Below, one piece after another: positions 1-64,000 of a stretch of 64,000 nucleotides of DNA (position 1 is the stretch's first letter; each line of letters starts with the position of its first letter). Below the pieces are notes generated by a model. The model was not told the origin of the DNA. It did not search any database and saw only the letters and a list, made by a program, of their open reading frames with translations. The translations under genes were made by a program, and so were the position numbers. Location: assembly GCF_014203955.1 (NCBI RefSeq), contig NZ_JACHKA010000001.1, positions 2,077,001 to 2,141,000 of the forward strand, written 5' to 3'. Source of the stretch: Sphingobium lignivorans. Lineage in GTDB: Bacteria > Pseudomonadota > Alphaproteobacteria > Sphingomonadales > Sphingomonadaceae.

Positions 1-849
1 CTCACACGCTCCCTGCGCAACCCACACGTCGGTGCCTTCGTTGCGATCGGCAGCGGCGGCGACCATGCGATGGAGTTCGCGCTCATCAGCGCCTATGACG
101 AAGAGGCCAACGCGTGGGTGCTTGAGCGCGGGATCCTCGACACGGTGCCGCGGTCGTGGGAAGTCGGAACCCCTGTATGGTTCATCCCGATCGATGCGAA
201 CATTGCCGACACGAAGGACTTCAAGGCCGTCGGCGAAACGGTGAGCTTCAAGCTGCTGACCAGGACATCGCTGGGCACTCTCCCGTTCGATGACGCCGAT
301 GAGGTTTACGGCATGATGTCGGCGCGGCCGCATGCGCCTCTGCGGCCGGCAAACGTAAAGATCAACGGCGTTGGTTTCGGCAAGGTCGACGCCACCGGCG
401 CCACCGAGCTGGTCGTGTCGTGGTCGAACCGCAATCGGCTATATGAAGACGGCCAGGTCGTGCGCTGGAATGAAGGCAACGTGACGCCTGAGTATCTCCA
501 GCAGACGATCATCACCGTTTTCCGCCAGAACGGCGATCTGATGTATTACCGCAAAGGGCTCTGGACCGAGACGCAGTTCACCATCCCGATCGCGTGGGTG
601 CAGAGCGAAACGAAGATATTCGTTCGCGTGTCGTCTCAGCGCAAAGGGCTGGCATCGATTCAGTCCTACGGTCTGTGGGTCGAGAACATCCCGCAGGTAG
701 CCGATCCTGCGCCGCCGCCGGCATCAGACGATGGACCTGCGCCGCCGCCTCCGCCGGATGATCCCGAAGACCCGACGCCTGACCCGATCGATGGCATCGA
801 GGATCCGCCGCTGCCAGATCTCGGCGGAGGACCGGGCGGCTGGAACTAG
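1..849 (+). CDS. phage tail host-specificity protein, C-terminal part (gene starts left of the window)
   Basis: The frame is open from base 1, so the start lies outside the window. The visible 282 residues resemble the C-terminal part of lambda J / gene-transfer-agent type tail tip proteins that contact the host surface: a beta-rich segment with VVSWSNRNR and an EGNVTPEYLQQTI stretch. The last 50 residues are a Pro/Asp-rich low-complexity tail ending in a Gly-rich tip. It directly precedes the lysis cassette, as expected at the end of a late operon. Family assignment is from recalled sequence resemblance, so moderate. Confidence 0.65.
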   Translation, partial: LTRSLRNPHVGAFVAIGSGGDHAMEFALISAYDEEANAWVLERGILDTVPRSWEVGTPVWFIPIDANIADTKDFKAVGETVSFKLLTRTSLGTLPFDDADEVYGMMSARPHAPLRPANVKINGVGFGKVDATGATELVVSWSNRNRLYEDGQVVRWNEGNVTPEYLQQTIITVFRQNGDLMYYRKGLWTETQFTIPIAWVQSETKIFVRVSSQRKGLASIQSYGLWVENIPQVADPAPPPASDDGPAPPPPPDDPEDPTPDPIDGIEDPPLPDLGGGPGGWN

Positions 850-860
850 CATGTTTGCAT

Positions 861-879
861 TATCACTATTATAGTGATA
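861..879. promoter_or_regulatory. palindromic operator-like site upstream of the lysis cassette
   Basis: TATCACTATTATAGTGATA is a perfect palindrome around TTA. It fills the only gap between the tail gene and the holin, and it is one of about 18 related elements spread over the prophage. It probably binds a phage regulator controlling lysis genes; the function is inferred from position and recurrence. Confidence 0.6.
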
Positions 880-909
880 TTTCCTCCGTGAAAGCGGAGA
901 ACTGCAACC

Positions 910-1179
910 ATGAGCTTTATCGATCGCATCCGGGATCGGATGGCCGATGGATGGGAGACAGCATACCGCTGGGCGTCCATCCGTATTTCAGCCGCAGGCC
1001 TGACCATCTTCAGCGTTCTGGCGGCGTTCCCGGGCCTCGTCTCGGAGATGTGGAATGCGCTGCCGCCTCCGCTGCGGGACCGTCTTCCGGACAACTTCGG
1101 CTACGTTGTGGCTGCCGTCATCTTCGCCGGCACGATCGCCGGTCGCCTTCACAAGCGGAAGGATCGCAACGATGGGTGA
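910..1179 (+). CDS. putative holin (small membrane protein)
   Basis: 89 residues. Two hydrophobic segments (about 27-45 and 66-80) are separated by a short Pro-rich turn, and the C-terminus is basic (HKRKDRND). The pattern fits the short holin-like proteins that precede endolysins in alphaproteobacterial phages. The start at 910 has GGAG 10 bases upstream. The stop overlaps the endolysin start by 8 bases (ATGGGTGA). The role as the pore that times lysis is inferred from topology and position. Confidence 0.65.
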   Translation: MSFIDRIRDRMADGWETAYRWASIRISAAGLTIFSVLAAFPGLVSEMWNALPPPLRDRLPDNFGYVVAAVIFAGTIAGRLHKRKDRNDG

Positions 1180-1672
1180 GCCGCTGAGCCCCAAAGGCGC
1201 AAAGGTCGTCAAGGCCACGACCACCTCCGGAGCCTTGATCGCATTGGCGATGGCGCTCGCGGTGCCGACCATCGAGAAGTGGGAGGGGACGAAGACGACT
1301 CCCTACCGCGACGTGGTCGGCATCTGGACGGTTTGCACCGGCGAGACGCGCGTCAAGATGCGCACATACACCAAGGCCGAATGCGAGACGATGCTCAAGA
1401 GCACCCTCGACAACGAATTCGCGCCCGCCGTGCGCAAGGCCGTCCCGAAGATCGTCGAACATCCGCACGCATACGCGGCGTCCATCAGTCTCTCCTACAA
1501 CATCGGCAACGCGGCCTTCGCTCGCTCGACGGTGGCGCGGCGTTTCAATGCCGGCGACTGGAAGGGGGGCTGCGACGCGTTCCTGATGTGGAACAAGGCC
1601 GGCGGCCGCGTCGTCCAGGGTCTGGTCAATCGCCGCCAAGCTGAGCGCAAGCTCTGCCTTACGGGTCTGTAA
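1172..1672 (+). CDS. phage endolysin, GH24 lysozyme, SAR type
   Basis: 166 residues that would cleave the glycan of peptidoglycan. Glu38 (WEG), Asp47 (PYRD) and Thr53 (IWT) reproduce the E-8-D-5-T spacing of the T4/P21 lysozyme triad. A weakly hydrophobic Ala/Leu-rich segment at residues 20-32 fits a signal-anchor-release helix, so export would use Sec and the holin would trigger activation. The start is chosen at 1172, where GGAAGGA lies 10 bases upstream and the ATG overlaps the holin stop. The longer open frame upstream is holin coding in another frame. Confidence 0.88.
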   Translation: MGEPLSPKGAKVVKATTTSGALIALAMALAVPTIEKWEGTKTTPYRDVVGIWTVCTGETRVKMRTYTKAECETMLKSTLDNEFAPAVRKAVPKIVEHPHAYAASISLSYNIGNAAFARSTVARRFNAGDWKGGCDAFLMWNKAGGRVVQGLVNRRQAERKLCLTGL

Positions 1673-2136
1673 TGAGCCCCATCCTCCTGCGCTTCCTGCC
1701 CCACGGACTGGTCGCTGTTGCCGTCATCGGCGCGTATCTATGGATCGACCATCGCGGCTATGAACGCGCGACACGGGATCGCGAATTCGAGCGCCAGGTC
1801 ACAGCGCTCATGCTGACGCGCGCCGCGCGCGACGTCGAACAGAACCTCGGCGCCTCCATGGCGAAGCGCGACGAAGAATATGCGGCGCAGCGTCGCTCCA
1901 TCGAAACCGTTCGAACCACCCATCAGTCCATTATCACGAAGGAGATCGGCCGAGATGCGCGCCTCTCTGATCCTGCTCTCGGCATTACTGACGAGCTGCG
2001 GGAAGCCCTCAACGCCGCCCGCCGGGAGACTGGCGCCTGTGCCCCCACCGCTGCCGGCGGAATTCGCTGCGCCCTGCCCGCCCCTGACGGAACTGGCCGG
2101 GAAGAGCATCGGCGAACTGACGCAGGCGGACTTTGA
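1672..2136 (+). CDS. Rz-like inner-membrane spanin
   Basis: 154 residues: an N-terminal transmembrane helix (about 9-26), then a long charged, helical periplasmic region, the layout of i-spanins that fuse inner and outer membranes in the last step of lysis. The start overlaps the endolysin stop (TAATG). An outer-membrane lipoprotein partner is encoded in the +1 frame inside its 3' half. The C-terminal 30 residues are compositionally poor because the DNA there is also constrained by that partner. Confidence 0.75.
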   Translation: MSPILLRFLPHGLVAVAVIGAYLWIDHRGYERATRDREFERQVTALMLTRAARDVEQNLGASMAKRDEEYAAQRRSIETVRTTHQSIITKEIGRDARLSDPALGITDELREALNAARRETGACAPTAAGGIRCALPAPDGTGREEHRRTDAGGL

Positions 2137-2239
2137 CGCCGTGCTGATCTACGCGATATGCCAGAGGCGACACGCCGCTGTGGTCAACGCCTATGTCGGT
2201 GCACGACAGGCGGCCGTTGACTGGAACGCCGGTCAGTGA
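1955..2239 (+). CDS. Rz1-like outer-membrane spanin lipoprotein, overlapping Rz
   Basis: 94 residues starting MRASLILLSALLTSC. The lipobox LTSC places the lipidated Cys at residue 15, followed by a Pro-rich stretch typical of Rz1. AAGGAG lies just upstream of the ATG at 1955. It overlaps the Rz-like frame by 182 bases and runs on about 100 bases beyond it. With the i-spanin it should form the spanin complex. The longer open frame to 1880 adds no plausible signal sequence. Confidence 0.8.
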   Translation: MRASLILLSALLTSCGKPSTPPAGRLAPVPPPLPAEFAAPCPPLTELAGKSIGELTQADFDAVLIYAICQRRHAAVVNAYVGARQAAVDWNAGQ

Positions 2240-2547
2240 GCGAGGACTCGGTGGCGTATCAGGCCCTCAATCTCGCCCACAGCGTCGACCAGGCCGTGAA
2301 GAGCCACGAGGCGATATGCGCAGAGCGCTACGCCGGCATTCACAGCGCCATCAAGGACATCAAGGCTGTCCTATGGAAGGCCGGCGCCGGTGCGTTCGGA
2401 ATCATCCTGAGCATGCTGGCCTACCTGGTCGTGCAGCAGATCGCCACCAACGACAAGCTGCACGATGAGCGGGAAAGCGCGATCCGAGCGCTGCAACAGC
2501 AGCTCAGCGACGAACGCATGGTGAGGGCAGCGGAGAACCGTCGTTGA
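2236..2547 (+). CDS. small phage membrane protein of unknown function
   Basis: 103 residues from a GTG that overlaps the Rz1 stop (GTGA). There is an N-terminal amphipathic helix, one hydrophobic segment (about 48-67) and a charged, coiled-coil-like C-terminus. Lying at the end of the lysis cassette, it could be a second holin or an antiholin, but no family is recognised. Its stop overlaps the TTG start of the next gene. Confidence 0.6.
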   Translation: MSEDSVAYQALNLAHSVDQAVKSHEAICAERYAGIHSAIKDIKAVLWKAGAGAFGIILSMLAYLVVQQIATNDKLHDERESAIRALQQQLSDERMVRAAENRR

Positions 2548-3776
2548 TAGATGAAGCCCTTCGCGAGTTCGCGACTCCGCGGCAGATCGAGTTCATCGAC
2601 GCCATCAACAAGCACGGCAGCGCTGGCGCGGCCGAGCGCGCTCTTGAACTGAGCGACGGACTGATCAGAAAATCAATGCGGCGTCTCAAGGCGAACGCTG
2701 CGCGCAAAGGCTATGCGCCTGGTCACTGGGAAGGCGGCACAGCGCCCGGCTACCTGATGGGCAAGGTGACGGTCCATCGCACGCCAAAAGGCGTCGTTCA
2801 GCAGTGGGAGCGCCAGCATCCCGATCTCGAACTATTCGAGCAGTTCAAGGAAGGCGTCAAGACCTTCATCGGCGACACCGTCGGCCCGATTGTCCCTGCG
2901 CCGCCGGTTGCCGGCCGGGATAATGATGTCATCCCGTGGATCAACATCGGAGACGGCCACCTCGGCATGCTCGCCCACGAGGCAGAGACCGGCGCCAATT
3001 TCGATCTGAAGATCGCCGAGCGCGAACTCTGCGCCGCGATTTCGATCGCCGTTGACGATATGGTCCACCATGACCGCGCTGTCCTCCAGGACATGGGAGA
3101 CATGACGCACTACGAGAATTTCTCCGGGACGACGGAGGCCAGCGGCCACGCGCTGGACTATGATACCCGGTTTCCGAAGATGATCCGCGTCTACAGCCGC
3201 GTGATGCGCTTCATCATCGACAAGCTGCTCGAGAAGGTCAACACGCTCGACGTCATCATCAACCAGGGCAACCACAGTCGCACGAACGACATCTGGATGG
3301 CCGAGCTTGTCCGCGTCGCCTACGGTGCGAGCGGGCGCGTCAACGTGCTCGACAACGACAACAAATTCATTGCCTATCGCATGGGCAACACGTTCGTGAT
3401 GTGCCATCACTCCGATAAGTGTCGCCCTGCGCAGCTCGCTCATGTCATGGCGACCGACTTCGCGCGCGACTGGGGCGAGTGCCAGTATCGCTACATCGAT
3501 ATTGGCCACATCCACCATAACATGGTGCTCAAGGAGCACCCGGGCGTCGTGATCGAGTCCTTCAACCAGTTGGCGAACAAGGATCTCTGGGCTCACGACG
3601 GCGGGTATCGATCCAGGCAGTGCCTGACGATCATCAAGCGCAGCCGCACCTACGGCGATATCGGCCGGCGCATCATTCCTATCGGTGAAGTGCGGGACAG
3701 GATCGCAGCAGCCCATGCTGCCGTTGGTTCCGCCGCCCCCTATGTCCCAAAGGAGCGGCGGGCGTTCACCGTTTAA
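2544..3776 (+). CDS. phage HTH plus calcineurin-like metallophosphoesterase
   Basis: 410 residues. Residues 1-60 look like a helix-turn-helix (GSAGAAERALELSDGLIRKSM). A metallophosphoesterase follows with its metal ligands in order: GDGHLG, GDMTHYEN, NQGNHSR, CHHS and GHIHH. Such proteins recur at the end of structural modules in alphaproteobacterial phages; the substrate is unknown. The TTG start (2544) gives a 4-base overlap with the preceding gene, and no later ATG is better placed. Confidence 0.75.
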   Translation: MIDEALREFATPRQIEFIDAINKHGSAGAAERALELSDGLIRKSMRRLKANAARKGYAPGHWEGGTAPGYLMGKVTVHRTPKGVVQQWERQHPDLELFEQFKEGVKTFIGDTVGPIVPAPPVAGRDNDVIPWINIGDGHLGMLAHEAETGANFDLKIAERELCAAISIAVDDMVHHDRAVLQDMGDMTHYENFSGTTEASGHALDYDTRFPKMIRVYSRVMRFIIDKLLEKVNTLDVIINQGNHSRTNDIWMAELVRVAYGASGRVNVLDNDNKFIAYRMGNTFVMCHHSDKCRPAQLAHVMATDFARDWGECQYRYIDIGHIHHNMVLKEHPGVVIESFNQLANKDLWAHDGGYRSRQCLTIIKRSRTYGDIGRRIIPIGEVRDRIAAAHAAVGSAAPYVPKERRAFTV

Positions 3777-4036
3777 GGCAGAACGTGTTCACCGAGTCTG
3801 TGGAAGAATGCGCGTTCCATCGGTCCGATCTGCCCGACCCTGGCTATCGCGTCAGCCACGAACGGAAGCATGATCGGGTGTCCGCTCACCCGCATGGCGA
3901 TGACAAGTGCGTCAGCGCGGGATTTTCCCTCGAAAATGAGATCCTGCCCACTCTTGTCCGAAGGGGGCCAATAATTTATCAACCCCTCCCGGGAACGTTC
4001 TGCGAAGTAGGGTGTTTCCAGCTTAACTTGATCCAT
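3773..4036 (-). CDS. small hypothetical protein
   Basis: 87 residues, convergent with the metallophosphoesterase and sharing its stop region. ATG at 4036 has AGGA 7 bases upstream. The composition is that of a normal globular protein (mixed alpha, with FEGKSRADALVIAMRV), but no family is recognised. It may be a lysogeny-expressed gene, as it sits alone against the late direction next to a regulator. Confidence 0.5.
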   Translation of the reverse strand: MDQVKLETPYFAERSREGLINYWPPSDKSGQDLIFEGKSRADALVIAMRVSGHPIMLPFVADAIARVGQIGPMERAFFHRLGEHVLP

Positions 4037-4074
4037 GATGCAGTCCTAAGTGCATTGGTTGGAGATGGTTTACG

Positions 4075-4109
4075 AAGACGTCACCCGCGGCAACGGGTGA
4101 CGTCTTTTT
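4075..4109 (+). terminator. strong rho-independent terminator
   Basis: A perfect 13-bp stem, AAGACGTCACCCG with CGGGTGACGTCTT, surrounds the loop CGGCAA and is followed by T residues. It ends transcription leaving the late block on the plus strand. Confidence 0.85.
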
Positions 4110-4148
4110 GCTGTCACATTAACCGGCCATGATGTTGACCCCTCTCTT

Positions 4149-4175
4149 AAGACGCCGACTCGCGGCGTCTTTATT
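4149..4175 (+). terminator. second rho-independent terminator
   Basis: The stem AAGACGCCG / CGGCGTCTT has a 5-base loop and then TATTT. It shares the AAGACG...CGTCTT arms of the terminator 70 bases upstream, so the two look like a duplicated, insulating pair ahead of the HTH regulator. Confidence 0.75.
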
Positions 4176-4244
4176 TGTGCCCCATAGTTGCACATGTCTT
4201 CCTAAAAAAGTAGAAATATCTGCGTCGCAACGGGGGAATCCAGA

Positions 4245-4694
4245 ATGTATGCGTGGCTGATGCAGGGGGCGCAAACCGTCATAGCCGAGTGGATGAAGGC
4301 CTATCTGGCCAGATCCGGGAAAACTGCGAGCGAATGGTCCGCGTCCGCCGGCCTGCACAAGACGACCGTAAGCCGCGCGATGAAGGACGACTTCAACTCG
4401 GTCACGTCGATACCCACCCTGCACCGCCTCGCCTCCGCCGCAGGAATTCCTTCCGTGCTCGATTTTCTCAGAGCGCAGGCGGTGGAGCAGGAACTCCCCG
4501 ATCTTACGATAGAATTGCTCAGAGAGACGCTGGCGATGCTCGGATGCACGCTTACCGATGCCGATTTCAACTGGCTTAGCACCGTGATGCTCTCGGCCAG
4601 GGCTATGATCGACAAGCTCGAGCCCGACATGCGTTCCAACCCGACCTTCAGAAAGGCCGTGCTGAAAGCCGTGGTCGAGAAGGCGAATCGATGA
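4245..4694 (+). CDS. HTH transcriptional regulator
   Basis: 149 residues. The N-terminal half carries an XRE-like helix-turn-helix (GKTASEWSASAGLHKTTVSR followed by a LHRLAS helix). The C-terminal half is helical and has no LexA-type peptidase motif. It is isolated between two terminators upstream and a hairpin downstream, so it is its own transcription unit, fitting a lysogeny or host-derived regulator. A later Met (MQGAQ) is an alternative start. Confidence 0.7.
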   Translation: MYAWLMQGAQTVIAEWMKAYLARSGKTASEWSASAGLHKTTVSRAMKDDFNSVTSIPTLHRLASAAGIPSVLDFLRAQAVEQELPDLTIELLRETLAMLGCTLTDADFNWLSTVMLSARAMIDKLEPDMRSNPTFRKAVLKAVVEKANR

Positions 4695-4708
4695 CATGGC
4701 CTGAGTTT

Positions 4709-4742
4709 GTTCTATTTTTGTTCCTGTAGGAAATAGGCTTTT
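4709..4742. terminator. probable terminator between convergent genes
   Basis: CTATTT...AAATAG arms with an inner GTTCC-TGTA-GGAA hairpin, followed on the plus strand by CTTTTT. It separates the regulator from the convergent methyltransferase. Confidence 0.5.
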
Positions 4743-4746
4743 TCAG

Positions 4747-5949
4747 CTAGACCAGAATATCGTCGAACTCCGACGACGCCCCCTCTCCCCCGATGATCTC
4801 GTCAAATTCGTAATCGAACGAGGTGAAAATATCCCTGCAGGATATGCCGAATCTTTTTCGAATGTCAGTAACATATGTTAGATCAGCCTCCATCAGAATG
4901 CAGTCGAAGCCTTCCTCCTGCGCAGCGGCGCCGGTGGTTCCACTGCCAGCGAATGGGTCCAGGATCGTACCGCCCGGTGGCGTTACGAGGCGGCACAACC
5001 ACTGCATGAGACGCTTCGGCTTCACTGTCGGATGCTTTGATCCGGCGCGATCGGCTTTGCCTGCCTTGGCGTGGTAGAAGATCGGATTTGATTCGATCGA
5101 TTCGACCAGTCCGAGTTCGATCATCATGTCGATGTCGTCCTCGCTCAGCGGGAAGCCGTTGAAGAACCTGGCCGCGCTGCCGCTGTCGCCTCGCGGTTCC
5201 ATCTCTGCGCCCGGCGCGCCGCGACGCATCTCGCCGTAGGTGTTCTGGTTCTCGCGGGACTCGCTGCTGCTGCTGCGTGCGAGTTGTCCCTTGGAGTCCG
5301 GAAACATCGCGACGACATCGGCCGAGCCGTCGTGAAGCAAGTTGGCTGGAATGCGTCCGACGCCACCGACCGTTTCGACTCGACAACCGTCGATATTTAT
5401 TCCGCCAACTCCATGCTTGCACCAATTCGACGTCCCGTTTTTCTCGCTGAACGCCCTCTGCGCAAAATAGATAGGCTCAAGCGCAGGCTTTGTGGCCTGC
5501 GCTCCGTACTGCCATCCATCGGCTGCCCCGAGTTGGAATTTGTGCCCCTTTGGCATTCCTGTTCCATAAACCCACCCAAAGAACGGATGCATGACGAAAC
5601 CCGCCATCTCCATGGCGCAGGCCTGCCAGTGGCCGGTGCGCGGAGACGAGAAGGCCAGCACGTAGCCACCTGGCAGCAGGATATCGTAGATCAGCTTCCA
5701 GAACTCGGGGTCGCGCTCGATGCCGGACGCGTCCCACTGCTGGTTCATGAAGCCGCCGGACGCGCGCTTGAAAACGCCGGTCGGCCCGTTCGACTTGGCG
5801 GCAGCGCTGCCCTCCTTCCCGAACCGCTTGACGGTCGAGACCAGACCATATGGCGGATCCGTGACGACAGAATGCACGCGCACACCCTGGTCGATCAGGC
5901 GACGCAAAGACTCGCGGTTGTCGCCTTCGTAAAGGGTGATGCTGCTCAT
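4747..5949 (-). CDS. beta-class DNA (N4/N6) methyltransferase
   Basis: 400 residues. DPPYG (31-35) precedes DPFAGSGTT (331-339), the motif order of beta-class amino-methyltransferases that transfer a methyl group from S-adenosylmethionine to adenine-N6 or cytosine-N4. The middle of the protein is the variable target-recognition part. No restriction endonuclease gene is next to it, so an orphan role such as protection from host restriction is likely. The start overlaps the upstream stop (ATGA), and the C-terminus is acidic (SEFDDILV). Confidence 0.88.
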   Translation of the reverse strand: MSSITLYEGDNRESLRRLIDQGVRVHSVVTDPPYGLVSTVKRFGKEGSAAAKSNGPTGVFKRASGGFMNQQWDASGIERDPEFWKLIYDILLPGGYVLAFSSPRTGHWQACAMEMAGFVMHPFFGWVYGTGMPKGHKFQLGAADGWQYGAQATKPALEPIYFAQRAFSEKNGTSNWCKHGVGGINIDGCRVETVGGVGRIPANLLHDGSADVVAMFPDSKGQLARSSSSESRENQNTYGEMRRGAPGAEMEPRGDSGSAARFFNGFPLSEDDIDMMIELGLVESIESNPIFYHAKAGKADRAGSKHPTVKPKRLMQWLCRLVTPPGGTILDPFAGSGTTGAAAQEEGFDCILMEADLTYVTDIRKRFGISCRDIFTSFDYEFDEIIGGEGASSEFDDILV

Positions 5950-6248
5950 CCGATCAGATCCTCGAATTCGGCGGAGGCGATCGCCTCTTCAATGTCGGTC
6001 TGCGCCGCGGCTCTGGGCGCAGAGGCGTAGCGGCGCTCCATGTCACGGGTCTTCCGCGCATCTTCCAGGAGCGCCTTGCGCAGCGCCTCGACCGGATCAG
6101 CGAACACCTTGCTGTCGGTCTGCCGCATCGCCTCAGTCGTATCCGCCGGGTAGTGGCAGACACTTGCCTGCCACCCGCCATTGTCACGAAAGAGCTGGAT
6201 GTGCCCGTAAACCAGGGTGCATTCACGCAGCAGGGTTTCGAGGCTCAT
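5946..6248 (-). CDS. hypothetical phage protein ending in FEDLIG
   Basis: 100 residues from MSLETLL; the start at 6248 is preferred over upstream options, which lie within the neighbour's coding region. It is an alpha/beta protein with no recognised family. The last residues AEFEDLIG recur in two other unrelated phage proteins. The corresponding DNA supplies GAGG upstream of the methyltransferase ATG, so the two genes are translationally coupled. Confidence 0.6.
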   Translation of the reverse strand: MSLETLLRECTLVYGHIQLFRDNGGWQASVCHYPADTTEAMRQTDSKVFADPVEALRKALLEDARKTRDMERRYASAPRAAAQTDIEEAIASAEFEDLIG

Positions 6249-6480
6249 CGGCCGCCCTCCCCAAAACACGATGCGACCAGTAGAGACCTTCCGGCCCGCA
6301 TCGGTCCTTGTTGAAGAAGCGGCCGGGTGATTTGCGCTGCTCGCGCGCATATCGCAGATCGACGGTATCCCCCTCGACGAGATCAAATCGCTTGATTCGT
6401 GCGCATAGCGGCGAGCCTGGGTGAGGCTGCGGGCGATAGTGAACGCATGTCACGCATGCCGGAGGACGAAGCTGGCTCAT
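6223..6480 (-). CDS. small Cys-containing hypothetical protein
   Basis: 85 residues. Cys9-x2-Cys12, Cys26 and Cys61 could bind a metal ion (CVTCVHYRP near the start). ATGA overlap with the upstream GapR-like gene and a 26-base overlap with the next gene support expression in one polycistron. Function unknown. Confidence 0.6.
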
Positions 6481-6737
6481 TCGATCATGCCCAGCGCGAT
6501 CATGTAGGTTTCGAGGATAGCCTCCGCATTCTGGCGATCGTCCGCCGGTATCTTCCGCAGCCGGATGATCTGCCGCATGATCTTGACGTCGTAGCCGGTG
6601 GCCTTGGCTTCGAGATAGACGTCCTTGATGTCGTCGGCGATGCCCTTCTTCTCTTCTTCCAGGCGCTCGACGCGCTCGATGAGAAGGCGCAACTGATCCG
6701 CAGCGACGGCGTCGCTATTGTGTCCGATGGTGCTCAT
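6477..6737 (-). CDS. gapR: GapR-like nucleoid protein (DUF2312)
   Basis: 86 residues matching the conserved core of Gap[21 protein letters not shown], then [15 protein letters not shown] and [27 protein letters not shown]. In Caulobacter this family binds AT-rich, overtwisted DNA ahead of replication and transcription as a dimer/tetramer. A phage copy may mark phage DNA, help replication or interfere with host GapR; that choice is inference. GGAGG lies 8 bases upstream of the ATG, and the start overlaps the upstream stop. Confidence 0.88.
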
Positions 6738-6901
6738 CTTTGTTTCCTCCGTTCATATGCTTGCAGTGCAGCGAGCAGGCGCGCTGAACCGGTGGTCGCT
6801 TGCCTTTCGAAAATTTTCTGATCGCGCGTTCCGATTGGATCGCCGGCAACGCCAGACTCGATCGTCTTCCGGTTGTGCCCCGGCTTGCGACGACTATGCA
6901 T
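6734..6901 (-). CDS. small basic hypothetical protein
   Basis: 55 residues, [10 protein letters not shown] to YERRKQR. The ATG at 6901 overlaps the end of the upstream gene (ATGCATAG) and the stop overlaps the gapR ATG. Its last codons contain the GGAGG that serves gapR. The overlap at both ends makes a real coupled gene likely, but no function can be assigned. Confidence 0.5.
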
Positions 6902-7214
6902 GCGCCTGATCCATGCCGGCGCGGATGTCCGTCGCGCGCGCCCGGTAGAGGATTGCCACCATGCGATGGAACGACTCCGGATTCTCCGCGTCTTCGGATG
7001 CGACCGCATCGCGGTGGGCGGCGCGCTCATCGAACCAGCGCGCGATGGCGTCGCCGTCGAGCGGCTCCATGCCTTCGATGTCCTTCGCCCTGTTCTGGTA
7101 GAGCACAGCGACGCCGCGATAATAAGACGCACCGCGCGGATCGCTCTCGGCAAGACGCAGCGACGCCGCGCTCATATCGCGCAGCCAGCGCGCAACGGAG
7201 TTGTTTCGTGTCAT
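6894..7214 (-). CDS. hypothetical protein with an internal repeat
   Basis: 106 residues from MTRNNSVARW; the start at 7214 follows the AGGGATAA of a composite operator/SD element at 7217-7236. Two similar helices, YYRGVAVLYQNRAKDIEGM and FHRMVAILYRARATDIRAGM, indicate an internal duplication of about 55 residues. Helical and charged; no family recognised. Confidence 0.6.
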   Translation of the reverse strand: MTRNNSVARWLRDMSAASLRLAESDPRGASYYRGVAVLYQNRAKDIEGMEPLDGDAIARWFDERAAHRDAVASEDAENPESFHRMVAILYRARATDIRAGMDQAHA

Positions 7215-7216
7215 TT

Positions 7217-7236
7217 TATCCCTAAAATGTTGACAC
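7217..7236 (-). promoter_or_regulatory. composite operator / Shine-Dalgarno element
   Basis: On the minus strand GTGTCAACATTTTAGGGATA ends 2 bases before the ATG at 7214. The left half matches the phage-wide operator half-site and the right half provides the purine-rich ribosome site. Confidence 0.6.
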
Positions 7237-8001
7237 CCAGGTGTCGACAGCGACCAACAGGTCCGACAATCTGGATGTGTTGTAGAATTCGTCCATCCGG
7301 ACGGCGTCGAGTTGCCCCTCCGAGGCATGGCCACTCGTGACCTGAGCGCCAGGGCGCACGATGCGCCACGGCTCTCCGCCGTGGTAGATCACCGCCGCCA
7401 GTTCGTTGGGGAAGCGCATATCGTCGATGACGACATGGTGACCTTCGTCGCGGAGCCTCTGCGCCGCTGCCATAGTGATGTCGCTCCACAGCGACTGGCG
7501 GATCATCTCCCGTCCGAACTCGGTGCCGATCCGCTGCTGAAGCTGGCGGCATGTTATCGGCGCCGGGCCGAAAACGTGTCGGTGCAGAAAAACGCGGAAC
7601 AACCTGGATATCTCGATCGTCGCAAACAGCACTCCGGGGACGATATCGCTGCGCCCGGCGCCGTACATGCGTTCGACCACTTCGGCCGCGGTCATGCCGA
7701 GCGCATCGAGCAGGCCTTCGATCGCCATGTTGACTGCGCGATCAATATCCAACGGCCGGCCGCCGAGCCGATGCAAATCCGGGATCGGCTCTTCCTTGCG
7801 GTCGCCGTAGACCCGATCCCGGATTTCTTCGAGGGGTAAGATATCGAGCGATTCGAGCAGCCCCTCGGTCATCTGCTTGAGCGGCGTCGCAAAGGCGATG
7901 CGCTTGAAGCCGTGCCGCTCGACCAGTCGATTGGCGAATGTCGTCTTCCCGCTGCCCATGGCGGTGGCGCAGAGCGCAACGAGGCGTGGTCCCCTAGTCA
8001 T
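7222..8001 (-). CDS. phage deoxynucleoside monophosphate kinase
   Basis: 259 residues. A P-loop (GSGKTT, 16-21) and TCRQLQQRIGTEFGREMI around residue 150 match phage dNMP kinases of the T4 gene 1 type, which phosphorylate dNMPs to feed DNA synthesis. DDMRFPNE fits the conserved acceptor-side motif. The start overlaps the upstream stop at an ATGA junction preceded by GAGGATCTGATCGG. The 3' end runs into the composite operator of the next gene. Confidence 0.85.
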   Translation of the reverse strand: MTRGPRLVALCATAMGSGKTTFANRLVERHGFKRIAFATPLKQMTEGLLESLDILPLEEIRDRVYGDRKEEPIPDLHRLGGRPLDIDRAVNMAIEGLLDALGMTAAEVVERMYGAGRSDIVPGVLFATIEISRLFRVFLHRHVFGPAPITCRQLQQRIGTEFGREMIRQSLWSDITMAAAQRLRDEGHHVVIDDMRFPNELAAVIYHGGEPWRIVRPGAQVTSGHASEGQLDAVRMDEFYNTSRLSDLLVAVDTWVSTF

Positions 8002-8453
8002 CCGATCAGATCCTCGAAATCATCTTCGTCATCGGCGGCAGGAGCGCCGCCGAGCAGTTCTTCGAATTCGTCGATCGCGGCCGGCGGAGGTTGCGGCGGC
8101 GCAGGAGCGTCGGGGGTCCAGCCATCGCGAAGCCGCTGCGCCCATAACTCCGTTTCCTCGTTGCGATATTTCGCAGCGGCTTCGCTCTCATAGGCGTTGA
8201 GCACGGCCTCGATCGGACTTCGCGCTTCGCCATCGGCGACGTGATATGACCACCACTGGTCGCGCACCTTGCCGAGTGTGAAGGCCACCGCGCCATAGAC
8301 GCGCGTTTTGCCCTTGCGCTCGACATGGTCGAAGAACAGGTCGCGCTTGCCGCACGCTCGATGGAAGTGTCGCCACGCCGGAACGCGCCGCGCCTCTTCG
8401 ACAAGGGGGTCCACTTTCCAGAGCACTTCAGGTATCGTGGTGTATGGGCGCAC
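7998..8453 (-). CDS. hypothetical phage protein with acidic FEDLIG tail
   Basis: 151 residues from a GTG 9 bases after the upstream stop. The first 115 residues look like a compact domain rich in aromatic residues (RDQWWSYHV). A Pro/Ala linker and an acidic tail DEDDFEDLIG follow. The tail matches those of two unrelated phage proteins. No clear Shine-Dalgarno sequence is seen, so translation may rely on reinitiation. Confidence 0.55.
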   Translation of the reverse strand: MRPYTTIPEVLWKVDPLVEEARRVPAWRHFHRACGKRDLFFDHVERKGKTRVYGAVAFTLGKVRDQWWSYHVADGEARSPIEAVLNAYESEAAAKYRNEETELWAQRLRDGWTPDAPAPPQPPPAAIDEFEELLGGAPAADDEDDFEDLIG

Positions 8454-8462
8454 GGACGATGC

Positions 8463-8663
8463 TCATGAGCGAGCTCCCTGCCAGGTGAAGATGTCACGGC
8501 GATAGATCGCTCGCCGGTAGACGTGGTTGCGGAGGATCATCGGATCGGTCGCGATGGTCCGAAGGCTCGGCGCCTCCAACTCGATGAAGTCGCCGCCGTC
8601 GTGCTGGACGGTCTTTCCGTCCGCCGGGCCACCGAGCAGCGTGATCGTTTCGCTGTCAGTCAT
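8463..8663 (-). CDS. small phage hypothetical protein (LLGGPADG type)
   Basis: 66 residues. The N-terminal TLLGGPADGKTV and a C-terminal VYRRAIYRRDIFTW are a pattern seen in many tiny phage proteins of unknown role. The start overlaps the preceding gene by 8 bases in the ATGACTGA arrangement used repeatedly in this prophage. Confidence 0.6.
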   Translation of the reverse strand: MTDSETITLLGGPADGKTVQHDGGDFIELEAPSLRTIATDPMILRNHVYRRAIYRRDIFTWQGARS

Positions 8664-9300
8664 CGACGTGGCTGCTGTAGATCGGGTGGTCGGCGGGAAG
8701 CTGGTATTCAGCTACGTACCTCCAAAAGGAAGTCGCGAAGCCACCGTCCAAGTCGCCTATAGTGGGTTCCTGCCACTTCGACTGACCGGCCCATCGCCAG
8801 CGGAATCGAACGAACGGGTGGATGTAGTTTGGTGCGCGCAGAGACGTGTTGAAGATGGACGCGCCCCATTTGATAGGCGCGGGCTCCTCCGATTTGAGGG
8901 ACGCTGCGACCCGCTCGGCGAGCCGTTTCGACAGTTCGGTCAGATCGGACTGCTGCTTGAAAGGTTTGGCGCCCATGTCCTCAGAAACTTCAGCCGGCTT
9001 GGCGGTTTTGCCTTCTTGCTCGGCGGACCCTCTGGTCTTCAATTTGAGTTGCCATATGAGCTTCTCGATGTCGGCCGTGGAGGGCACGGTAACGCTGATG
9101 GGCGGTGATGCCGCCAGCTTCATCCGCTCCTTCACCCATTCGTCGTAGCTGCGTCCTGTCGACTTCGACGCCTTCAGCGTTCGGTTCTCTTCGACGAGGC
9201 GATTGTTGGCTTCCAGCAGATCCTGGACACGAACGCGCAGCCGATCGACTTCGTAGACGAGTCCGGCGATCTCGCGCTGGCCGGGTGTGGGGTAATCCAT
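8656..9300 (-). CDS. hypothetical protein with N-terminal coiled coil
   Basis: 214 residues. Residues 10-45 form a Leu/Glu-rich coiled coil (VDRLRVRVQDLLEANNRLVE). A Lys/Glu linker follows, then a Trp-rich C-terminal domain (RFRWRWAGQSKW). Family unknown. Twelve bases separate its start from the end of the upstream gene; its stop overlaps the next start. Confidence 0.6.
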   Translation of the reverse strand: MDYPTPGQREIAGLVYEVDRLRVRVQDLLEANNRLVEENRTLKASKSTGRSYDEWVKERMKLAASPPISVTVPSTADIEKLIWQLKLKTRGSAEQEGKTAKPAEVSEDMGAKPFKQQSDLTELSKRLAERVAASLKSEEPAPIKWGASIFNTSLRAPNYIHPFVRFRWRWAGQSKWQEPTIGDLDGGFATSFWRYVAEYQLPADHPIYSSHVDD

Positions 9301-9312
9301 GGTCGAGCCTCC

Positions 9313-9783
9313 TCAGCGAAACATGCGAAAGGTCTGCCACCCGCCGGGCATCGACGGCTCCTCGGGCTGTTTGAGCAGCACCGGGTTTCCATGCTGAGCG
9401 GCGGCGCGCGCGATGTCGGTCGCGTCGCTCATCGTGAAGTCGGAACGCAGCAGCAGGATCGGCTCGGCCGGGATGAGGCGCGCCGGGTTCATGCATCGCA
9501 CCATGATGTGCGTGTCGTTCACTGCCAGCAGCTCGAAGAAGTGGCCGGCGAACGATGCATCGCGCTTGGGCACCAGGGTGTAGAAGCGCCCCGGCTTCAT
9601 GTCGTCATCGGACTTGGCGCGGCTGGGCTCTTCGACTGCCGTCACTACCGAATAGGCCGGCAGCGAACATTCGCCGACGTAGCTGCCGCTGAACATCTTG
9701 AGCAAGTTCGATGGTGTTGGCCACGCTTCATTCGGGAGCGCCACAGCGCTCTGCGTCTGTCGCTTGTGTTTCCGTTTCGCCAT
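9313..9783 (-). CDS. hypothetical phage protein
   Basis: 156 residues, beginning MAKRKHKRQ. The ATG at 9783 is chosen because AGGGA of the composite element lies 9 bases upstream; the TTG at 9792 would sit directly on it. A basic N-terminus precedes a beta-rich region (GRFYTLVPKRD ... HIMVRCMNPARL). Function not recognised. Confidence 0.6.
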   Translation of the reverse strand: MAKRKHKRQTQSAVALPNEAWPTPSNLLKMFSGSYVGECSLPAYSVVTAVEEPSRAKSDDDMKPGRFYTLVPKRDASFAGHFFELLAVNDTHIMVRCMNPARLIPAEPILLLRSDFTMSDATDIARAAAQHGNPVLLKQPEEPSMPGGWQTFRMFR

Positions 9784-10021
9784 GTTGTTCAATCCCTATA
9801 ATGTTGACACCTTGGTCACGCAGAAATATCGGCCTCGGTCGCGCGTGCGTCTCACGGATGAGAGCGCGAGGCCTATTCGAGATATCCTGACGCGCCAGAG
9901 CTTTGCCGTCGCGCATCTGAATATGGCACACGTCGTAGCCTTGACTGCGCAACAGGTCTGCGATCGAGTCACCGACACCCTGTTCGCTCGTGATCTCGAT
10001 CGTGATGTCGTAACCGCCCAT
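9728..10021 (-). CDS. small hypothetical protein crossing an operator element
   Basis: 97 residues with AGGGG 8 bases upstream of the ATG. The first 65 residues look like a real alpha/beta domain (YDITIEITSEQGVGDSIADL). The last 30 are encoded across the composite element at 9793-9810 and into the next gene. A repressor bound there would therefore also block this transcript. Confidence 0.5.
   Translation of the reverse strand: MGGYDITIEITSEQGVGDSIADLLRSQGYDVCHIQMRDGKALARQDISNRPRALIRETHARPRPIFLRDQGVNIIGIEQHGETETQATDAERCGAPE
9793..9810 (-). promoter_or_regulatory. composite operator / Shine-Dalgarno element
   Basis: The minus strand reads GTGTCAACATTATAGGGA, with AGGGA 9 bases before the ATG at 9783. 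It is nearly identical to the element at 26741-26758. Confidence 0.65.
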
Positions 10022-10033
10022 CTTATCGCCCCT

Positions 10034-10276
10034 TCAAACTCCAAGACGCTCGCGCGCCCAGCGGTACGGCGAACGGCCGTTGCAAATCCTGCGGATCACG
10101 TACTGCCGCGCGACCGAAACCACGGTGAATGCCGCGACGATGCCGAGGTGTGAGCCAACACCGACGTGGATCCCGTAGAGCGGAAAGATCACAGCCTGGG
10201 CGGCCAGCGACACGGCGGCGCCTATCAGGATATTCACCGCCACTTCGATCGCCGAGTCCACTCGCGACTGCTTCAT
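10034..10276 (-). CDS. small two-helix membrane protein (DUF7220-like)
   Basis: 80 residues. Two hydrophobic segments (about 12-32 and 38-56) and the sequence FTVVSVARQYVIRRICN resemble a small inner-membrane protein family common in proteobacterial phages. First gene of the leftward block; its upstream region holds three operator-like sites shared with the rightward tail-fibre unit. Confidence 0.65.
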   Translation of the reverse strand: MKQSRVDSAIEVAVNILIGAAVSLAAQAVIFPLYGIHVGVGSHLGIVAAFTVVSVARQYVIRRICNGRSPYRWARERLGV

Positions 10277-10289
10277 CTGCCCCGCTCCG

Positions 10290-10368
10290 AATCACTATGA
10301 TGGTGACAGTATCAATCCTGAGCGGCGTTGTCACTATCAGATTCGACTTATCACTATGATAGTGATAA
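10290..10368. promoter_or_regulatory. divergent operator cluster
   Basis: Three related sites lie between divergent genes: ATCACTATGATGGTGACA (10291-10308), a half-site TTGTCACTATCAG (10329-10341) and the palindrome TATCACTATGATAGTGATA (10349-10367). They are spaced about 38 and 20 bases apart, which would suit cooperative binding by one regulator over both promoters. Confidence 0.6.
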
Positions 10369-10403
10369 TTCTGGCCATCCTTCCATGGCTTCGGGAGTGG
10401 CCT

Positions 10404-10655
10404 GTGCCCCTTCAAATCGTAGAGTTCAACGATCTCACGCCGCTGCACAATGGCGTCGCCCAGGTCACGCTGGGCGCCCCCATCGCCAACACCGATGGCG
10501 AAATCACCGGCGAAGTGACGCTGAGCGCGAAGACCCGGCTCATCAAGATCGTGGGCGACGGAACGATCGACTGGGGCAACGACACCCATCCGGAGCCGTT
10601 CCGCGGCGTCGAGTTCCGCGGCGTTACGCCCGGCATCCAGTTCACGGTCGCCTGA
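10404..10655 (+). CDS. small structural/tail-associated protein
   Basis: 83 residues from GTG 10404, with GGGAG 6 bases upstream. The upstream ATG at 10356 lies inside the operator palindrome and is rejected. The sequence is all-beta in character (VAQVTLGAPIANTDGEITGE) and precedes the tail fibre with a TGATG overlap. Similar short proteins accompany tail fibres in sphingomonad phages, so a chaperone or minor structural role is guessed. Confidence 0.55.
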   Translation: MPLQIVEFNDLTPLHNGVAQVTLGAPIANTDGEITGEVTLSAKTRLIKIVGDGTIDWGNDTHPEPFRGVEFRGVTPGIQFTVA

Positions 10656-13600
10656 TGTTCGGAACGCTCGGAACCGGTGGCGCCAGCGGCGTCTCGACGC
10701 GTGCGCGCAACGTTCGCGTCGCTGCGAACTCGACGGGCATCGTCTACACCGTGCGCCGCCTGCTCGGCAGCACCTCGACGATTTCTCTGACCGCAGCGAC
10801 CAATGCGAACCTCAGCCTCGACGGGGACAATATCGAGGCTGAGAGCGGCATCGCGCTGAACGAGACGCAGAAGGCTGTCGTCCGCGAAGAGCTCGGCGAT
10901 CAGGCCGTCGAATATGCGGTCAACGTCACCGGTATCCCGGCACTGGTCGATCTGACCATTTCTCCGGATACTGTCGTGAACGGCGTTGAGACCGAAATCG
11001 ATATCGTTGGTGCGGCCGCAGGCTCGACGATCACCGGAGCCGTGCCCGCAGGTCTCACGCTGAACTCGGGATCGCGCACGATCACCGGAACGCCGAGCGC
11101 CAGCGGAACATACGAAATCACACTGGTCGAAACGCTCGCCGGAGCCATCGGATCTCCGCGCGTCTCGACGATCACGCTCACCGTCGAGACGGTCGAACCC
11201 CCGGCCGCGATGACAATCGATACGATCACGCCCGGTCCCGGTTCGCTGACGCTCGGCGTCACGGAGGGTGCTGCGGGCGACGCTCCGATCACCGATCACC
11301 GAATTTACCTGTCCTTCGACGGCATTGATTTCTTCCTGTTCGACACGCGCGCCCCTGCCACCGAACACGAACTGACAGGCCTTGCTGGATATGGCGAAGT
11401 CCATATCTACGTCACCGCGCTGAATATCGGCGGCGAAGGTCCACACTCCAATGTCGTCAGCGGGACGCCAGGCGCTACGGCGCCTCTCGCAGGCACGCTG
11501 TCCCTCGAACCGGGGGTGGGTGAGATCATCGCGCGTCCGACCAGTGGCGATGACGGCGGTTCCCCTGTGACGCAGCGCGTTTTCTACATCGGCGATACGG
11601 CCGGCACTCTTGTTCGCCAGACTCCGACGACTGTCGGCGCCGAATACCCGTTCCTCTACGCTGGTGGCACGACCAAATATTTCGCGTTCGCCGATATCAA
11701 CATAGTCGGAGAGGGTGCGCTTTCCAATATCGTCAGCGAGACATCTCTGTCCTCGGCGACGATACCGGGCGCATTCACCGGACCGATGTGGGATCTGGAC
11801 AATGTCGGAGACGGGACGAGCCTGCGCGCCGTCATCAACGGCTATCCTTCTGCAAACGGCAGCGAAATCAACGATATCGAATACTCGCTCGACGGCGGCG
11901 TGACTGAAATCAGCAGTGGCGGAATCGTTGATTTCGATATCGGCTCGCTGGCAACCAGTGTTCCTCAAAATACGGTCATTCGCGCAGTCAATGGTGTCGG
12001 CCCCGGCCCATGGAGCGACGTGAAGACGCGCGCACCAGAAGTCGCAGTGGATGGTATGCGTCTCGGCATGGGGCTTGCTGGCGTTTCGAGCTTCAGCCGC
12101 GCCATTCCGTTCCGCAATATCCTGTGGACTGCTGCCAACTGGTCGAAGGACGAACCTTCGATGTCCGGCACGATCTCGCGCGGGTTCGTCACTGGCACGA
12201 CGGGCTATAGCGACACATTCTATCGCCTCATCAAGAAGGACACCGTCGCAACAGCTCTCAAGACGGGCACCTATCACGTCCTCCAGTTGACGGAAGGGCC
12301 GAAAGCGTCGCTTCGGGTAAACGTCTCTGGCCAGCCCAACGGCGCGTGGTACACGTCGGACTTCACCTTCGAGGTAGTCGGCGGGCAAAATCAGGTAATG
12401 CTCAACCTGCGCGGCGATCTGACGCACCAGATCGCTATTGTTCACGCCGACGACCTGGCGGCCTATCTTGCGGGCGGCGCAGACAAGGAGTTCACGCCCG
12501 AGTTTATCGAGGCGATCCAGGCGTGCAACCTGACCGGCCCGTTGCGCATGATGGACTGGCTGGGAACCAACGGAAACTTCATCCGCGAGTGGTCGCAGCG
12601 CACGGCTCTCACCGACAACGCCCGCTCGTTCGGCATGATGCCCTACGAGATCGTGATCGACGCCTGCAATCTGCTCGGACTCGATCTGTGGCTCAACATT
12701 CCCGGCATGGCGTCAAACGACTATGTCGCGAACCTCATTGCCTTGATCAAAACACGCCTCGATCCGGCGCTTAAGGTGCACGTCGAACTGCACAATGAAA
12801 TCTGGAACAACGGCGACGCGTTCCTGATGAATACGCTGTGGTTCACCTATGCGGACTACACGCGCTATAACACTCCACGGGTCGAAGGCGAGGACGCCTA
12901 TTATCTCGAAGGCCATGGCTTCGCCGATCTCGATCCGGTCGCGGTGTGGTATGGCCCGGCGCAGAACGGCACCTATAACATGGTGCTGCGGGTCATCGAC
13001 GAGAACAAGTTCCGCTTCCAGCGCAGCGGCTCTCCGAACCCTGCAAGCGGCACGGGGAATGCCGTTTTTGTGCGCACCAACGAAGCCGGCAAGTCACCGA
13101 ACCACAACGGCAACATCGGCTATGCTGTCCGGTCCATGGAAATCTGGGCGCTCTTCGACGATGAGGTTGATGGCCTCGGTCGTGCTCGCGTCATCCACGA
13201 GATGGGCAGCATGCTCACAAATTCATCGGGTGTCGCCAAGCAGCGCGTTCAGCAACCCGGCGCACTTGCGGCGCTCGATCACCTTTCGGTCGCGCCTTAC
13301 AACCGGACATACTATGTCTGGGGCAACTGCGTCGACGTGTCCGACGGTGCAATGACGCTGAAATCCTGGCTCGGTTTCCCGGGCAGCGGGTCGGCAGCGC
13401 GCACAATCAAAGCACTTGTCTATGAGCCCGGCAGCGTACCGACGACGCGCCAGCTCATCAATGGAACGGGTGCCGGCTTTGTTGCCACTCGCGATATCGC
13501 AGTCCCTGCCTCGCCTGCGGACTTCGTTGCCGGAACAGCAATCACTGGCCTCGACAATACGAAGGCCTATGAGGTGTTCTTCGTCTACGAGAGCCGCTGG

Positions 13601-14965
13601 GTAGCCCACAAGTCCATAACGCCGAACTCCACGCGGACGGAAGGCGTCATGGAGGACTTCAAGGACCATCTATACCGCAGCCGCAGTCACCTGTGGGGCA
13701 CCATTGTCAAGGCACTGGATGACAATATCGCCCTGATCGGCGACAAGCCCCTATCGCTCTATGAGGGCAACAAGGATGACCAGACGTCGGCCGAGATGCC
13801 GCCGCTCATGGAACAGTACATCGCAGAAATGGTCGATAGCGATGTCGGCTCCGATTATTTCATGGAAATTCTGAAGGCCTGTGCAACACGCAACGTGGAT
13901 GTCGCGTGCTGGTTTACCGACCTCACGGCCAACTGGTACGGCGTGTTCGACCTGTTCTCCAGCTATCTGGACTATGATAGCCCGCGTCAGCAGAAGCTCG
14001 CGGCATTCAATGGTGTCGTGCCGCGCGATCAGGCGCTCATTGTGGCGAATCCGTCCGATATTACGCTCAACTCGGCGCCCGGTTCATACCCCCATCTTCT
14101 GCTGACGATGCCTGATGATAGCCTGACCTATCGGTTCGCCGGATCCAACGTGGACGGCTATTTCGCCTGGCTCGGAAACCAACTCTACCTGACAGGCGAC
14201 GTCGGACTGAACTGGTCGATCGTGAACGATATTGCGCTTTCATGCGATGCCTATAGCGACAATTCTGGCGCCAATTTCTCGGTGAGATGCCTGCTTGGTG
14301 GAAGCTGGGCCAGCCCGTATTCCGTCTTCGTCTTCGACGCTGAAGAGGATGCCGACACGGCTGCGCTCAATCCGATTGTAGGCGGAACGCTGGCACTTAC
14401 TGGGACGGCGGCAACTTACGATTCCACCAACAAGATGTGGAATTTCAACGCTGCCGGGCGCTATTCGAACACGTCCACGGCGACGAGCGCTACGGTATCC
14501 AAGAGCCTGCCGTTGTTCATCGCGATGGTTCTCGACAAGGACGACCAGAACGAAGGCTTCACCCGCACCGTGGCGCGGTTCGGCAACGTCACAAACAGCG
14601 TCGTATTCGAACGCACGGGCGCGAATCTCCTACGTGCACGCTGGGTCGACAACGACGCAGGATTTAACGTGGCAATGAACTGCCACAGTGCCATGCCGAG
14701 CGGAAAGCTGGTCGCCTGGACGTTCAGGGCGGCCGATGGAAGAATCTACGCTGGCTATAATTCCAGTGGTGCGAATCACACGTCAAGCAGCCTCTATCTC
14801 GGCAGTTCGACAGCGTTCCCCAGAGAAGTCTCCATCGGAGGCACGTCCAGTTCGACGGAAAGCCGGATGAAGCACGGTTCTATTGTCATCGTCTCTCAGG
14901 CTGATCTCGATCTTACTTCTGTTCTACTCCATGTCGCCACCCTGGAGGCAAAGGAACTGGCTTAG
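10655..14965 (+). CDS. large modular tail fibre / tailspike
   Basis: 1436 residues. Residues 1-85 are the attachment region. An Ig-like putative-Ig motif (VPAGLTLNSGSRTITGTPSASG) spans about 90-160, followed by three FN3-like repeats to about 460. Residues 620-735 look like a glycoside-hydrolase-type barrel with an acid NE motif (VHVELHNEIWNN). A lectin-like (LamG-type) domain ends the protein (about 1225-1436). It probably binds or cleaves a host polysaccharide. The start at 10655 overlaps the preceding stop; the reading frame is open further upstream without meaning. Confidence 0.75.
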   Translation: MFGTLGTGGASGVSTRARNVRVAANSTGIVYTVRRLLGSTSTISLTAATNANLSLDGDNIEAESGIALNETQKAVVREELGDQAVEYAVNVTGIPALVDLTISPDTVVNGVETEIDIVGAAAGSTITGAVPAGLTLNSGSRTITGTPSASGTYEITLVETLAGAIGSPRVSTITLTVETVEPPAAMTIDTITPGPGSLTLGVTEGAAGDAPITDHRIYLSFDGIDFFLFDTRAPATEHELTGLAGYGEVHIYVTALNIGGEGPHSNVVSGTPGATAPLAGTLSLEPGVGEIIARPTSGDDGGSPVTQRVFYIGDTAGTLVRQTPTTVGAEYPFLYAGGTTKYFAFADINIVGEGALSNIVSETSLSSATIPGAFTGPMWDLDNVGDGTSLRAVINGYPSANGSEINDIEYSLDGGVTEISSGGIVDFDIGSLATSVPQNTVIRAVNGVGPGPWSDVKTRAPEVAVDGMRLGMGLAGVSSFSRAIPFRNILWTAANWSKDEPSMSGTISRGFVTGTTGYSDTFYRLIKKDTVATALKTGTYHVLQLTEGPKASLRVNVSGQPNGAWYTSDFTFEVVGGQNQVMLNLRGDLTHQIAIVHADDLAAYLAGGADKEFTPEFIEAIQACNLTGPLRMMDWLGTNGNFIREWSQRTALTDNARSFGMMPYEIVIDACNLLGLDLWLNIPGMASNDYVANLIALIKTRLDPALKVHVELHNEIWNNGDAFLMNTLWFTYADYTRYNTPRVEGEDAYYLEGHGFADLDPVAVWYGPAQNGTYNMVLRVIDENKFRFQRSGSPNPASGTGNAVFVRTNEAGKSPNHNGNIGYAVRSMEIWALFDDEVDGLGRARVIHEMGSMLTNSSGVAKQRVQQPGALAALDHLSVAPYNRTYYVWGNCVDVSDGAMTLKSWLGFPGSGSAARTIKALVYEPGSVPTTRQLINGTGAGFVATRDIAVPASPADFVAGTAITGLDNTKAYEVFFVYESRWVAHKSITPNSTRTEGVMEDFKDHLYRSRSHLWGTIVKALDDNIALIGDKPLSLYEGNKDDQTSAEMPPLMEQYIAEMVDSDVGSDYFMEILKACATRNVDVACWFTDLTANWYGVFDLFSSYLDYDSPRQQKLAAFNGVVPRDQALIVANPSDITLNSAPGSYPHLLLTMPDDSLTYRFAGSNVDGYFAWLGNQLYLTGDVGLNWSIVNDIALSCDAYSDNSGANFSVRCLLGGSWASPYSVFVFDAEEDADTAALNPIVGGTLALTGTAATYDSTNKMWNFNAAGRYSNTSTATSATVSKSLPLFIAMVLDKDDQNEGFTRTVARFGNVTNSVVFERTGANLLRARWVDNDAGFNVAMNCHSAMPSGKLVAWTFRAADGRIYAGYNSSGANHTSSSLYLGSSTAFPREVSIGGTSSSTESRMKHGSIVIVSQADLDLTSVLLHVATLEAKELA

Positions 14966-15046
14966 GGTCATCCTTCAAAAGGTAAGTTATCCAACTCACA
15001 GCGAAAAAGAACAGCGTGAACCACAGGAAGCAACCGTCAGTTTTCA

Positions 15047-15169
15047 TCAAAACATTGCCCCGTTACACGGGCCGCAATGTTCATTGGTGCCGCGCTTCTG
15101 TCCGCATTGGCCGCAATAGGTCAGATCGGCCGCGATGGTTCGCAGCATGATAAAAATACGACGAATCAT
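15047..15169 (-). CDS. 40-residue zinc-ribbon peptide
   Basis: A very short gene with GGAGGAAG directly upstream of the ATG. The product carries CGQCG and CGPC, an arrangement of four cysteines for one zinc ion, after a hydrophobic/basic N-terminus (MIRRIFIMLRTIAADL). Convergent with the tail fibre and the last gene of the leftward block. Function unknown. Confidence 0.6.
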   Translation of the reverse strand: MIRRIFIMLRTIAADLTYCGQCGQKRGTNEHCGPCNGAMF

Positions 15170-15231
15170 AACTTCCTCCGTGGTTTGAAGCATAACATTA
15201 CGCCTTCGCGTTAGGAAAGCGGTAATTTCCG

Positions 15232-15513
15232 CTATCCGTCATCTTCTGACACAAGAACCTTAATCGTTTCGACGTGCCCAGGATAAGTGCCAGCGCACAC
15301 CTTGCGAGGAACGATGAATTGCGGCATTTCCCATTGCTGGTGGCAGTTGGGGCACTCTACAGCGTCGGCGAAGTCACCGTCATAGTGTGATTGTTCGCCG
15401 CAATCGCAGCGGAAGTCCATGCAGATATTGGTATTCTTATACTGGATAAACGCGTGCGTGCTGGCGATCACGGGGTTTGGCTGACCATCTTCGTTGTCGA
15501 TGAAATTGCTCAT
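15232..15513 (-). CDS. zinc-ribbon-containing hypothetical protein
   Basis: 93 residues from MSNFIDNEDG. Cys pairs in FRCDCGEQSHYDG and ECPNCHQQW make a rubredoxin-like knuckle. The start has GGAG about 6 bases upstream and forms an ATGA overlap with the preceding gene. Possibly a DNA- or protein-binding adaptor; no family recognised. Confidence 0.6.
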   Translation of the reverse strand: MSNFIDNEDGQPNPVIASTHAFIQYKNTNICMDFRCDCGEQSHYDGDFADAVECPNCHQQWEMPQFIVPRKVCAGTYPGHVETIKVLVSEDDG

Positions 15514-15680
15514 TTCCACTCCATAACTCTGAGATTAGAAGCAAGAGCACGCTCGATCTCGTCGGCCATCGGCATCCGATCATCAGCCTTCCGATCGTCA
15601 TAGGTCACGATCATTGACCGGATATAGCCGGTCGGCTTGAAGCGGCTGAGCACGTCTGCATTGCTGAGCGGTAGGATCAT
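15510..15680 (-). CDS. small hypothetical protein
   Basis: 56 residues, MILPLSNADV to NLRVMEWK. It is supported by ATGA overlaps at both ends, and its last codons provide the GGAG used by the next gene. Mixed charged composition; no function recognised. Confidence 0.55.
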   Translation of the reverse strand: MILPLSNADVLSRFKPTGYIRSMIVTYDDRKADDRMPMADEIERALASNLRVMEWK

Positions 15681-15868
15681 TTCCCTTCCTTTTCGATGAT
15701 GGCGCGGACGGCTTTGCCTAGCTCGGTGAGTAGTCCGCGCTCATACAAGCCCTTCTCACGAAGGGAGCGTATTGTGCTTTTATGGTGATGGCCACCTAGG
15801 TAGAATATCGCGTTTTTCTGCGCCTCGCTCAGCCGCGCAGCTATCTCGGCAGGGGATGGGGTTGTCAT
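15677..15868 (-). CDS. small winged-helix-like protein
   Basis: 63 residues: AARLSEAQKNAIFYLGG, then a helix (KSTIRSLREKGLYE) and LTELGKAVRAII. The order helix, basic helix, Leu-Thr-Gly-Lys C-terminal helix resembles a minimal winged helix. It is weakly related to the products at 18639-18929 and 27974-28237. Coupled by ATGA at both ends. Confidence 0.6.
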   Translation of the reverse strand: MTTPSPAEIAARLSEAQKNAIFYLGGHHHKSTIRSLREKGLYERGLLTELGKAVRAIIEKEGK

Positions 15869-16071
15869 CCGAATGTCTCCCGGCGCACAGCAGGTTGTGG
15901 CGTCGATGCTGCGAGTGTTTCACCAGTTAGGCGTAGCGCCATGAGATCAGCGGCAAAGGCCCCAATCCGCTCCAGATCGGCGGGCGTAATATGCGGGTAC
16001 GCCTTTTCAAAGAAATGCCGCGTTTCCGTGGCCACCTGTTGAACGCGATCGAGGTGCGTTTCCCCGCTCAC
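15865..16071 (-). CDS. small hypothetical protein
   Basis: 68 residues from a GTG in a GTGA overlap with the upstream gene; GGAAGG lies close upstream. Helical (HLDRVQQVATETRHFFEKAY) with no recognised family. The longer upstream frame is a shadow of the neighbour. Confidence 0.55.
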   Translation of the reverse strand: MSGETHLDRVQQVATETRHFFEKAYPHITPADLERIGAFAADLMALRLTGETLAASTPQPAVRRETFG

Positions 16072-16415
16072 CCTTCCCCTCCCTCGGTCTGCGCTGTGCG
16101 AACATAACCGGCAGCGTCGAGCGCCAGCTTCCCTCGTTCGAAAGCTCGTTGGTAAAGTTCGATGATATCGACGTTCATCGCCTTTCCTATTTCTACCAAA
16201 ACAGCGGGGTTGCACGCCTCAGCTAGCTGCTTCTCGGCACGCTCTGCGCGTTGGCGTTCGGCTTGGCGATGGCGCGCCGCCAACATGGCAGCGTCCCGCA
16301 CCGCTACGACGCTGCCGATCTGCGCCCCACGAAAGTGTAACTTTACGATCTCGATAGCAAGCGCGTAGTCTTCGTCGCTCGGCTCCACCGCAGCATCTGT
16401 GGTCTGGTCGGTCAT
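16068..16415 (-). CDS. helical hypothetical protein
   Basis: 115 residues from MTDQTTDAAVEPS. An acidic N-terminus precedes a coiled-coil-like Arg/Glu segment (RHRQAERQRAERAEKQLAEA). ATGA overlap upstream and GTGA overlap downstream. No function recognised. Confidence 0.6.
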   Translation of the reverse strand: MTDQTTDAAVEPSDEDYALAIEIVKLHFRGAQIGSVVAVRDAAMLAARHRQAERQRAERAEKQLAEACNPAVLVEIGKAMNVDIIELYQRAFERGKLALDAAGYVRTAQTEGGEG

Positions 16416-16609
16416 TTGAAGCACCCCTTTATGCAGCGTTTGCAGGTGTGTGCGCTATCAATTGCCTGAACGAATTTTGTATCGGCGACCGTCCAGTCCT
16501 CGCACTCGCGTCCGCAAAATGTCCGATAATCTCCGGCCAACCTTATGTGCAGCGCCGCATTCGGGTTCCCATATGGGATGACGACTTCATTGCCACTACG
16601 ATCGCTCAT
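16412..16609 (-). CDS. small Cys-rich hypothetical protein
   Basis: 65 residues. FCGRECEDW and HTCKRCIKGC give four or five cysteines suited to a zinc ribbon. Coupled by ATGA overlaps at both ends. Unknown role. Confidence 0.6.
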   Translation of the reverse strand: MSDRSGNEVVIPYGNPNAALHIRLAGDYRTFCGRECEDWTVADTKFVQAIDSAHTCKRCIKGCFK

Positions 16610-17094
16610 GACGACTGTTCTCCTGCGAGAGAGCGGATGGCAGCAAGCATTGCCCTGTACGCCTCGCCACCAGTGCGGTATAGATCGGCGTTGGTGCCGC
16701 GCAGCTTCTCGTATGCATCCTCCAGAGCCTTTGCCCTGATTGATGAGGTGGCGGCAGAAAGGGCGGCGCGAGCAGCATCGCGGCAGAAGTCTGCGTAGTC
16801 GTAATTCAAACCGCCCTGCACATCATTGATCGCCTTCGCTACCTTCTCCACCAGCCCCTCATCCGGTTCTGCGGTAGGGGTGGAGGATGTGCGGGTGTTC
16901 CATGCGCGGACTGCATCAGCTTTGCTATGAAAGCCTTGGGCAAGCTCCTGCGCGCCACTGTAAAACGAGTGACAGCTGTGGCTGATCCCGAATTGGCGAT
17001 ACCATCCATAAGGGCCAAACACCTTTACGTTCTCACCACCACAGAACGGGCACGGAGATAGCTGCTCTACAGGCACCAATTCATTCTCGCTCAT
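16606..17094 (-). CDS. Lar-like (restriction alleviation) zinc-ribbon protein
   Basis: 162 residues from MSENELVPVEQLSPCPFCGG. The PCPFCGG knuckle, a later SCHSFYSGAQ and AVRAWNTR follow the layout of the Lar family, named after the Rac prophage protein that stimulates host modification and relieves type I restriction. About 95 helical residues are added after it. The restriction-relief role is inferred from the family; many Lar-fold phage proteins are untested. Confidence 0.65.
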   Translation of the reverse strand: MSENELVPVEQLSPCPFCGGENVKVFGPYGWYRQFGISHSCHSFYSGAQELAQGFHSKADAVRAWNTRTSSTPTAEPDEGLVEKVAKAINDVQGGLNYDYADFCRDAARAALSAATSSIRAKALEDAYEKLRGTNADLYRTGGEAYRAMLAAIRSLAGEQSS

Positions 17095-17804
17095 GACTGA
17101 TCTCCCTTGGGCTGGCGGATTTGGGCGAGGGCTTTGGTGGCGACATTGCGGCAATGGACAATGCTTCCGCCATCCATTGCGGATGGCGCAAATTTGATCC
17201 GCTCCAGCGTCTCCTCCGCTATAGCCAGCTTGCGCAGAGCGTCGTTCCATTCGTCAGCGAGCACGTCGTTCTTGCGATCGGCTTCGATCAGTGCTTGCTC
17301 AAGCTCGGCTTCTCGGGAGGATGCGAGGCGTTCGATGGCCTTTTGTAGGGCGCCGTTTTCAACATAAAGCCGCCATGATTTTTCCGCGTCGACATGCTGC
17401 ACATCGCGGCGAAGCTGGTTGCCTCGCCAGCCATCCCCATGGGCAGTTATGAAGATTTCGCGATATAGCTCCACCTCCTGCGCAGGCTTTGCGGGCGTGG
17501 CGACGCGGAGGCGATGAATGCATTCCGGCCTGTTGCAATCGCCCGAAAGTTTATCTGGCGCGAGCATTCCGCAAGCTTGGCATTTTGTTCCAAGCTCCAC
17601 TTGCGCAGGCTTTGGCCGCTCTGCAGGGACCGGTTCGGAGGCGGTATCGAGCGCGGCAATCGCGGCGTCGCGCGCGATATACCAGTCATGCATCCTGTCA
17701 GCCTCATTCGCGTAGCCGTCGGCATCCTCCGTGATGGTCAGATCGGCAGCCTGCTTTGCAATCTCGCTCTTGAGGCGCTTCATGGCCTCGGTGTGGTCAG
17801 TCAT
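17091..17804 (-). CDS. helical hypothetical protein with duplicated N-terminal cassette
   Basis: 237 residues. The first 17, MTDHTEAMKRLKSEIAK, are identical to those of the gene at 18269-18646. A CQACG...CNRPEC zinc motif sits near residue 85, and a long coiled coil (AIERLASSREAELEQALIEA) follows. The start overlaps the upstream stop by 8 bases (ATGACTGA). No family recognised. Confidence 0.6.
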   Translation of the reverse strand: MTDHTEAMKRLKSEIAKQAADLTITEDADGYANEADRMHDWYIARDAAIAALDTASEPVPAERPKPAQVELGTKCQACGMLAPDKLSGDCNRPECIHRLRVATPAKPAQEVELYREIFITAHGDGWRGNQLRRDVQHVDAEKSWRLYVENGALQKAIERLASSREAELEQALIEADRKNDVLADEWNDALRKLAIAEETLERIKFAPSAMDGGSIVHCRNVATKALAQIRQPKGDQS

Positions 17805-18276
17805 TTTTCCACCTCCCATCACTCAGACAACAAATCGTTGTGATCATCATCCCCGCTAACCCGAGGATCCCGAGAATCCCCAGCACCAGAGAGTCGAACG
17901 CAAAGCTCGCAGCCATGACGAGCGGCGCCAGATAGAACACATCGAACCAGCGCAGCCCGTCCCAGAGGCGTCTCGGCTCCCACATCAGTCCCTCTTCGCC
18001 GCACAGGGTATCGTCGGGGTGGCCCCATCGCCTGGTGCGCTGGAGCGGCACATGTGGCGGAATGCCCCCTTCACTGATGCCGTCGCTCTTGACGTAGTTG
18101 AGCACCCGGAACGCAGGGTTTGTGCAACGATGCCGCTCATAGCCCCTGAAGTCGTTCAGGTAGTAGCGGCAGGCCCGGCAAGAGTGCCTGGTTGCCGTCC
18201 GGTCGTCCTTGATCCGAGCCTCTGCGGCGTCAATCTTCGCTTTGAGATCGTCGAAGGCGCGTTCGGTATCAGTCAT
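17797..18276 (-). CDS. hypothetical membrane protein with Cys motif
   Basis: 159 residues. A charged helical N-terminus is followed by CRACRYYLND and RHRCTNP, which may bind a metal, then two hydrophobic segments (about 114-150; FYLAPLVMAASFAFDSLVLG). It ends in GRWKND, whose codons overlap the next start by 8 bases. Function unknown. Confidence 0.6.
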   Translation of the reverse strand: MTDTERAFDDLKAKIDAAEARIKDDRTATRHSCRACRYYLNDFRGYERHRCTNPAFRVLNYVKSDGISEGGIPPHVPLQRTRRWGHPDDTLCGEEGLMWEPRRLWDGLRWFDVFYLAPLVMAASFAFDSLVLGILGILGLAGMMITTICCLSDGRWKND

Positions 18277-18646
18277 TTTTCCACTCCGCCTCGGCGTACT
18301 CGCGCCATTTCGTGAGCAAAACTGGTAGCAGTTCTTCGAATTCGCCCACTGGGAAACAGCATCTCGGGCTTATACCATAATCTGCGAAGCCGAACGTGCA
18401 GAGCACCTCACGGAACATCTCGTGAGCCAGATTTTCGCCTTCGAGTGATCCCCATTTACGTTCCTGCATATTACTGAGAACGAGAATGGCCATATCGTCG
18501 AAAGCGGACGAATAGCTTCCGTAGAAGCACGGGAATATATTCCACGGATCGAAAACATCATCTGTCCCGCGCTGCCATCTTTCAGTCAGTTGCGGCTTTG
18601 CGATCTCGCTCTTCAGGCGCTTCATGGCCTCGGTGTGGTCAGTCAT
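18269..18646 (-). CDS. hypothetical protein sharing its N-terminal cassette
   Basis: 125 residues. Residues 1-17 duplicate those of the gene starting at 17804; the remainder (WNIFPCFYGSYSSAFDDMAI ...) is unrelated. It ends EWKND over an ATGACTGA junction. Probably a product of local recombination that joined one start region to different bodies. Confidence 0.55.
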   Translation of the reverse strand: MTDHTEAMKRLKSEIAKPQLTERWQRGTDDVFDPWNIFPCFYGSYSSAFDDMAILVLSNMQERKWGSLEGENLAHEMFREVLCTFGFADYGISPRCCFPVGEFEELLPVLLTKWREYAEAEWKND

Positions 18647-18929
18647 TGACAGCCTCCAGTTCGTCGCGCACGCGCCGTCCCCAGGCTTCAATCCAGTAGC
18701 CTCTGCCCATCAGCGCGCCGCTGTCTTCGTCGTGAAGCGGGCCATAGTCACAGAGTCCCTCCCGATTCAGCCACTGCAATGTGGCGCGCGCTTCGCCCAT
18801 GGATATATCGAGATCGACAACCATGTGGCTCGGCCCTTTGCCATAGTGGCAGTCGAGAGCCAGAAGGACGTTGCGCTGCACCGGGGTAAGGGAGGCCGCC
18901 ACCGCTGCTGGATCCGGGGTGGGGGTCAT
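18639..18929 (-). CDS. winged-helix-like hypothetical protein
   Basis: 96 residues: VAASLTPVQRNVLLALDCHY, then a helix (MGEARATLQWLNREGLCDYG) and a terminal AWGRRVRDELE. The layout matches the smaller proteins at 15677-15868 and 27974-28237, suggesting a paralogous DNA-binding family in this prophage. Coupled by an ATGA overlap upstream. Confidence 0.55.
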   Translation of the reverse strand: MTPTPDPAAVAASLTPVQRNVLLALDCHYGKGPSHMVVDLDISMGEARATLQWLNREGLCDYGPLHDEDSGALMGRGYWIEAWGRRVRDELEAVND

Positions 18930-19228
18930 GACCACGCCCCTCTGATCCAGTCGTCATTTTCGTCGTGGCAGCGCTGCCACTTCGCCACGTCTTCCTCGCT
19001 GACCGGCATGCACTGACCATGGTAGCGCCCGGTCGATGCGCGCTCCTCGCCATTGTCGTAGTGGCTGATCGTGTCGTGAAAGGCGCGACCATAGTAGCGC
19101 CAGCGATTCATTCCATACGGCGCGCAGCCGGGTTGATCAGGCCCCATGTCGTGCACATAGTTGATCCGCATGACGGCGCTCGGGCCATAGTCGTAGCGAA
19201 CCAGATCGCCGACTTTCCACGGCTCCAT
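18926..19228 (-). CDS. hypothetical protein
   Basis: 100 residues. VGDLVRYDYGPSAVMRINYV suggests a small beta-barrel of the SH3/KOW type, and the C-terminal half is rich in His, Tyr and Trp. No family is recognised. ATGA overlap downstream. Confidence 0.55.
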   Translation of the reverse strand: MEPWKVGDLVRYDYGPSAVMRINYVHDMGPDQPGCAPYGMNRWRYYGRAFHDTISHYDNGEERASTGRYHGQCMPVSEEDVAKWQRCHDENDDWIRGAWS

Positions 19229-19258
19229 GCGGCCCGCTGCGGTTTTCGCCGTACCAGG

Positions 19259-19942
19259 TCATGCTGCATCCATGCCGTCGATGTGAGCGAAGAGTTCCTC
19301 GCGCGTCGGACAAACGTCGATCATCGAAGTCGTATAGAGCCTGCGGGCCGTATAGCCGCCGCCCGACACGGCGTTCCAATGCCAACCCTTATATTCGCCG
19401 GACAGCGCCTCCGGCACTATCTTATCCGCCCGCGCCTGCGCCGCCTGGTCGCTGTACCCATCGGCGTAGCGCTTCGACAGCTTGGCGATGTTGTGCTCGA
19501 TCGTCTGCTCGCGGGTGAGGCCGTAGTCTCTGCGGATTCTGTCCATGACCCAGTCGAGGCCGGCAATGGCGCGACCGAGCGCTTCGACGTCGAGTTCCTC
19601 GTTATAGAGCACCCACTTCTTCACGGCGTCGAACACGTCGGCCGCCACACCTGGGAGTCTGTGCTCAGGTGGGCCGAAGCGCACCTTGTTCGGTATCTCG
19701 TAGCGATTGTAGCCGATGATCGGACGCGCGAGCCCCTCGATATAGAACTCCAGATCGCCGAGCTCTTCGATCAAATTCTCGAAATCGGCCGTCATGATCG
19801 CGTCGTAGAGCTCTCCCGCTTCGCCCGGGATGCACGAAGCCATGTGCCAGGCATGCGCCTTCTCGGGGGTGAGGCTGGCGAGGATGTCAGCGCCGGGCTT
19901 GGCGAGCGATGCGACGAATTCGGAATAGGTGGGGGTGGTCAT
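19259..19942 (-). CDS. MazG-like NTP pyrophosphohydrolase, long form
   Basis: 227 residues. CIPGEAGELYDAI and ENLIEELGDLEFYI give the EXXE...EXXD metal-binding helices of all-alpha NTP pyrophosphohydrolases. The rest has no recognised domain. MazG-type enzymes remove non-canonical NTPs, and phage copies may lower (p)ppGpp; the actual substrate here is unknown. The start at 19942 is set by the ATGA overlap with the upstream gene; the frame runs on upstream only as a shadow. Confidence 0.72.
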   Translation of the reverse strand: MTTPTYSEFVASLAKPGADILASLTPEKAHAWHMASCIPGEAGELYDAIMTADFENLIEELGDLEFYIEGLARPIIGYNRYEIPNKVRFGPPEHRLPGVAADVFDAVKKWVLYNEELDVEALGRAIAGLDWVMDRIRRDYGLTREQTIEHNIAKLSKRYADGYSDQAAQARADKIVPEALSGEYKGWHWNAVSGGGYTARRLYTTSMIDVCPTREELFAHIDGMDAA

Positions 19943-20298
19943 GAGAACAGAATCCTTGCTGGCGAGAAGGCTGCCCAGGATACGGGCACGAAGAACCAGA
20001 GCGCCTTGCACGCGAGGTGGATCGCTTGGTCCTGGTTGATGTCGATGCGGCCCCGACATTTGGCATCGTCGGTCCAGAAGTGGATCAGCGCTTCGGCGAA
20101 GAAGAGCCACCAAACTCCGGTGATGAGAGCGACGGCCGCGCCGTGGATGGCAGCATGGGCGCCAAGCGCCTGCCACCATGGGAAGCCTGTGATTGGCGCC
20201 GTCCGGTTCTTCGCCTTGGAGATGAAGTCCCCCTGCAGCGGATAGTCCGCCACGAAGTGGGCACCGATCAGGGCAATGAGGATGAGGTGTGGGTCCAT
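19939..20298 (-). CDS. DUF3307-like membrane protein
   Basis: 119 residues. LIGAHFVADYPLQGDFISKAKN and three to four hydrophobic segments match the small DUF3307 membrane family found in phages and bacteria. Conserved His and Asp residues in the helices (HFVADY, HAAIHG, HFWTDD) hint at metal or substrate binding. A GTG one codon upstream is an alternative start. Confidence 0.7.
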   Translation of the reverse strand: MDPHLILIALIGAHFVADYPLQGDFISKAKNRTAPITGFPWWQALGAHAAIHGAAVALITGVWWLFFAEALIHFWTDDAKCRGRIDINQDQAIHLACKALWFFVPVSWAAFSPARILFS

Positions 20299-20301
20299 CA
20301 C

Positions 20302-20820
20302 TCAAACCTCCAAGCGCTGCGGCAGGCCGACAGCGTCACTCGTCTTGTTGAACTTGCGCGCCGTCACCTCGGCGAGGCTCAGCCCGTAGCTGCGCGCGAT
20401 GCTGTCCAGGCAGATGATGGCGTCGCCGATCTCGTCGCCCAGCTTCTCGATGGTGGTCCGGCTGCCGCGCCAGCCACGCGCCTCGCGGACCAGCTTCTTC
20501 ACCTCGTTGAGGACTTCGCCCGCCTCGCCGCCGAACTCGTTCGCCATGTAGAGGGGGTCTTCCGGGGAGCCGTTCGACCATGCCGCGTAGCGCTCGCCGT
20601 TGATGCGGCGGAGTTGGTCGAGGAAGTCTTCACCGGTGGTATTGCGCGCCATCGACAAGCGGCAATATGCCGAGGCAATCAGAACACGACCGCCCAAAGC
20701 GATCTCGTGCTCCTGAAACTCCCTGTCGTCAATGCGTCGGATCATATGCGCAAGTGCCGAACGAAGACGCTCTGTATCGCCGAGGAACTCGTCGGTGATG
20801 GGTTCGCTGGTGGTGGTCAT
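20302..20820 (-). CDS. MazG-type nucleotide pyrophosphohydrolase
   Basis: 172 residues. EFGGEAGEVLNEVKKLVREA and EKLGDEIGDAIICLDSIARS contain the EXXE...EXXD signature with the Lys-rich connection typical of MazG. It should hydrolyse (d)NTPs to monophosphates, which fits the dNMP kinase elsewhere in this phage. The start overlaps the preceding stop (ATGA). Confidence 0.82.
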   Translation of the reverse strand: MTTTSEPITDEFLGDTERLRSALAHMIRRIDDREFQEHEIALGGRVLIASAYCRLSMARNTTGEDFLDQLRRINGERYAAWSNGSPEDPLYMANEFGGEAGEVLNEVKKLVREARGWRGSRTTIEKLGDEIGDAIICLDSIARSYGLSLAEVTARKFNKTSDAVGLPQRLEV

Positions 20821-21183
20821 GCCGATTTCTCCGTGAGTTCGCGAAGCCTCAGCATCGCTGACGTTTGATCTCGGACGCCGAGGAGCGCCCATATCTCTGA
20901 CAAGGCGGTGGTTTTCACCAGCGCCGCGACGCTGTCGCTCGAGTATCCCTTCGCCCAGTGGGGCCGCAGCGCTTCGAGGCGCTGGATCTTCTGTTCAGCC
21001 TTCGCCAGCTTGCCGCGCAGCTCGTCGAGCTCATAGGCCATGGCGAGCCAGCATTTGGCGCCGGCAGGCAGTTGGCCGAGCCATGCTTCGCCGTAGCGGA
21101 GCACATAGGCGTCGCCTCCCTCCCTCCCCCTGAATCAGCGTGTACTTGCCGTCGTCGATGTCGATGCGCAGCAGGTCTGTCAT
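20817..21183 (-). CDS. small phage protein, frame-disrupted at a G-rich tract
   Basis: The 5' part (MTDLLRIDIDDGKYTLIQ, ATGA-coupled at 21183) and the 3' part (GGDAYVLRYGEAWLGQL ... coiled coil) together look like one family of small phage proteins in which DGKYT is followed by RYGEPW. They lie in different frames. Crossing from 21129 to 21128 needs a +1 shift in GGGGGAGGGAGGGAGG. As sequenced, only the part from GTG 21104 (95 residues) is one open frame. A sequencing error, true decay or a programmed shift are all possible. Confidence 0.55.
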
Positions 21184-21494
21184 AGCTCGATCCACACCGC
21201 CTGGTCGCCCCAGACCCTCTGGCGGCGACGCAAAATGTTACCGAGCAGCCCCTCTTCCGTTTTCAGGCCGACGAGCTCTCCCGGGATGGTGACGCGAAGC
21301 GGCGACCGACCTGCCAAGGCGCGCACGCCGAGACTCGGCCAGTATGCGATCAGATGCTTGTGCACCGGATGGCGCTGCCCCTCGAAGCCAGCGTCCCTGG
21401 CCCTGTATTGGTTGTGGAAGACGATCATCTCCAAGGGCAGCGGCCGCGGACGTTCGAAGCCGAAGCGCGCGGCGATACGTTCGATCAGGGTCAC
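21180..21494 (-). CDS. hypothetical phage protein
   Basis: 104 residues from a GTG in a GTGA context. MIVFHNQYRARDAGFEGQ and VHKHLIAYWPSLGVRAL have normal protein character, unlike the overlapping frame. Stop overlaps the next ATG. No family recognised. Confidence 0.55.
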   Translation of the reverse strand: MTLIERIAARFGFERPRPLPLEMIVFHNQYRARDAGFEGQRHPVHKHLIAYWPSLGVRALAGRSPLRVTIPGELVGLKTEEGLLGNILRRRQRVWGDQAVWIEL

Positions 21495-21738
21495 AGCTCA
21501 ACTCCTTCAAAAACAGTTCGGATAGATATTTCGCCGGATCGCCGCCGAGCGCGATGCACGCGCCGTTCCATGCGGCCTCCCATTCCTTGGCGACGCGTCC
21601 GGAGCATGACAGGGCAGGCTTGGTCTCGTCGCGGTAGCGCGGCACCACCTGGTCGGCGATTTCCGTGCAGCGGCTGGATAGGGTTTCGGGCGTCAGCGCG
21701 ATGCGCTCGCCTGGCATGAGCCGTTCGATCGTCACCAT
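21491..21738 (-). CDS. hypothetical protein, frame-disrupted near its end
   Basis: MVTIERLMPGERIALTPETL to YLSELFLKEL is convincing protein, with two or three Cys. The frame then continues without a stop to 21238, through DNA that clearly encodes the next gene in another frame. A -1 shift at the T5 tract near 21511-21515 would instead end it at 21491 in a GTGA overlap, as its neighbours do. An indel in the T tract is the simplest reading. Confidence 0.5.
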
Positions 21739-22370
21739 GACGTCGGCACTCCATAGGCGTTGCCGACGAGGTTCAGAAACTGCTCGATCCGATGCCGCGC
21801 GTGATCAGGTGTCATCCGGTCGTAGAGCCCGTCGAGCGAAGGCGGAACGCGCGACCCGACGCGGCGCCAAGCCTGCGTGGGCACATCGATCGGGAGCTCG
21901 TCGGCGAACTGCTCGAGAAGCAGCACCGTTCCCTCGCAGCGGATGTTGAGCGTGTGTATCTGATCGGCGCGCGATCGGTAATAGTCGCCACGCGTGAAGA
22001 CCCGGCTGCGCCCCTCTTCGACAAGGAACTCTTCGCGCTCCCACGTAAAGCCGTCACCACCGTTCAGAGGCGTGCGATACGAGAAACGGTCGTAGCGCGA
22101 GCTATGGAACATGTATTTGCTGAGTCTGGCTCCGTCCCCGTCCCCGATCGAGAAATATGTACGGTTCCGCACTGCGCCGGCCATCACCGTCGTCACGAAG
22201 GCGTAGCGGTGGTTGTGCGGGATCACCAGTTCCGGCAGGTGCGCCAGATCGCCGTCGAAGAAATAGACCTTGCGGGTCAACTCCAGCGTGCGGCTGAGGC
22301 ACAGATAGTCGAACCCGCGAACGTGGAAGTTACGGTACGAGTTCGCACAGATCGTCTCGATGTCGTTCAT
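21732..22370 (-). CDS. hypothetical phage protein
   Basis: 212 residues. The beta-rich centre has alternating aromatic and charged residues (VIPHNHRYAFVTTVMAGAV ... RNRTYFSIGDGD). HNHRY and RADQIHTL could be cupin-like metal or sugar contacts, but this is not a firm match. ATGA overlap upstream and an ATGGTGA overlap downstream. Confidence 0.6.
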   Translation of the reverse strand: MNDIETICANSYRNFHVRGFDYLCLSRTLELTRKVYFFDGDLAHLPELVIPHNHRYAFVTTVMAGAVRNRTYFSIGDGDGARLSKYMFHSSRYDRFSYRTPLNGGDGFTWEREEFLVEEGRSRVFTRGDYYRSRADQIHTLNIRCEGTVLLLEQFADELPIDVPTQAWRRVGSRVPPSLDGLYDRMTPDHARHRIEQFLNLVGNAYGVPTSW

Positions 22371-22528
22371 CCCCAGAACCCTCCGGCGCCGAGCAGAACG
22401 ATCCAGATGACGGCAGCGCCCGTCGCCGCGGGAAAGCTATACGGTTCGCGCGGCTGGCCGTGCTTGGCCAACTGGATACCAAGGCTCAGCGCGATGAGCA
22501 CGATGGCGGTAATCTGCGGCCAGTTCAT
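22367..22528 (-). CDS. 53-residue membrane protein
   Basis: Two hydrophobic segments (WPQITAIVLIALSLGIQL and AAVIWIVLLGAGG) flank a short polar loop. ATGA overlaps at both ends set the start at 22528. A long upstream extension of the frame is a shadow of the neighbour. Confidence 0.6.
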   Translation of the reverse strand: MNWPQITAIVLIALSLGIQLAKHGQPREPYSFPAATGAAVIWIVLLGAGGFWG

Positions 22529-22818
22529 GATACCGGAACTCCTTTCCAGTTGATGTCGCTGCTGAGCAGCTCGCGTGTCGCGTTGAGCCATCGCGGCGAG
22601 AGCTGGCCGGCCTTGATGGCGACGGACACTGCGTCTCTGCGCGTCAGGAACCGGCCCGTGGACGACATGAAGCCGTCGATGTCGCCGGGCTGGCCGAGGT
22701 ACGGGTTTTGATCGCCCAGAGCCATGCGCAGGTCGACGTGCGACTTGAAGGCACTGCTGGTGAGAGTGGGGCCGCGCTGGATCGCTACGGCGATGAGGCG
22801 TTCGACCGGCGCGCTCAC
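22525..22818 (-). CDS. hypothetical protein
   Basis: 97 residues; helical N-terminus (VERLIAVAIQRG), then a mixed region and AGQLSPRWLNATRELL. Coupled by ATGA overlaps at both ends. No family recognised. Confidence 0.5.
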   Translation of the reverse strand: MSAPVERLIAVAIQRGPTLTSSAFKSHVDLRMALGDQNPYLGQPGDIDGFMSSTGRFLTRRDAVSVAIKAGQLSPRWLNATRELLSSDINWKGVPVS

Positions 22819-23183
22819 AGCGTCTGCTCCCGTGAGGTCTTGATGGCTTTGAGTGCAGCGGTGAGCCTGCGCGCTTTGTCGTAGCGACCGGAGCGGTAAT
22901 CGATCGCGCGCTCAAGACGCCCGATACCCTCGACCTGCGCCGCGCAGATTTCGCGGGCGAGCAACAGATCGGCGTCGGGCGGTGCGGCTTCGTGCTCTTC
23001 GATGTATTCGGCGAAGACGAGGATCGTCTGGGCTGAGATCATTGGATTTGACAACCTGGTGGCGCGCTTCACGTCCTCTGCTGTGAGCATGCTCGCTATG
23101 CTGGGATACAGCTCGGAGGAGTCGATCCTCTTGAGCACGCGCTCGATCGCCCAGTCGGCTGGGAGTTTCGCTTCCATGGTCAT
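22815..23183 (-). CDS. helical hypothetical protein
   Basis: 122 residues from MTMEAKLPADW, with AGGAG upstream. Helical throughout, ending in a basic segment (RYDKARRLTAALKAIKTSRE). The frame open further upstream is not preceded by a ribosome site. Unknown role. Confidence 0.55.
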   Translation of the reverse strand: MTMEAKLPADWAIERVLKRIDSSELYPSIASMLTAEDVKRATRLSNPMISAQTILVFAEYIEEHEAAPPDADLLLAREICAAQVEGIGRLERAIDYRSGRYDKARRLTAALKAIKTSREQTL

Positions 23184-23197
23184 TTCTCCTTCCTGCC

Positions 23198-23323
23198 TCA
23201 GCCCCGCACCGCGCCAGCGATGACAACGCCTTGCGGCGGGACGACGTTGGTGATCAGCGCGTCGGCCACGAGCGCGTAGAGCGCCAGGACGATCAGCGCC
23301 GCGATGCATTCGCGCGGGGTCAC
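23198..23323 (-). CDS. 41-residue membrane peptide
   Basis: GTG start in a GTGA overlap with the upstream gene. One hydrophobic segment (CIAALIVLALYALVADALI) and a short Val/Gly-rich tail. Small membrane peptides like this are frequent in phage early blocks. Confidence 0.5.
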   Translation of the reverse strand: MTPRECIAALIVLALYALVADALITNVVPPQGVVIAGAVRG

Positions 23324-23688
23324 GGCTGAATTTCCTGCATCGATACGATGTTCGGCTTCATGGAAAGCCATGGGACACGCCAGCCGATCGTCTCGACCCG
23401 GTAGCGCTTTCCGACCTGGAAGCGCGCCTGCATCGAGGCGCTGTCCCACTTGCCGTTGAGAATGCCGCTGTCACGGTTCTCGAAGACTTCGCCGTTCGTG
23501 CCGAAGACGACATAGTAGCAGTCCATGTCATCGCCGCTCGCGTCGCACTGACGCTCTTTGCTGCTGACCGTGAAGTCGTGCGTCTCGCGATGATTGTTCT
23601 TCACCACAGCGAAACCTACGCCGCATAGCGCAACGGCTGCGAAGAGGATCAGCAGCCCCGTGCAGCCGAAGGGATCATCGGACCTCAT
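23320..23688 (-). CDS. membrane-anchored hypothetical protein
   Basis: 122 residues: N-terminal transmembrane helix (about 11-29), then a periplasmic beta-rich domain with Cys48 and Cys57 that may form a disulfide (QCDASGDDMDCYYVVFG). ATGA overlap upstream, GTGA downstream. Could be a superinfection or envelope-modifying factor; this is only a guess from topology. Confidence 0.6.
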   Translation of the reverse strand: MRSDDPFGCTGLLILFAAVALCGVGFAVVKNNHRETHDFTVSSKERQCDASGDDMDCYYVVFGTNGEVFENRDSGILNGKWDSASMQARFQVGKRYRVETIGWRVPWLSMKPNIVSMQEIQP

Positions 23689-24074
23689 GCCTCAACACTC
23701 CGCGAGCAGAACCGGCCGCGGCGCTTCGCCTTCTCGCGCGCACCCTCGTGCGGCTTTCCGGTGTGGCGGTTGATGTGGGCGGAGTCGGAGCGCGGCGAGA
23801 GCGTCTTGCGCACGCCCTTCGTCGCCCGGTCGAGCATCATGCCCATGAGCTGCTGCGCCTTTGCGCGCTTGTAGCTGACCTTCTTCCAGCCGCGCGTCGG
23901 ATGCAGTGTCTGATAGCCCGTTTCGCCGATGCGGGTCGGCTGCGGACGAACAGGCTTGTCTTCGCGCTCTGCCATCTTGCGCTCAAGGCGGCTCATGTGG
24001 CTGCCGGGGCTGTCCGGTACGATCTGGACCTTTGCATTCTTGCCGATCAGCGCCGAGTTCTTCATGTCGTCCAT
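23685..24074 (-). CDS. basic hypothetical protein
   Basis: 129 residues, rich in Lys/Arg and probably extended (SRLERKMAERED ... ARRGRFCSRSVEA-like basic C-terminus). It may bind nucleic acid. GGAAGG precedes the ATG at 24074; a second Met four residues later is possible. First gene of a unit whose upstream region has two operator sites. Confidence 0.55.
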   Translation of the reverse strand: MDDMKNSALIGKNAKVQIVPDSPGSHMSRLERKMAEREDKPVRPQPTRIGETGYQTLHPTRGWKKVSYKRAKAQQLMGMMLDRATKGVRKTLSPRSDSAHINRHTGKPHEGAREKAKRRGRFCSRSVEA

Positions 24075-24100
24075 CGGTTCAACCTTCCGCTATGCTTGGA

Positions 24101-24157
24101 ATCACTATAATCGTGATATGGCACCGACTCGCTGAGGCTGTCAACATAATAGTGACA
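24101..24157. promoter_or_regulatory. tandem operator-like pair
   Basis: ATCACTATAATCGTGAT (24101-24117) and TGTCAACATAATAGTGACA (24139-24157), centres about 39 bases apart, lie just upstream of the leftward gene starting at 24074. Both match the phage-wide element. Confidence 0.6.
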
Positions 24158-24161
24158 TCCT

Positions 24162-24278
24162 TCGATTTCTCCGGTGGGCCTGGCGACGCCGCCGGTCTCC
24201 AATTTCTCTGAGGTTTACCGATTTCCCCGAGAGGGGTGGCGCGGTGCGGCCTACCTCCGATTTCCCCGGGAGGGTTGA
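24162..24278. repeat. four GATTTCYCYGRGRGG repeats at multiples of 19 bases
   Basis: Copies begin near 24163, 24201, 24220 and 24259 (spacing 38, 19, 39), for example CGATTTCCCCGAGAGGGGTG and CGATTTCCCCGGGAGGGTTG. The last two are also followed by CGCGGTGCG. No gene lies here, so they look like protein-binding iterons. Confidence 0.5.
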
Positions 24279-24398
24279 CGCGGTGCGCTGTCACGTTTAT
24301 AGGGATTGTCGCTTGTCATAGCGTTTCACCTGCCAGCGTTGCAACCGCGGGCAATAACCCCCGGATGGCCTTGCACGGCTGTCTGGGGGTTTCGCTTT

Positions 24399-24776
24399 TC
24401 AGTCTTCGTCAGACGTCGCGCGCAGCAAGCACAGGCGACACGTCACCTTCGCCGGATCCGCGGTAACCAGGATGGCCCTTACGCCCGACGCGTGACGCCT
24501 CACGGCCGTTTCGATCGGACGCGGGAAGGCCGAGCCGATGGCCATATGACAATGCGTTCTGTCATGCGTCTTTGCGCCGTGGATTGCTCGGGGACGGCCG
24601 CCGGCAGTGGCGTCGCGGGGCTTCCATGGGGCGCTATGGATTGGACAGCGCACGATACCAGGGCGCACGATCCAGCCGTCTGCCCGGGCGGAGGCTTCCA
24701 GTTCGCGAAGGCTTGACGTGCTGATGCCGCGGCGCGCGCCACATATGTCGCATTCGAGATCGTGAAGGCGCCCCAT
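24399..24776 (-). CDS. Cys-containing hypothetical protein
   Basis: 125 residues. ECDICGARRG near the start, a central RCPIH and a late CRLCLLR give zinc-knuckle type Cys pairs. AGAGG lies 7 bases upstream of the ATG. It stands alone between a terminator and the repeat block. Confidence 0.55.
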   Translation of the reverse strand: MGRLHDLECDICGARRGISTSSLRELEASARADGWIVRPGIVRCPIHSAPWKPRDATAGGRPRAIHGAKTHDRTHCHMAIGSAFPRPIETAVRRHASGVRAILVTADPAKVTCRLCLLRATSDED

Positions 24777-24809
24777 GGTTGCGCCTCTTAGCTTTGCGGG
24801 CTGGAATCG

Positions 24810-24833
24810 AAAAGGGCGCCCCGTGAGGCGCCC
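24810..24833 (-). terminator. rho-independent terminator of the leftward operon
   Basis: On the minus strand GGGCGCC-TCACGG-GGCGCCC is followed by TTTT, shortly after the stop at 24859. Confidence 0.8.
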
Positions 24834-24858
24834 CCGTCGATCGATCGGGCTGGCAGGA

Positions 24859-25026
24859 TCAACGCACGAGCGAGACCAGGATGAAAAGCCCTATCACGCT
24901 CAATATCGAGATCGGGATCCATTCGAGGCGCTTCACCATTGCGCGCGCTTCGCTTCGTTGCTCGGGCGTTGCGATGGCGTTGCCCATGAGCGCAAGCACG
25001 GCTACCAGGATTATGATTTTCAGCAT
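24859..25026 (-). CDS. 55-residue two-helix membrane protein
   Basis: Two hydrophobic segments (LKIIILVAVLALMGNAI and IPISILSVIGLFILVSL) joined by a charged turn. ATG overlaps the upstream stop by 7 bases (ATGCTGA). Holin-like in shape but far from the lysis genes; function unknown. Confidence 0.6.
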   Translation of the reverse strand: MLKIIILVAVLALMGNAIATPEQRSEARAMVKRLEWIPISILSVIGLFILVSLVR

Positions 25027-25256
25027 GGCGGCGACTCCTGGCGCAGTCTCGCTATAACGCGATATCCTATAAAGTCCGCGTCGTCCGGATCGTCCGACCA
25101 TTCCGGTTGCTCGTTGATTTCTTCCGATGTGCGTACCAATTCGAATTCCGGAAAAGCCGCCTCGAATCTTTTGATCAGACGATTTATGCAAGTGGTGCAA
25201 CCGCCATCCGCCGTGCCGATTATATCAGCCGCCTTCTGTGCCTCTTCCAGTGTCAT
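25020..25256 (-). CDS. small acidic hypothetical protein
   Basis: 78 residues with CTTC near residue 20 and an acidic centre (EWSDDPDDADF). GAGGGAAAG precedes the ATG at 25256. No family recognised. Confidence 0.55.
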   Translation of the reverse strand: MTLEEAQKAADIIGTADGGCTTCINRLIKRFEAAFPEFELVRTSEEINEQPEWSDDPDDADFIGYRVIARLRQESPPC

Positions 25257-25268
25257 TTCTTTCCCTCT

Positions 25269-25874
25269 CTACCAGTCGAAGCCGGTGCAGGCTTCACGCG
25301 GGGCGCTGGCCGCAATGAATGCTTCCAGCTTGGCGATGCGGCCTGGCATAGCCTCATAGGCGGCGCGGACTTGTTCGGGGGATTCGCATTCCCTGCCGTC
25401 CGCCCATTTCGTCCCCTGCCCCGCGCCGACCAGACTCTTAGCATAGTCCATGCCGTCGCGCTCGAGCTCGATTTTATCCCTGGCGCGCTTCATTGCGCGC
25501 TCGGCGCAGTAGCCGCGGCCGCTCAACAGGGTTTCGATATCGTCGGCGATGACGTTGCATAGTGCCGTGAAGCCCTTCGCGGCGCGGCTTGCCTTGGTGA
25601 AATGATACGCGTTGACGTCTCCGAAAGCCGATGAAAAGGCCCATAGACTCCCGTGGTCAACGTTCCATGTAAGATCGTAATAGTCGGGAGACGGCGCCGA
25701 GCCGTCAAACTCGACGTGCACATAGGGGCCGCCCTCGACTTCGATTTTCAGGCGGATTTCGCGCGGATGCAGGGAATCCGGGCGCGTCACCTTTGCGCCC
25801 TTTTCGGTCGCGAGGGCTTCCAGGATATCGGCCATTTTCGCGCGATCGGCTTTGCGCTTTTCGGTCAGTTGCAT
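25269..25874 (-). CDS. hypothetical phage protein
   Basis: 201 residues from MQLTEKRKADRAK. The start at 25874 is favoured because GAGGGA of the composite element lies 9 bases upstream; an ATG at 25892 falls inside that element. There is a beta-rich centre (GGPYVHVEFDGSAPSPDYYD) and a helical C-terminal half. No family recognised. Confidence 0.6.
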   Translation of the reverse strand: MQLTEKRKADRAKMADILEALATEKGAKVTRPDSLHPREIRLKIEVEGGPYVHVEFDGSAPSPDYYDLTWNVDHGSLWAFSSAFGDVNAYHFTKASRAAKGFTALCNVIADDIETLLSGRGYCAERAMKRARDKIELERDGMDYAKSLVGAGQGTKWADGRECESPEQVRAAYEAMPGRIAKLEAFIAASAPREACTGFDW

Positions 25875-25882
25875 GTTGATTT

Positions 25883-25898
25883 TCCCTCTCATGTTGAC
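25883..25898 (-). promoter_or_regulatory. composite operator / Shine-Dalgarno element
   Basis: Minus strand GTCAACATGAGAGGGA, 9 bases before the ATG at 25874. Confidence 0.55.
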
Positions 25899-25901
25899 GG
25901 G

Positions 25902-26732
25902 TTAGGCGAGCGGAGACCAAAGCAGGCCGGCCGCTGACATGTCAGCACGGAAGGCCTCAATGAGCGCCGGCAGTCGCGCCTCAAGCGCCGCTTTCAACTC
26001 GTCCGGTTCGGCGCTCAACTCTTCGTCAGTCGCATCCGGCCATGCGGCGGATTGGCGCGCCGCGTCTAGGTCGCGCGCCTTCCCCTCCCCTTCGCGATAC
26101 AGGGGAACCCATTTCAAAACCGGCGCTGGCGGTAAGTCTTCCTGCTGTCCGTCAAAGCCTTTTTCGAGGATGAACAACGGGACGGTTTCCGCGCCCCGAT
26201 ACATGTCACCGGTCGGCGTGCTCGAAATGCGAACCCCTTCCGCGTTGACCGCTTCAAGAGTCCAACACGGTTGTTTCGTGCGCCCATTGATGATTTGGCG
26301 CCGCTCTCCCGCCCGCAGGCCGTTATGGTCTCGATCGCCGGCATGGTAGATGGTATTGCTGATATAGTGCATCGGCCCGTCAGTACTGCACAAATGCCAT
26401 TTGATGAGATGCGCCAACTCCGGAAAAGTCTCGGCGATTGCCTCATGGTGACAGCCGATTGAACCGTCATCGATGCGGCGCGCGGCGCCCGAAATTTCGG
26501 CGGTTATTGCGAATGACTGGTGCCCATTTTTGCAACTGTCATCGAATCGAATGACCGCATGCAGTCGAGCATTTGGGCCATATATCCGCGCCTCTCGGCC
26601 GCGGCGCCCTTCGCTTATCCACTTTTGAGCGCTGAAAAGATGCGGCGCATCCGGGCGAACATGACGGGCATATAGGCGCCCATCAATTCCGTTGATCGCA
26701 TGGCGGGTTTCGTCGCTGAACGGCTTATTCAT
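25902..26732 (-). CDS. conserved phage hypothetical protein
   Basis: 276 residues. A WHLCSTDGPMHYISNTIYHA motif followed by GDRDHNGL is a signature I recall from uncharacterised phage proteins of similar length. The Cys and His residues could bind metal. Acidic helical C-terminus (EELSAEPDELKAALEARL). It starts just after the composite element at 26741-26758, whose AGGGAG is the ribosome site. Confidence 0.65.
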   Translation of the reverse strand: MNKPFSDETRHAINGIDGRLYARHVRPDAPHLFSAQKWISEGRRGREARIYGPNARLHAVIRFDDSCKNGHQSFAITAEISGAARRIDDGSIGCHHEAIAETFPELAHLIKWHLCSTDGPMHYISNTIYHAGDRDHNGLRAGERRQIINGRTKQPCWTLEAVNAEGVRISSTPTGDMYRGAETVPLFILEKGFDGQQEDLPPAPVLKWVPLYREGEGKARDLDAARQSAAWPDATDEELSAEPDELKAALEARLPALIEAFRADMSAAGLLWSPLA

Positions 26733-26740
26733 GTTTCATT

Positions 26741-26758
26741 CTCCCTATAATGTTGACA
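26741..26758 (-). promoter_or_regulatory. composite operator / Shine-Dalgarno element
   Basis: Minus strand TGTCAACATTATAGGGAG, immediately 5' of the ATG at 26732. Confidence 0.65.
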
Positions 26759-26760
26759 GG

Positions 26761-27015
26761 TTAGGCGCGCGAATCCGACCATGGAGCGCGCGTTGCGGTC
26801 TCGCCGTAGCGGCGCTGTCCGGCCGCAATGGCGTCCATCATCCGCGTGTAATAGCGGGCGCTGCATTCGCCTTCGGCCATGACGTAGCAATCACTGCCGG
26901 GCTTCGACCAGCACAAGCGCCAGAAACGCGGGTGCATGATGTCGCGCATGACGTAGAGGCGCTCCGACTGATCGGGCTGCAATCCTCTGTCTGCGGCCAT
27001 GGCATAGGGGCGCAT
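26761..27015 (-). CDS. small hypothetical protein
   Basis: 84 residues (MRPYAMAADRGL ... PWSDSRA) with an aromatic-rich centre (RFWRLCWSKPGSDCYVM). The start overlaps the upstream stop (TAATG). No family recognised. Confidence 0.5.
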   Translation of the reverse strand: MRPYAMAADRGLQPDQSERLYVMRDIMHPRFWRLCWSKPGSDCYVMAEGECSARYYTRMMDAIAAGQRRYGETATRAPWSDSRA

Positions 27016-27206
27016 TAGCGTTGCCCCTTTTCGGCAGGCAGTTCCACCAGTCGCGCGCCACGGCCTTCAGACCAAGTGAAGCGAAGTCCCGAGCCATCCG
27101 AATAGCGCGCTTCCGTGAGCGTTACGCGCCCGGCGCCGTTGCGCTTTTCCTTGATGATCTTCGCGGCCTCAAAGAGGGTGCGGGCCGCCGCCGTAGTGGA
27201 CGGCAT
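27015..27206 (-). CDS. small hypothetical protein
   Basis: 63 residues from MPSTTAAARTLFEAAKIIKE. The C-terminal part reads as a small beta sheet (GRVTLTEARYSDGSGLRFTW). It overlaps the 34-codon gene at 27169-27273 in another frame. An indel joining the two is possible, so the start is uncertain. Confidence 0.5.
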   Translation of the reverse strand: MPSTTAAARTLFEAAKIIKEKRNGAGRVTLTEARYSDGSGLRFTWSEGRGARLVELPAEKGQR

Positions 27207-27273
27207 AGCCGCCTTGCAGCGTGTAAGCCGCTGCGCCGCTGCAGGCCTTCGCGACGTCCAGTGCAATGCTCAT
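27169..27273 (-). CDS. 34-residue peptide, coupled start
   Basis: MSIALDVAKACSGAAAYTLQ and 14 further residues. The ATG overlaps the preceding stop (ATGA), which argues that this frame is translated. It ends within the next gene's coding region; it is either a short peptide or the front of a frame-disrupted longer protein. Confidence 0.4.
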   Translation of the reverse strand: MSIALDVAKACSGAAAYTLQGGYAVHYGGGPHPL

Positions 27274-27410
27274 TTCCCAAATCCTTCCATGTCGAGCGAG
27301 CGCAGCGCCTTGACGGCTTTTCTCCAGTGAGCGCGCGTCGCGTGAATGATTACGGCGATGGCGATCAGGCTTATCGTCGCTGCGCCTATGAGGTGGGCGA
27401 TATGGTTCAT
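27270..27410 (-). CDS. 46-residue membrane peptide
   Basis: One transmembrane helix (LIGAATISLIAIAVIIHATRA) and a basic tail. ATGA overlaps at both ends fix the start at 27410. Confidence 0.55.
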   Translation of the reverse strand: MNHIAHLIGAATISLIAIAVIIHATRAHWRKAVKALRSLDMEGFGK

Positions 27411-27598
27411 TTCACGCTCTTGGCGCGCAGGCCGTTGCCGACTCCGACATCGTCGAGATATTTGCCTTCGCCGTGGAAGGTCGCGAAGCCGGGATAACCC
27501 TGGAAGATCGCGCGGACTTCGCGAAGTGCAGCTTTGCGACTGAGCCATTCCGGCGAGCTGAGCGTCAGCGTGACGACAATTTCTTTCCGCTTGGTCAT
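27407..27598 (-). CDS. small hypothetical protein
   Basis: 63 residues, MTKRKEIVVTLTLSSPEW ... a small alpha/beta fold is likely. GGGGAT from the composite element at 27607-27624 lies 8 bases upstream of the ATG. Confidence 0.55.
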   Translation of the reverse strand: MTKRKEIVVTLTLSSPEWLSRKAALREVRAIFQGYPGFATFHGEGKYLDDVGVGNGLRAKSVK

Positions 27599-27606
27599 GT
27601 TCCAGT

Positions 27607-27624
27607 ATCCCCATTATATTGACG
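27607..27624 (-). promoter_or_regulatory. composite operator / Shine-Dalgarno element
   Basis: Minus strand GTCAATATAATGGGGATA, 8 bases 5' of the start at 27598. Confidence 0.5.
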
Positions 27625-27658
27625 ACTCGGATAGTCCGCGCCGTTTCCGTGACGCCAT

Positions 27659-27698
27659 TTGCTCTTAAATCTTAGCGTCTGTCAACATTATAGTGACA
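27659..27698. repeat. 40-bp direct repeat, copy 1, containing an operator
   Basis: Nearly identical (38 of 40) to 29401-29440. It begins TTGCTCTTAAATCTTAGCG and ends with TGTCAACATTATAGTGACA. Both copies lie at a junction of leftward units, so the whole 40 bp is probably one promoter/operator unit. Confidence 0.65.
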
Positions 27699-27817
27699 CG
27701 CTGTGCACGATCATGTGGTGCGAGTTTCTGCGCGTCCTGCATCCTGCGCCGCTCGGCCCATGTGCGGCCGGACGCGTCGCGCAACGGCCATGCGCTATCG
27801 GGCGATTTGCGTTTCAT
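27665..27817 (-). CDS. small basic hypothetical protein
   Basis: 50 residues from MKRKSPDSAWPLRD, overlapping the end of the upstream gene. Its last codons run through the operator at 27680-27698, as seen also at 9728-10021. Unknown. Confidence 0.4.
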   Translation of the reverse strand: MKRKSPDSAWPLRDASGRTWAERRRMQDAQKLAPHDRAQRVTIMLTDAKI

Positions 27818-27977
27818 GTGCCGGACCCTTCCGTCTATCGTTGAGGCAGGCGCAGCAAGCGCCCGTCGACGTGTAGCGCTCGCCGTCATGGCCGCGCTTG
27901 CACATGGGGCCGACGTAGCGCGTTACGCCAAGTAGCCTGGCGGCTTCGCGCTCGCGGTCTATGGGGCGGCCTTTCAT
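27795..27977 (-). CDS. small Cys/His phage protein
   Basis: 60 residues. CKRGHDGERY and CCACLNDRRK form the C-x-x-G-H ... C-x-x-C zinc pattern seen in small phage proteins related to HNH-type knuckles. The first 12 residues (MKGRPIDREREA) are duplicated at 28326. ATGA overlap upstream. Confidence 0.6.
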   Translation of the reverse strand: MKGRPIDREREAARLLGVTRYVGPMCKRGHDGERYTSTGACCACLNDRRKGPAHETQIAR

Positions 27978-28237
27978 GCCACGAGACTCTTTGCCGCGTT
28001 AAGAACTTCGCGCCCTAGGTCTGTTATGGCGACTTCGCGCCAAATCTCATGAACCCTTCCACGCAACGGATCAGGGGTCGATATATCGAAGTCGCCGCGC
28101 AAAATCTCTTTGTCGATAAGCGTTCCGATGGAACGTGCAGCCTGAGCGTGAAAACAATGCGCGCCGCGAGAAACTAGCAACAGCTTTTCGTACTGCGCCA
28201 ATGTCATTGCGCGCGCCAAACGTTCAGCCCGAGTCAT
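27974..28237 (-). CDS. winged-helix-like hypothetical protein
   Basis: 87 residues: ARAMTLAQYEKLLLVSRG, AARSIGTLIDKEIL and VAITDLGREVLNAAK. This repeats the plan of the proteins at 15677-15868 and 18639-18929 and suits a small DNA-binding protein. The start overlaps the preceding stop (ATGA). Confidence 0.6.
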   Translation of the reverse strand: MTRAERLARAMTLAQYEKLLLVSRGAHCFHAQAARSIGTLIDKEILRGDFDISTPDPLRGRVHEIWREVAITDLGREVLNAAKSLVA

Positions 28238-28326
28238 TGCAACGTGCTCCCGATTACTTCGCGCTCTGCCGTGGCGCAGATGATCCTTACCGCTTCGCGC
28301 TCGCGGTCTATGGGGCGGCCTTTCAT
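28234..28326 (-). CDS. 30-residue peptide from a duplicated start cassette
   Basis: MKGRPIDREREAVRIICATA and ten more residues. The first 35 bases are identical to those of the zinc-knuckle gene at 27977, then the sequence diverges. ATGA-coupled to the next gene, so it may act mainly as a translated leader. Confidence 0.45.
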   Translation of the reverse strand: MKGRPIDREREAVRIICATAEREVIGSTLQ

Positions 28327-28622
28327 GGACGGCCGCAGCGCTCTGCAGCGCGCAGCTCGGCGGCTTTGAGGCGCAATTCCTCAAATGCGATGCGGGCAGC
28401 AGGATCAGAACGATCGATGCGCCCGTGCATCTTTTCGTCGACGAACGCGGCGAATTCGACGGCTGAGGCTTTGCGCTTGAAGCGGCTGGCGTAACCGTCA
28501 CCGCTATCGCCCGTGACGGCGAAGGCATTGCTCGGCTCTTCGCCGTCAGTGAAGCGCCCCATGACAATCCACGGCGCCGCGCCGTTGCGCTTTTCGATAT
28601 AGGTTTCAAACGTGCGGACCAT
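28323..28622 (-). CDS. hypothetical phage protein
   Basis: 99 residues from MVRTFETYIEKRNG, with GGAAGG 9 bases upstream. FTDGEEPSNAFAV and a helical, charged C-terminal half. No family recognised. An extension upstream of 28622 is in the frame of the neighbour's shadow. Confidence 0.55.
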   Translation of the reverse strand: MVRTFETYIEKRNGAAPWIVMGRFTDGEEPSNAFAVTGDSGDGYASRFKRKASAVEFAAFVDEKMHGRIDRSDPAARIAFEELRLKAAELRAAERCGRP

Positions 28623-28626
28623 GTCT

Positions 28627-28876
28627 CTATGCCTTCCATTTGGCGAAGAGCGTGCCGATTGGGCGCCCCTTGCGGTCATGCAAATCAGCATCGCAGCATG
28701 TCGGCGCATTCGATATCCCATGATGCACGCTGCAGTGCTTGGCGGACGGTCGGCGCCAATGACGGCGCCAGCACGCTGAAATCCGGAATGCGTGCCATGC
28801 TGCGATGCTTATAGGCGGGCACGCCATTATGAGTTTGGCGCAGCAATCCGCCGCTATGATATTCAACCGTGAACAT
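28627..28876 (-). CDS. small phage protein, probably frame-disrupted
   Basis: MFTVEYHSGGLLRQTHNGVP starts at 28876 after a composite SD element and stops at 28685. In the +1 frame the DNA continues with DADLHDRKGRPIGTLFAKWK to 28627, which looks like genuine phage protein and contains the ribosome site of the next gene. One base removed around 28690-28700 joins the two parts. As sequenced the product is 63 residues. Confidence 0.5.
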
Positions 28877-28881
28877 GTTGA

Positions 28882-28902
28882 TTATCCCTCTTGTGTTGAC
28901 AG
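28882..28902 (-). promoter_or_regulatory. composite operator / Shine-Dalgarno element
   Basis: Minus strand TGTCAACACAAGAGGGATAA, shortly before the ATG at 28876. Confidence 0.55.
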
Positions 28903-28921
28903 GCTGGGCGCGCGTTTAGCG

Positions 28922-29371
28922 TCAGTGGAACGTGAGGCCTCCGAGCGTCTTCCGGTCTAGCGCGGCGCAGATGGCCCTTGCGGCTTCGATCTCGGGCGCC
29001 GAGAAATACGGCGCTTCCTGCCCCAATTCGGCGAGCAACTCGGGCTCTTCCACCCATGTGATGATCTCAATGGCCCGATCTTCGTCCATGGACGTGGCGG
29101 CCATCTCGAGCACCTGCGCCCAATCGTCGGTTTCGAGCAGCGGCAGGGCGTCAGTGCTATGCTGCCCTTCCACCATGCGGATGACGGCGAAGCGCGGAGT
29201 ATCGGGGAACTCTTTCTGCGCCGGATCGACATAGTCGATGAACACGCCCATGCTCTGACTGATCAGCCAGAACGGGCATGGATCGTTGTGCCAGCTTGCG
29301 TCCTGCCAATGGGCCGGGATGGCCGGCAGGCTTGACGCGTCATAGTCGGGGAATTCCGTGGCGTAGGTCAT
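28922..29371 (-). CDS. hypothetical acidic phage protein
   Basis: 149 residues. DPCPFWLISQSMGVFIDYVD followed by RFAVIRMVEG suggests an alpha/beta fold. Strongly acidic overall. GGAG lies about 11 bases upstream of the ATG at 29371. It is the first gene of the leftward block after the origin-like region and is preceded by the second 40-bp repeat. Confidence 0.6.
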   Translation of the reverse strand: MTYATEFPDYDASSLPAIPAHWQDASWHNDPCPFWLISQSMGVFIDYVDPAQKEFPDTPRFAVIRMVEGQHSTDALPLLETDDWAQVLEMAATSMDEDRAIEIITWVEEPELLAELGQEAPYFSAPEIEAARAICAALDRKTLGGLTFH

Positions 29372-29400
29372 TTCGAATCACTCCGTTTCCTTGTCCCTAT

Positions 29401-29440
29401 TTGCTCTTAAATCTTAGCGCCTGTCAACATTGTAGTGACA
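29401..29440. repeat. 40-bp direct repeat, copy 2, containing an operator
   Basis: Matches 27659-27698 with two differences; includes TGTCAACATTGTAGTGACA at 29422-29440. Confidence 0.65.
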
Positions 29441-29528
29441 GGACTGCGAGCTCCGAGCTGTGCCGGCTGCAGCTCTGCAGCGCCTGGCGCCTTGGGGACG
29501 CGTGAGCTGTGCGCCTCTTAGTGCGTTT

Positions 29529-29700
29529 GCGTGTCTGTGCGTGTCTGAGGGGTGGCGAGGTGGAGGCTTGGCGCCTTTGCGGCTTTGCGTGTCTGTGCGT
29601 GTCCTGACGTGTCTGTGCGTGTCATCGTGAAGGCTTTGGGTCTCTTAGCCCTGCCTCGCAGTGTCCTGACGTGTCTGTGCGTGTCTGTGCGTGTCTGAGG
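29529..29700. repeat. iterons GTGTCTGTGC at 10-bp spacing
   Basis: About ten CGTGTC units in three clusters (29530-29549, 29587-29623, 29661-29697), each unit one helical turn apart. Clusters are separated by GGCTTTG-containing spacers. An inverted copy is at 29878-29896. Confidence 0.65.
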
Positions 29701-29927
29701 CTTTGCGCGCTCTTAAGAGTTAAGAGTTAAGAGAAAAGCCTTTTATCCTTTGATCTCAATGGCTTAAGGTACTATGCCGTCGACCGCGGCAAGGGCGGGG
29801 AGCGCTGAGCGCGATTCTCGCAAGGTTCCGGAGGTGCCGCTGAGACAAATGCACCTTTTGCTAAGATAAAATAGCCTGGCACGCACAGACACGTCAGTGG
29901 AATGGGTCATCTGAACAGGGTGCAACA

Positions 29928-29958
29928 GGTGAACAGCCTCTGAAAAAAGCTGTTCACC
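29928..29958. repeat. inverted repeat GGTGAACAGC
   Basis: GGTGAACAGC (29928-29937) and GCTGTTCACC (29949-29958) flank an A-rich spacer. Two further direct GGTGAACAG copies follow at about 29991-30007. Confidence 0.6.
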
Positions 29959-30002
29959 CTCAAACCCGCAGAAATCCTTGAGTTTGAACAGGTGAACAGG
30001 TG

Positions 30003-30141
30003 AACAGCTTTTCCTATAACTTCTCTACAGGGAGGGGTATTTTGAATAAGCCGTAAAGGCACGGCACTGGTAGACCTCAGAGGCGCGAAAAAAAAAACAC
30101 CCCTGTAGAGAAGTTATAGGAATCGGCCAAAAAGCTGTTCA
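30003..30141. repeat. large interrupted inverted repeat
   Basis: The arms CCTATAACTTCTCTACAGGG (30013-30032) and its exact complement (30101-30120) enclose 68 bases. Outside them GAACAGCTTTT (30003-30013) pairs with AAAAGCTGTTC (30131-30141). Could extrude as a cruciform, or form a long RNA hairpin. Confidence 0.7.
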
Positions 30142-30252
30142 TCCTGTTCACTTCGCCATAACACATTGATTTTACAGTTAAAAATCCGCACAGGGTGGGT
30201 GCACAGGGTGCGCACAGGGTTCCGACCCTGTTGCACCTCACGCGCAACGAGA

Positions 30253-30278
30253 AAGGGCGCCGATCGCTCGACGCCCTC
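30253..30278 (-). terminator. possible terminator after the primase gene
   Basis: On the minus strand GGGCG...CGCCC is followed by TTTC, just after the stop at 30302. Stem is short, so moderate. Confidence 0.45.
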
Positions 30279-30301
30279 TTCGGTTCAGATGCGGTGGAAC
30301 A

Positions 30302-32791
30302 TCAACGCCTCAACTCTTTGCGCCGATAGACCCGCTGGCGCCCGATACCCTTCTTGAAGGTGATAAAGCTGCCCGGAGCTTCCCAGTTGGACAGCTTCGC
30401 CATAGCGCGTCCAAGCATCTGGGCGTTCTGCTGCGTATAGTCTTTGCGTTCGCGCTCGAGCGCTTCGCACCAGATCTCGACGAGGCAGGTCTCCTTGCGG
30501 ATTTGCCCTTCATCCTCGCCGTCGATGCTGCCGGAACGGATCGGCGCGTCAAGCCATGCCTCGATCTGCCCGGCCATCGCGTCCTCGACCGTCTCCACCC
30601 TGGCGGATTCTTGAAGCCGTGCGGCGATATCCTGGGCTTCGGCTTCCGCCAGATAGAGCGGCAGCACGCCGCGCGGCTGGATCCGGCGCATCTCGCGGTA
30701 ATGGACGACGGCCTCGGCCCAAAGCTGATCGACTTCGCGCTCAAGGCGATCCGTGTCGATGCTATCGACCTCGCAGACGATCGGCCAGAAGCGTCGGTTG
30801 CCGGTATCGTCCTTCAGGTACTTGAAGTCGTTGGTCGATCCGAAGAATATGCATTGGCGGTGGAATTCCTGCGCGCGCTTCGCATAGGCGAGACGCACCT
30901 TGTCCGAGCGGCGGCTGAGGAACGCCTTGATGTGGCGGACGTCGGCCCTGACGAAGCCGCCAAGCTCGGGCATCTCGAGTATCCATGCCCCCTGCATCGC
31001 CTCAACCATGGCTCTCGCGTCTTCGAACTCACCTTCGAGCTCAGCGAACCAGCTCTTCGCGAGGATGCTGATGAAGGTCGACTTGCGCTTGCCCTGCAAG
31101 CCCTGAAGAATGACCGCGCTGTCGAACTTCGCGCCCGGCTCGTACACACGCGTGACGCCGGCCGTCAGGATCAAGCGCGCAACGCTGCGAGTATAGGCGT
31201 CGTCAGGGGCGCCGAGATAGTCGACGAACAGACGTTCCAGGCGCGGAACCCCATCCCATTCGAGCGTGTTGAGATATTCGCGCACCGGATGGAAGGCGCT
31301 TTTGCGGGCAGTGATGTCGATGGCAGCGCGCAGGTCGCGATCGGACACCTTGATGCTGTAGCCACCCTGGGTTTTCGGCGCCTCGATCAACGACCTGATG
31401 GCGTTGTCCTTGTCCTCGGTCCAGAAATCTCCGTTCACGTTGTCGCGCAACGACCATGACGGCCCATCGAGCTGCAAGGTCGGCTTGGCGGACTTCTTGC
31501 GGGACGGCTTGACGCCCGGAACCCCGCGCTGGACGACCTCCTGGGTGAACTCGTTGAACTGCATGACGCCGGTGAACCGAACATCGTTCGCCACCAGCAG
31601 CCTGATATTGTGAAGGGTGGCTTTGATGCCGCCCTCTTCGGTGATTTCGAGCAGCGATTTCCACTCGAGATCGGGCGTTTCGTCCTTCGGTGCCTTGGCG
31701 TCGGCCTTGTCGAACTCATCCGCGTCATCGTCGTCGAGCGAATCGGCCTCAACCCCTAGCAAATCTGCGAATTCTTCGTCGATTTTGCTCGATTGCGCAT
31801 CATCATCCGAGCCGGCCGTGTCGTCGTCCAGGTCATCGAGATCGTCGAGCTCGGCGGCCATAGCCGCGGCGCGGGCGTCCTGCGCCCACTGGCGGATCGT
31901 CGCCATCGTGACCGGGCGGCCGCGGTAGCGACCAAAGCTGCGCCACTTGATGCGGCGCATCTCGCGGTCCTGACGATCCCCGGTATATTTCTTCGAGCGC
32001 TTCGTGTGGTGTAGCCACAGATCGAAGCCTTCCTGACTGCCGCCCATCTGGTGGTGGATAGCCTGGCCGAGACGGATCCAGTCGTCATAGTGAAGATCAG
32101 AGACGTCGATCGCATCGAGATCGCGCTCCATCTGGCCAGGCTTGAAGTCCAGAGGCGGAACGGCCTCAAAGGCGTAAGCCGCATCCTCGACGACGCCCAG
32201 CGCCTCGACGTGCGAAGCCGAAACGAGCGGCCCGAACCCCAGATCGAGCATGTCGAGATCGAACGGGCGCTCCCAGCGATAAGGCTCACCGGTGTTTGGG
32301 TGGATCGACGGCGGCAGCACGACCTGCTTTCCCGAGCCGAACAGTTCCACTTCCCACTCGCAGGACCAGACGTCCTTGTCCTGAGCCTTGTCGAACCGGC
32401 GGAACTTCTCGGCAGAGGCGGCAAGGCGCCGGCTGCGGAATGGCTTTTCGGTGACGAAATAGAGGTGCCGGCTGGCGCCGCCGCTGCCCGATATGACAGA
32501 GGGGAACGACATGGCGTCCGGAAACAGCTCGAGCAGCTTCGCCATGGCCTCTTCGACCATGTCCGGCACGCGGATGTCGACGTCGAGCACATGCAGGTAG
32601 CCGCCTTCGACCTGCGACGGCTCTCCAAGTCGCACGCCTGCGTTCAGACCATCCCGATAGCTCGCGCGCAGAGCGTCAAGCGTCGCGACCGGGATGTCTG
32701 ACCAGTTGTCCTTGATGGGACGTTTTGAGCGGGGTGCGAGCCAATGAACGGCGAACCCCGCGCGCACAAAAGGCGCGATCTGATCGAGCAT
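30302..32791 (-). CDS. PrimPol-VapE replication protein (primase-helicase)
   Basis: 829 residues. The N-terminal AEP primase/polymerase has DVDIR, SGGASRHLYF and FGSGKQVVLPPSIHPNTG. A PriCT-like helical region (DYDDWIRLGQAIHH-type, here LHYDDWIRLGQAIHHQMGG) and an acidic linker follow. The C-terminal VapE-type ATPase has GLQGKRKSTF as P-loop, ILEMPELGGF and FFGSTNDFKYL. It should prime and open the phage origin next to it. Starts: ATG 32791 or GTG 32794, both overlapping the upstream stop. The P-loop GKRKST is unusual compared with GxGKST. Confidence 0.85.
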   Translation of the reverse strand: MLDQIAPFVRAGFAVHWLAPRSKRPIKDNWSDIPVATLDALRASYRDGLNAGVRLGEPSQVEGGYLHVLDVDIRVPDMVEEAMAKLLELFPDAMSFPSVISGSGGASRHLYFVTEKPFRSRRLAASAEKFRRFDKAQDKDVWSCEWEVELFGSGKQVVLPPSIHPNTGEPYRWERPFDLDMLDLGFGPLVSASHVEALGVVEDAAYAFEAVPPLDFKPGQMERDLDAIDVSDLHYDDWIRLGQAIHHQMGGSQEGFDLWLHHTKRSKKYTGDRQDREMRRIKWRSFGRYRGRPVTMATIRQWAQDARAAAMAAELDDLDDLDDDTAGSDDDAQSSKIDEEFADLLGVEADSLDDDDADEFDKADAKAPKDETPDLEWKSLLEITEEGGIKATLHNIRLLVANDVRFTGVMQFNEFTQEVVQRGVPGVKPSRKKSAKPTLQLDGPSWSLRDNVNGDFWTEDKDNAIRSLIEAPKTQGGYSIKVSDRDLRAAIDITARKSAFHPVREYLNTLEWDGVPRLERLFVDYLGAPDDAYTRSVARLILTAGVTRVYEPGAKFDSAVILQGLQGKRKSTFISILAKSWFAELEGEFEDARAMVEAMQGAWILEMPELGGFVRADVRHIKAFLSRRSDKVRLAYAKRAQEFHRQCIFFGSTNDFKYLKDDTGNRRFWPIVCEVDSIDTDRLEREVDQLWAEAVVHYREMRRIQPRGVLPLYLAEAEAQDIAARLQESARVETVEDAMAGQIEAWLDAPIRSGSIDGEDEGQIRKETCLVEIWCEALERERKDYTQQNAQMLGRAMAKLSNWEAPGSFITFKKGIGRQRVYRRKELRR

Positions 32792-33138
32792 CACGCAAAC
32801 AGGAACTTCGAGAACTCTTCACGCGCAGGTGCGGTGCCGGGACTGAGTCGAACCGCGTATCCGTGGAGGGTCTCCACGCCAGCTTTGGACAGGCGGCCGC
32901 TGCGCATCCACTTATAGACGCCCTCCCGGCTCATCCCCATGTCTTCGGCGAGCTTGACGATCAGCAGGCCTCCCATCTCGTCGGCATAGGCCGGAAACAC
33001 GCCAACCAGGAAGTCATGTAGCGGCGTGCCTATCCACTGGCCGGACGAATATCGATTTGAAGCGTAAGCCACAGGCACCCCATCGTGAAAACTTGCGTCC
33101 TTAAGAGGGTAGATAGCCCATCTCGACGGCGTTGTCAC
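32791..33138 (-). CDS. HTH DNA-binding protein
   Basis: 115 residues. KLAEDMGMSREGVYKWMRSG is a clear helix-turn-helix. The only usable start is a GTG inside the operator core at 33132-33150 with no ribosome site, so it may be leaderless or start from a rarer codon. Coupled to the primase gene (TGATG). Likely an initiation or early regulatory factor. Confidence 0.65.
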   Translation of the reverse strand: MTTPSRWAIYPLKDASFHDGVPVAYASNRYSSGQWIGTPLHDFLVGVFPAYADEMGGLLIVKLAEDMGMSREGVYKWMRSGRLSKAGVETLHGYAVRLSPGTAPAREEFSKFLFA

Positions 33139-33171
33139 TATTTTGTTGATTGTGTCACGATAATGTTGATA
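33132..33171. promoter_or_regulatory. double operator between divergent replication units
   Basis: Two adjacent sites, TTGTCACTATTTTGTTGAT (33132-33150) and TGTCACGATAATGTTGATA (33153-33171), are 21 bases centre to centre. A rightward promoter TTGATT-17-ATATAT overlaps the second site. They sit between the leftward HTH/primase unit and the rightward replication operon. Confidence 0.65.
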
Positions 33172-33233
33172 TATACCCCTCGACTCGCCGGGTTGGCGGG
33201 CATCGATATTCGGAAAGAAGGGACACGGGGCTT

Positions 33234-33785
33234 ATGGCACTCGAAGAAGCACTGCTGGAAGCGACGAAGGGCATGGCCGCCCTCACGGAAATGCTGAAGA
33301 TCACTGCGCAGAACCAGGAACGACTGATCGCCGGCCAGGCGGCCGCCATCGAGAAGGTGCAGCCGGAGACGCGCACGCGCACGCGCGCCAAGAAGGACGA
33401 ACCGACGCCAGCCGCTGCACCCGCCGAGACCGAGACCGCCGAAGCGCCGCCGCCGGCATCGACCGACAGCTCGCCGACGTTCACCACCGAGGTGTCGGAC
33501 GACGAGCTCAAGATCGTGGCCAGCACCTATCTCGCGGGCGAGAAGGACAAGGGCATGGAAGCCCTGCAGATCGCGAAGGACTTCATTCCCTCGATCGCGG
33601 CGGAATTCGGATCGCCGAAGCTGTGCGGCCCCGAATCCAAGCTCACCCCGGCCGAGCGCGTCAAGGCCTGGTTCTTCCTCAAGCGCAAGAGCGCCGGCCT
33701 GCCCGTCGATTTCAACGGTGACTACGATTTCGACGGCGATCCGACGCAGGGCGGCGAACCCGCCGCTCCCGAAGACGACTTCTGA
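33234..33785 (+). CDS. acidic-tailed phage replication-module protein
   Basis: 183 residues. Coiled-coil N-terminus (ALEEALLEATKGMAALTEML), a basic/Pro-Ala linker, then a helical domain (TFTTEVSDDELKIVASTYLA) and an acidic end PEDDF. The last residues resemble single-strand-binding protein tips that dock partner proteins. First gene of the rightward operon. ATG at 33234 has GGGG about 5 bases upstream; the frame upstream is not supported. Confidence 0.6.
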   Translation: MALEEALLEATKGMAALTEMLKITAQNQERLIAGQAAAIEKVQPETRTRTRAKKDEPTPAAAPAETETAEAPPPASTDSSPTFTTEVSDDELKIVASTYLAGEKDKGMEALQIAKDFIPSIAAEFGSPKLCGPESKLTPAERVKAWFFLKRKSAGLPVDFNGDYDFDGDPTQGGEPAAPEDDF

Positions 33786-33796
33786 CGCAACCGGAT

Positions 33797-33828
33797 CGGG
33801 CGGCACGGTTAGATTGGCCGCCCGGTTT
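33797..33828 (+). terminator. hairpin after the first replication gene
   Basis: CGGGCGGC (33797-33804) pairs with GCCGCCCG (33817-33824) and is followed by GTTT. Could be a partial terminator or RNA-stabilising hairpin. Confidence 0.45.
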
Positions 33829-33954
33829 CCGGAGAGCTGTGAGGCGTGGGCCGTTCCCTGCGCTGCCTGACTCTGGCCCGGCACGGAGGACCATTGCTCA
33901 GCCGCCGTTTCTTAGCGGTGTTCACAGCTCCCCCGAAACTGATGCGAGGTTTTG

Positions 33955-34248
33955 ATGACCATGCCCGTCTACGTCAACTCCACCGCCTGGACTGGCCGCG
34001 CGCCGTGGGCCGGATCGCCGATCGATGTCGCTCGCCGCGTCGTCAGAAGCTGGCTCTACCCGACATTCGACTGCGAGAACTGCATCGGTATGCCGGAGCA
34101 CGGCTGCTACTGCGCGGCCACCGGCGCCACATCGCCGAACGAAGGACCGGGCATGCTGCGCGCATGGCTGCGCATCGAACTGGACTGGTTCCTGAATCCG
34201 CCCACTCGACGCTGGGATGTGCTGTCTGACAACTGGACGGGGTGCTGA
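33955..34248 (+). CDS. small Cys-containing phage protein
   Basis: 97 residues from MTMPVYVNST, GAGG upstream. FDCENCIGMPEHGCYC has four cysteines and a His suitable for zinc. Trp-rich C-terminus. No family recognised. Confidence 0.6.
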   Translation: MTMPVYVNSTAWTGRAPWAGSPIDVARRVVRSWLYPTFDCENCIGMPEHGCYCAATGATSPNEGPGMLRAWLRIELDWFLNPPTRRWDVLSDNWTGC

Positions 34249-34250
34249 TC

Positions 34251-34736
34251 ATGGGCGCGATATTTCACCAGTCACAACTGGCACCATCTGAAAATAAGTT
34301 CCACGTCGGCAACGGCGATGACGGCAAGCATTACTGGCTGACCCCGCCGGAGCTTTACGCTGCGCTCGACGCCGAATTTCATTTCGACTTCGACCCCTGT
34401 CCATACCCGCTTCCCGATGGCTTCGACGGCCTCACATGTGAATGGGGGCAGTCGAGCTACGTCAACCCACCTTTCGGTTCGATCATGCACCAGGGTAAAA
34501 AGAAGGGACCGACCGCTTGGGTGCGTAAGGCAATCGAGGAGTGGCGCAAGGGCAAGCGCGTCGTTCTTGTCTACCCGGTAGACAAGTGGGTGTTGATGCT
34601 CATGTCCGCCATCCTTGGCGACCATGCGCAGGTCCGCAATCTCGGTGATGTGAAGTGGCTTGCCACCGAAGACGGTTCGGTCGGCAAGGGGACCGGCCGC
34701 CATATCGCCTGTGTTATCCTTGAACCGGTTCAATGA
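34251..34736 (+). CDS. phage N6-adenine DNA methyltransferase (Dam-like)
   Basis: 161 residues. YWLTPPELYAALDAEFHFDF and FDPCP followed by YVNPPFG match the compact phage Dam-type adenine methyltransferases, with NPPF as the catalytic motif. The start at 34251 has GGGG 8 bases upstream; an earlier GTG at 34242 overlaps the previous gene. Stop overlaps the next start (ATGA). One of three DNA methyltransferases in this prophage. Confidence 0.85.
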   Translation: MGAIFHQSQLAPSENKFHVGNGDDGKHYWLTPPELYAALDAEFHFDFDPCPYPLPDGFDGLTCEWGQSSYVNPPFGSIMHQGKKKGPTAWVRKAIEEWRKGKRVVLVYPVDKWVLMLMSAILGDHAQVRNLGDVKWLATEDGSVGKGTGRHIACVILEPVQ

Positions 34737-35971
34737 CCCTCCCCGCACACGCCAAGCTCGCTCCCAGCGGCGCCGACACATGGATGACGTGCCCCGGCTC
34801 AGTCGAGGCGCAGGACGGCCTGCCCGACGACACCACCGAGTGGTCGAGCGAGGGGACGATGGCGCACGACGTCTCCGATTTCTGCCTCAGCTACGGCCTC
34901 GACGCCTATTTTTTCGTCGGCGCAACGTTCCGCGTTCCTGGCACCGAACTGGTTCGCAACGAGCACGGCCTTATCACCGGCCGGCGCAACCGCGTCTGGA
35001 CCTACACCTGGTCGAACGAAGACGCGGACTTCCTGCAATCCGGCTTCGATCATCTGCTCGAGATGGGCGGAGAGCTTTACGGCGAACACAAGGTCGACAT
35101 CTCCAACTGGCTGGGCGAGAACCAGTTCGGTACGCTGGACCGCGCGATCGTGTGGCGCGACGCCGACGTCTTCCTCATCAACGATCTCAAGTGGGGGCGC
35201 GGCATCCCTGTCAGCGTTCGCGACAGCAAGCAGTTGCGGCTCTACGCGCTGGGCTTCTGGTGGAATGTCGCCCGCTACTTCGAGAACATGAAGTCTGTGA
35301 TCCTTGAGATCGATCAGCCGCGAAGCTGGGTGCAGGGCGGCCGCATCGAACTGACCATGGATGAGCTTCTGGAGTTCGGCGAGGAGGTTCGTCCTGCCGC
35401 TGAGCGCGCGCTGAAGCCCGGCGCAGAGCGCATCCCATCCAAGGCCGGCTGCTACTGGTGCAAGCGCCGCAAGGCGTTCCGCGGATGCTACGCCTACGAC
35501 GCATGGATGCTCTCGCTGCTCGGCCTCACGCGCGCCGAAGTCATTGACATCGAGGAGTTTATCTTGGGCAAGACCTTCACGCAGGAAGAGCGCGCCAATC
35601 TCGTTCTGCACAAGACGCTGATCGTTTCGTGGCTGGAGAAGCTGCAAGACGATGCGGTGCAGGATGCGCTGACCATCGGCGACGTCCCGGGCGTTGCCAA
35701 GGCGATCGAGGGGCGCAAGCTCCCCGACGCGTGGGAGGACAAAGGTGCAGCCGACATCGCGCTCGCCAAGAAGCTGGGAGATCGTCGTTATAAGGCGCCC
35801 GCCCTCATCACGCCGCAGCAGGCGCTGAAACTCGTCGCGGGCGAAGACCGCAAAGACGTCGAGGCGCTCATCAAATTCGGCCTTCGAAAGACCGAGCTGG
35901 TGCCGATCGACCACCCGAAACCGTCGATCAAATCCCTGAACGATCAACTCGCTGAAATGGAGGACTTTTGA
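34733..35971 (+). CDS. DUF2800 protein, PD-(D/E)XK (RecB/Cas4-like) nuclease
   Basis: 412 residues. WMTCPGSVEAQ near the start, GTLDRAIVWRDADVFLINDLKWG as the D...K-containing nuclease core and CYWCKRRKAF as a Cys cluster fit DUF2800, a RecB-nuclease-like family encoded beside DUF2815 and phage polymerases. It probably processes DNA ends in replication or recombination. It ends LAEMEDF, an acidic-Phe tip shared with its neighbours. Confidence 0.8.
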   Translation: MTLPAHAKLAPSGADTWMTCPGSVEAQDGLPDDTTEWSSEGTMAHDVSDFCLSYGLDAYFFVGATFRVPGTELVRNEHGLITGRRNRVWTYTWSNEDADFLQSGFDHLLEMGGELYGEHKVDISNWLGENQFGTLDRAIVWRDADVFLINDLKWGRGIPVSVRDSKQLRLYALGFWWNVARYFENMKSVILEIDQPRSWVQGGRIELTMDELLEFGEEVRPAAERALKPGAERIPSKAGCYWCKRRKAFRGCYAYDAWMLSLLGLTRAEVIDIEEFILGKTFTQEERANLVLHKTLIVSWLEKLQDDAVQDALTIGDVPGVAKAIEGRKLPDAWEDKGAADIALAKKLGDRRYKAPALITPQQALKLVAGEDRKDVEALIKFGLRKTELVPIDHPKPSIKSLNDQLAEMEDF

Positions 35972-35973
35972 CT

Positions 35974-36630
35974 ATGGCCGAACGTGATCCCAGGACCGTG
36001 CTGCTCAAGCGCGTCCGTCTGTCGTTTCCCGATATCAAGGAACCTGGGCAGGCCGTCAAGGACGGCAAGCTGCGCTACGGGGCCAAACTCGTCATCGAGT
36101 TCGAGGGCGATGATTCCAAGGCGAAGGCTCTCGCCGCCGAGAACAAAGCCAAGGCCATCGCCGCCATGGAAGCCGCTGGCGATCAGGCGTGGAAGAACAC
36201 CGCTGCCTACAAGGGCATCATGGAAGATGACCCTAAGAGGGTGTCGTTTCGCTCGGGCAAGCGTTTCAAGAACAAGGAGACCGGCGAAGTATACGCTGGA
36301 TACGATGGGAATTTCGTCATTTCCGCATCAGGACCGGCTGGCGGCAAGAAGCGTCCCCAGCTCAAGGACCGCATGAAGCGCGACGTGGTCGAGAAGGATA
36401 TCGAGGACGTCTTCTACCCCGGCACCTATGTCGACGCCTATGTCTCGTTCTACGGCACCGACGAGGGTGGCCGCGGCCTTTTCGCCTCGATCGATCTGCT
36501 GCGATCACACCAGGAAGGCAAGGTCACGGCCCGCACATTCACCTTCGATGACGACGAGCTCGACGATCTCGACGACGACACGCCCGAGCCCGGCGCAAAG
36601 GCTTCCGGCGACGATCTCGACGACTTCTGA
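35974..36630 (+). CDS. DUF2815 single-stranded DNA-binding protein
   Basis: 218 residues. An OB-fold-like core (VRLSFPDIKEP ... YGAKLVIEFEGDD ... YVDAYVSFYGTDEGGRG) and a strongly acidic tail DDLDDF match DUF2815, related to T7 gp2.5-type SSBs. The Phe-ended acidic tail is the part that contacts polymerase and helicase in T7. The ATG at 35974 has GGAGG 10 bases upstream; a TTG at 35968 would overlap the previous stop. Confidence 0.82.
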   Translation: MAERDPRTVLLKRVRLSFPDIKEPGQAVKDGKLRYGAKLVIEFEGDDSKAKALAAENKAKAIAAMEAAGDQAWKNTAAYKGIMEDDPKRVSFRSGKRFKNKETGEVYAGYDGNFVISASGPAGGKKRPQLKDRMKRDVVEKDIEDVFYPGTYVDAYVSFYGTDEGGRGLFASIDLLRSHQEGKVTARTFTFDDDELDDLDDDTPEPGAKASGDDLDDF

Positions 36631-36638
36631 CCTCTGTC

Positions 36639-36662
36639 CCGGGGCGGCTTCGGTCGCCCCGG
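36639..36662 (+). terminator. GC-rich hairpin in the replication operon
   Basis: CCGGGGCG (36639-36646) and CGCCCCGG (36655-36662) enclose a CTTCGG-containing loop. No T-run follows, so it is a stabilising or attenuating hairpin rather than a proven terminator. Confidence 0.5.
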
Positions 36663-36663
36663 C

Positions 36664-36681
36664 TGTCAACATAATGGGGAT
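36664..36681 (+). promoter_or_regulatory. composite operator / Shine-Dalgarno element
   Basis: TGTCAACATAATGGGGAT abuts the ATG at 36682. GGGG is spaced better for the GTG at 36688, leaving the exact start open. Confidence 0.6.
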
Positions 36682-37026
36682 ATGACTGTGGCTTGCTGTC
36701 CGAATTGCGGCTTTGACATCACGAAGGACGACCTTGTCGAGCGAGATGGCTTCAAGCTGCACCCGCGCGAAGGGCTTGGATCATATCTCGGCCGTTCCAT
36801 CGGACTGACTGGCTCAGAACTCGTGCTGCTCCACACCATCGGACAAGCCAAGCGCACGATCAGCCGCGAGGCGCTGCACAACCGTGTTTCTGACTGCGAG
36901 ACCTTCCCTGAGATCGTGGGCACCTTCGTCTGCAAGATCCGCAGCAAACTGCGAACGGCCGGCGTTCCAGACCCCATCGAGACGGTGCGAGGCAAGGGAT
37001 ACCGTTGGAAGTCGGTGGCAGCATGA
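36682..37026 (+). CDS. OmpR-type winged-helix regulator with N-terminal zinc knuckle
   Basis: 114 residues. CCPNCGFD at the start; then a Trans_reg_C winged helix: TGSELVLLHTIGQ, ISREALHNRV, FVCKIRSKLRTAG and IETVRGKGYRW. No receiver domain is present. The gene is in the middle of the replication operon and preceded by an operator element, so it probably regulates the downstream genes. The start is ATG 36682 or GTG 36688. Confidence 0.75.
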   Translation: MTVACCPNCGFDITKDDLVERDGFKLHPREGLGSYLGRSIGLTGSELVLLHTIGQAKRTISREALHNRVSDCETFPEIVGTFVCKIRSKLRTAGVPDPIETVRGKGYRWKSVAA

Positions 37027-38378
37027 CCGCCTTCTACAACGAGTGCGACCCCTACGCGGCGCAGTGGCTCCGCAACCTGATCGACGCCGGCCACATCGCG
37101 CCGGGCATCGTCGACGAGCGCGACATCCGAGACATCACGCCAGCGGAGCTATTCGAATATGACCAATGCCATTTCTTCGCTGGGATCGGCGTTTGGCCTT
37201 ACGCGCTCCGTCGCGCCGGATGGGCGGACGATCGTCGGATCTGGACTGGATCGTGCCCTTGCCAACCATTCAGCGCGGCGGGCCGAGCAGGAGGGTTTGC
37301 TGACGAGCGGCACCTTTGGCCCCACTGGTTCCACCTCATTTCGCAGTGCAGTCCTCCAGTCATCCTTGGAGAGCAGGTTGCGTCGAAGGACGGCCTCGCA
37401 TGGAACGATCTTGTATCGGTTGACATGGAAGCAGCGGGTTACGCCTTCGGGGCGGTCGATATCTGCGCTGCGGGCATCACCGTGGACTGGGAAAGCAGCC
37501 AAGCCGGGGAATGGTTACGCCGGGCCATTCACGATTGCTCAGATCCCGGCGTCACAGCCATGCTTCGCGATTTTGCCGATTGGGCTGGCGCAGGAAATCT
37601 CGGCGATGGCGGCGAGCACATTCGACAGCGGCAATACTTTGTCGGGGTGGCCGACGCCAGCAGCTCACGAGCCGGGCGGCACACCGGAGCAGCATCTGGC
37701 GCGGAAGCGCGCAGCGGCAGCACGTGGCATCCAGATGGGCACGACGGCGGTGACACACTGTTCACTGGTAGCTCAACTGGCAGGCTGGACCACCACCACC
37801 ACCAGGGACCACAAGGACTCGCCGGGAATGACGGCGAAGCGCTCGGACAACGGCAAGGATCGGAACGACCAGCTTCCGAGGCAGGCGTATCTGACGGGCT
37901 GGACGACGACGACGACGACAGACGCGCTTCGGCATCCGTCACCGGACTTCGCGACGCCGAACATCACGCTGAACCACGCGGGGGTGCTCAGCGGATGGCC
38001 GACGGCCCGCACAGCGGACGGGGAGAAGAACGTCCGGACGTTGGAGGGATCGCTGTCGGAGATCGGACGCAAGGGCTCCCCGCAGGACACAGCAGCAGCA
38101 GCAGCAGCGATCACGACGCCAATGCGCCTCAGCGCGGACGGCCGGCTGTCGACTGGCTCTTCTGCCGGGATGGAAAGTGGCGGGCAGTTGAATCCGGCAC
38201 ATTCCCGTTGGCTCATGAAGCTCCCGCGCGAGTGGGACGCCTGCGCGCCTACGGCAACGCGCTCGACGCCGAAACGGCGACCGAGTTCATCAGCACCATC
38301 AAGGCGATCCTCGACGGTGAACCGGATGCTGCTGTTCGCAGCGATGGCGGCATAGACTTCGAGGATTTGATCGGATGA
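37023..38378 (+). CDS. cytosine-C5 DNA methyltransferase
   Basis: 451 residues from ATG 37023 (ATGA overlap). Motif I FAGIG (52-56), motif IV PCQPFS with catalytic Cys80, IRQRQYFVG and motif X RAYGNALD are all present, so the enzyme can be functional. The region between motifs VIII and X (about 205-400) is low-complexity, with runs of His, Asp and Ser, and is overlapped by a second plausible frame. Ends in DFEDLIG, with the codons giving GAGG for the next gene. No endonuclease partner is seen. Confidence 0.85.
37159..38355 (+). CDS. overlapping +1-frame protein inside the cytosine methyltransferase
   Basis: 399 codons with no stop, wholly inside the methyltransferase gene. Four spaced repeats of the type L-x-GW(P/T)T(P/T) occur: [40 protein letters not shown] and [11 protein letters not shown]. 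The C-terminal [20 protein letters not shown] recalls the end of phage proteins annotated as cytosine methyltransferase or hypothetical. That resemblance is from memory. If real, this is a rare long dual-coding region. Start codon uncertain (ATG 37159 has no good ribosome site). Confidence 0.45.
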
Positions 38379-39061
38379 CTGAACGCGAAAAGATCGCTGC
38401 GCGCATTCGTGCGCTGCGCGCCAAGACCGTCGAGAACGGTTGCACAGAGGACGAAGCCATTGCGGCCGCCGAGATGCTGGCCAAGCTCCTCGCCAAGCAC
38501 AACATGACCATCGACGAAGCGGAGATGCGCGCATCTCCGTTCGAGCAGCACAGCCAGTCCCACGAAGACCGCGTCGGCGAGAGGCTCTGGAAGATCGCGG
38601 CCACCGTCTCGGAACTGACCGGAACGCGCTACTGGACGTCACGACCCGGAGTGTATCCGATCGAAATCACCTTCTTCGGCTTTGCGCACGAAGTCGAGGT
38701 GGCGCGTTACATGCTCGAGATCTGCGCTGGCGCCATGCGCCGCGAGCATGCCCGCCTGGAACGTGAAGCATGGCCTCGCATCCTGCGGCGCAGCAAGCTG
38801 CTTCCCTTCCTCGACGGCATGGCAGATCGTCTCGCCCTGCGCATCCGCGACCTGATCCCGCCGAAGCCGGTAGGCACCGGCCTCATGGTGCTCCATGACG
38901 AACTGGGCGCGGCGGCATCCCCGAAAACCGAGCCTTTGCGTGCACGCGGCAGTCGCAATCTTGAGACAGGCTATCTCGACGGCTTGGCGGCCGCTGACCG
39001 CGTCGCACTCAACAAGGGACTGACCGGCGGCGCGCGCCAGGCGGAGGCGCTGATCGGATGA
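38375..39061 (+). CDS. DUF2786-domain protein
   Basis: 228 residues. The N-terminal 45 residues (KIAARIRALRAKTVENGCTE ... LAKLLAKHNMTIDEAE) match DUF2786. The rest resembles the C-terminal partner domain found with it in phages (RVGERLWKIAATVSELTG). Function unknown. ATGA overlaps at both ends; ends in EALIG. Confidence 0.75.
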   Translation: MTEREKIAARIRALRAKTVENGCTEDEAIAAAEMLAKLLAKHNMTIDEAEMRASPFEQHSQSHEDRVGERLWKIAATVSELTGTRYWTSRPGVYPIEITFFGFAHEVEVARYMLEICAGAMRREHARLEREAWPRILRRSKLLPFLDGMADRLALRIRDLIPPKPVGTGLMVLHDELGAAASPKTEPLRARGSRNLETGYLDGLAAADRVALNKGLTGGARQAEALIG

Positions 39062-41055
39062 GCAACCGCGAAGAAATCGCCGCAATTATCGACGCCGCCG
39101 GCTTCGACCCGGCGCGCACGCTCGTGTGCGACACCGAGTGCTATCCGAACTTCTGGTCAATCGGCTTCTGGCGCGTGAGCGACGGCAAGACACTGGTCAT
39201 GGAGCATTCGGAGCGCAAGCCGTTCACCGACGCCAATCGCGACCGCATCCGCAACCTCATGCGGTCGAACACGATGATCGGCTACAATTTCCTGAACTAT
39301 GACCAGGGCATGATCGCGCACGCGATCGACGGCGCCACTAACGCGCAGCTCAAGTCCCTCAATGACCGCATCATCCTTGGAAATCTGCGCTACTGGCAGC
39401 TCCGCGATCTCGACATCTACATCCCGGAAAGCTGGGACGTTGTCGATCTGATCGAGCCGCAGCCCAACGCCATCGCGTCGCTTAAGACCCTCGCCGGCCG
39501 CATGCACGCACCGCTGATGCAGGATCTACCATTCCATCCCGATCAGGTGCTCACCGAGGAGGAGATGGACAAAGTCCTGTTCTATATGGGCAACGATCTC
39601 CAGAACACCGATCTGCTGCGCCAGCACCTGATAGACGCGCTCCAGATGCGCCGGGCGATCGGCGCTGACTTCGGCCTCAACTTCATGTCAAAGTCCGACG
39701 CACAGATGGGCGAGGCAATGATCAAGAGCCGCGTCGAGCGCATGACCGGTTCGCGCGTCTACAAGGTCGAGACGCCGCCGGGCACGACCTTCAACTACAA
39801 TCCCCCGAAGTGGCTCAAGTTCGAAACACCGCAGCTTCAGGCCATTCTCGAGCGCGTCCGCGGCAGCGAGTTCTATATCAAGGGCGGCAAGGACGCGGGC
39901 AAGGTCCAGGCGCCGAAGTGGCTCGAAGAGGAAAGCCGCATCGTCATCGGCGAGACCGAATATGCGATGGGCATCGGCGGTCTGCACTCGACAGAGAAGA
40001 ACCGCGCAGTTCACAGCGATGAGGATTATGTCCTCTTCGACTTCGACGTTGCCTCCTACTACCCGGCTATCATTCTCAACGCCGGTCTGTATCCGAAGGC
40101 GCTCGGCCGCGAGTTCATCGACGTCTACCGCGAGATCCGCGACGAGCGCGTGGCCGCCAAGCGCGCGGGCGATAAGACGAAGGACAAGGGGCTCAAGATT
40201 GCCCTGAACGGCTGCTTCGGCAAGCTCGGCTCGAAATATTCGGTGCTCTACGCGCCGCACCTGATGATCGCGATCACGCTCGGCGGCCAGCTCGCCCTGC
40301 TCATGCTGATCGAGCGCGCCGAGCGCGCCGGCATCCAGGTTGTATCGGGCAACACGGATGGCGTCGTCTTCCGCTGCCCGCGCGAACTGGCCGGGAACGT
40401 CGTCAAACAGCGCCTCGACGGCGGCCTCCTCGCCGAGATCGTCGAAGAGTGGGAGCGAGAGACCGGCTTCGAGCTTGAAGCAACGGAATACAGCTCGCTC
40501 TACAACGAGTCCGTGAACAGCTATCTGGCCTTTCAGCCCGATGGGAAGGTCAAGGTCAAGGGCAAAGGCTGGACGGGCCGGCACGACAACGACATCCGCA
40601 CCCAGCTCATGAAGAACCCCTTCGCCGAGGTGGTTACGCTGGCTGTCATCGCCTACATCCGCGACGGCGTCCCGCTCGAAGAGACGATCCGCGCTTGCAC
40701 CGATCTGCGCGATTTCGTCAGCGTGGTGAACGTCAAGGGTGGCGGCACCTGGCGCGGCGAATATCTGGGCAAGGTGGTCCGCTACTACTGGTCTACGGAC
40801 GGCGACGGCATCTTTTACAAGGAGGCCAACGAGTCGACGGGCAACCATAAGCAGGTGTCGAACACGGACGGCGCCAAGCCGCTGATGAACCTGCCCGCTG
40901 ACGGCGCCTTGCCCGACGACATCGACTATGATCGCTACGTCCACGAGGCGCGCGAGAAGCTGATGAACATCGGCTTCGACAAGCGGCCCGAGAAGGTCCG
41001 CCCGCTGCGGATCTACAAATGGTCCGCCATGGCGTGGTTCGCAGTGGCGGTATGA
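39058..41055 (+). CDS. phage family B DNA polymerase
   Basis: 665 residues. The 3'-5' exonuclease has DTE (about 25), GYNFLNYDQ and YMGNDLQNTD. The polymerase has motif A DFDVASYYPAI (about 326), motif B KIALNGCFGKLG (about 379) and motif C NTDGV (about 431, NTD in place of the common DTD). This is the replicative polymerase working with the adjacent DUF2815 SSB, DUF2800 nuclease and SF2 helicase. The start overlaps the previous stop (ATGA). Confidence 0.88.
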   Translation: MSNREEIAAIIDAAGFDPARTLVCDTECYPNFWSIGFWRVSDGKTLVMEHSERKPFTDANRDRIRNLMRSNTMIGYNFLNYDQGMIAHAIDGATNAQLKSLNDRIILGNLRYWQLRDLDIYIPESWDVVDLIEPQPNAIASLKTLAGRMHAPLMQDLPFHPDQVLTEEEMDKVLFYMGNDLQNTDLLRQHLIDALQMRRAIGADFGLNFMSKSDAQMGEAMIKSRVERMTGSRVYKVETPPGTTFNYNPPKWLKFETPQLQAILERVRGSEFYIKGGKDAGKVQAPKWLEEESRIVIGETEYAMGIGGLHSTEKNRAVHSDEDYVLFDFDVASYYPAIILNAGLYPKALGREFIDVYREIRDERVAAKRAGDKTKDKGLKIALNGCFGKLGSKYSVLYAPHLMIAITLGGQLALLMLIERAERAGIQVVSGNTDGVVFRCPRELAGNVVKQRLDGGLLAEIVEEWERETGFELEATEYSSLYNESVNSYLAFQPDGKVKVKGKGWTGRHDNDIRTQLMKNPFAEVVTLAVIAYIRDGVPLEETIRACTDLRDFVSVVNVKGGGTWRGEYLGKVVRYYWSTDGDGIFYKEANESTGNHKQVSNTDGAKPLMNLPADGALPDDIDYDRYVHEAREKLMNIGFDKRPEKVRPLRIYKWSAMAWFAVAV

Positions 41056-41522
41056 CGATCCTCGCGGTAACGGGTCATCGCCCCGACAAACTTGGCGGAT
41101 ATGGCCCCGAAGCAAAGGAGAAGCTCTGCAATTTTGCAGAAACCGTTCTCGCAGAGCTTTGCCCGAGGAAGGTGATCACCGGCATGGCGCTCGGTTGGGA
41201 CCAAGCGGTCGCAAAAGCGTGCATCCTGTTCGACATTCCCTTCGTCGCCGCCCTGCCATTCCCAGACCACGGCAGCAACTGGCCTGAAGAGGCTCGGCGC
41301 ATCCACGGGTTCTTGCTCGACCATGCCGTCGAAACAATCGTGGTGTGCCGCACCTATTCGACGACCGCCATGCAGCTTCGAAACATGGAGATGGTCGATC
41401 GCGCCGATGAGGTTCGCTCGCTTTGGGATGGATCGTCAGGCGGCACGGGCAACTGCGTGCGATATGCCAAGAGGCGTAAGAAATTCGCCGGAAATCACTG
41501 GAACGCATGGACCCAGCTCTAG
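41052..41522 (+). CDS. SLOG-superfamily protein (DUF1273/YspA-like)
   Basis: 156 residues from MTILAVTGHRPDKLGGY. GHRPDKLGGY, GMALGWDQAVAKAC and IPFVAALPF follow the Rossmann-like SLOG fold, which binds nucleotides or their derivatives; some members belong to signalling or defence systems. The role in phages is unknown. ATGA overlap upstream; overlaps the helicase start by 16 bases. Confidence 0.75.
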   Translation: MTILAVTGHRPDKLGGYGPEAKEKLCNFAETVLAELCPRKVITGMALGWDQAVAKACILFDIPFVAALPFPDHGSNWPEEARRIHGFLLDHAVETIVVCRTYSTTAMQLRNMEMVDRADEVRSLWDGSSGGTGNCVRYAKRRKKFAGNHWNAWTQL

Positions 41523-43030
41523 CTGCCGCCGGCCTCGTCGTTCCACCCTGGGTGATCGACCGCCGCGATATCCCCGTCCACCCTGCCCTGCTGCTCGACA
41601 TCGGGCTGCGGGACTATCAGTGGAACCTGCTGCTGCGGATCGCCGCGGCCATGCGCGCAGGCTACCGGCGAATTCTCGTCGTGGCGCCGACCGGCGCCGG
41701 CAAGACGGTGCTCGCCTCAGCGCTCATGATGTCGGCGGCGACGCTCGGGCTGACCTCTGAGTTCATTGTCCACCGCAAAGAGCTCATCAAGCAGACATCG
41801 CGCAGCTTCACCGAACGCGGGCTCGAACATGGGTTCGTCACCGCCGAAACGGCGTTCGGCTTCAACCCGCAGCAGATCACACTGGCCGGCGTGCAGACGC
41901 TCGTCACCCGGCTGCGCGATCTGTTCCCGCCGAACCTCGTCATCCTGGATGAAGCGCACCACGCCGTCGCCGGCACCTGGGAGCAAGTGCTCGAAGCCTA
42001 TGCTGGCGCCTTCATCATCGGCCTGACCGCCACGCCTCAGCGACTGGACGGTCGCGGTCTCGGCGCGCAGTTCGACATCCTGATCGAGGGTCCGACCGTC
42101 GCCGAATTGATCCAGCGCGGCTTCCTCTCTCGCTATCAGTATTTCGCCTTCGTGGCCGACGATATGAAAGGCGTCAGCGCAACGCAGGCCGAGGAGAAGG
42201 CGGAGCGCCCGAAGCTGATCGGCGACATGGTCGAACACTATCAGCGCCTCGCTGCCGGCGAACAGGGCATCATCTTCGGGCAGAACCGGGCGCACAGCCT
42301 CAAGATCGCCCAGATGTTCAATGCGGCCGGCATCAAGGCAATGCACGTCGACGGGTCGATGAGCCAGAAGGAGCGCGACTATTTCGACGACGCCTTCCGC
42401 GCGCGCGACATCACGATCGGCTGCAACGTCAATCTGTTCGGCGAGGGCTACGACGTCCCGGGCATCACATATCTCGGCATCGGCGCGGTCACGCGCTCGC
42501 TGGTGAACCATAAACAGTGGTGCGGCCGCGTGCTGCGACCGGACGGCACGATCGCTACGATCTGCGACCACGTCGGCAACGCTCTGCCGGTTGCTCTCGG
42601 CGGCCGCGGCCTTGGACTACCCGACGACGACGTGGAATGGTCACTGGAAGGCGGCGCCCGGCTGAAGACCGGTGTGAGCGACGACGCCATCTCGATCACC
42701 CAATGCCTCGACTGCTATCGGATATACCCATCATCTGCGCCGCAGTGCCCTGGCTGCGGCGACGTGCGCCGCGTGAAGACCCGTGCGCATATCCAGCAGG
42801 AAGCCGGCATTCTCACCAAGCTCGAGCGCGAAGAGCTCAAGAAGCGCGAGGCGGCCCGCCGCAAAGACGAAGAGCGCTCCGTCACCAGCTTCGAGCAGAT
42901 GGCGTCGCTCGGGCCGCGCGCGCGGCTACACCAACCCACGCGCATGGGCGTGGCGGCAGTGCAAATTCCGCCGCATCGCCATCCCAGGAAATTGGAGAAC
43001 GATCAGTGTCCAGTGAAAAATCCATCATGA
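41507..43030 (+). CDS. SF2 DEAH-box helicase, probably frame-disrupted near the C-terminus
   Basis: 507 residues as read. Motif I APTGAGKT (60-67), DEAH (about 148), LTATP (about 172) and QWCGRVLRP (about 336) are intact, followed by a CLDC...CPGC zinc motif. After about residue 468 the +1 frame reads RARGYTNPRAWAWRQCKFRR and stops at 43016, overlapping the next start. This is the usual C-terminus of such phage helicases, whereas the frame as read ends in unrelated sequence. One extra base in GGGCCGCGCG (about 42910-42920) explains it. It probably unwinds DNA at replication or recombination forks. Confidence 0.82.
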   Translation: MDPALAAAGLVVPPWVIDRRDIPVHPALLLDIGLRDYQWNLLLRIAAAMRAGYRRILVVAPTGAGKTVLASALMMSAATLGLTSEFIVHRKELIKQTSRSFTERGLEHGFVTAETAFGFNPQQITLAGVQTLVTRLRDLFPPNLVILDEAHHAVAGTWEQVLEAYAGAFIIGLTATPQRLDGRGLGAQFDILIEGPTVAELIQRGFLSRYQYFAFVADDMKGVSATQAEEKAERPKLIGDMVEHYQRLAAGEQGIIFGQNRAHSLKIAQMFNAAGIKAMHVDGSMSQKERDYFDDAFRARDITIGCNVNLFGEGYDVPGITYLGIGAVTRSLVNHKQWCGRVLRPDGTIATICDHVGNALPVALGGRGLGLPDDDVEWSLEGGARLKTGVSDDAISITQCLDCYRIYPSSAPQCPGCGDVRRVKTRAHIQQEAGILTKLEREELKKREAARRKDEERSVTSFEQMASLGPRARLHQPTRMGVAAVQIPPHRHPRKLENDQCPVKNPS

Positions 43031-43386
43031 ACCAGACGCTCATCGACGTGACGGCTCTGCCCGACACGATGGCGTACAGGCAGAATACCGGACAAGCCTG
43101 GCAGGGGGATGTCGTCGACAAGCCCGTCGGCCATTATGTCCGCATCGAACCAGGAATGAAGGTGCTGAGGAACGCGCGCCCGATCAGTTTCGGCATCCCC
43201 GGAGGCGGCGACATCGTCGGAACAAGGAAAGGCAAGGCGTTCCAGATTGAAACAAAAACGCTCACAGGTCCGCATGCGCAGCAACAAAAGACGTTCCAGA
43301 AAGTGTGGGAAAAGTGCGGCGGAATCTACATTTTGTGCCGCTCCTCCGCCGCAGCGCAAAAAGAATTGTTGACAAAAATCCCCTGA
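43006..43386 (+). CDS. VRR-NUC domain nuclease
   Basis: 126 residues from GTG 43006, with GGAG 8 bases upstream. PDTMAYRQNTGQAW, FGIPGGGDIVGTRKGKAFQI and ETKT contain the D...ExK active site of VRR-NUC nucleases, which include structure-specific and Holliday-junction-like enzymes. It ends the replication block and likely resolves DNA structures with the helicase. An internal ATG (43027) is an alternative start. Confidence 0.8.
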   Translation: MSSEKSIMNQTLIDVTALPDTMAYRQNTGQAWQGDVVDKPVGHYVRIEPGMKVLRNARPISFGIPGGGDIVGTRKGKAFQIETKTLTGPHAQQQKTFQKVWEKCGGIYILCRSSAAAQKELLTKIP

Positions 43387-43395
43387 AACGCCACT

Positions 43396-43416
43396 TTGTC
43401 ACCGAAATAGTGACAA
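43396..43416. promoter_or_regulatory. operator ahead of the repressor-like gene
   Basis: TGTCACCGAAATAGTGACA is near-palindromic and lies 14 bases before the GTG at 43429. A TTGACA at 43369-43374 is a possible -35. The site suggests autoregulation. Confidence 0.6.
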
Positions 43417-43428
43417 GGAGTAAAAACT

Positions 43429-44124
43429 GTGGCGCGTGCTCGGACGGACGAAGGAACCTGGAAGAAGCTCAGGGATCCTGGATATGGGATCAGGCTCAGA
43501 GAAGCCTGTGACAATAGCCCGCATTGTCCGGACGAGAACTACGGTCGCGGACCATGGCTGCAGGAGGAACTGAAGAAGCGCGACATCATCGCGAGCAGGG
43601 AGTCCATCAAGCGCTGGCTGCATGGCGAGGTGCGCCCTCGCGAAGCGAAGTCGGACGCGCTGGCCGATATTCTCGGCGTCGACCGCACATGGCTGTTCGT
43701 CGGCAACTACAACACCATCGCGCCGCGAGATCGCAAGCAGTTGGCCTCATCCGCCTCCGGATATGTCAACATCGTTGCCGGGCTGATCCAGATCGATGGA
43801 AACTCGATCGCCTTTCCACAGACTGGCGACAAGAGGGCCGATCAGGAGAAGGTCGACTTCTACGCGATCATTCAGGGCGCCAACTACGCGATTCATGTCA
43901 GCGTCGGTGAAGCGCGAGAGGGCGGAACGATGTTCCGGCTGCCGTCCAACAATAGCGAACTGATCGTCATCGGGCTTATCCGCGACGGCATGAACTTCAC
44001 GCTCATCGATATCGACCAGGACACCATCGCCGAAGGGAACGCCCGCGGTAGCTGGGTGGAAGTGACGCTCGACGAGCAGGCCGTGAGCCGGCGCCGCCTT
44101 CAGAACTTCACCAAGCGCTTCTGA
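43429..44124 (+). CDS. repressor-like HTH regulator
   Basis: 231 residues. N-terminal DNA-binding region (GPWLQEELKKRDIIASRESI then KRWLHGEV and ALADILGVDRTWLFVG). The C-terminal half is beta-rich, without a Ser-Lys peptidase motif. GTG start with AAGGAG 9 bases upstream. It lies next to attR and behind an operator, the usual place of a lysogeny repressor, and it is the best candidate to bind the dispersed sites. Not cleaved by RecA if the peptidase is truly absent. Confidence 0.7.
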   Translation: MARARTDEGTWKKLRDPGYGIRLREACDNSPHCPDENYGRGPWLQEELKKRDIIASRESIKRWLHGEVRPREAKSDALADILGVDRTWLFVGNYNTIAPRDRKQLASSASGYVNIVAGLIQIDGNSIAFPQTGDKRADQEKVDFYAIIQGANYAIHVSVGEAREGGTMFRLPSNNSELIVIGLIRDGMNFTLIDIDQDTIAEGNARGSWVEVTLDEQAVSRRRLQNFTKRF

Positions 44125-44204
44125 TGCCATCGAGATCGGATGTTGGTAGCTTTGTTGGTATGATGACGAGGAAATTGCCATAAATCGGCAGAAATACGTC
44201 GTCA

Positions 44205-44227
44205 TTCGAATCCAACTCGGGGAGCCA
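44205..44227 (+). other. probable attR: tRNA-Asn 3'-end fragment
   Basis: TTCGAAT (T-loop), CCAAC (3' T-stem), TCGGGGA (3' acceptor strand), G discriminator and CCA follow each other as in the 3' end of tRNA-Asn. The sequence to the left does not pair with the T-stem. Such a fragment is what integration into a tRNA gene leaves on the far side, so the prophage ends here. Confidence 0.6.
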
Positions 44228-44351
44228 CTTCTTCTCTCGCAGGCCTTGGCCCGCGACTTTCCAGGCAGCAGATATCCCCCGCAAAAAGCACGTCGGCCCG
44301 CTGCGCCTTGAGCCCAGCGCCAGAGAGACGCCCCTCCCCGGCAACGCACCT

Positions 44352-45131
44352 TCAGTTCTGCCCCGCCGCGTCCAGAATCAGGCGCGCAATGGCGTCGGGC
44401 TGTGAAATGAGCGAGACATGGCTCGCCTTGAGCTCGATCGTCGTCGCGCCCATCCGCTTCGCCATGAAGCGCTGGAGATCGGGATCGATCGTGCGATCGT
44501 CCGCCGAGACGGCATAATAGCTGGGCTTGCTCCGCCAGGCCGCGCTGGCGACCCGTCCGGTGAGGAGCTCCCGTCGGAAGGGCTGCTGGACCGCATGAAG
44601 CGCTTTCGCTTTCGCTGCGGGCAGGTCCCCGGCGAAATCCCGCACGAAGGCCTCCTCGCTCAGCCGTCCTTCATCGCCATCATAGATGATGCCCGCGCTT
44701 GCAGGGGGCGTCGGGAACCTTGCCGCCAAGGCACCATAATCCTCGCCCGCATCAGGCGCGCGGGCCGCGACGTAGACCAGCGCCGAGACGCTCGGATGCA
44801 TGCCTGCTTCGGTGACAATCATCCCGGAGAAGCTGTGGCCCGCCAGCACCGTGGGACCATCCTGCCTGTCCAGAACCCGTCGCGCCGATGCAATGGCCTC
44901 AGGCAGCGTCGTCAGCGGATTCTGGACCGATGTGACGGTGAGCCCCTTCGCCTGCAGGATGGGGATCACCTCGGACCAGGACGAACCGTCGGCGAACAGG
45001 CCATGCACGAGGACGACGTTGCGCGCCCTGCCCCCGGTCGCTGCCCTGACGGTCGCCGCCGGTCCGGCCAATGCCACTGTCGCGCCCAGGGCAATGGCGG
45101 CGTTCGTGAAGCCGCGTCGATCAATGCTCAT
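44352..45131 (-). CDS. exported alpha/beta hydrolase
   Basis: 259 residues from MSIDRRGFTNAAIALGA. The twin-arginine motif RRGF and an Ala-rich h-region suggest Tat export. Alpha/beta-hydrolase features: LVHGLFADGSSW (oxyanion), GHSFSG (nucleophile Ser) and a late SHVSLIS with the His. Resembles the small esterase/chlorophenol-type hydrolases common in sphingomonads; substrate unknown. First chromosomal gene beyond attR. Confidence 0.8.
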   Translation of the reverse strand: MSIDRRGFTNAAIALGATVALAGPAATVRAATGGRARNVVLVHGLFADGSSWSEVIPILQAKGLTVTSVQNPLTTLPEAIASARRVLDRQDGPTVLAGHSFSGMIVTEAGMHPSVSALVYVAARAPDAGEDYGALAARFPTPPASAGIIYDGDEGRLSEEAFVRDFAGDLPAAKAKALHAVQQPFRRELLTGRVASAAWRSKPSYYAVSADDRTIDPDLQRFMAKRMGATTIELKASHVSLISQPDAIARLILDAAGQN

Positions 45132-45678
45132 CAGCGCCATTCCCTCCCAGTCACCGTGGACGAATTCACGTGCACGGATTGGCCATGATTTCCTGAAGCT
45201 CACCGTCCGAAAGCGGACCGTGCGGACGCGGCAGCTTTGCGGCGAGAAGACCTCGCTTGTACCGGAGAGAGACCAAGGGCGCCAGAGGGCGCAGCTCGTC
45301 CCGCCGAGCAGGCGCCGGGTAGTACGCCCTCAATCTCGCTAACAGCCGCGCTTTTCCCCTGTCCTACACCTCCTCCGCCATGGCAGGCCTGCCGGGCGCC
45401 TCCTCCACTCGACGGAGACAGGACCATGCACGGCTCTTTCTCATTGGAAGCGTTTCATCGTCCGGTCAGGCCCCGCCGGCTTGCCGGAACGGGCTCTGGC
45501 GTCGACCTGATTTGCGGCGTCCTGAAGTGCACGGAAGCGGAAGATGACACGGACGTGTCGTCATCTTCGTCAACTTCCAGAGCTCAGCGCAGTGTTGGAC
45601 CGGCACGGCAGGCCCTTGAACTTCTGCCTCATAACGACCTACAAGTCCGCACATTTCAGCCCGTTCACAGGTAGACCC
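45132..45678. other. intergenic region with an inverted repeat
   Basis: 547 bases between divergent genes with no convincing gene. GAAGATGA (45540-45547) and TCATCTTC (45561-45568) form an inverted repeat with CAC-GTG inside, about 110 bases before the aldehyde dehydrogenase; it may be an operator. Confidence 0.4.
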
Positions 45679-47040
45679 ATGACCAGCTCCACGCAGAACA
45701 CCACGGACATCTCCCAGGAGATCGCGCGCGTTTTCGCCCTGCAACAGGCGCATCAATGGGATGTGAAGGCCTCGAGCGCGGAGCAGCGCAAAGCGAAGCT
45801 CGCAAAACTGAAGGCCGCCGTGGAAGCGCATGCAGACGAGATCATCGCGGCCGTGCGGGAAGACACGCGCAAGCCCGAGGGCGAGATTCGCGTGACGGAA
45901 GTGCTGAACATCGTGAGCAACATCCAGCGGAACATCGACAATCTCGATGCGTGGATGGCGCCGACCGAAGTCACTCCCTCGCTCAATCCCAATGACAAGG
46001 CGCAGATCATTCATGAAGCGCGCGGCGTATGCCTCATCCTGGGGCCTTGGAACTTTCCGCTCGGCCTGACCTTCGGCCCGCTGGCCGCGGCCGTGGCCGC
46101 CGGCAATTGCTGCATGGTCAAGCTGACGGATCTTTGCCCGGCCACGGCCCGCGTGGCAGGCAAGATCGTCGGCGAAGTGTTCGACGAGAACGAGGTCGCG
46201 CTGTTCGAAGGCGATGTCGGCGTGGCGACCGCGCTGCTCGACCTTCCCTTCAACCACATCTTCTTCACGGGCAGCACGCGGGTCGGCAAGATCGTGATGG
46301 CCGCGGCGGCCAGGCACCTCGCCTCCGTCACGCTGGAACTGGGCGGCAAGTCCCCCGTCATCATCGATGAAGGCGCGGACATCGACAAGATCGCCGCAGA
46401 CCTCGCCGGCGCCAAGCAGTTCAATGGCGGTCAGGCCTGCATCTGCCCGGACTATGTGTTCGTCAGGGACGATCAGCAGGCGCAACTCGTCGAGGGCTTC
46501 AAGGCCAATGTCGCGAAGAACCTCTATGCCGAGGACGGCACGATCCGGAAGGAGAGCATCGCGCAGATCGTGAACGAGAGCAATTTCGCCCGGGTGAAGG
46601 CGCTCTTTGACGATGCCGTCGCTCAGGGTGCGACGGTTGCCGTCGGCGGCGTGCTGGAAGAGGCGGACCGGACGGTCCATCCCACCATGCTCACCAATGT
46701 GACGCCGCAGATGAAGATCCTGCAGGAGGAAATCTTCGCTCCGCTCCTCCCCGTGATGACCTATGACAGTCTCGATCAGGCCATCGACTACATCGAGGCG
46801 CGGGACAAGCCGCTGGCGCTTTATGTCTACAGCGACAACGAGGCCAATGTGCAGAAGGTCCTCAACCGCACGTCATCGGGCGGCGTCACGGTCAATGGCG
46901 TGTTCTCGCATTATCTCGAGAACCAGCTTCCCTTTGGCGGCGTCAATCAGAGCGGCATGGGCAGCTACCACGGCTATTTCGGCTTCAAGGCCTTCTCGCA
47001 TGAGCGGGCCGTCTACCTGCACCAGCACGCTCCCGCCTGA
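45679..47040 (+). CDS. aldehyde dehydrogenase (coniferyl-aldehyde type)
   Basis: 453 residues. GPWNFP, FTGSTRVGK (cofactor), LELGGKSP with catalytic Glu, GGQAC with catalytic Cys, EEIFAPLLPV and a QSGMGSYHG end. The short length and CPDYV after the Cys fit the class 3/coniferyl aldehyde dehydrogenase branch, which oxidises aldehydes to acids with NAD(P). The start at 45679 removes an unsupported N-terminal extension. Confidence 0.85.
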   Translation: MTSSTQNTTDISQEIARVFALQQAHQWDVKASSAEQRKAKLAKLKAAVEAHADEIIAAVREDTRKPEGEIRVTEVLNIVSNIQRNIDNLDAWMAPTEVTPSLNPNDKAQIIHEARGVCLILGPWNFPLGLTFGPLAAAVAAGNCCMVKLTDLCPATARVAGKIVGEVFDENEVALFEGDVGVATALLDLPFNHIFFTGSTRVGKIVMAAAARHLASVTLELGGKSPVIIDEGADIDKIAADLAGAKQFNGGQACICPDYVFVRDDQQAQLVEGFKANVAKNLYAEDGTIRKESIAQIVNESNFARVKALFDDAVAQGATVAVGGVLEEADRTVHPTMLTNVTPQMKILQEEIFAPLLPVMTYDSLDQAIDYIEARDKPLALYVYSDNEANVQKVLNRTSSGGVTVNGVFSHYLENQLPFGGVNQSGMGSYHGYFGFKAFSHERAVYLHQHAPA

Positions 47041-47049
47041 GTCGTTAGC

Positions 47050-47077
47050 CCGGGGACGGCGCATCACGCCGCCCCGG
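47050..47077. terminator. GC-rich hairpin between convergent genes
   Basis: CCGGGG-A-CGGCG pairs with CGCCGCCCCGG around CATCA, between the aldehyde dehydrogenase and pfkB stops. No T-run, so a bidirectional hairpin of moderate support. Confidence 0.45.
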
Positions 47078-47090
47078 TGTCACGACCGCC

Positions 47091-48041
47091 TCACCCGATG
47101 ACGCGTGCCTCGCTCAATGGCGCAACCTCCCGATACAGGCGCTCCACGTCTTCCCTGCGACACAGGTCCGTGCCCGGCGTCAGCACCGCGGCCGCACCGG
47201 CAGCAATCCCATAGCGGAATGCCTCGGTCACATCCCGGCCGTTGGCCAGGGAGAAGACCATGGCCGCCAGAAAACTGTCCCCTGCCCCCACCGCGCTCAT
47301 CGCCTTCACGGCAATGGTCGGAAGGCAGACGACCTCATCTTCATGGGCAAGCAAGGCGCCTTCATGGCCCATGGTGACGGCCATGTAGTGCGTCTGGCCG
47401 CTCCGCACGAAAGCTCGTGCCGCGTCGGCGATTTCCCGCAGGCCCTCCAGCGGCTTGCTGACCAGCGCCTGCAACTCACCGAGGCTGGGCTTCACGAGAA
47501 AGACGCCACCCGCCTCCAGCGTCGCCTTCAGTGCGGCGCCCGATGTATCCAGCACGAACCGGATACCCCGCTGGCGGCACGCGGCAAGAGCCCGCGCGTA
47601 GAAATCCTCGGGCACCCCGGGGGCAAGCGAGCCGCTCGCAACGAAATAGTCGCACCCGGCCTGCGCGATCTCGGCGAGGCAGCGCTCGCATTCCTCTTCC
47701 GTGAACGACGGCCCCGCCGGCACGACCCGATATTCCTTGCCGCTCTCGCGATCGTAGAGGGATGCGCTGATCCGGGTGCTCCCGGCGATGGGAATCCGGT
47801 GGCGAACCATCTGGTGGAGATCGAGCAGGCCGTCGAGCGCCACGCCCGTCGCCCCGCCCGATGCATAATAAGCCCGCGCCGTTCCCCCGAGGCGAGCGAT
47901 CACGCGCGATATGTTGATGCCGCCACCGCCGGGATCATAATGCTCGCCCTGCGTGCGCATCTTGTGCGTGTGAAAGACGCGGTCCGTCTCATAGGCCGCG
48001 TCGATGGTCGGGTTCATCGTGAAGGTGGCTATCCTGTCCAT
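47091..48041 (-). CDS. pfkB: 6-phosphofructokinase, PfkB family
   Basis: 316 residues. TMNPTIDAAYETD, GGGGINISRVIARLGG, SGSLAPGVP, KPSLGEL and SAVGAGDSFLAAM (catalytic Asp) match E. coli Pfk-2 along the length rather than LacC or FruK. It would phosphorylate fructose-6-phosphate with ATP. Sphingomonads mostly use the Entner-Doudoroff route, so its pathway use is not certain. Confidence 0.8.
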   Translation of the reverse strand: MDRIATFTMNPTIDAAYETDRVFHTHKMRTQGEHYDPGGGGINISRVIARLGGTARAYYASGGATGVALDGLLDLHQMVRHRIPIAGSTRISASLYDRESGKEYRVVPAGPSFTEEECERCLAEIAQAGCDYFVASGSLAPGVPEDFYARALAACRQRGIRFVLDTSGAALKATLEAGGVFLVKPSLGELQALVSKPLEGLREIADAARAFVRSGQTHYMAVTMGHEGALLAHEDEVVCLPTIAVKAMSAVGAGDSFLAAMVFSLANGRDVTEAFRYGIAAGAAAVLTPGTDLCRREDVERLYREVAPLSEARVIG

Positions 48042-48269
48042 GGGACGAGCCTAGAGCATTTTGAGGCACGGAGGAAACAGCCCCCGGGTCGGAAAAATAC
48101 CTAAGTCCGGACCTCCTGCTCGGCACGTGGCCACGAGCCCCCTATCATCAGGGCTGGACCCGGCGCGCGCCATGGGCGACATGGCCGGCATGATCGTCCG
48201 ACACGATATCGCCCGATGCACCGAACGCCATCCCCCGGCTCGGGATCTGACCACCAACGGGACCGACTG

Positions 48270-49664
48270 ATGGATCGCAGCGGCAACGGGCAGGCAATGG
48301 CGGCCTCCTCGACACCTGCTCACACGCCTTCCTTTTCCGACGGACTGCCGACACCCCGGCGCTACTGGGCACTGGCCGGCCTCTGGGCAGGGATGGCGAT
48401 GTCGGTCATCGACGGGTCGTTCGTCAACATCGCGCTACCCTCGATCGCGCGTGACCTTTCCATCAGCCCCGCCTCGGCCACCTGGGTCATCACGACTTAC
48501 CAGATCGCGATGGTGATGGGCATCCTGCCCTTCTCGGCGCTTGGGGAGCGACTGGGCTACGGGCGCGTTTATCTCGTCGGCATGTCGCTTTTCGTGCTGA
48601 TGTCGCTGGTCTGCTCGCTTGCGCCGGACCTGGAAACGCTGGCGACATGCCGCTTCCTGCAAGGGATCGGCGCTGCGGCGATGATGGCGATCAATGGCGC
48701 GCAGATACGGCATACCTGGCCGCGATCCCTGCTCGGCCGGGGGATCGGCTATAATGCCGTCGTCGTTTCCAGTGTCGCGGCGAGCGGTCCGGCGGTCGCG
48801 GGGTTCATCCTGTCCTTCGCGAGCTGGCACTGGCTGTTCCTCGTCAACGTCCCGATCGGCCTTGCCGCGCTGACGCTCGTCATGCGCTTCGGGCCGCGCA
48901 CGCCGCCCACGGCGACCACATTCGACTGGCAAGGCGCTCTGCTCAGCGCACTCATGTTTGCCGCTTTCTTCCTCGCCGCCTCGGATGCGGCGCATGGTCA
49001 CTGGTCGGTTGGGATGAGCCTTGCCGTCGCTTTCGGCTTCGTCATGGGCTTCTGGCTGTTCCGGCGCGCCCAGTCCGGATCGCGCCCCATCCTCCCTCTC
49101 GATCTCCTGCGAATCGGCCGCATGCGCCTCGCTTATGCGGCGTCCATCTGCGGGTTCGGTTCTTTGATGGTCATGATGGTCGTGCTGCCCTTCTTTCTGG
49201 AAGGCACGCGCCGGATCGAGCCCGCCATGGTCGGGCTGGTGCTGCTCCCCCTGCCGATCGCCCTTGCCGTCTCCGCGCCGCTCGCGGGGCGCTTTTCGGA
49301 CAGGAGCTGGGCCGGCCTGATGAGCGCAGCGGGCCTCACGCTGCTCGCGCTGGCGCTGGCCCTGATGGCATGGATGCTCCCGCATCACCCCCCGCTGAAA
49401 CTCCTCGCCCTGCTGACCGGGCTTTGCGGCATCGGCTTCGGCCTGTTCCAGTCGCCCAACAACAATGTCATGCTGCGCACCGCGCCAATCGAGCGGGCGG
49501 GCGCCGCTGCCGGCATGCAGGCCATCTGCCGTCTGCTTGGCCAGACCATGGGCGCGCTGGTCGCCGCGCTCTGCCTGGGATCGACCGAGCAGGGGCCGCT
49601 GCTGGCCCTGGGCGTCGCCGCAGTCCTCGCCCTCCTGGCCGCAGCGAGCGCGAGCCGCCGCTGA
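48270..49664 (+). CDS. MFS multidrug exporter, DHA2-like
   Basis: 464 residues with about 14 hydrophobic segments. The DGSFVNIALPSIARDLS motif in helix 1, GERLGYGRVYLVG (motif A) and a GPAVAGFI antiporter motif C fit EmrB/QacA-type drug:proton exporters. ATG 48270 chosen; a second ATG nine codons later is possible. Divergent from pfkB and convergent with the TetR gene. Confidence 0.8.
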   Translation: MDRSGNGQAMAASSTPAHTPSFSDGLPTPRRYWALAGLWAGMAMSVIDGSFVNIALPSIARDLSISPASATWVITTYQIAMVMGILPFSALGERLGYGRVYLVGMSLFVLMSLVCSLAPDLETLATCRFLQGIGAAAMMAINGAQIRHTWPRSLLGRGIGYNAVVVSSVAASGPAVAGFILSFASWHWLFLVNVPIGLAALTLVMRFGPRTPPTATTFDWQGALLSALMFAAFFLAASDAAHGHWSVGMSLAVAFGFVMGFWLFRRAQSGSRPILPLDLLRIGRMRLAYAASICGFGSLMVMMVVLPFFLEGTRRIEPAMVGLVLLPLPIALAVSAPLAGRFSDRSWAGLMSAAGLTLLALALALMAWMLPHHPPLKLLALLTGLCGIGFGLFQSPNNNVMLRTAPIERAGAAAGMQAICRLLGQTMGALVAALCLGSTEQGPLLALGVAAVLALLAAASASRR

Positions 49665-49713
49665 AGCTCCTGGCGTCGCGGATTCGGCTGCCGACACCCT
49701 AAATCCCGCCGGT

Positions 49714-50340
49714 TCAGCCCGGCTGGCGCGTAATCCCCTTCTGGAGGATTGAGGCCGCGGCCTCGGTAATCTCCTCGATGGAAGCGTCTTCCGACCAGAT
49801 GCAATAGCGCAGGCCCAGGAACACGTTCATCCCCATGATCGCCCAGGCATGAGCTTCTCCCAGCCCCTCGCGGAACTCCCCCGACTCGCCGCCCTTGCGC
49901 AGGCGCTCGCCAATGCGCTGCGCGGTCGTCTCGTAATGCCGGCGATAGCTGGCGGGATCGACGAACTCCGCTTCATCGACGATCCGGTAGATTTCCTTGT
50001 GGTCCCGGGCAAAGCCCAGAAAAGCGGCCAGCGCAGCCCGCTCCGTGGCCAGGGCCGTCATTTCTCCTGCCAACGCCTCGCGCGCCACCATCCGCACCCT
50101 GTCGCTCATGTCGTTGACGAGCGCGCGGAACACCTCGTCCTTCGAGTCGAAGTAAGTGTAGAAGGTCCCCAGCGCGGTGCCTGCCCGGCTGGTAATCCCG
50201 GTGATGGACGCGTCGTGGAACCCCTTCTCGCCGAACTCCGCCGCGGCGGAATCGAGCAGCTTGCGCAAGGTCCGGCGTCCGCGCTCGGTGCGCGGCTCCT
50301 TGCCGGAAGAGGGGGGAACGGGGGTCGGCACTGTTGTCAT
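49714..50340 (-). CDS. TetR-family transcriptional regulator
   Basis: 208 residues. The N-terminal HTH (LLDSAAAEFGEKGFHDASIT, ITSRAGTALGTFYTYFDSKD) is typical. The helical ligand domain has no recognised specificity. Transcribed away from the TonB receptor gene, with an inverted repeat between them, so it probably represses that operon and itself. Confidence 0.85.
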   Translation of the reverse strand: MTTVPTPVPPSSGKEPRTERGRRTLRKLLDSAAAEFGEKGFHDASITGITSRAGTALGTFYTYFDSKDEVFRALVNDMSDRVRMVAREALAGEMTALATERAALAAFLGFARDHKEIYRIVDEAEFVDPASYRRHYETTAQRIGERLRKGGESGEFREGLGEAHAWAIMGMNVFLGLRYCIWSEDASIEEITEAAASILQKGITRQPG

Positions 50341-50384
50341 GAAAGCACAGCTAGAGGGTTCGATAGCCCAAGGCAAACAGGAGA

Positions 50385-50404
50385 AGTTGAAACTTGGTTC
50401 AACT
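50385..50404. promoter_or_regulatory. candidate TetR operator
   Basis: AGTTGAA-ACTTGG-TTCAACT, a 7-bp inverted repeat, lies between the divergent TetR and TonB receptor genes. Confidence 0.5.
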
Positions 50405-50452
50405 ATCAATATGAGTCGCACCAACCACAATGGTCCATGGGAGAGAGATGCA

Positions 50453-52819
50453 GTGAGCAAGGCTCATTTTCTCAAGAATTGCGCGAATCCGTTTGCTCTG
50501 GCGGCGATGGCCTGTTCCGGCCTCGCCTTTGGCATGCCCCTTCACGCCCAGACCGCGGGCGACAGTGCCTCGGACGATGACGCCGCTGCAATCGTCGTGA
50601 CGGCCCGCCGCCGCGAAGAACGTCTCGTGGATGTTCCCATCGCCGTCACCACCTTCAGCGGTGCGGATCTCGAGAAGCGCGGTGCGCTCGACATAACGGA
50701 TCTCGGCAGCACGACGCCCAACATCACCATGGAAGTGTCGCGCGGCACCAATTCCACCCTCTCCGCCTTCATTCGCGGCGTTGGCCAGCAGGATCCGGTG
50801 TCGGGCTTTGAGCAGGGCGTCGGCATCTATCTCGATGACGTCTATCTCAATCGCCCGCAGGCCGCCGTGCTGGACATCTATGACGTCGAGCGCATCGAGG
50901 TGCTGCGCGGGCCGCAGGGCACGCTCTACGGGCGCAATACCATCGGCGGTGCCGTCAAATATGTGACCAAGCTTCTGCCACAGGATTTCTCGCTGCGCGT
51001 GAAGGGCACTTATGGAAGCTACGATCAGGCCGACGGCATCGTCACGGTGTCCGGTCCGCTCGGCGACATCGTGCGCGTGGGCGCTTCGGTTGCCCGCCTG
51101 TCGCGCGGCGGCTTCGGCACGAACCTCACCAACGGCCTCGAGAACTACAACAAGGATATCTGGGCGGGACGCGGTACGCTGGAAATCGGCGGTTATGGCG
51201 AGCCCGTCCTGATCCGCATCTCCGGCGACTACACCAAGGATGACAGCAATCCGCGCGGCGGCCATCGCCTGATCCCGGGCCGCATCTCCGGCGCGCCGGT
51301 TCTCGACGATGTGTTCGACACACGCGGCGCGCTCAACGATCCCAAGCAGTTCGTCGAAGCTTATGGCCTTGCCGCGAATGTCTCGGCCGATCTTGGTGCG
51401 GGCTTCACCTTCCGCTCGATCACCGGCTGGCGCAAGGATGACAGCGCCTCGCCCATCGATTTCGATGCGCTCGCGGCCGTCGATGTCGACGTGCCGGCTT
51501 TCTACCGCAACGAGCAGTTCAGCCAGGAACTGCAAATTCTGTATGATAATGACGGCCCGCTCACCGGCCTCATCGGCGGCTATTATCTAAGCGCGAAGGC
51601 GGACACGCAGTTCGACGTGCGCCTGTTCACGACGCTGGCCGGCCTGACCGCCTTCACCGAGGCCAATGTCGACACCGAGACCTTCGCCGTCTTCGCCGAC
51701 TTCAGCTACGACATCACGGATCAGCTCAGCCTCTCGCTGGGCGGCCGCTATACCTGGGACACGCGCAGGGCAGGCATCCTGCGCCAGAATTATCTCGGCG
51801 GCGGCTCGCCGGTCTTCGGCGGCGCGGGCGTGCCGCTCGGTGCTCCCAGCACCAATTTCAACGGAGAGCGGGATTTCAACAAGTTCACCCCGCGCGTTTC
51901 CCTCAGCTTCCAGCCCAACCGGGATCACAATATCTACGCAAGCTTCTCGCAGGGCTTCAAGGGCGGCGGGTTTGATCCGCGTGGCGTCGGTGTGAACGCA
52001 CCGACCACCAACCCGAGCGGCGTGCCGAGCGAAGCCGAAGTCGCTGCCTATCTGAGCTTCCGTCCGGAGACGGTGGACAGCTACGAGATCGGCTACAAGG
52101 GCAATCTGCTCGATGGCGCGGTCTATCTCGCGCTCGCCGCTTTCCGCATGGACTACAAGGACGTACAGATCCCCGGTTCGGCGGGTTGCACCGTTGGCGG
52201 TATCCCCACCTTCTGCGGGATCATCACCAATGCCGGCAAGGCGCGCTTCCAGGGCGTCGAGGCGGAAACCAACATCCGCCTCGCCCGCAGCTTCATGACC
52301 GCTGGCGACCGGCTGACCTTCGCCGGGTCGCTTGGTTATATCGATGCCAAGTACAAGGAGTATATCACGCAGATCGCAGGCGTCGGCCCCGTCGACGTCG
52401 CGGATTTCCGTAAGGTGCAGAACACGCCCCGGTGGACCGCCAGCGGCACGCTCGCTTACGTGACGCCGATCGGCGATGGCGATCTGAATCTCAGCTCCAC
52501 CGTTTCATGGCGTGGCCGGACCTACCAGTTCGAGATCCCCAACCCCTATATCGACCAGTCGAACTATGCGCTGTGGGATGCGAGCCTTGTCTATACCGCG
52601 CCGGACGATCGCTGGAGCATCGGCGTCCATGGCAAGAACCTGACGGACAAACGCTACAAGACGTCCGGCTACACCTTCGTGGCGGCCGATCCTCGCACCG
52701 GCGCGCTGATCAGGAATGCCAACGGAAATCTGACGCCGACGCTTGGCACGGAAGGCACGTTGACCGCTTTCTACGGCAACCCGCGCCAGGTCTTTGTGAC
52801 AGCGACGCTGGGCTTCTGA
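50453..52819 (+). CDS. TonB-dependent receptor
   Basis: 788 residues from GTG 50453 (GGGAGAG upstream), which gives a clean signal peptide ending HAQ. The plug domain begins IVVTARRREERLVDVPIAVT and includes RGPQGTLYGRNTIGGAV. The barrel ends in FVTATLGF with the terminal Phe needed for BAM insertion. Ligand unknown; the downstream hydrolase and MFS genes suggest an organic ester or lactone. ATG 50411 is an alternative start with a poorer signal peptide. Confidence 0.88.
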   Translation: MSKAHFLKNCANPFALAAMACSGLAFGMPLHAQTAGDSASDDDAAAIVVTARRREERLVDVPIAVTTFSGADLEKRGALDITDLGSTTPNITMEVSRGTNSTLSAFIRGVGQQDPVSGFEQGVGIYLDDVYLNRPQAAVLDIYDVERIEVLRGPQGTLYGRNTIGGAVKYVTKLLPQDFSLRVKGTYGSYDQADGIVTVSGPLGDIVRVGASVARLSRGGFGTNLTNGLENYNKDIWAGRGTLEIGGYGEPVLIRISGDYTKDDSNPRGGHRLIPGRISGAPVLDDVFDTRGALNDPKQFVEAYGLAANVSADLGAGFTFRSITGWRKDDSASPIDFDALAAVDVDVPAFYRNEQFSQELQILYDNDGPLTGLIGGYYLSAKADTQFDVRLFTTLAGLTAFTEANVDTETFAVFADFSYDITDQLSLSLGGRYTWDTRRAGILRQNYLGGGSPVFGGAGVPLGAPSTNFNGERDFNKFTPRVSLSFQPNRDHNIYASFSQGFKGGGFDPRGVGVNAPTTNPSGVPSEAEVAAYLSFRPETVDSYEIGYKGNLLDGAVYLALAAFRMDYKDVQIPGSAGCTVGGIPTFCGIITNAGKARFQGVEAETNIRLARSFMTAGDRLTFAGSLGYIDAKYKEYITQIAGVGPVDVADFRKVQNTPRWTASGTLAYVTPIGDGDLNLSSTVSWRGRTYQFEIPNPYIDQSNYALWDASLVYTAPDDRWSIGVHGKNLTDKRYKTSGYTFVAADPRTGALIRNANGNLTPTLGTEGTLTAFYGNPRQVFVTATLGF

Positions 52820-52845
52820 GCGACGATGCCCGAGCACCACGCGCG

Positions 52846-53718
52846 ATGAACGACGTCACCGCCTACGAGTCGCACCGTTTTGTCAGCGCAGACGGTCGGC
52901 TCGGCCTCTTCGCCCGGATTTATCCGGGTGAAGAGGCACCGCTTCTGCTGATGCACGGGCTCACCCGCAACAGCGCCGACTTCGAGCCTCTCGCTCGGCA
53001 TCTGGCCGGACACTACCGGCTGATCGTGCCCGATCAGCGCGGGCGGGGCCTGTCGGCGCGCGACAGCGAACCGGAAAATTATCGACCGGACATCTATGTG
53101 GCCGACATGTTTGCCCTGCTGGATGAGCTGGGTATCGAGCGCGTCGCTTTGATCGGCACGTCGATGGGCGGGCTCATGGCCATGATGATGGCGGCGATGC
53201 AGCCGCAACGCATCAGCGCCATCGTCCTCAACGACATCGGCCCGAAGCTCGATCCCGAGGGGCTTGCCCGCATCCAGGGCTATGTCGGCGGCGGCGCGGC
53301 CTTCCCTGGCTGGAAGGATGCGGCGGACCGTTGCGCGGCGATCAACGCCGAGGCCTTTGTCGACTTCGAGGATGCGGACTGGATGGCCTTTGCACGCCGG
53401 ACCTGCCGGGAGATGCCCGACGGAACCGTGCGCTTCGCTTATGATCCCGCCATCGCCGTCAGCATCAGTGGCGATGAACCGGCCACCGTTCCACCCGATT
53501 TGTGGCCCTTGTGGGACATGCTCGACGCAGTGCCCGCGCTCGTCCTTCGTGGCGCCTTGTCGGACCTCCTTGCACCGGAAACGGTCGCGCAGATGGGCGA
53601 GCGCCATGGTGGCCCCTTCACGGGAGTCGAAGTGCCTCTGCGCGGCCATGCGCCCTTGCTCGACGAGCCGGCGGCGCTTAGCGCCATCCTGCCCTTCCTG
53701 CGGGAGCATGCCGGATAG
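52846..53718 (+). CDS. alpha/beta hydrolase
   Basis: 290 residues. LLLMHGLTRNSADF (oxyanion), PDQRGRGLSA, GTSMGG (nucleophile Ser) and RGHAPLLDEP (His) are canonical. No signal peptide, so it acts in the cytoplasm on a compound imported by the neighbours. Lies 26 bases after the receptor and directly abuts the MFS gene. Confidence 0.85.
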   Translation: MNDVTAYESHRFVSADGRLGLFARIYPGEEAPLLLMHGLTRNSADFEPLARHLAGHYRLIVPDQRGRGLSARDSEPENYRPDIYVADMFALLDELGIERVALIGTSMGGLMAMMMAAMQPQRISAIVLNDIGPKLDPEGLARIQGYVGGGAAFPGWKDAADRCAAINAEAFVDFEDADWMAFARRTCREMPDGTVRFAYDPAIAVSISGDEPATVPPDLWPLWDMLDAVPALVLRGALSDLLAPETVAQMGERHGGPFTGVEVPLRGHAPLLDEPAALSAILPFLREHAG

Positions 53719-54999
53719 ATGAGCAAAGCAGTCTCAACCCACGCCCGATCGGCGCGGCCCGGCGTGGTGCTGGCGATGCTGCTGCTCGTCTATATCTTCA
53801 ATTTCGTCGACCGGCAGATCCTCGCGATCCTCGCGGCGCCCATCCAGCGGGACCTCGGCCTCAGCGACGGGCAGATGGGCCTGCTCGGCGGCCTTGCCTT
53901 CGCCCTCCTCTACTCAACTCTCGGCGTCCCGCTCGCGTGGCTGGCTGATCGCACGAGCCGGAGCTGGGTCATTGCTGGCTCGCTGGTGCTCTGGAGCGGC
54001 TTCACGGCGCTCTGCGGGCTGGCGCATGGCTTCTGGCACATCTTCCTTGCCCGGCTGGGCGTCGGCATTGGCGAGGCGGGCGGCGTTGCGCCCTCTTATG
54101 CGCTGATCGCCGATTATTTCCCCAGTCACAGGCGCGCTTTCGCCCTCTCGATCTATTCGCTCGGCATCCCGCTGGGCTCGGCGGCCGGGGTGCTGGCGGG
54201 CGGCTATATCGCCGCCACCGTCGACTGGCGCGCCGCGTTCATCGCGGTCGGCTGCGTGGGCATAATCATCGCGCCTCTGTTCAAGCTGCTGGTTCATGAT
54301 CGGCGGATGCCCGCGCCTGCCGGTGTCGCGGCGCCCGCAGTGCCTCGCTTCGGAGAGGTCGCGGCCATCCTCGCGCGCAAGCCGAGCTTCTGGCTGCTGT
54401 CCTTCGGGGCAGCGTCGAGCTCGATGGTGGGTTACGGACTGGCCTTCTGGCTGCCGAGCCTGCTCCAGCGCAGCTTCGGCCTCGATCTCGTCCACACGAG
54501 CTGGTTTATCGGCGCGGTGATGCTGCTTGGCGGCGTTGTCGGCATGTTGATGGGTGGCTGGGTCGCAGACAGGCTCGGTCGGCGTGATCGGGCATGGATG
54601 TCCTGGGTGCCGGCCATTTCCTTTCTTGTCGGCGTCCCCCTGTTCGCCGCGGGCATCTACAGCAGTGACGTCATCATGGCCTTCGTGCTGTTCCTGCTCC
54701 CGCAGGCCCTGGTCTATGTCTGGCTGGGCCCCGTATTGTCAGCCGTGCAACATCTCGTCGCCCCGCCCGCCCGCGCGACTGCCTCTGCGAGCTTCCTCCT
54801 CATCAATAACCTCATTGGCCTCGGTGGTGGCATCTATGCGCTCGGCGCGCTCTCCGACGCGCTCCGGCCCGTCTATGGCAATGAGGCGCTGCGCTATTCC
54901 ATGCTGTTCGGCCTGTCCCTCTATCTTCTGGCGGCGCTGCTCATGGCCCTGGCAGGACCGCGCCTGCGCCGGGACTGGGTGACGGACAGCGCGGGCTGA
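53719..54999 (+). CDS. MFS transporter, spinster/ACS-like
   Basis: 426 residues, 12 hydrophobic segments. FNFVDRQILAILAAPIQRDL and GGLAFALLYSTLGVPLAWLADR, plus GEAGGVAPSYALIADYFP, resemble the Spns/anion-cation symporter branch often paired with TonB receptors in sphingomonads. Likely moves the receptor's ligand across the inner membrane. ATG immediately follows the preceding stop. Confidence 0.85.
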   Translation: MSKAVSTHARSARPGVVLAMLLLVYIFNFVDRQILAILAAPIQRDLGLSDGQMGLLGGLAFALLYSTLGVPLAWLADRTSRSWVIAGSLVLWSGFTALCGLAHGFWHIFLARLGVGIGEAGGVAPSYALIADYFPSHRRAFALSIYSLGIPLGSAAGVLAGGYIAATVDWRAAFIAVGCVGIIIAPLFKLLVHDRRMPAPAGVAAPAVPRFGEVAAILARKPSFWLLSFGAASSSMVGYGLAFWLPSLLQRSFGLDLVHTSWFIGAVMLLGGVVGMLMGGWVADRLGRRDRAWMSWVPAISFLVGVPLFAAGIYSSDVIMAFVLFLLPQALVYVWLGPVLSAVQHLVAPPARATASASFLLINNLIGLGGGIYALGALSDALRPVYGNEALRYSMLFGLSLYLLAALLMALAGPRLRRDWVTDSAG

Positions 55000-55094
55000 T
55001 CCCTCGGGCGCCGTCGCATCCCACGGCATCCCGGCAAAAGAGCGTTAGCCGCGTTGACAGGCCCGCCTCCCCCGCCCCATGACCGGCCCCATCC

Positions 55095-56342
55095 ATGAAG
55101 CTCGCTTATCTCCTCAACACCTATCCGCTCATCAGCACGACGTTCATCCGGCGTGAGATCGCGGCCATCGAGGCGCTCGACCAGCCCGTCGAGCGCTTCG
55201 CCATGCGGCATTGGGATGGCGAGCTGGTCGATCCGCAGGACATCGCGGAGCGCGAGCGGACTCATTATATCCTGACCGGAAGCAACGCCGCCCTCGCACG
55301 GGACGTGGCGCTCACCTTGCTCGCCCACCCCCTGCGCACCCTCAGGGCCTTGCCGCTCTGGTGGCGGATATGGCGCAATGCCGGGCGCGAGTTCGTGGCG
55401 CATTGCGCTTATCTGATCGAGGCCATGGCTTTCGCCCGCCGTGCCCGCGCGCTCGGCATCGACCATGTGCATGCCCATTTCTCGACCAATGCAGCGACGG
55501 TGGCGCTCCTCGCGCACCGCCTGGGCGGGCCGGGCTACAGCTTCACGGTTCACGGACCGGATGAGCTCGTGCCCGGCGAGCCGGCGCGCCTCTCCATCCG
55601 CGAGAAAGCGCGCGAAGCAGCCTTCATCGTGGCGATTACCCGCTATTGCCGGGACCGGATCGCGCAGGAAGCGCCGGATGCCGTCGAGAATATCCGCATC
55701 GTCCATTGCGGCATCGATCTGGCGGATTTCCCCTATGATCCCGCGCCGCCAGCAAGCAGCCGCGTGATCTGCATCGGTCGGCTTTGCGCCAACAAGGGGC
55801 AGGTCCACATCCCGCCCGCCGTCGCACAGGTGATCGGAGAGTTCCCCGATCTCGTCGTGGAATTGATCGGCGGCGGGAGCGATGAAGAAGAGGCGGCAGT
55901 ACGCACGGCGATCGCCGAACATGGTGTGCACGATCATGTCATTCTCCATGGCTGGGGCACGGGGGGCTATGTCCGCGAACAGCTTCTCGCCGGGAGGGCG
56001 ATGCTGCTGCCGAGCTATGCGGAGGGTTTGCCGATCGGCATCATGGAGGCGCTCGCCATCGGGCGCCCGGTACTGACGACCACCGTCGCGGGGATTCCCG
56101 AGCTGGTGGACAGTGGCTGCGGCTGGATCTTCGCGCCCGGGGACGAAGATGCCATCGCTCAGGCCCTGCGCGGTGTCATGCGTGCGACGTCGCAAGAGCG
56201 TGCTACGCTCGGCGCCCAGGGGCGCCGCCGCGTGGAGGATCGTCACGACCTGCACAAGCAGGCCCGGACGTTGCTGGACATGTTTCGTGCCGCCGTGGGC
56301 GGCGTAAGGTCAGAGCCCGAAACCCCGGCCGAAAAAGGCTGA
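55095..56342 (+). CDS. glycosyltransferase family 4 (WcaL/AmsK-like)
   Basis: 415 residues. Two Rossmann domains; HVHAHFSTNAATVALLAHRL, HCGIDLADF and IGRLCANKG, with SYAEGLPIGIMEALA as the E-x7-E sugar-nucleotide site. The opening LLNTYPLISTTFIRREI matches exopolysaccharide (colanic acid-type) transferases. Probably acts in capsule or gellan/sphingan-type polysaccharide synthesis; the acceptor is unknown. Confidence 0.82.
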   Translation: MKLAYLLNTYPLISTTFIRREIAAIEALDQPVERFAMRHWDGELVDPQDIAERERTHYILTGSNAALARDVALTLLAHPLRTLRALPLWWRIWRNAGREFVAHCAYLIEAMAFARRARALGIDHVHAHFSTNAATVALLAHRLGGPGYSFTVHGPDELVPGEPARLSIREKAREAAFIVAITRYCRDRIAQEAPDAVENIRIVHCGIDLADFPYDPAPPASSRVICIGRLCANKGQVHIPPAVAQVIGEFPDLVVELIGGGSDEEEAAVRTAIAEHGVHDHVILHGWGTGGYVREQLLAGRAMLLPSYAEGLPIGIMEALAIGRPVLTTTVAGIPELVDSGCGWIFAPGDEDAIAQALRGVMRATSQERATLGAQGRRRVEDRHDLHKQARTLLDMFRAAVGGVRSEPETPAEKG

Positions 56343-56648
56343 AATGTCGAACCAGATCGACCGCGTCTCACCGGTCGCCGGATCGACAGCCTCGATCACG
56401 TCATAGGCCTTGCCGCGCTTTGGCGTCATCAAGGACTGGCTTCGCGCTTCGAGGTGAAGCGCTTTCAGAACCGCATATTCCTCGCTCACGGAGCGGACCT
56501 TGTAAGCGGTCTCCTGGGAGGCACCGTCGGTCGAGGCGATCAGCTTCGCAATACGCTCCTCGCTCCGCGCGCCTGCGTTGGTCGCAGGCAGCGCGATGAG
56601 CGAGACGACGAGCGCGGCCGAAACCAGCCTCGCCGATGGTCGGCCCAT
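56310..56648 (-). CDS. secreted hypothetical protein
   Basis: 112 residues with an N-terminal signal peptide ([20 protein letters not shown]). The mature part ([20 protein letters not shown] ... [18 protein letters not shown]) looks like a small conserved periplasmic domain I cannot name with certainty. Its start adjoins the clpX stop, and its 3' end overlaps the convergent glycosyltransferase by 33 bases. Confidence 0.6.
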
Positions 56649-57916
56649 CAGGCCGCGTCGCCGGCCTTGCGCTTGGCTTCGGTAAACACCCGCACGGGGT
56701 CCTTGCGGCCCTCCACCACGTCCTTGTCCACCACCACTTCCGTCACGCCTTCCATGGTCGGCAAGTCGAACATCGTGTCGAGCAGGATAGCTTCGATGAT
56801 CGACCGCAGGCCACGCGCACCGGTCTTGCGCTCGATGGCGCGCTGGGCAATCGCGGTCAGCGCGTCATCGGTGAAGGTAAGGTCCACATCCTCCAGTTCG
56901 AAGAGCTTGCCATACTGCTTCACCAGCGCATTCTTCGGCTCGGTCAGGATCTGCACGAGCGCGGCAATGTCCAGATCCTCCAGCGTCGCGATGACCGGCA
57001 GACGGCCAACGAACTCGGGGATCAAGCCGAACTTGAGCAGATCTTCCGGTTCGCTCTGCTTGAGCAACTCGCCCGTGCGACGCTCCTCGGGAGCGGCGAC
57101 ATGGGCGCCGAAGCCAATGGATTTGCCTTCCAGACGATCGCCGATGATCTTCTCCAGCCCAGCAAAGGCGCCGCCGCAGATGAACAGGATGTTCGTCGTG
57201 TCCACCTGCAGGAATTCCTGCTGCGGATGCTTGCGTCCGCCCTGCGGCGGCACGGAAGCGGTCGTGCCTTCCATCAGCTTGAGCAGTGCCTGCTGCACGC
57301 CTTCGCCCGACACGTCGCGCGTGATCGAGGGATTCTCGGCCTTACGGCTGATCTTGTCGATCTCGTCGATATAGACGATGCCGCGCTGGGCCTTCTCGAC
57401 ATTATAGTCGCTGGCCTGCAACAGTTTGAGGATGATGTTCTCGACATCCTCGCCGACATAGCCCGCCTCGGTCAGCGTGGTCGCGTCGGCCATGGTGAAC
57501 GGGACGTCGAAGGTCTTGGCGAGCGTCTGTGCCAGCAGCGTCTTGCCGCAGCCGGTGGGGCCGATCAGCAGGATGTTGGACTTGGCCAGCTCGACGTCGC
57601 CCGCCTTGCCGCCATGCTCAAGCCGCTTGTAGTGATTGTGGACCGCGACGGAGAGCACGCGCTTGGCGCGCTTCTGCCCGATCACATAATCATTGAGCAC
57701 GTCGCAGATCGCCTGCGGCGTGGGCACACCACCTTCCTTCCGGCCGACGAGACCGCCCTTGGTCTCCTCGCGGATGATGTCGTTGCACAGCTCGACGCAT
57801 TCGTCACAGATGAAAACGGTCGGTCCCGCGATCAGCTTGCGCACCTCGTGCTGCGATTTGCCGCAGAAGGAGCAGTACAGCGTGCTCTTCGAATCCGATC
57901 CTGTCAGCTTGGTCAT
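56648..57916 (-). CDS. clpX: ATP-dependent Clp protease ATP-binding subunit ClpX
   Basis: 422 residues, full length. N-terminal zinc domain (CSFCG and CDECVELC), GPTGCGKT Walker A, a GYVGEDVE pore loop, DEIDK Walker B and the C-terminal small domain. It unfolds substrates and feeds them to ClpP, encoded upstream on the same strand. A 342-base gap separates the genes, so clpX probably has its own promoter. Confidence 0.97.
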
Positions 57917-58258
57917 TCAATGCCTTCCTTGGCCCGGCGGGCAAGCCCACATTGCCCGCGCCGGACTATCTGGCCCCAGGGCCATCCTAAACCGGGATCC
58001 TGCCACATCACAAGTGTCGATAATATCGCCGATTAGCGTAAATTTGCCGTTGCTCGCCGTGAACTTTGGCTTGCCATGCCAGATGGGCGCGACTCAGTCA
58101 TATTACAATATGATGATGCAACCCGGCAGCGCTGATCCCTTCCGTTCGCCGCAATCCATGTCCGATGACAGCAGCTTGCCCGGATAGAACGCGCCGATGA
58201 AACAGCGCGGCGCGTGAGCGAGCATCATGGATGAGGCGCGCCCACGCCATCCACTTGC
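57917..58258. other. clpP-clpX intergenic region
   Basis: 342 bases with no gene I can support. Presumably contains the clpX promoter on the minus strand; no confident -35/-10 or heat-shock element is seen. Confidence 0.5.
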
Positions 58259-58894
58259 TCAGGTCGCGGGTTCGTCAGAACCGACAGGCCGCTTGTCATA
58301 GACCTGGTCCACCAGCCCGAACGCCTTGGCTTCGTCAGCTTCCAGGAAGGTATCGCGATCCATCGCGGCTTCGATCTTGTCGAGCGGCTGACCGGTATAT
58401 TTGACGTAGAGATCATTCAGGCGACGACGAATGCGCAGGATTTCCTTGGCCTGGATCTCGATGTCGGATGCCATGCCCTGCGCGCCGCCCGAGGGCTGGT
58501 GAATCATGATTCGCGCATTGGAAAGGGCGAAACGCATGCCTGGCTCGCCGGCCGCCAGCAGGAAGCTGCCCATCGATGCGGCCTGCCCGATGCACACGGT
58601 CCCCACCTTGGGGCGAATATACTGCATGGTATCATGGATCGCCATGCCGCTGGTCACCACGCCACCCGGCGAGTTGATGTACATCCAGATGTCCTTCTTC
58701 GGATTTTCCGACTCGAGGAACAGGAGCTGGGCGACGATGAGCGACGCCATATGGTCTTCCACCTGGCCGGTCACGAAGATGATCCGCTCCCGCAGCAAGC
58801 GCGAATAGATGTCAAAGCTGCGCTCGCCGCGATTCGATTGTTCGATGACGATTGGCACCAGCGCGCCGAGCGGATCAAAGGGAGTGTCGGTCAT
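58259..58894 (-). CDS. clpP: ATP-dependent Clp protease proteolytic subunit ClpP
   Basis: 211 residues. [14 protein letters not shown] has the catalytic Ser, MIHQPSGG the His, and the Asp follows in the head domain; [20 protein letters not shown] is the typical N-terminus. It forms the tetradecameric protease with ClpX. Tig, which often precedes it directly, is separated here by a glycosyltransferase gene. Confidence 0.97.
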
Positions 58895-58998
58895 GATGTT
58901 CTTTCTTGATTGGCCGTTGCGGTGCCTACATCGGACGTCTTACCGAAGCCTTCAAGGGCTTTAACCGATCGACGCAGAGCGATCGGTGCTGCCGGTCG

Positions 58999-59961
58999 TC
59001 AGAGGCGCGGCGCGGGGTGAGCGAGATAGGCGAGCCGCTTCATTTCCTGCCGGCCGCGCGTCACCGTATCCAGAATGAGGCCGGTCATCAGATTGAGGCC
59101 TGCCACGATGCCAAGGCCGACGATGGCGATCACGGTGGGAAAACGCGGGACCAGCCCGGTCTCGAGATAGGTCAGCACCACCGGAATGCCGAGCACGACT
59201 CCCAGCACGGCGAAGATCAGCCCGATCAGCCCGAAGAACCACAGCGGTCGCTCGACGCGGTAAAGCTGGATCATCGTGCGCAGGATCCGCCAGCCATCGC
59301 GGAAGGTGCTGAGCTTGGATTGCGAGCCTTCCGGCCGGGCCGCATAAGCGGTCACCACCTCGCCCACCGGCATGCGCAGCTCAAGTGCGTGGACGGACAT
59401 TTCCGTCTCGATCTCGAACCCTGCCGAGAGCACGGGGAAGCTCTTCACGAAGCGCCGCGAAAACACCCGATAGCCTGAAAGGATATCCGTGAAGCTCCGG
59501 CCGAAGAGCTGGCGCAGCAGGCCGGTGAGCAAACGGTTGCCGAGACGATGGCCGAGCCGATAGGCCTCTTCCACTTCGGATCGGCGAGCGCCGACCATCA
59601 TGTCGAGATTGTCCTCGATCATCGCCGCGATCAGCACGGGCGCCGCGGCTGCCTCATAAGTCGCGTCGCCGTCGGCCATGACATAGATGTCAGCATCGAC
59701 GTCGGCGAACATGCGGCGCACCACATGGCCCTTGCCCTGCTGGCGCACGCGCCGGACGATCGCCCCCGCCGCCTGCGCGACGGCGATGCTCTCGTCCGAG
59801 CTGTTGTTGTCGAAGACGTAGATCGCTGCTCCCGGGAGCGCCCGGGCGAACTGCTCCACGGTGTGGCCGATCGCCGTGGCCTCATTGTAGCAGGGCAGCA
59901 GCACGGCGACGCGCAACGTTTCCGGCAAGGCAGGCTCTCCGGAAAGATGCGCGTCGACCAT
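58999..59961 (-). CDS. family 2 glycosyltransferase, membrane-anchored
   Basis: 320 residues. VAVLLPCYNEATAIGHTVEQ, DNNSSDES, ADGDATY (DXD-type) and SGYRVFSRRFVKSFP match dolichyl/polyprenyl-phosphate sugar transferases. Two C-terminal transmembrane helices (WFFGLIGLIFAVLGVVLGI and FPTVIAIVGLGIVAGLNLM). It would transfer a sugar to undecaprenyl phosphate for surface glycan modification. Placed between tig and clpP. Confidence 0.85.
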   Translation of the reverse strand: MVDAHLSGEPALPETLRVAVLLPCYNEATAIGHTVEQFARALPGAAIYVFDNNSSDESIAVAQAAGAIVRRVRQQGKGHVVRRMFADVDADIYVMADGDATYEAAAAPVLIAAMIEDNLDMMVGARRSEVEEAYRLGHRLGNRLLTGLLRQLFGRSFTDILSGYRVFSRRFVKSFPVLSAGFEIETEMSVHALELRMPVGEVVTAYAARPEGSQSKLSTFRDGWRILRTMIQLYRVERPLWFFGLIGLIFAVLGVVLGIPVVLTYLETGLVPRFPTVIAIVGLGIVAGLNLMTGLILDTVTRGRQEMKRLAYLAHPAPRL

Positions 59962-59972
59962 GAGTGTATGCG

Positions 59973-61571
59973 TCAGCCTTCGGCCTTGGCGGCCTTCTTC
60001 TTCGGCGCAGCCTTCTTGGATGCGGGCTTTTCATCCGCATCCGCGGCCTTCTCCGCTGCAGCAGCCTTCTTGGGCGCGGCCTTCTTTACCGGAGCCTTGG
60101 TTGCTTCAGCCGGTGCCTCGGCAGCGGCGTCCTCGGCTTCGCCCTTCTTCGCGGCCGGCTTCTTCGCCGCAGCCTTCTTGGCGGGCTTGTGGTCACGATC
60201 GTGATCATGTCCGCAATCGGGGCCATGGACGTGGAAATCCGTGTCCTCGCTCTCGATCGCTGCTTCCAGATCCTCACGGGCGACGGCGCGCTCGCTGATC
60301 TCAGCCTTGCTGAACAGGAAATCCACGACCTTGTCCTCATAGAGCGGCGCGCGAAGCTGCGCGGCGGCCATGGGCTCGTTCTGGATATACTGCACGAACC
60401 GCTCGCGGTCCTGCGGCGAATATTGCTGCGCGGCCTGCCCGATCAGACGGTTCATTTCGGCCTGGGTGATCTCGACACCATTCGCCTGGCCGATTTCGGA
60501 CAGCAGCAGGCCAAGGCGCACGCGCCGCTCGGCGATCGCGCGATAGTCGTCCTTGTCCTTCTCCATTTCGGCGAGCGCGGCAGCCGGGTCTTCCTCATGG
60601 CTCGCTTCATGCTCGAGCTGAGCCCAGATCTGGTTGAACTCGGCCTCGACCATGCCCGGAGGCACTTCGAAATCATGGCCTGCAGCCAGCTGATCCAGCA
60701 GGCGGCGCTTCATATAGGTGCGCGTGAGGCCGTTATGCTCCTGCTCGATCTGGCCCTTGAGCAGCTCCTTGAGCTTGTCGATGCTGTCGAGACCAAGCTG
60801 CTTGGCGAACTCGTCGTCCGGCGCCTTCTCGCTCGGCAGCTTCACGGCGGTGATGACCAGATCGAACGTCGCGGCCTTGCCGGCGAGATTCTTGGCCTGA
60901 TAGTCCGCCGGGAAAGTGACCTCGATCGACTTTTCCTCGCCGGTCTTCACGCCGACCAGCTGGTCCTCGAAGCCCGGGATCAGATTGCCCGAACCGATGA
61001 CGACCGCCATGCCGGAGCCTGTGCCGCCTTCGAATGCGACACCGTCGACCTTGCCGACGAAATCCATGACGACCTGATCGCCATCCTTCGCTTCATGGCC
61101 TTCCGGCGCATCTTCGAAGCGCTGGCTCTGCGAAGCGAAGCGGTTCAGCGCCTCGTCCACCTGCTCGTCGCTCACCTCGACAATGAGGCGTTCGAGCTTC
61201 AGCCCTTCGATCTGCGGCGTGGGCACGGCCGGCAGCACTTCCAGCGCGACCTTGATCTCGGCATCCTTGCCGACCTCATAATCGTCGCTCAGCTCGACCG
61301 AAGGCTGCATCGCGGGACGCAGCTTGTTGTCGGCAATCACCTTGTCGACACCGTCGCGGATCGACTTTTCCAGCGCTTCGCGAGCGAGCGCGGCCCCATG
61401 CATCTTGCGGACCAGGTTCGCCGGAACCTTACCGGGGCGGAAGCCGGGCATGCGCACCTGCGGCGCAATCGACTTCACCTCTTCCTCGACGCGGGCATCG
61501 ATATCCCCCGCCGTCACGGTCAGCGTGTAGGCGCGCTTGAGGCCCTCATTCAATGTCTCGACAATCTGCAT
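59973..61571 (-). CDS. tig: trigger factor
   Basis: 532 residues from ATG 61571. The ribosome-binding loop (MPGFRPGKVPANLVRK), the FKBP-type PPIase (GDQVVMDFVGKVDGVAFEGG) and the helical arms are complete. Past about residue 446 there is an extra tail: a His-rich segment (VHGPDCGHDHDRDH) and Lys/Ala/Pro repeats like histone H1. It folds nascent chains at the ribosome exit. The tail is longer than in the E. coli protein (432 residues). Confidence 0.95.
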   Translation of the reverse strand: MQIVETLNEGLKRAYTLTVTAGDIDARVEEEVKSIAPQVRMPGFRPGKVPANLVRKMHGAALAREALEKSIRDGVDKVIADNKLRPAMQPSVELSDDYEVGKDAEIKVALEVLPAVPTPQIEGLKLERLIVEVSDEQVDEALNRFASQSQRFEDAPEGHEAKDGDQVVMDFVGKVDGVAFEGGTGSGMAVVIGSGNLIPGFEDQLVGVKTGEEKSIEVTFPADYQAKNLAGKAATFDLVITAVKLPSEKAPDDEFAKQLGLDSIDKLKELLKGQIEQEHNGLTRTYMKRRLLDQLAAGHDFEVPPGMVEAEFNQIWAQLEHEASHEEDPAAALAEMEKDKDDYRAIAERRVRLGLLLSEIGQANGVEITQAEMNRLIGQAAQQYSPQDRERFVQYIQNEPMAAAQLRAPLYEDKVVDFLFSKAEISERAVAREDLEAAIESEDTDFHVHGPDCGHDHDRDHKPAKKAAAKKPAAKKGEAEDAAAEAPAEATKAPVKKAAPKKAAAAEKAADADEKPASKKAAPKKKAAKAEG

Positions 61572-61643
61572 ATCTCTACTCAACGCTTTCCAAGCTCAGC
61601 TAAGAATCTCGTGGGACCAGAACGGGGCGAGAGGCCACACAAC

Positions 61644-61728
61644 TGGTGCGGGCGAAGGGACTCGAACCCCCACATCTTGCGATACCAGAACCTAAATCTG
61701 GCGCGTCTACCAGTTTCGCCACGCCCGC
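61644..61728 (-). tRNA. tRNA-Leu(UAG)
   Basis: 85 bases on the minus strand. The acceptor GCGGGCG pairs with CGCCCGC, followed by ACCA. Long variable arm as in tRNA-Leu; anticodon loop TTTAGGT with anticodon TAG, T-loop GTTCGAGTCC. CCA is encoded. Confidence 0.95.
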
Positions 61729-61854
61729 ATTGGTCGCCGGTCGGCGGGCCATAGTCCAAAGCCTCGAAAAGGGCAATCCCGCTTGCTACCTCTCAAGCCG
61801 CAGGAACGTTCGGAAAAGCGATCCGTTCTGAACCATCAGGAAAGGACATCAAAA

Positions 61855-62046
61855 ATGGCCAGCCAGCCGGAAATCCCGCCGCCCGACACGATCAATCCCC
61901 AGTCCCCGCCGGAGGCCCCGCCGATGGAGCCGATTCCCGAGCAGCCCTTCAGGGAGCCGCCCGAGATCGTGCCTGATACACCGAATGTGGACGAGCCCGG
62001 ACAGGGCCCCGACGAACTGCCCGGCATTCCGGCCCCGCCAGACTGA
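61855..62046 (+). CDS. Pro/Glu-rich small protein
   Basis: 63 residues, nearly one third proline (PEIPPPDTINPQSPPEAPPM), with AAAGGA upstream of the ATG. Disordered and acidic; similar short proline-rich proteins occur in sphingomonads, without known function. Confidence 0.6.
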   Translation: MASQPEIPPPDTINPQSPPEAPPMEPIPEQPFREPPEIVPDTPNVDEPGQGPDELPGIPAPPD

Positions 62047-62052
62047 GGAGCG

Positions 62053-63552
62053 TCAGCCCAGCGCTTTCCTCAGCAGCTCGTTCACCACCTGGGGATTGGC
62101 CTTGCCTTGCATGGCCTTCATCGTCTGCCCGACGAAAAAGCCGAAGAGCGCTTCCTTGCCGCCCTTGTACTGCTCGACTTTGTCGGCATTCTCGGCAAGG
62201 ATTTTCGCCACTACCGCTTCGATCGCACCGGTATCGCTCGTCTGCTTGAGGCCTTTATCCTCGACGATTCTTGCGGGCGCATCACCGGTTTCAAGCATGA
62301 TCTCGAAGACCTGCTTGGCGATACTGCCCGAAATCGTTCCATCCGCGACGAGAGCCAGCAGCTCGGCGCCCCGTTCCGGGTTCACCGGGCTTTCCTCAAG
62401 CGTCTTGCCGAGCCGGTTGAGGGCGCCATAGAGTTCGGAGAGCAGCCAGTTCGCGCTCGCGCGCGCCACCTCGCCCTCACTTTTCTTCTGGATGCGCGCG
62501 CTCTCGGCCAGCAGCGCCTCGAACCAGCGGGCCGTTTCCGCCTCCGCCGTCAGCACCTGCGCGTTATAATCCGATAGCCCCAGGCCTTCGACATAACGCT
62601 TGCGCTTGGCGTCCGGCAGCTCGGGCAGCGAGTGACGGCAATCCTCCACAAACGCTTCGTCCAGTTCCAGCGGCAGCAGGTCCGGATCCGGGAAATAGCG
62701 ATAATCGTGGGCATCTTCCTTCGAGCGCATGGACCGCGTCGTGCCGCTGTCCGGATTGAACAGCCGCGTCTCCTGCACGATTCGTCCGCCGCCCTCCAGC
62801 ACATCGACCTGGCGCTGCGCCTCATATTCGATCGCCTGCATGACGAAACGCACCGAATTGACGTTCTTGGTCTCCGTACGCGTGCCGAATTCATCGCCAG
62901 GCTTGCGCACGGAGACGTTCACGTCGGCCCGCATTGAGCCTTCCTCCATGTTGCCGTCGCACGAGCCGACATAGCGCAGGATAGCGCGCAATTTGCGCAG
63001 ATAAGCGCCGGCCTCGGCGGGCGAGCGCATGTCCGGCCGCGAAACGATTTCCATCAGTGCGACGCCCGAGCGATTGAGATCGACATAGGAGCGCGTCGGG
63101 TGCTGGTCGTGCATCAGCTTGCCCGCGTCCTGCTCGACATGGATGCGCTCGATGCCGATATCCTTGTCGGCCGGGATACCGGCTTTCTCGTCCGCCTCGA
63201 TGGTCAGCTTCCCCTCGCCCACCAGCGGGTGATAGAGCTGGCTGATCTGGTAGCCCTGCGGGAGGTCCGCGTAGAAATAGTTCTTCCGGTCGAAGCGGGA
63301 CCAGCGGTTGATCTGCGCATCAAGCGCCAGGCCCGTGCGCACCGCCTGCCGGATGCACTCGCGGTTCGGCACGGGAAGCATGCCGGGCATCGCGGCGTCC
63401 ACGAGGCTGACCTGCGTGTTCGGCTCCGCACCGAAAGCCGTCGCCGCGCCCGAAAAGAGCTTCGCCTGACTGACCACCTGGGCATGAACTTCAAGGCCGA
63501 TGACGACCTCCCATTCCCCGGTAGCGCCCTGAATGCGATAGTCCTTGCTCAC
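62053..63552 (-). CDS. gatB: Asp/Glu-tRNA amidotransferase subunit B
   Basis: 499 residues from GTG 63552 (GAGGGATG upstream). [39 protein letters not shown] and the C-terminal helical YqeY-like domain are all present. With GatA and GatC it converts Glu-tRNA(Gln) and Asp-tRNA(Asn) to the amidated forms. gatA and gatC are not in the visible part. Confidence 0.95.
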
Positions 63553-63676
63553 GTCCGTTTCATCCCTCGATCTTGCGCGGCCCCGAATGGCCTCTCTCCC
63601 ACGCAATTGCAATCGTCCTCTCCGGTGTTAGAGGATGCCCGGAGGTGACGCAGCCCCCGGGGGGAAATCAGGCCGC

Positions 63677-64000
63677 ATGCATTTCTGGGACCAGCTCGAC
63701 CTGTTCGGCGATCGCACGGCGTTAATCGATTCTAATGGGCGGGAATGGTCTTATCGGGAGATCATTGAAGCCGCCGATTCGATGATGGAGGGGTGGACGG
63801 GCCGACATCTCCTGCTGCTGGAGATGGCTAATCGAAGTGATGCCATCATCGCCTATATTGCTGCCCTGCGCGCAGGATGGCCGGTCCTCATCGTCAGTGA
63901 AGGCGATGAAGCCGCAGCCACCCGGATCGTGGAGGTCTTCCGGCCCGCCATGCGCTGGCGCGCGAAGGACGGATTTGTGGCCACCGAAGTGAACGGGCCG
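63677..64000 (+). CDS. AMP-dependent synthetase/ligase, N-terminal part (runs off the window)
   Basis: 108 codons are visible without a stop. HFWDQLDLFGDRTALIDSNG and EWSYREIIEAAD followed by IIAYIAALRAGWPVLIV are the standard N-terminus of acyl-CoA synthetase/adenylation enzymes. The ATP motif lies beyond the edge, so substrate class cannot be judged. Divergent from gatB. Confidence 0.75.
   Translation, partial: MHFWDQLDLFGDRTALIDSNGREWSYREIIEAADSMMEGWTGRHLLLLEMANRSDAIIAYIAALRAGWPVLIVSEGDEAAATRIVEVFRPAMRWRAKDGFVATEVNGP

What the first reader, a model, noticed from the sequence alone, without database searches (positions are those of the whole stretch)
861..43416. A phage-wide operator that doubles as the ribosome-binding site
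About 18 copies of TGTCAACATTATAGTGACA or close variants occupy almost every real gap in the prophage (861, 7217, 9793, 10291, 10349, 24101, 24139, 25883, 26741, 27607, 27680, 28882, 29422, 33132, 33153, 36664, 43396). Around half are palindromic (TATCACTATTATAGTGATA type). The others keep the left half GTCAACAT but change the right half GTGACA to AGGGA or GGGGA, which then lies a few bases 5' of a start codon. One element thus seems to serve as repressor site and Shine-Dalgarno sequence, reminiscent of mycobacteriophage stoperators and start-associated sequences but in an alphaproteobacterial phage. The regulatory role is inferred.
Basis: partly seen in the sequence, partly recalled or inferred. 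Interest (0 to 1): 0.85.

Follow-up and report, generated by a model that had tools for sequence, protein, structure and literature searches.

The report
Phage repressor sites doubling as ribosome-binding sites
A dormant virus in a bacterial genome carries about 25 copies of one short mirror-image DNA signal, probably the landing site of its own off-switch protein, and in some copies a changed letter lets half of the signal also serve as the ribosome's docking site; related viruses do the same.

Summary
The repeat is real and prophage-specific. A ~71-kb Casjensviridae-like prophage (the window holds its right 44 kb) carries 25 copies, 18 in the window. A matrix finds 24 of them; 30 shuffles give one hit in total. 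Ten copies are palindromes, 6 mixed, 8 have the right half changed to GGGA 5' of a start codon, 1 is weak. 'Almost every gap' is overstated: 17 of 41 gaps >=20 nt carry one.

Of 11 examined relatives with a homologous CI-like HTH protein (window 43429-44124), 9 carry 19-38 dispersed copies of a cognate palindrome, typically TTCAAC-N5-GTTGAA; 7 phages lacking the protein have 0 or 1 by a pooled matrix. A copy lies upstream of the repressor gene in 11 of 12 records. Orthologous genes tend to share sites.

The SD overlap recurs: near a start, 32/54 downstream halves are SD-like versus 5/54 upstream halves; a separate set gives 14/28 versus 5/28. The commonest change is TGA->GGA at one operator position. 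Farther upstream the same half more often reads TTGAC, like a -35 box.

Best reading: a dispersed repressor-operator array in which one half-site is also read as -35 box or Shine-Dalgarno. Binding and any roadblock action are inferred.

The parts
861..879 (.). Operator, full palindrome (TATCACTATTATAGTGATA), 30 nt before the gene at 910
7217..7235 (-). SD-fused operator (TGTCAACATTTTAGGGATA), 4 nt between GGGA and the ATG at 7214
9791..9809 (-). SD-fused operator, 9 nt between GGGA and the ATG at 9783
10290..10308 (.). Operator, imperfect palindrome in a divergent gap
10349..10367 (.). Operator, full palindrome in the same divergent gap
24100..24118 (.). Operator, imperfect palindrome 25 nt before the minus-strand gene 23685-24074
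24139..24157 (-). Mixed operator reading TTGACA in gene direction (possible -35 box)
24289..24307 (-). Weak copy (score 17.7) with a GGGA-type half that does not face a start codon; doubtful
25881..25899 (-).
26740..26758 (-). SD-fused operator, 9 nt between GGGA and the ATG at 26732
27606..27624 (-). SD-fused operator (CGTCAATATAATGGGGATA), 9 nt to the ATG at 27598
27680..27698 (-). Mixed operator reading TTGACA in gene direction (possible -35 box)
28883..28901 (-). SD-fused operator (TGTCAACACAAGAGGGATA), 8 nt to the ATG at 28876
29422..29440 (-). Mixed operator reading TTGACA in gene direction (possible -35 box)
33133..33151 (+). Mixed operator whose end gives TTGATT, a possible -35 box
   Evidence: promoter read by eye
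33153..33171 (+). Mixed operator filling the spacer of the possible promoter TTGATT-N18-TATATA (33146-33175)
   Evidence: promoter read by eye
36664..36682 (+). SD-fused operator (TGTCAACATAATGGGGATA), 7 nt between GGGGA and the GTG at 36688 (an ATG at 36682 would be 2 nt away)
43397..43415 (.). Operator, imperfect palindrome directly upstream of the repressor gene (possible autoregulation)
43429..44124 (+). CI-like HTH repressor, 231 aa; proposed binder of the array

Best explanation
The elements are the dispersed operators of the prophage's CI-like repressor (window 43429-44124). Shown by sequence: one odd-centred palindrome, typically TTCAAC-N5-GTTGAA in relatives and TnTCACTAT-n-ATAGTGAnA / TGTCAACAT here, is scattered over Casjensviridae genomes that encode this protein, tends to keep its place before orthologous genes, and is usually present upstream of the repressor gene. 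Its downstream half carries a second signal that depends on place: 25 nt or more upstream of a gene it more often reads TTGAC in gene direction, with a -10-like match highest 17 nt further; close to a start codon it is often changed, commonly TGA->GGA at one operator position, into a Shine-Dalgarno sequence. In SD-fused sites the other half is usually the family's canonical TCAAC, as if compensating. Inferred: the repressor binds as a dimer; in the lysogen it blocks promoters at -35-type sites, and at SD-fused sites inside operons it obstructs passing RNA polymerase or silences leaky internal transcription (stoperator-like). When it leaves, the same bases in the mRNA recruit ribosomes.
For: Array is prophage-specific and non-random. 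Cognate arrays in 9 of 11 relatives by per-record matrices, 0-2 hits in reversed sequence. Co-occurrence with the HTH protein: pooled matrix 1-35 hits in 12 records with it, 0 or 1 in 7 records without it (absence, where four positives not in the profile all matched); 213 against 2 reversed hits in 58 loci with it. Site upstream of the repressor gene in 11 of 12 records and 32 of 37 loci, random windows 719 of 7400. Site sharing among 901 orthologue pairs: 98 both, 137 one, 666 neither. SD fusion: 32/54 against 5/54, 14/28 against 5/28, pairing energies, TGA->GGA in 27/82 near, 12/209 far, 6/82 upstream halves. TCAAC in the other half 35/46 against 98/209. TTGAC 56/209 downstream against 26/209 upstream in far sites.
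Against: No binding, expression or footprint data. Two of 12 records with the protein (AH2, DSS3-P1) gave no seed palindrome and have 4 and 10 pooled-matrix hits; AH2 has no site within 250 bp of its repressor gene. The -10 signal is modest: offsets 3 and 28 also score 3.2 against 3.7 at 17, and the three own -35-type sites have poor -10 matches. The compensation signal is weaker by score: the upstream half of fused sites has median 13.9, the better half of far sites 13.6. In the second set the upstream-versus-downstream contrast near starts is only moderate (Fisher p 0.02). The weak site 24289 has a GGGA-type half that faces no start. Closely related phages are not independent, so the small p values overstate the evidence.
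Confidence: 0.77

Rival explanations
1. Operators act only at promoters; those at start codons are there because compact genomes leave little room, and the SD overlap is tolerated economy without any roadblock or translational role.
For: Promoter-like far sites; compact gaps; nothing measured at SD-fused sites.
Against: SD-fused sites keep a strong upstream half that a ribosome-binding site does not need (35 of 46 TCAAC), and several own ones lie in gaps of about 20-50 nt between genes of the same direction, where a promoter has little room.
Confidence: 0.35
2. The SD-fused subset works at the RNA level, as a translational operator or an SAS-like translation signal bound by a protein or RNA.
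For: SAS of cluster K mycobacteriophages sit at start codons and contain the SD (PMC3203893, passages); the full palindromes can fold as RNA hairpins of -4.0 to -6.1 kcal/mol.
Against: The six own SD-fused copies folded are weak as RNA (-0.1 to -3.3); the same element occurs far from starts, in both orientations and in divergent gaps.
Confidence: 0.06
3. The array belongs to another phage or host regulator, and the CI-like gene merely travels with it.
For: Other DNA-binding genes exist in these phages, for example excisionases next to the repressor in relatives and a Trans_reg_C protein at 36682-37026 here.
Against: No strong site in 360 kb of host DNA; co-occurrence with the CI-like gene and a site upstream of it. 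Co-occurrence of the other genes was not tested.
Confidence: 0.12
4. The repeats are chance, compositional, or copies of a mobile or terminator-like repeat.
For: The palindromes can fold as RNA.
Against: Shuffles and host DNA; site sharing among orthologues below 45% protein identity (72 both, 109 one, 531 neither).
Confidence: 0.01

Closest known systems
Cluster A mycobacteriophage (L5, Bxb1, TipsytheTRex) operators/stoperators
   Same: More than twenty repressor sites spread over the genome, in promoters and short intergenic gaps, in a temperate phage (PMC9283540 and PMC6550527, passages).
   Different: Theirs are 13-bp asymmetric sites bound by a monomer and mostly in one orientation; here palindromes of about 19 bp with an unrelated CI-like protein, and with recurrent SD fusion. 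Transcription block untested here.
Phage P1 C1 repressor operators
   Same: 22 operators dispersed over the genome of a proteobacterial temperate phage (PMC8546580, passages).
   Different: P1's are 17-bp asymmetric; no SD overlap is mentioned in the passages I saw.
Streptomyces phage phiC31 repressor and its conserved inverted repeats
   Same: Dispersed palindromic repressor sites in intergenic regions (recalled; one search found no held paper).
   Different: Unrelated phage group; details not checked.
Start-Associated Sequences of cluster K mycobacteriophages
   Same: Dispersed repeats a few nt before start codons that contain the SD, some with inverted repeats next to them (PMC3203893, passages).
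   Different: The 13-bp SAS is asymmetric, nearly always at starts, of unknown function; here the same element also occurs as a palindrome far from starts.
CI repressors of lambdoid, 186 and TP901-1 phages
   Same: The N-terminal domain resembles TP901-1 CI and P22 c2 (weak E-values); the AH2 homologue gp70 was called similar to 186 CI (PMC3483164, passage).
   Different: Those switches use few clustered operators (recalled); the C-terminal domain here finds no close solved structure.

Membership tests
Casjensviridae-type temperate phage | Polymerase and other core genes related to Casjensviridae | tested here: met
   Best tblastn matches of the polymerase are Rhodobacter and Sinorhizobium phages listed as Casjensviridae, 44-49% identity; helicase then HTH gene order as in 9 records, with one small ORF between in ours. 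No formal phylogeny made.
Casjensviridae-type temperate phage | Integrase present | tested here: met
   Phage_integrase, Phage_int_M and Arm-DNA-bind_3 in genome 2050514-2051746
Dispersed-operator immunity system (P1 C1 / L5 type) | Many copies of a repressor-type site over the phage genome, absent from the host | tested here: met
   25 sites; none strong in 360 kb of host
Dispersed-operator immunity system (P1 C1 / L5 type) | Sites bound by the phage's immunity repressor, which maintains lysogeny | not testable with these tools
   Inferred from co-occurrence and upstream sites. Cluster RcD relatives are reported to give superinfection-resistant lysogens (PMC8601537, section 13).
L5-type stoperators | Asymmetric 13-bp site, mostly one orientation, bound by a monomer with two DNA-binding domains | tested here: not met
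   Palindromic site of about 19 bp; CI-like single HTH
L5-type stoperators | Bound repressor stops transcription elongation | not testable with these tools
   Needs transcript mapping
Start-Associated Sequence | Asymmetric repeat containing the SD at nearly every copy, next to a start codon | tested here: not met
   8 of 25 own copies are SD-fused; 10 are palindromes
CI-like repressor | N-terminal HTH domain of CI/c2 type | tested here: met
   phrog_2967 at E 6.9e-16; TP901-1 CI at E 0.004 by profile; weak fold matches to TP901-1 and P22 repressors

The most novel reading that the evidence does not exclude
Across a family of proteobacterial phages one palindromic operator is a three-way punctuation mark: by one or two base changes in its downstream half it is also the -35 box of promoters or the Shine-Dalgarno sequence of start codons, so a single repressor silences the genome at initiation and, roadblock-like, at individual gene starts inside operons.
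Probability: 0.4. Interest if true: 0.82.

Novelty: new variant of a known kind. Interest (0 to 1): 0.7.

Why it matters
Dispersed repressor operators are known from a few phages. Here they appear in many Casjensviridae-type phages, and the binding site is repeatedly overlaid on the ribosome-binding site, often by the same base change, so one sequence must satisfy a DNA-binding protein and 16S rRNA at once. It gives annotators a way to predict the immunity regulon and specificity of these phages, and it makes testable how far a repressor site can bend to a second function before binding fails. Searches of the held library for Casjensviridae with repressor and operator (no paper) and with palindrom- (listing of 10 papers, none opened) showed no report of the array; most subscription papers are not held.

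Tried and rejected
Exact-pattern scans of viral contigs with the own sequences gave 6 and 10 stretches with one site each; counted with my patterns, none of the 16 showed an array. The repressor was found only in the own genome among 100 relatives and among 385 class-level genomes, and by the own protein in no viral contig. A first family-wide motif fit was off-register and was redone. AH2, DSS3-P1 and pCB2051-A had no TCAAC-N5-GTTGA seeds; the pooled matrix later found 4, 10 and 0 sites. A first search for the repressor in control phages had no positive control and was repeated with positives. Naming the host through an aldehyde dehydrogenase was uninformative. RNA-level action was considered and set low. 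Recognition-helix covariation was only looked at by eye: homologues with E-T at two positions of the helix (RcSalem, RcCWillis, G485) have TCAC-type halves in part or wholly, most of the others TCAAC; suggestive, not tested.

Left out of counts: sites mostly inside predicted genes or with no start within 400 nt; five loci treated as duplicates of records already used; pairs between the two Rhodobacter phages. The upstream-site test used 37 of the 70 loci, entered by hand. Of 16 records at hand without a repressor match (pCB2051-A and six contigs, most of them fragments; nine phages) seven were scanned for sites; two of those seven are not Casjensviridae. The own matrix hit list (25) is the 24 strong sites plus one weak coding hit at 13.0, and lacks 25881. 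My gene caller is simple; for the SD tests it ran without any ribosome-site term.
Full report
What was given.

The observation. All 17 listed places hold the element. With <=3 mismatches to TGTCAACATTATAGTGACA the window has 7 matches and 100 shuffles none; the whole 4.2-Mb genome has 11, all between 2051856 and 2110171. The window is genome 2077001-2141000, so the prophage extends 26 kb to its left: an integrase lies at 2050514-2051746, then terminase, portal and capsid genes; I take the HTH gene at window 43429-44124 as the right end (attachment sites were not sought). In 18 host stretches (360 kb) the best of four weak hits scores 10. Thirty dinucleotide shuffles of the prophage give one hit in total. 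Centres are intergenic for 22 of 25 against 2.5 expected; but only 17 of 41 gaps of at least 20 nt are occupied, so 'almost every gap' is too strong.

Anatomy (my classing, by eye). Half-sites come as C (TnTCACTAT and variants), D (TGTCAACAT and variants) and E (TCCCTAT or TCCCCAT, which is AGGGA or GGGGA on the other strand). Ten sites are C/C palindromes, six D/C, eight D/E, one is degenerate. In the eight, E is paired with a D-like half and faces a predicted start codon 4-9 nt away; the degenerate site 24289 breaks this rule, with an E-like half that faces no start. Three D/C sites (24139, 27680, 29422) read TTGACA in gene direction; the pair at 33133/33153 overlies a possible promoter TTGATT-N18-TATATA (by eye).

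Relatives. The polymerase and the HTH protein lead to Casjensviridae: Rhodobacter, Sinorhizobium, Achromobacter, Klebsiella, Pseudomonas, Burkholderia, Marinobacter and Ruegeria phages, and two IMG/VR contigs at 55-56% polymerase identity. In the nine phage records looked at, the HTH gene follows a helicase gene. A de novo count of spaced pentamers brings up an odd-centred palindrome in most of the 13 records examined, typically TCAAC-N5-GTTGA. Matrices fitted per record give 25 sites in our prophage (24 strong plus one weak), 25 (G484), 22 (G485), 29 (RcSalem), 28 (AchV4), 19 (SS2019XI), 38 (RHph_X2_30), 32 (PS6), 24 (YMC16) and 32 (RcCWillis), against 0-2 in reversed sequence; AH2, DSS3-P1 and pCB2051-A gave no seed. 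A search of intergenic DNA alone showed AACA-type palindromic pairs in AH2 and none evident in DSS3-P1 or pCB2051-A.

Link to the protein. With one pooled matrix, the 12 records holding the HTH protein have 14 (ours), 24, 18, 1, 20, 4, 15, 35, 12, 10, 18 and 1 hits; the two records with one hit are Rhodobacter phages with a different half-site (TTCACATC). Seven records without it (pCB2051-A, BcepNazgul, Chi, Enc34, phiAxp-2, R7M, RHph_Y55) have 0, 0, 0, 0, 0, 0, 1. Absence of the protein was checked with a profile that found it in four records not used to build the profile (AH2, PS6, DSS3-P1, RHph_X2_30) and in none of the seven. In 58 loci of 9 kb or more around homologues (68 loci found in viral contigs, 2 in genomes) there are 213 hits against 2 reversed. 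Six of the 12 records supplied the pool and five loci are copies or near copies of pool phages, so those counts are not independent. A site lies within 250 bp upstream of the HTH gene in 11 of 12 records (not AH2), and within about 300 bp in 32 of 37 loci, against 719 of 7400 random windows. The protein looks CI-like: phrog_2967, TP901-1 CI by profile at E 0.004, TP901-1 and P22 repressor domains among the weak fold matches of a model with mean pLDDT 88.5; the best fold matches (E 0.0016-0.003) are a homing endonuclease and EspR.

Placement. Among 901 reciprocal-best gene pairs, a site from -10 to 60 nt upstream is shared in 98, present in only one member in 137, in neither in 666; odds ratio 15, and similar below 45% protein identity (72, 109, 531). 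The pairs are not independent. The major tail gene (phrog_807) has a site 18-22 nt from its start in our prophage and in 7 of 9 orthologues, with different sequence around it; an eighth (YMC16) has one at 1 nt and the ninth (PS6) none. The capsid gene shares its site with G484 only, of 8 orthologues.

SD fusion. Starts were called without any ribosome-site term. Within -3..11 nt of a start, 32 of 54 sites have GGA, GGG or AGG in the downstream half and 5 of 54 in the upstream half; at 25 nt or more, 17 of 119 and 10 of 119; at 12-24 nt, 3 of 41 and 0 of 41, and there 37 of 41 have a separate SD-like triplet in the leader. A separate set of 50 loci (five duplicates skipped) gives 14 of 28 and 5 of 28 near, 9 of 90 and 18 of 90 far, 0 of 23 and 2 of 23 between. 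Predicted pairing with the 16S tail (sequence recalled) agrees: -5.00 against -2.83 kcal/mol near, -2.43 against -3.09 far; second set -4.76 against -2.40 near, -2.11 against -2.39 far. The commonest single change is TGA->GGA at one position: 27 of 82 near, 12 of 209 far, 6 of 82 in the upstream half; in 21 of the 27 the 21-mer edge lies 5-8 nt from the start. In fused sites the other half is TCAAC in 35 of 46, against 98 of 209 in far sites, as if a strong half pays for the damaged one; by score the effect is small (median 13.9 against 12.6 for upstream halves of far sites and 13.6 for their better halves).

Promoter use. In far sites TTGAC stands in the downstream half in 56 of 209 and in the upstream half in 26 of 209; near sites 4 and 12 of 82. 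For 25 such far sites the mean match to TATAAT is highest at spacer 17 (3.68; 18 gives 3.08; other offsets 1.4-2.8, except offsets 3 and 28 at 3.2). The signal is modest, and the three own sites have poor -10 matches.

Mechanism. I take the array to be the operators of this repressor: promoter block at -35-type sites and an obstacle to transcription at SD-type sites inside operons. Only the sequence facts are shown. Cluster RcD phages, to which RcSalem belongs, are reported to give apparent lysogens resistant to superinfection (PMC8601537, section 13 read); AchV4 behaved as lytic but carries a lysogeny module (PMC7996906, passages).

Known kinds. L5-type stoperators (PMC9283540, PMC6550527), P1 C1 operators (PMC8546580) and cluster K SAS (PMC3203893) are the nearest; each differs in at least one feature in the passages I read. 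I found no description of this array: one search (Casjensviridae + repressor + operator) found 0 papers; searches gave listings of 10 papers each, none of them opened; one search (phage repressor + operator + 'overlaps the Shine-Dalgarno') found 0; the passages seen of the AchV4, AH2 and Rhodobacter papers name the HTH protein a repressor or CI-like but mention no such sites.

Verdict. A real repressor-operator-type array, shared by many phages of this family, with recurrent operator/Shine-Dalgarno overlap: a new variant of dispersed-operator immunity, binding still to be shown.

Noticed in passing
window 27657-27679 and 29399-29421 (minus strand, just downstream of sites 27680 and 29422): The two mixed sites are followed by a shared stretch, cgctaagatttaagagcaaat, longer than the operator; G485 has a similar pair after its sites 34214 and 35293. 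Perhaps duplicated promoters.
   Followed up: no
RHph_X2_30 (L088-L091): A second dispersed element, GTAAC-N2-TGTGA, occurs 13 times besides the operator.
   Followed up: no
window 43429-44124: The best fold matches of the repressor model are a homing endonuclease (2ost, E 0.0016) and EspR, with Holliday-junction resolvases further down; the C-terminal part might have a nuclease-like fold.
   Followed up: partly
G484 35202, AchV4 51260, YMC16 1483 (record coordinates): Operator-like palindromes inside a gene encode a shared FN..LKSP peptide by eye, so they may be explained by the protein sequence rather than by binding.
   Followed up: no
RcSalem 13498-13536 and RcCWillis from 16813: A strong operator is followed, 18 nt on in RcSalem, by a second weak palindrome with GGAG near its centre just before the start codon: perhaps another way of overlaying an SD on an operator.
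   Followed up: no
window 17091-17804 and 18269-18646 (minus strand): Two neighbouring predicted genes begin with the same 15 residues MTDHTEAMKRLKSEI.
   Followed up: no
genome 2068867-2068885 (L022 11867-11885): A near-perfect palindromic copy lies inside a tail assembly gene.
   Followed up: no
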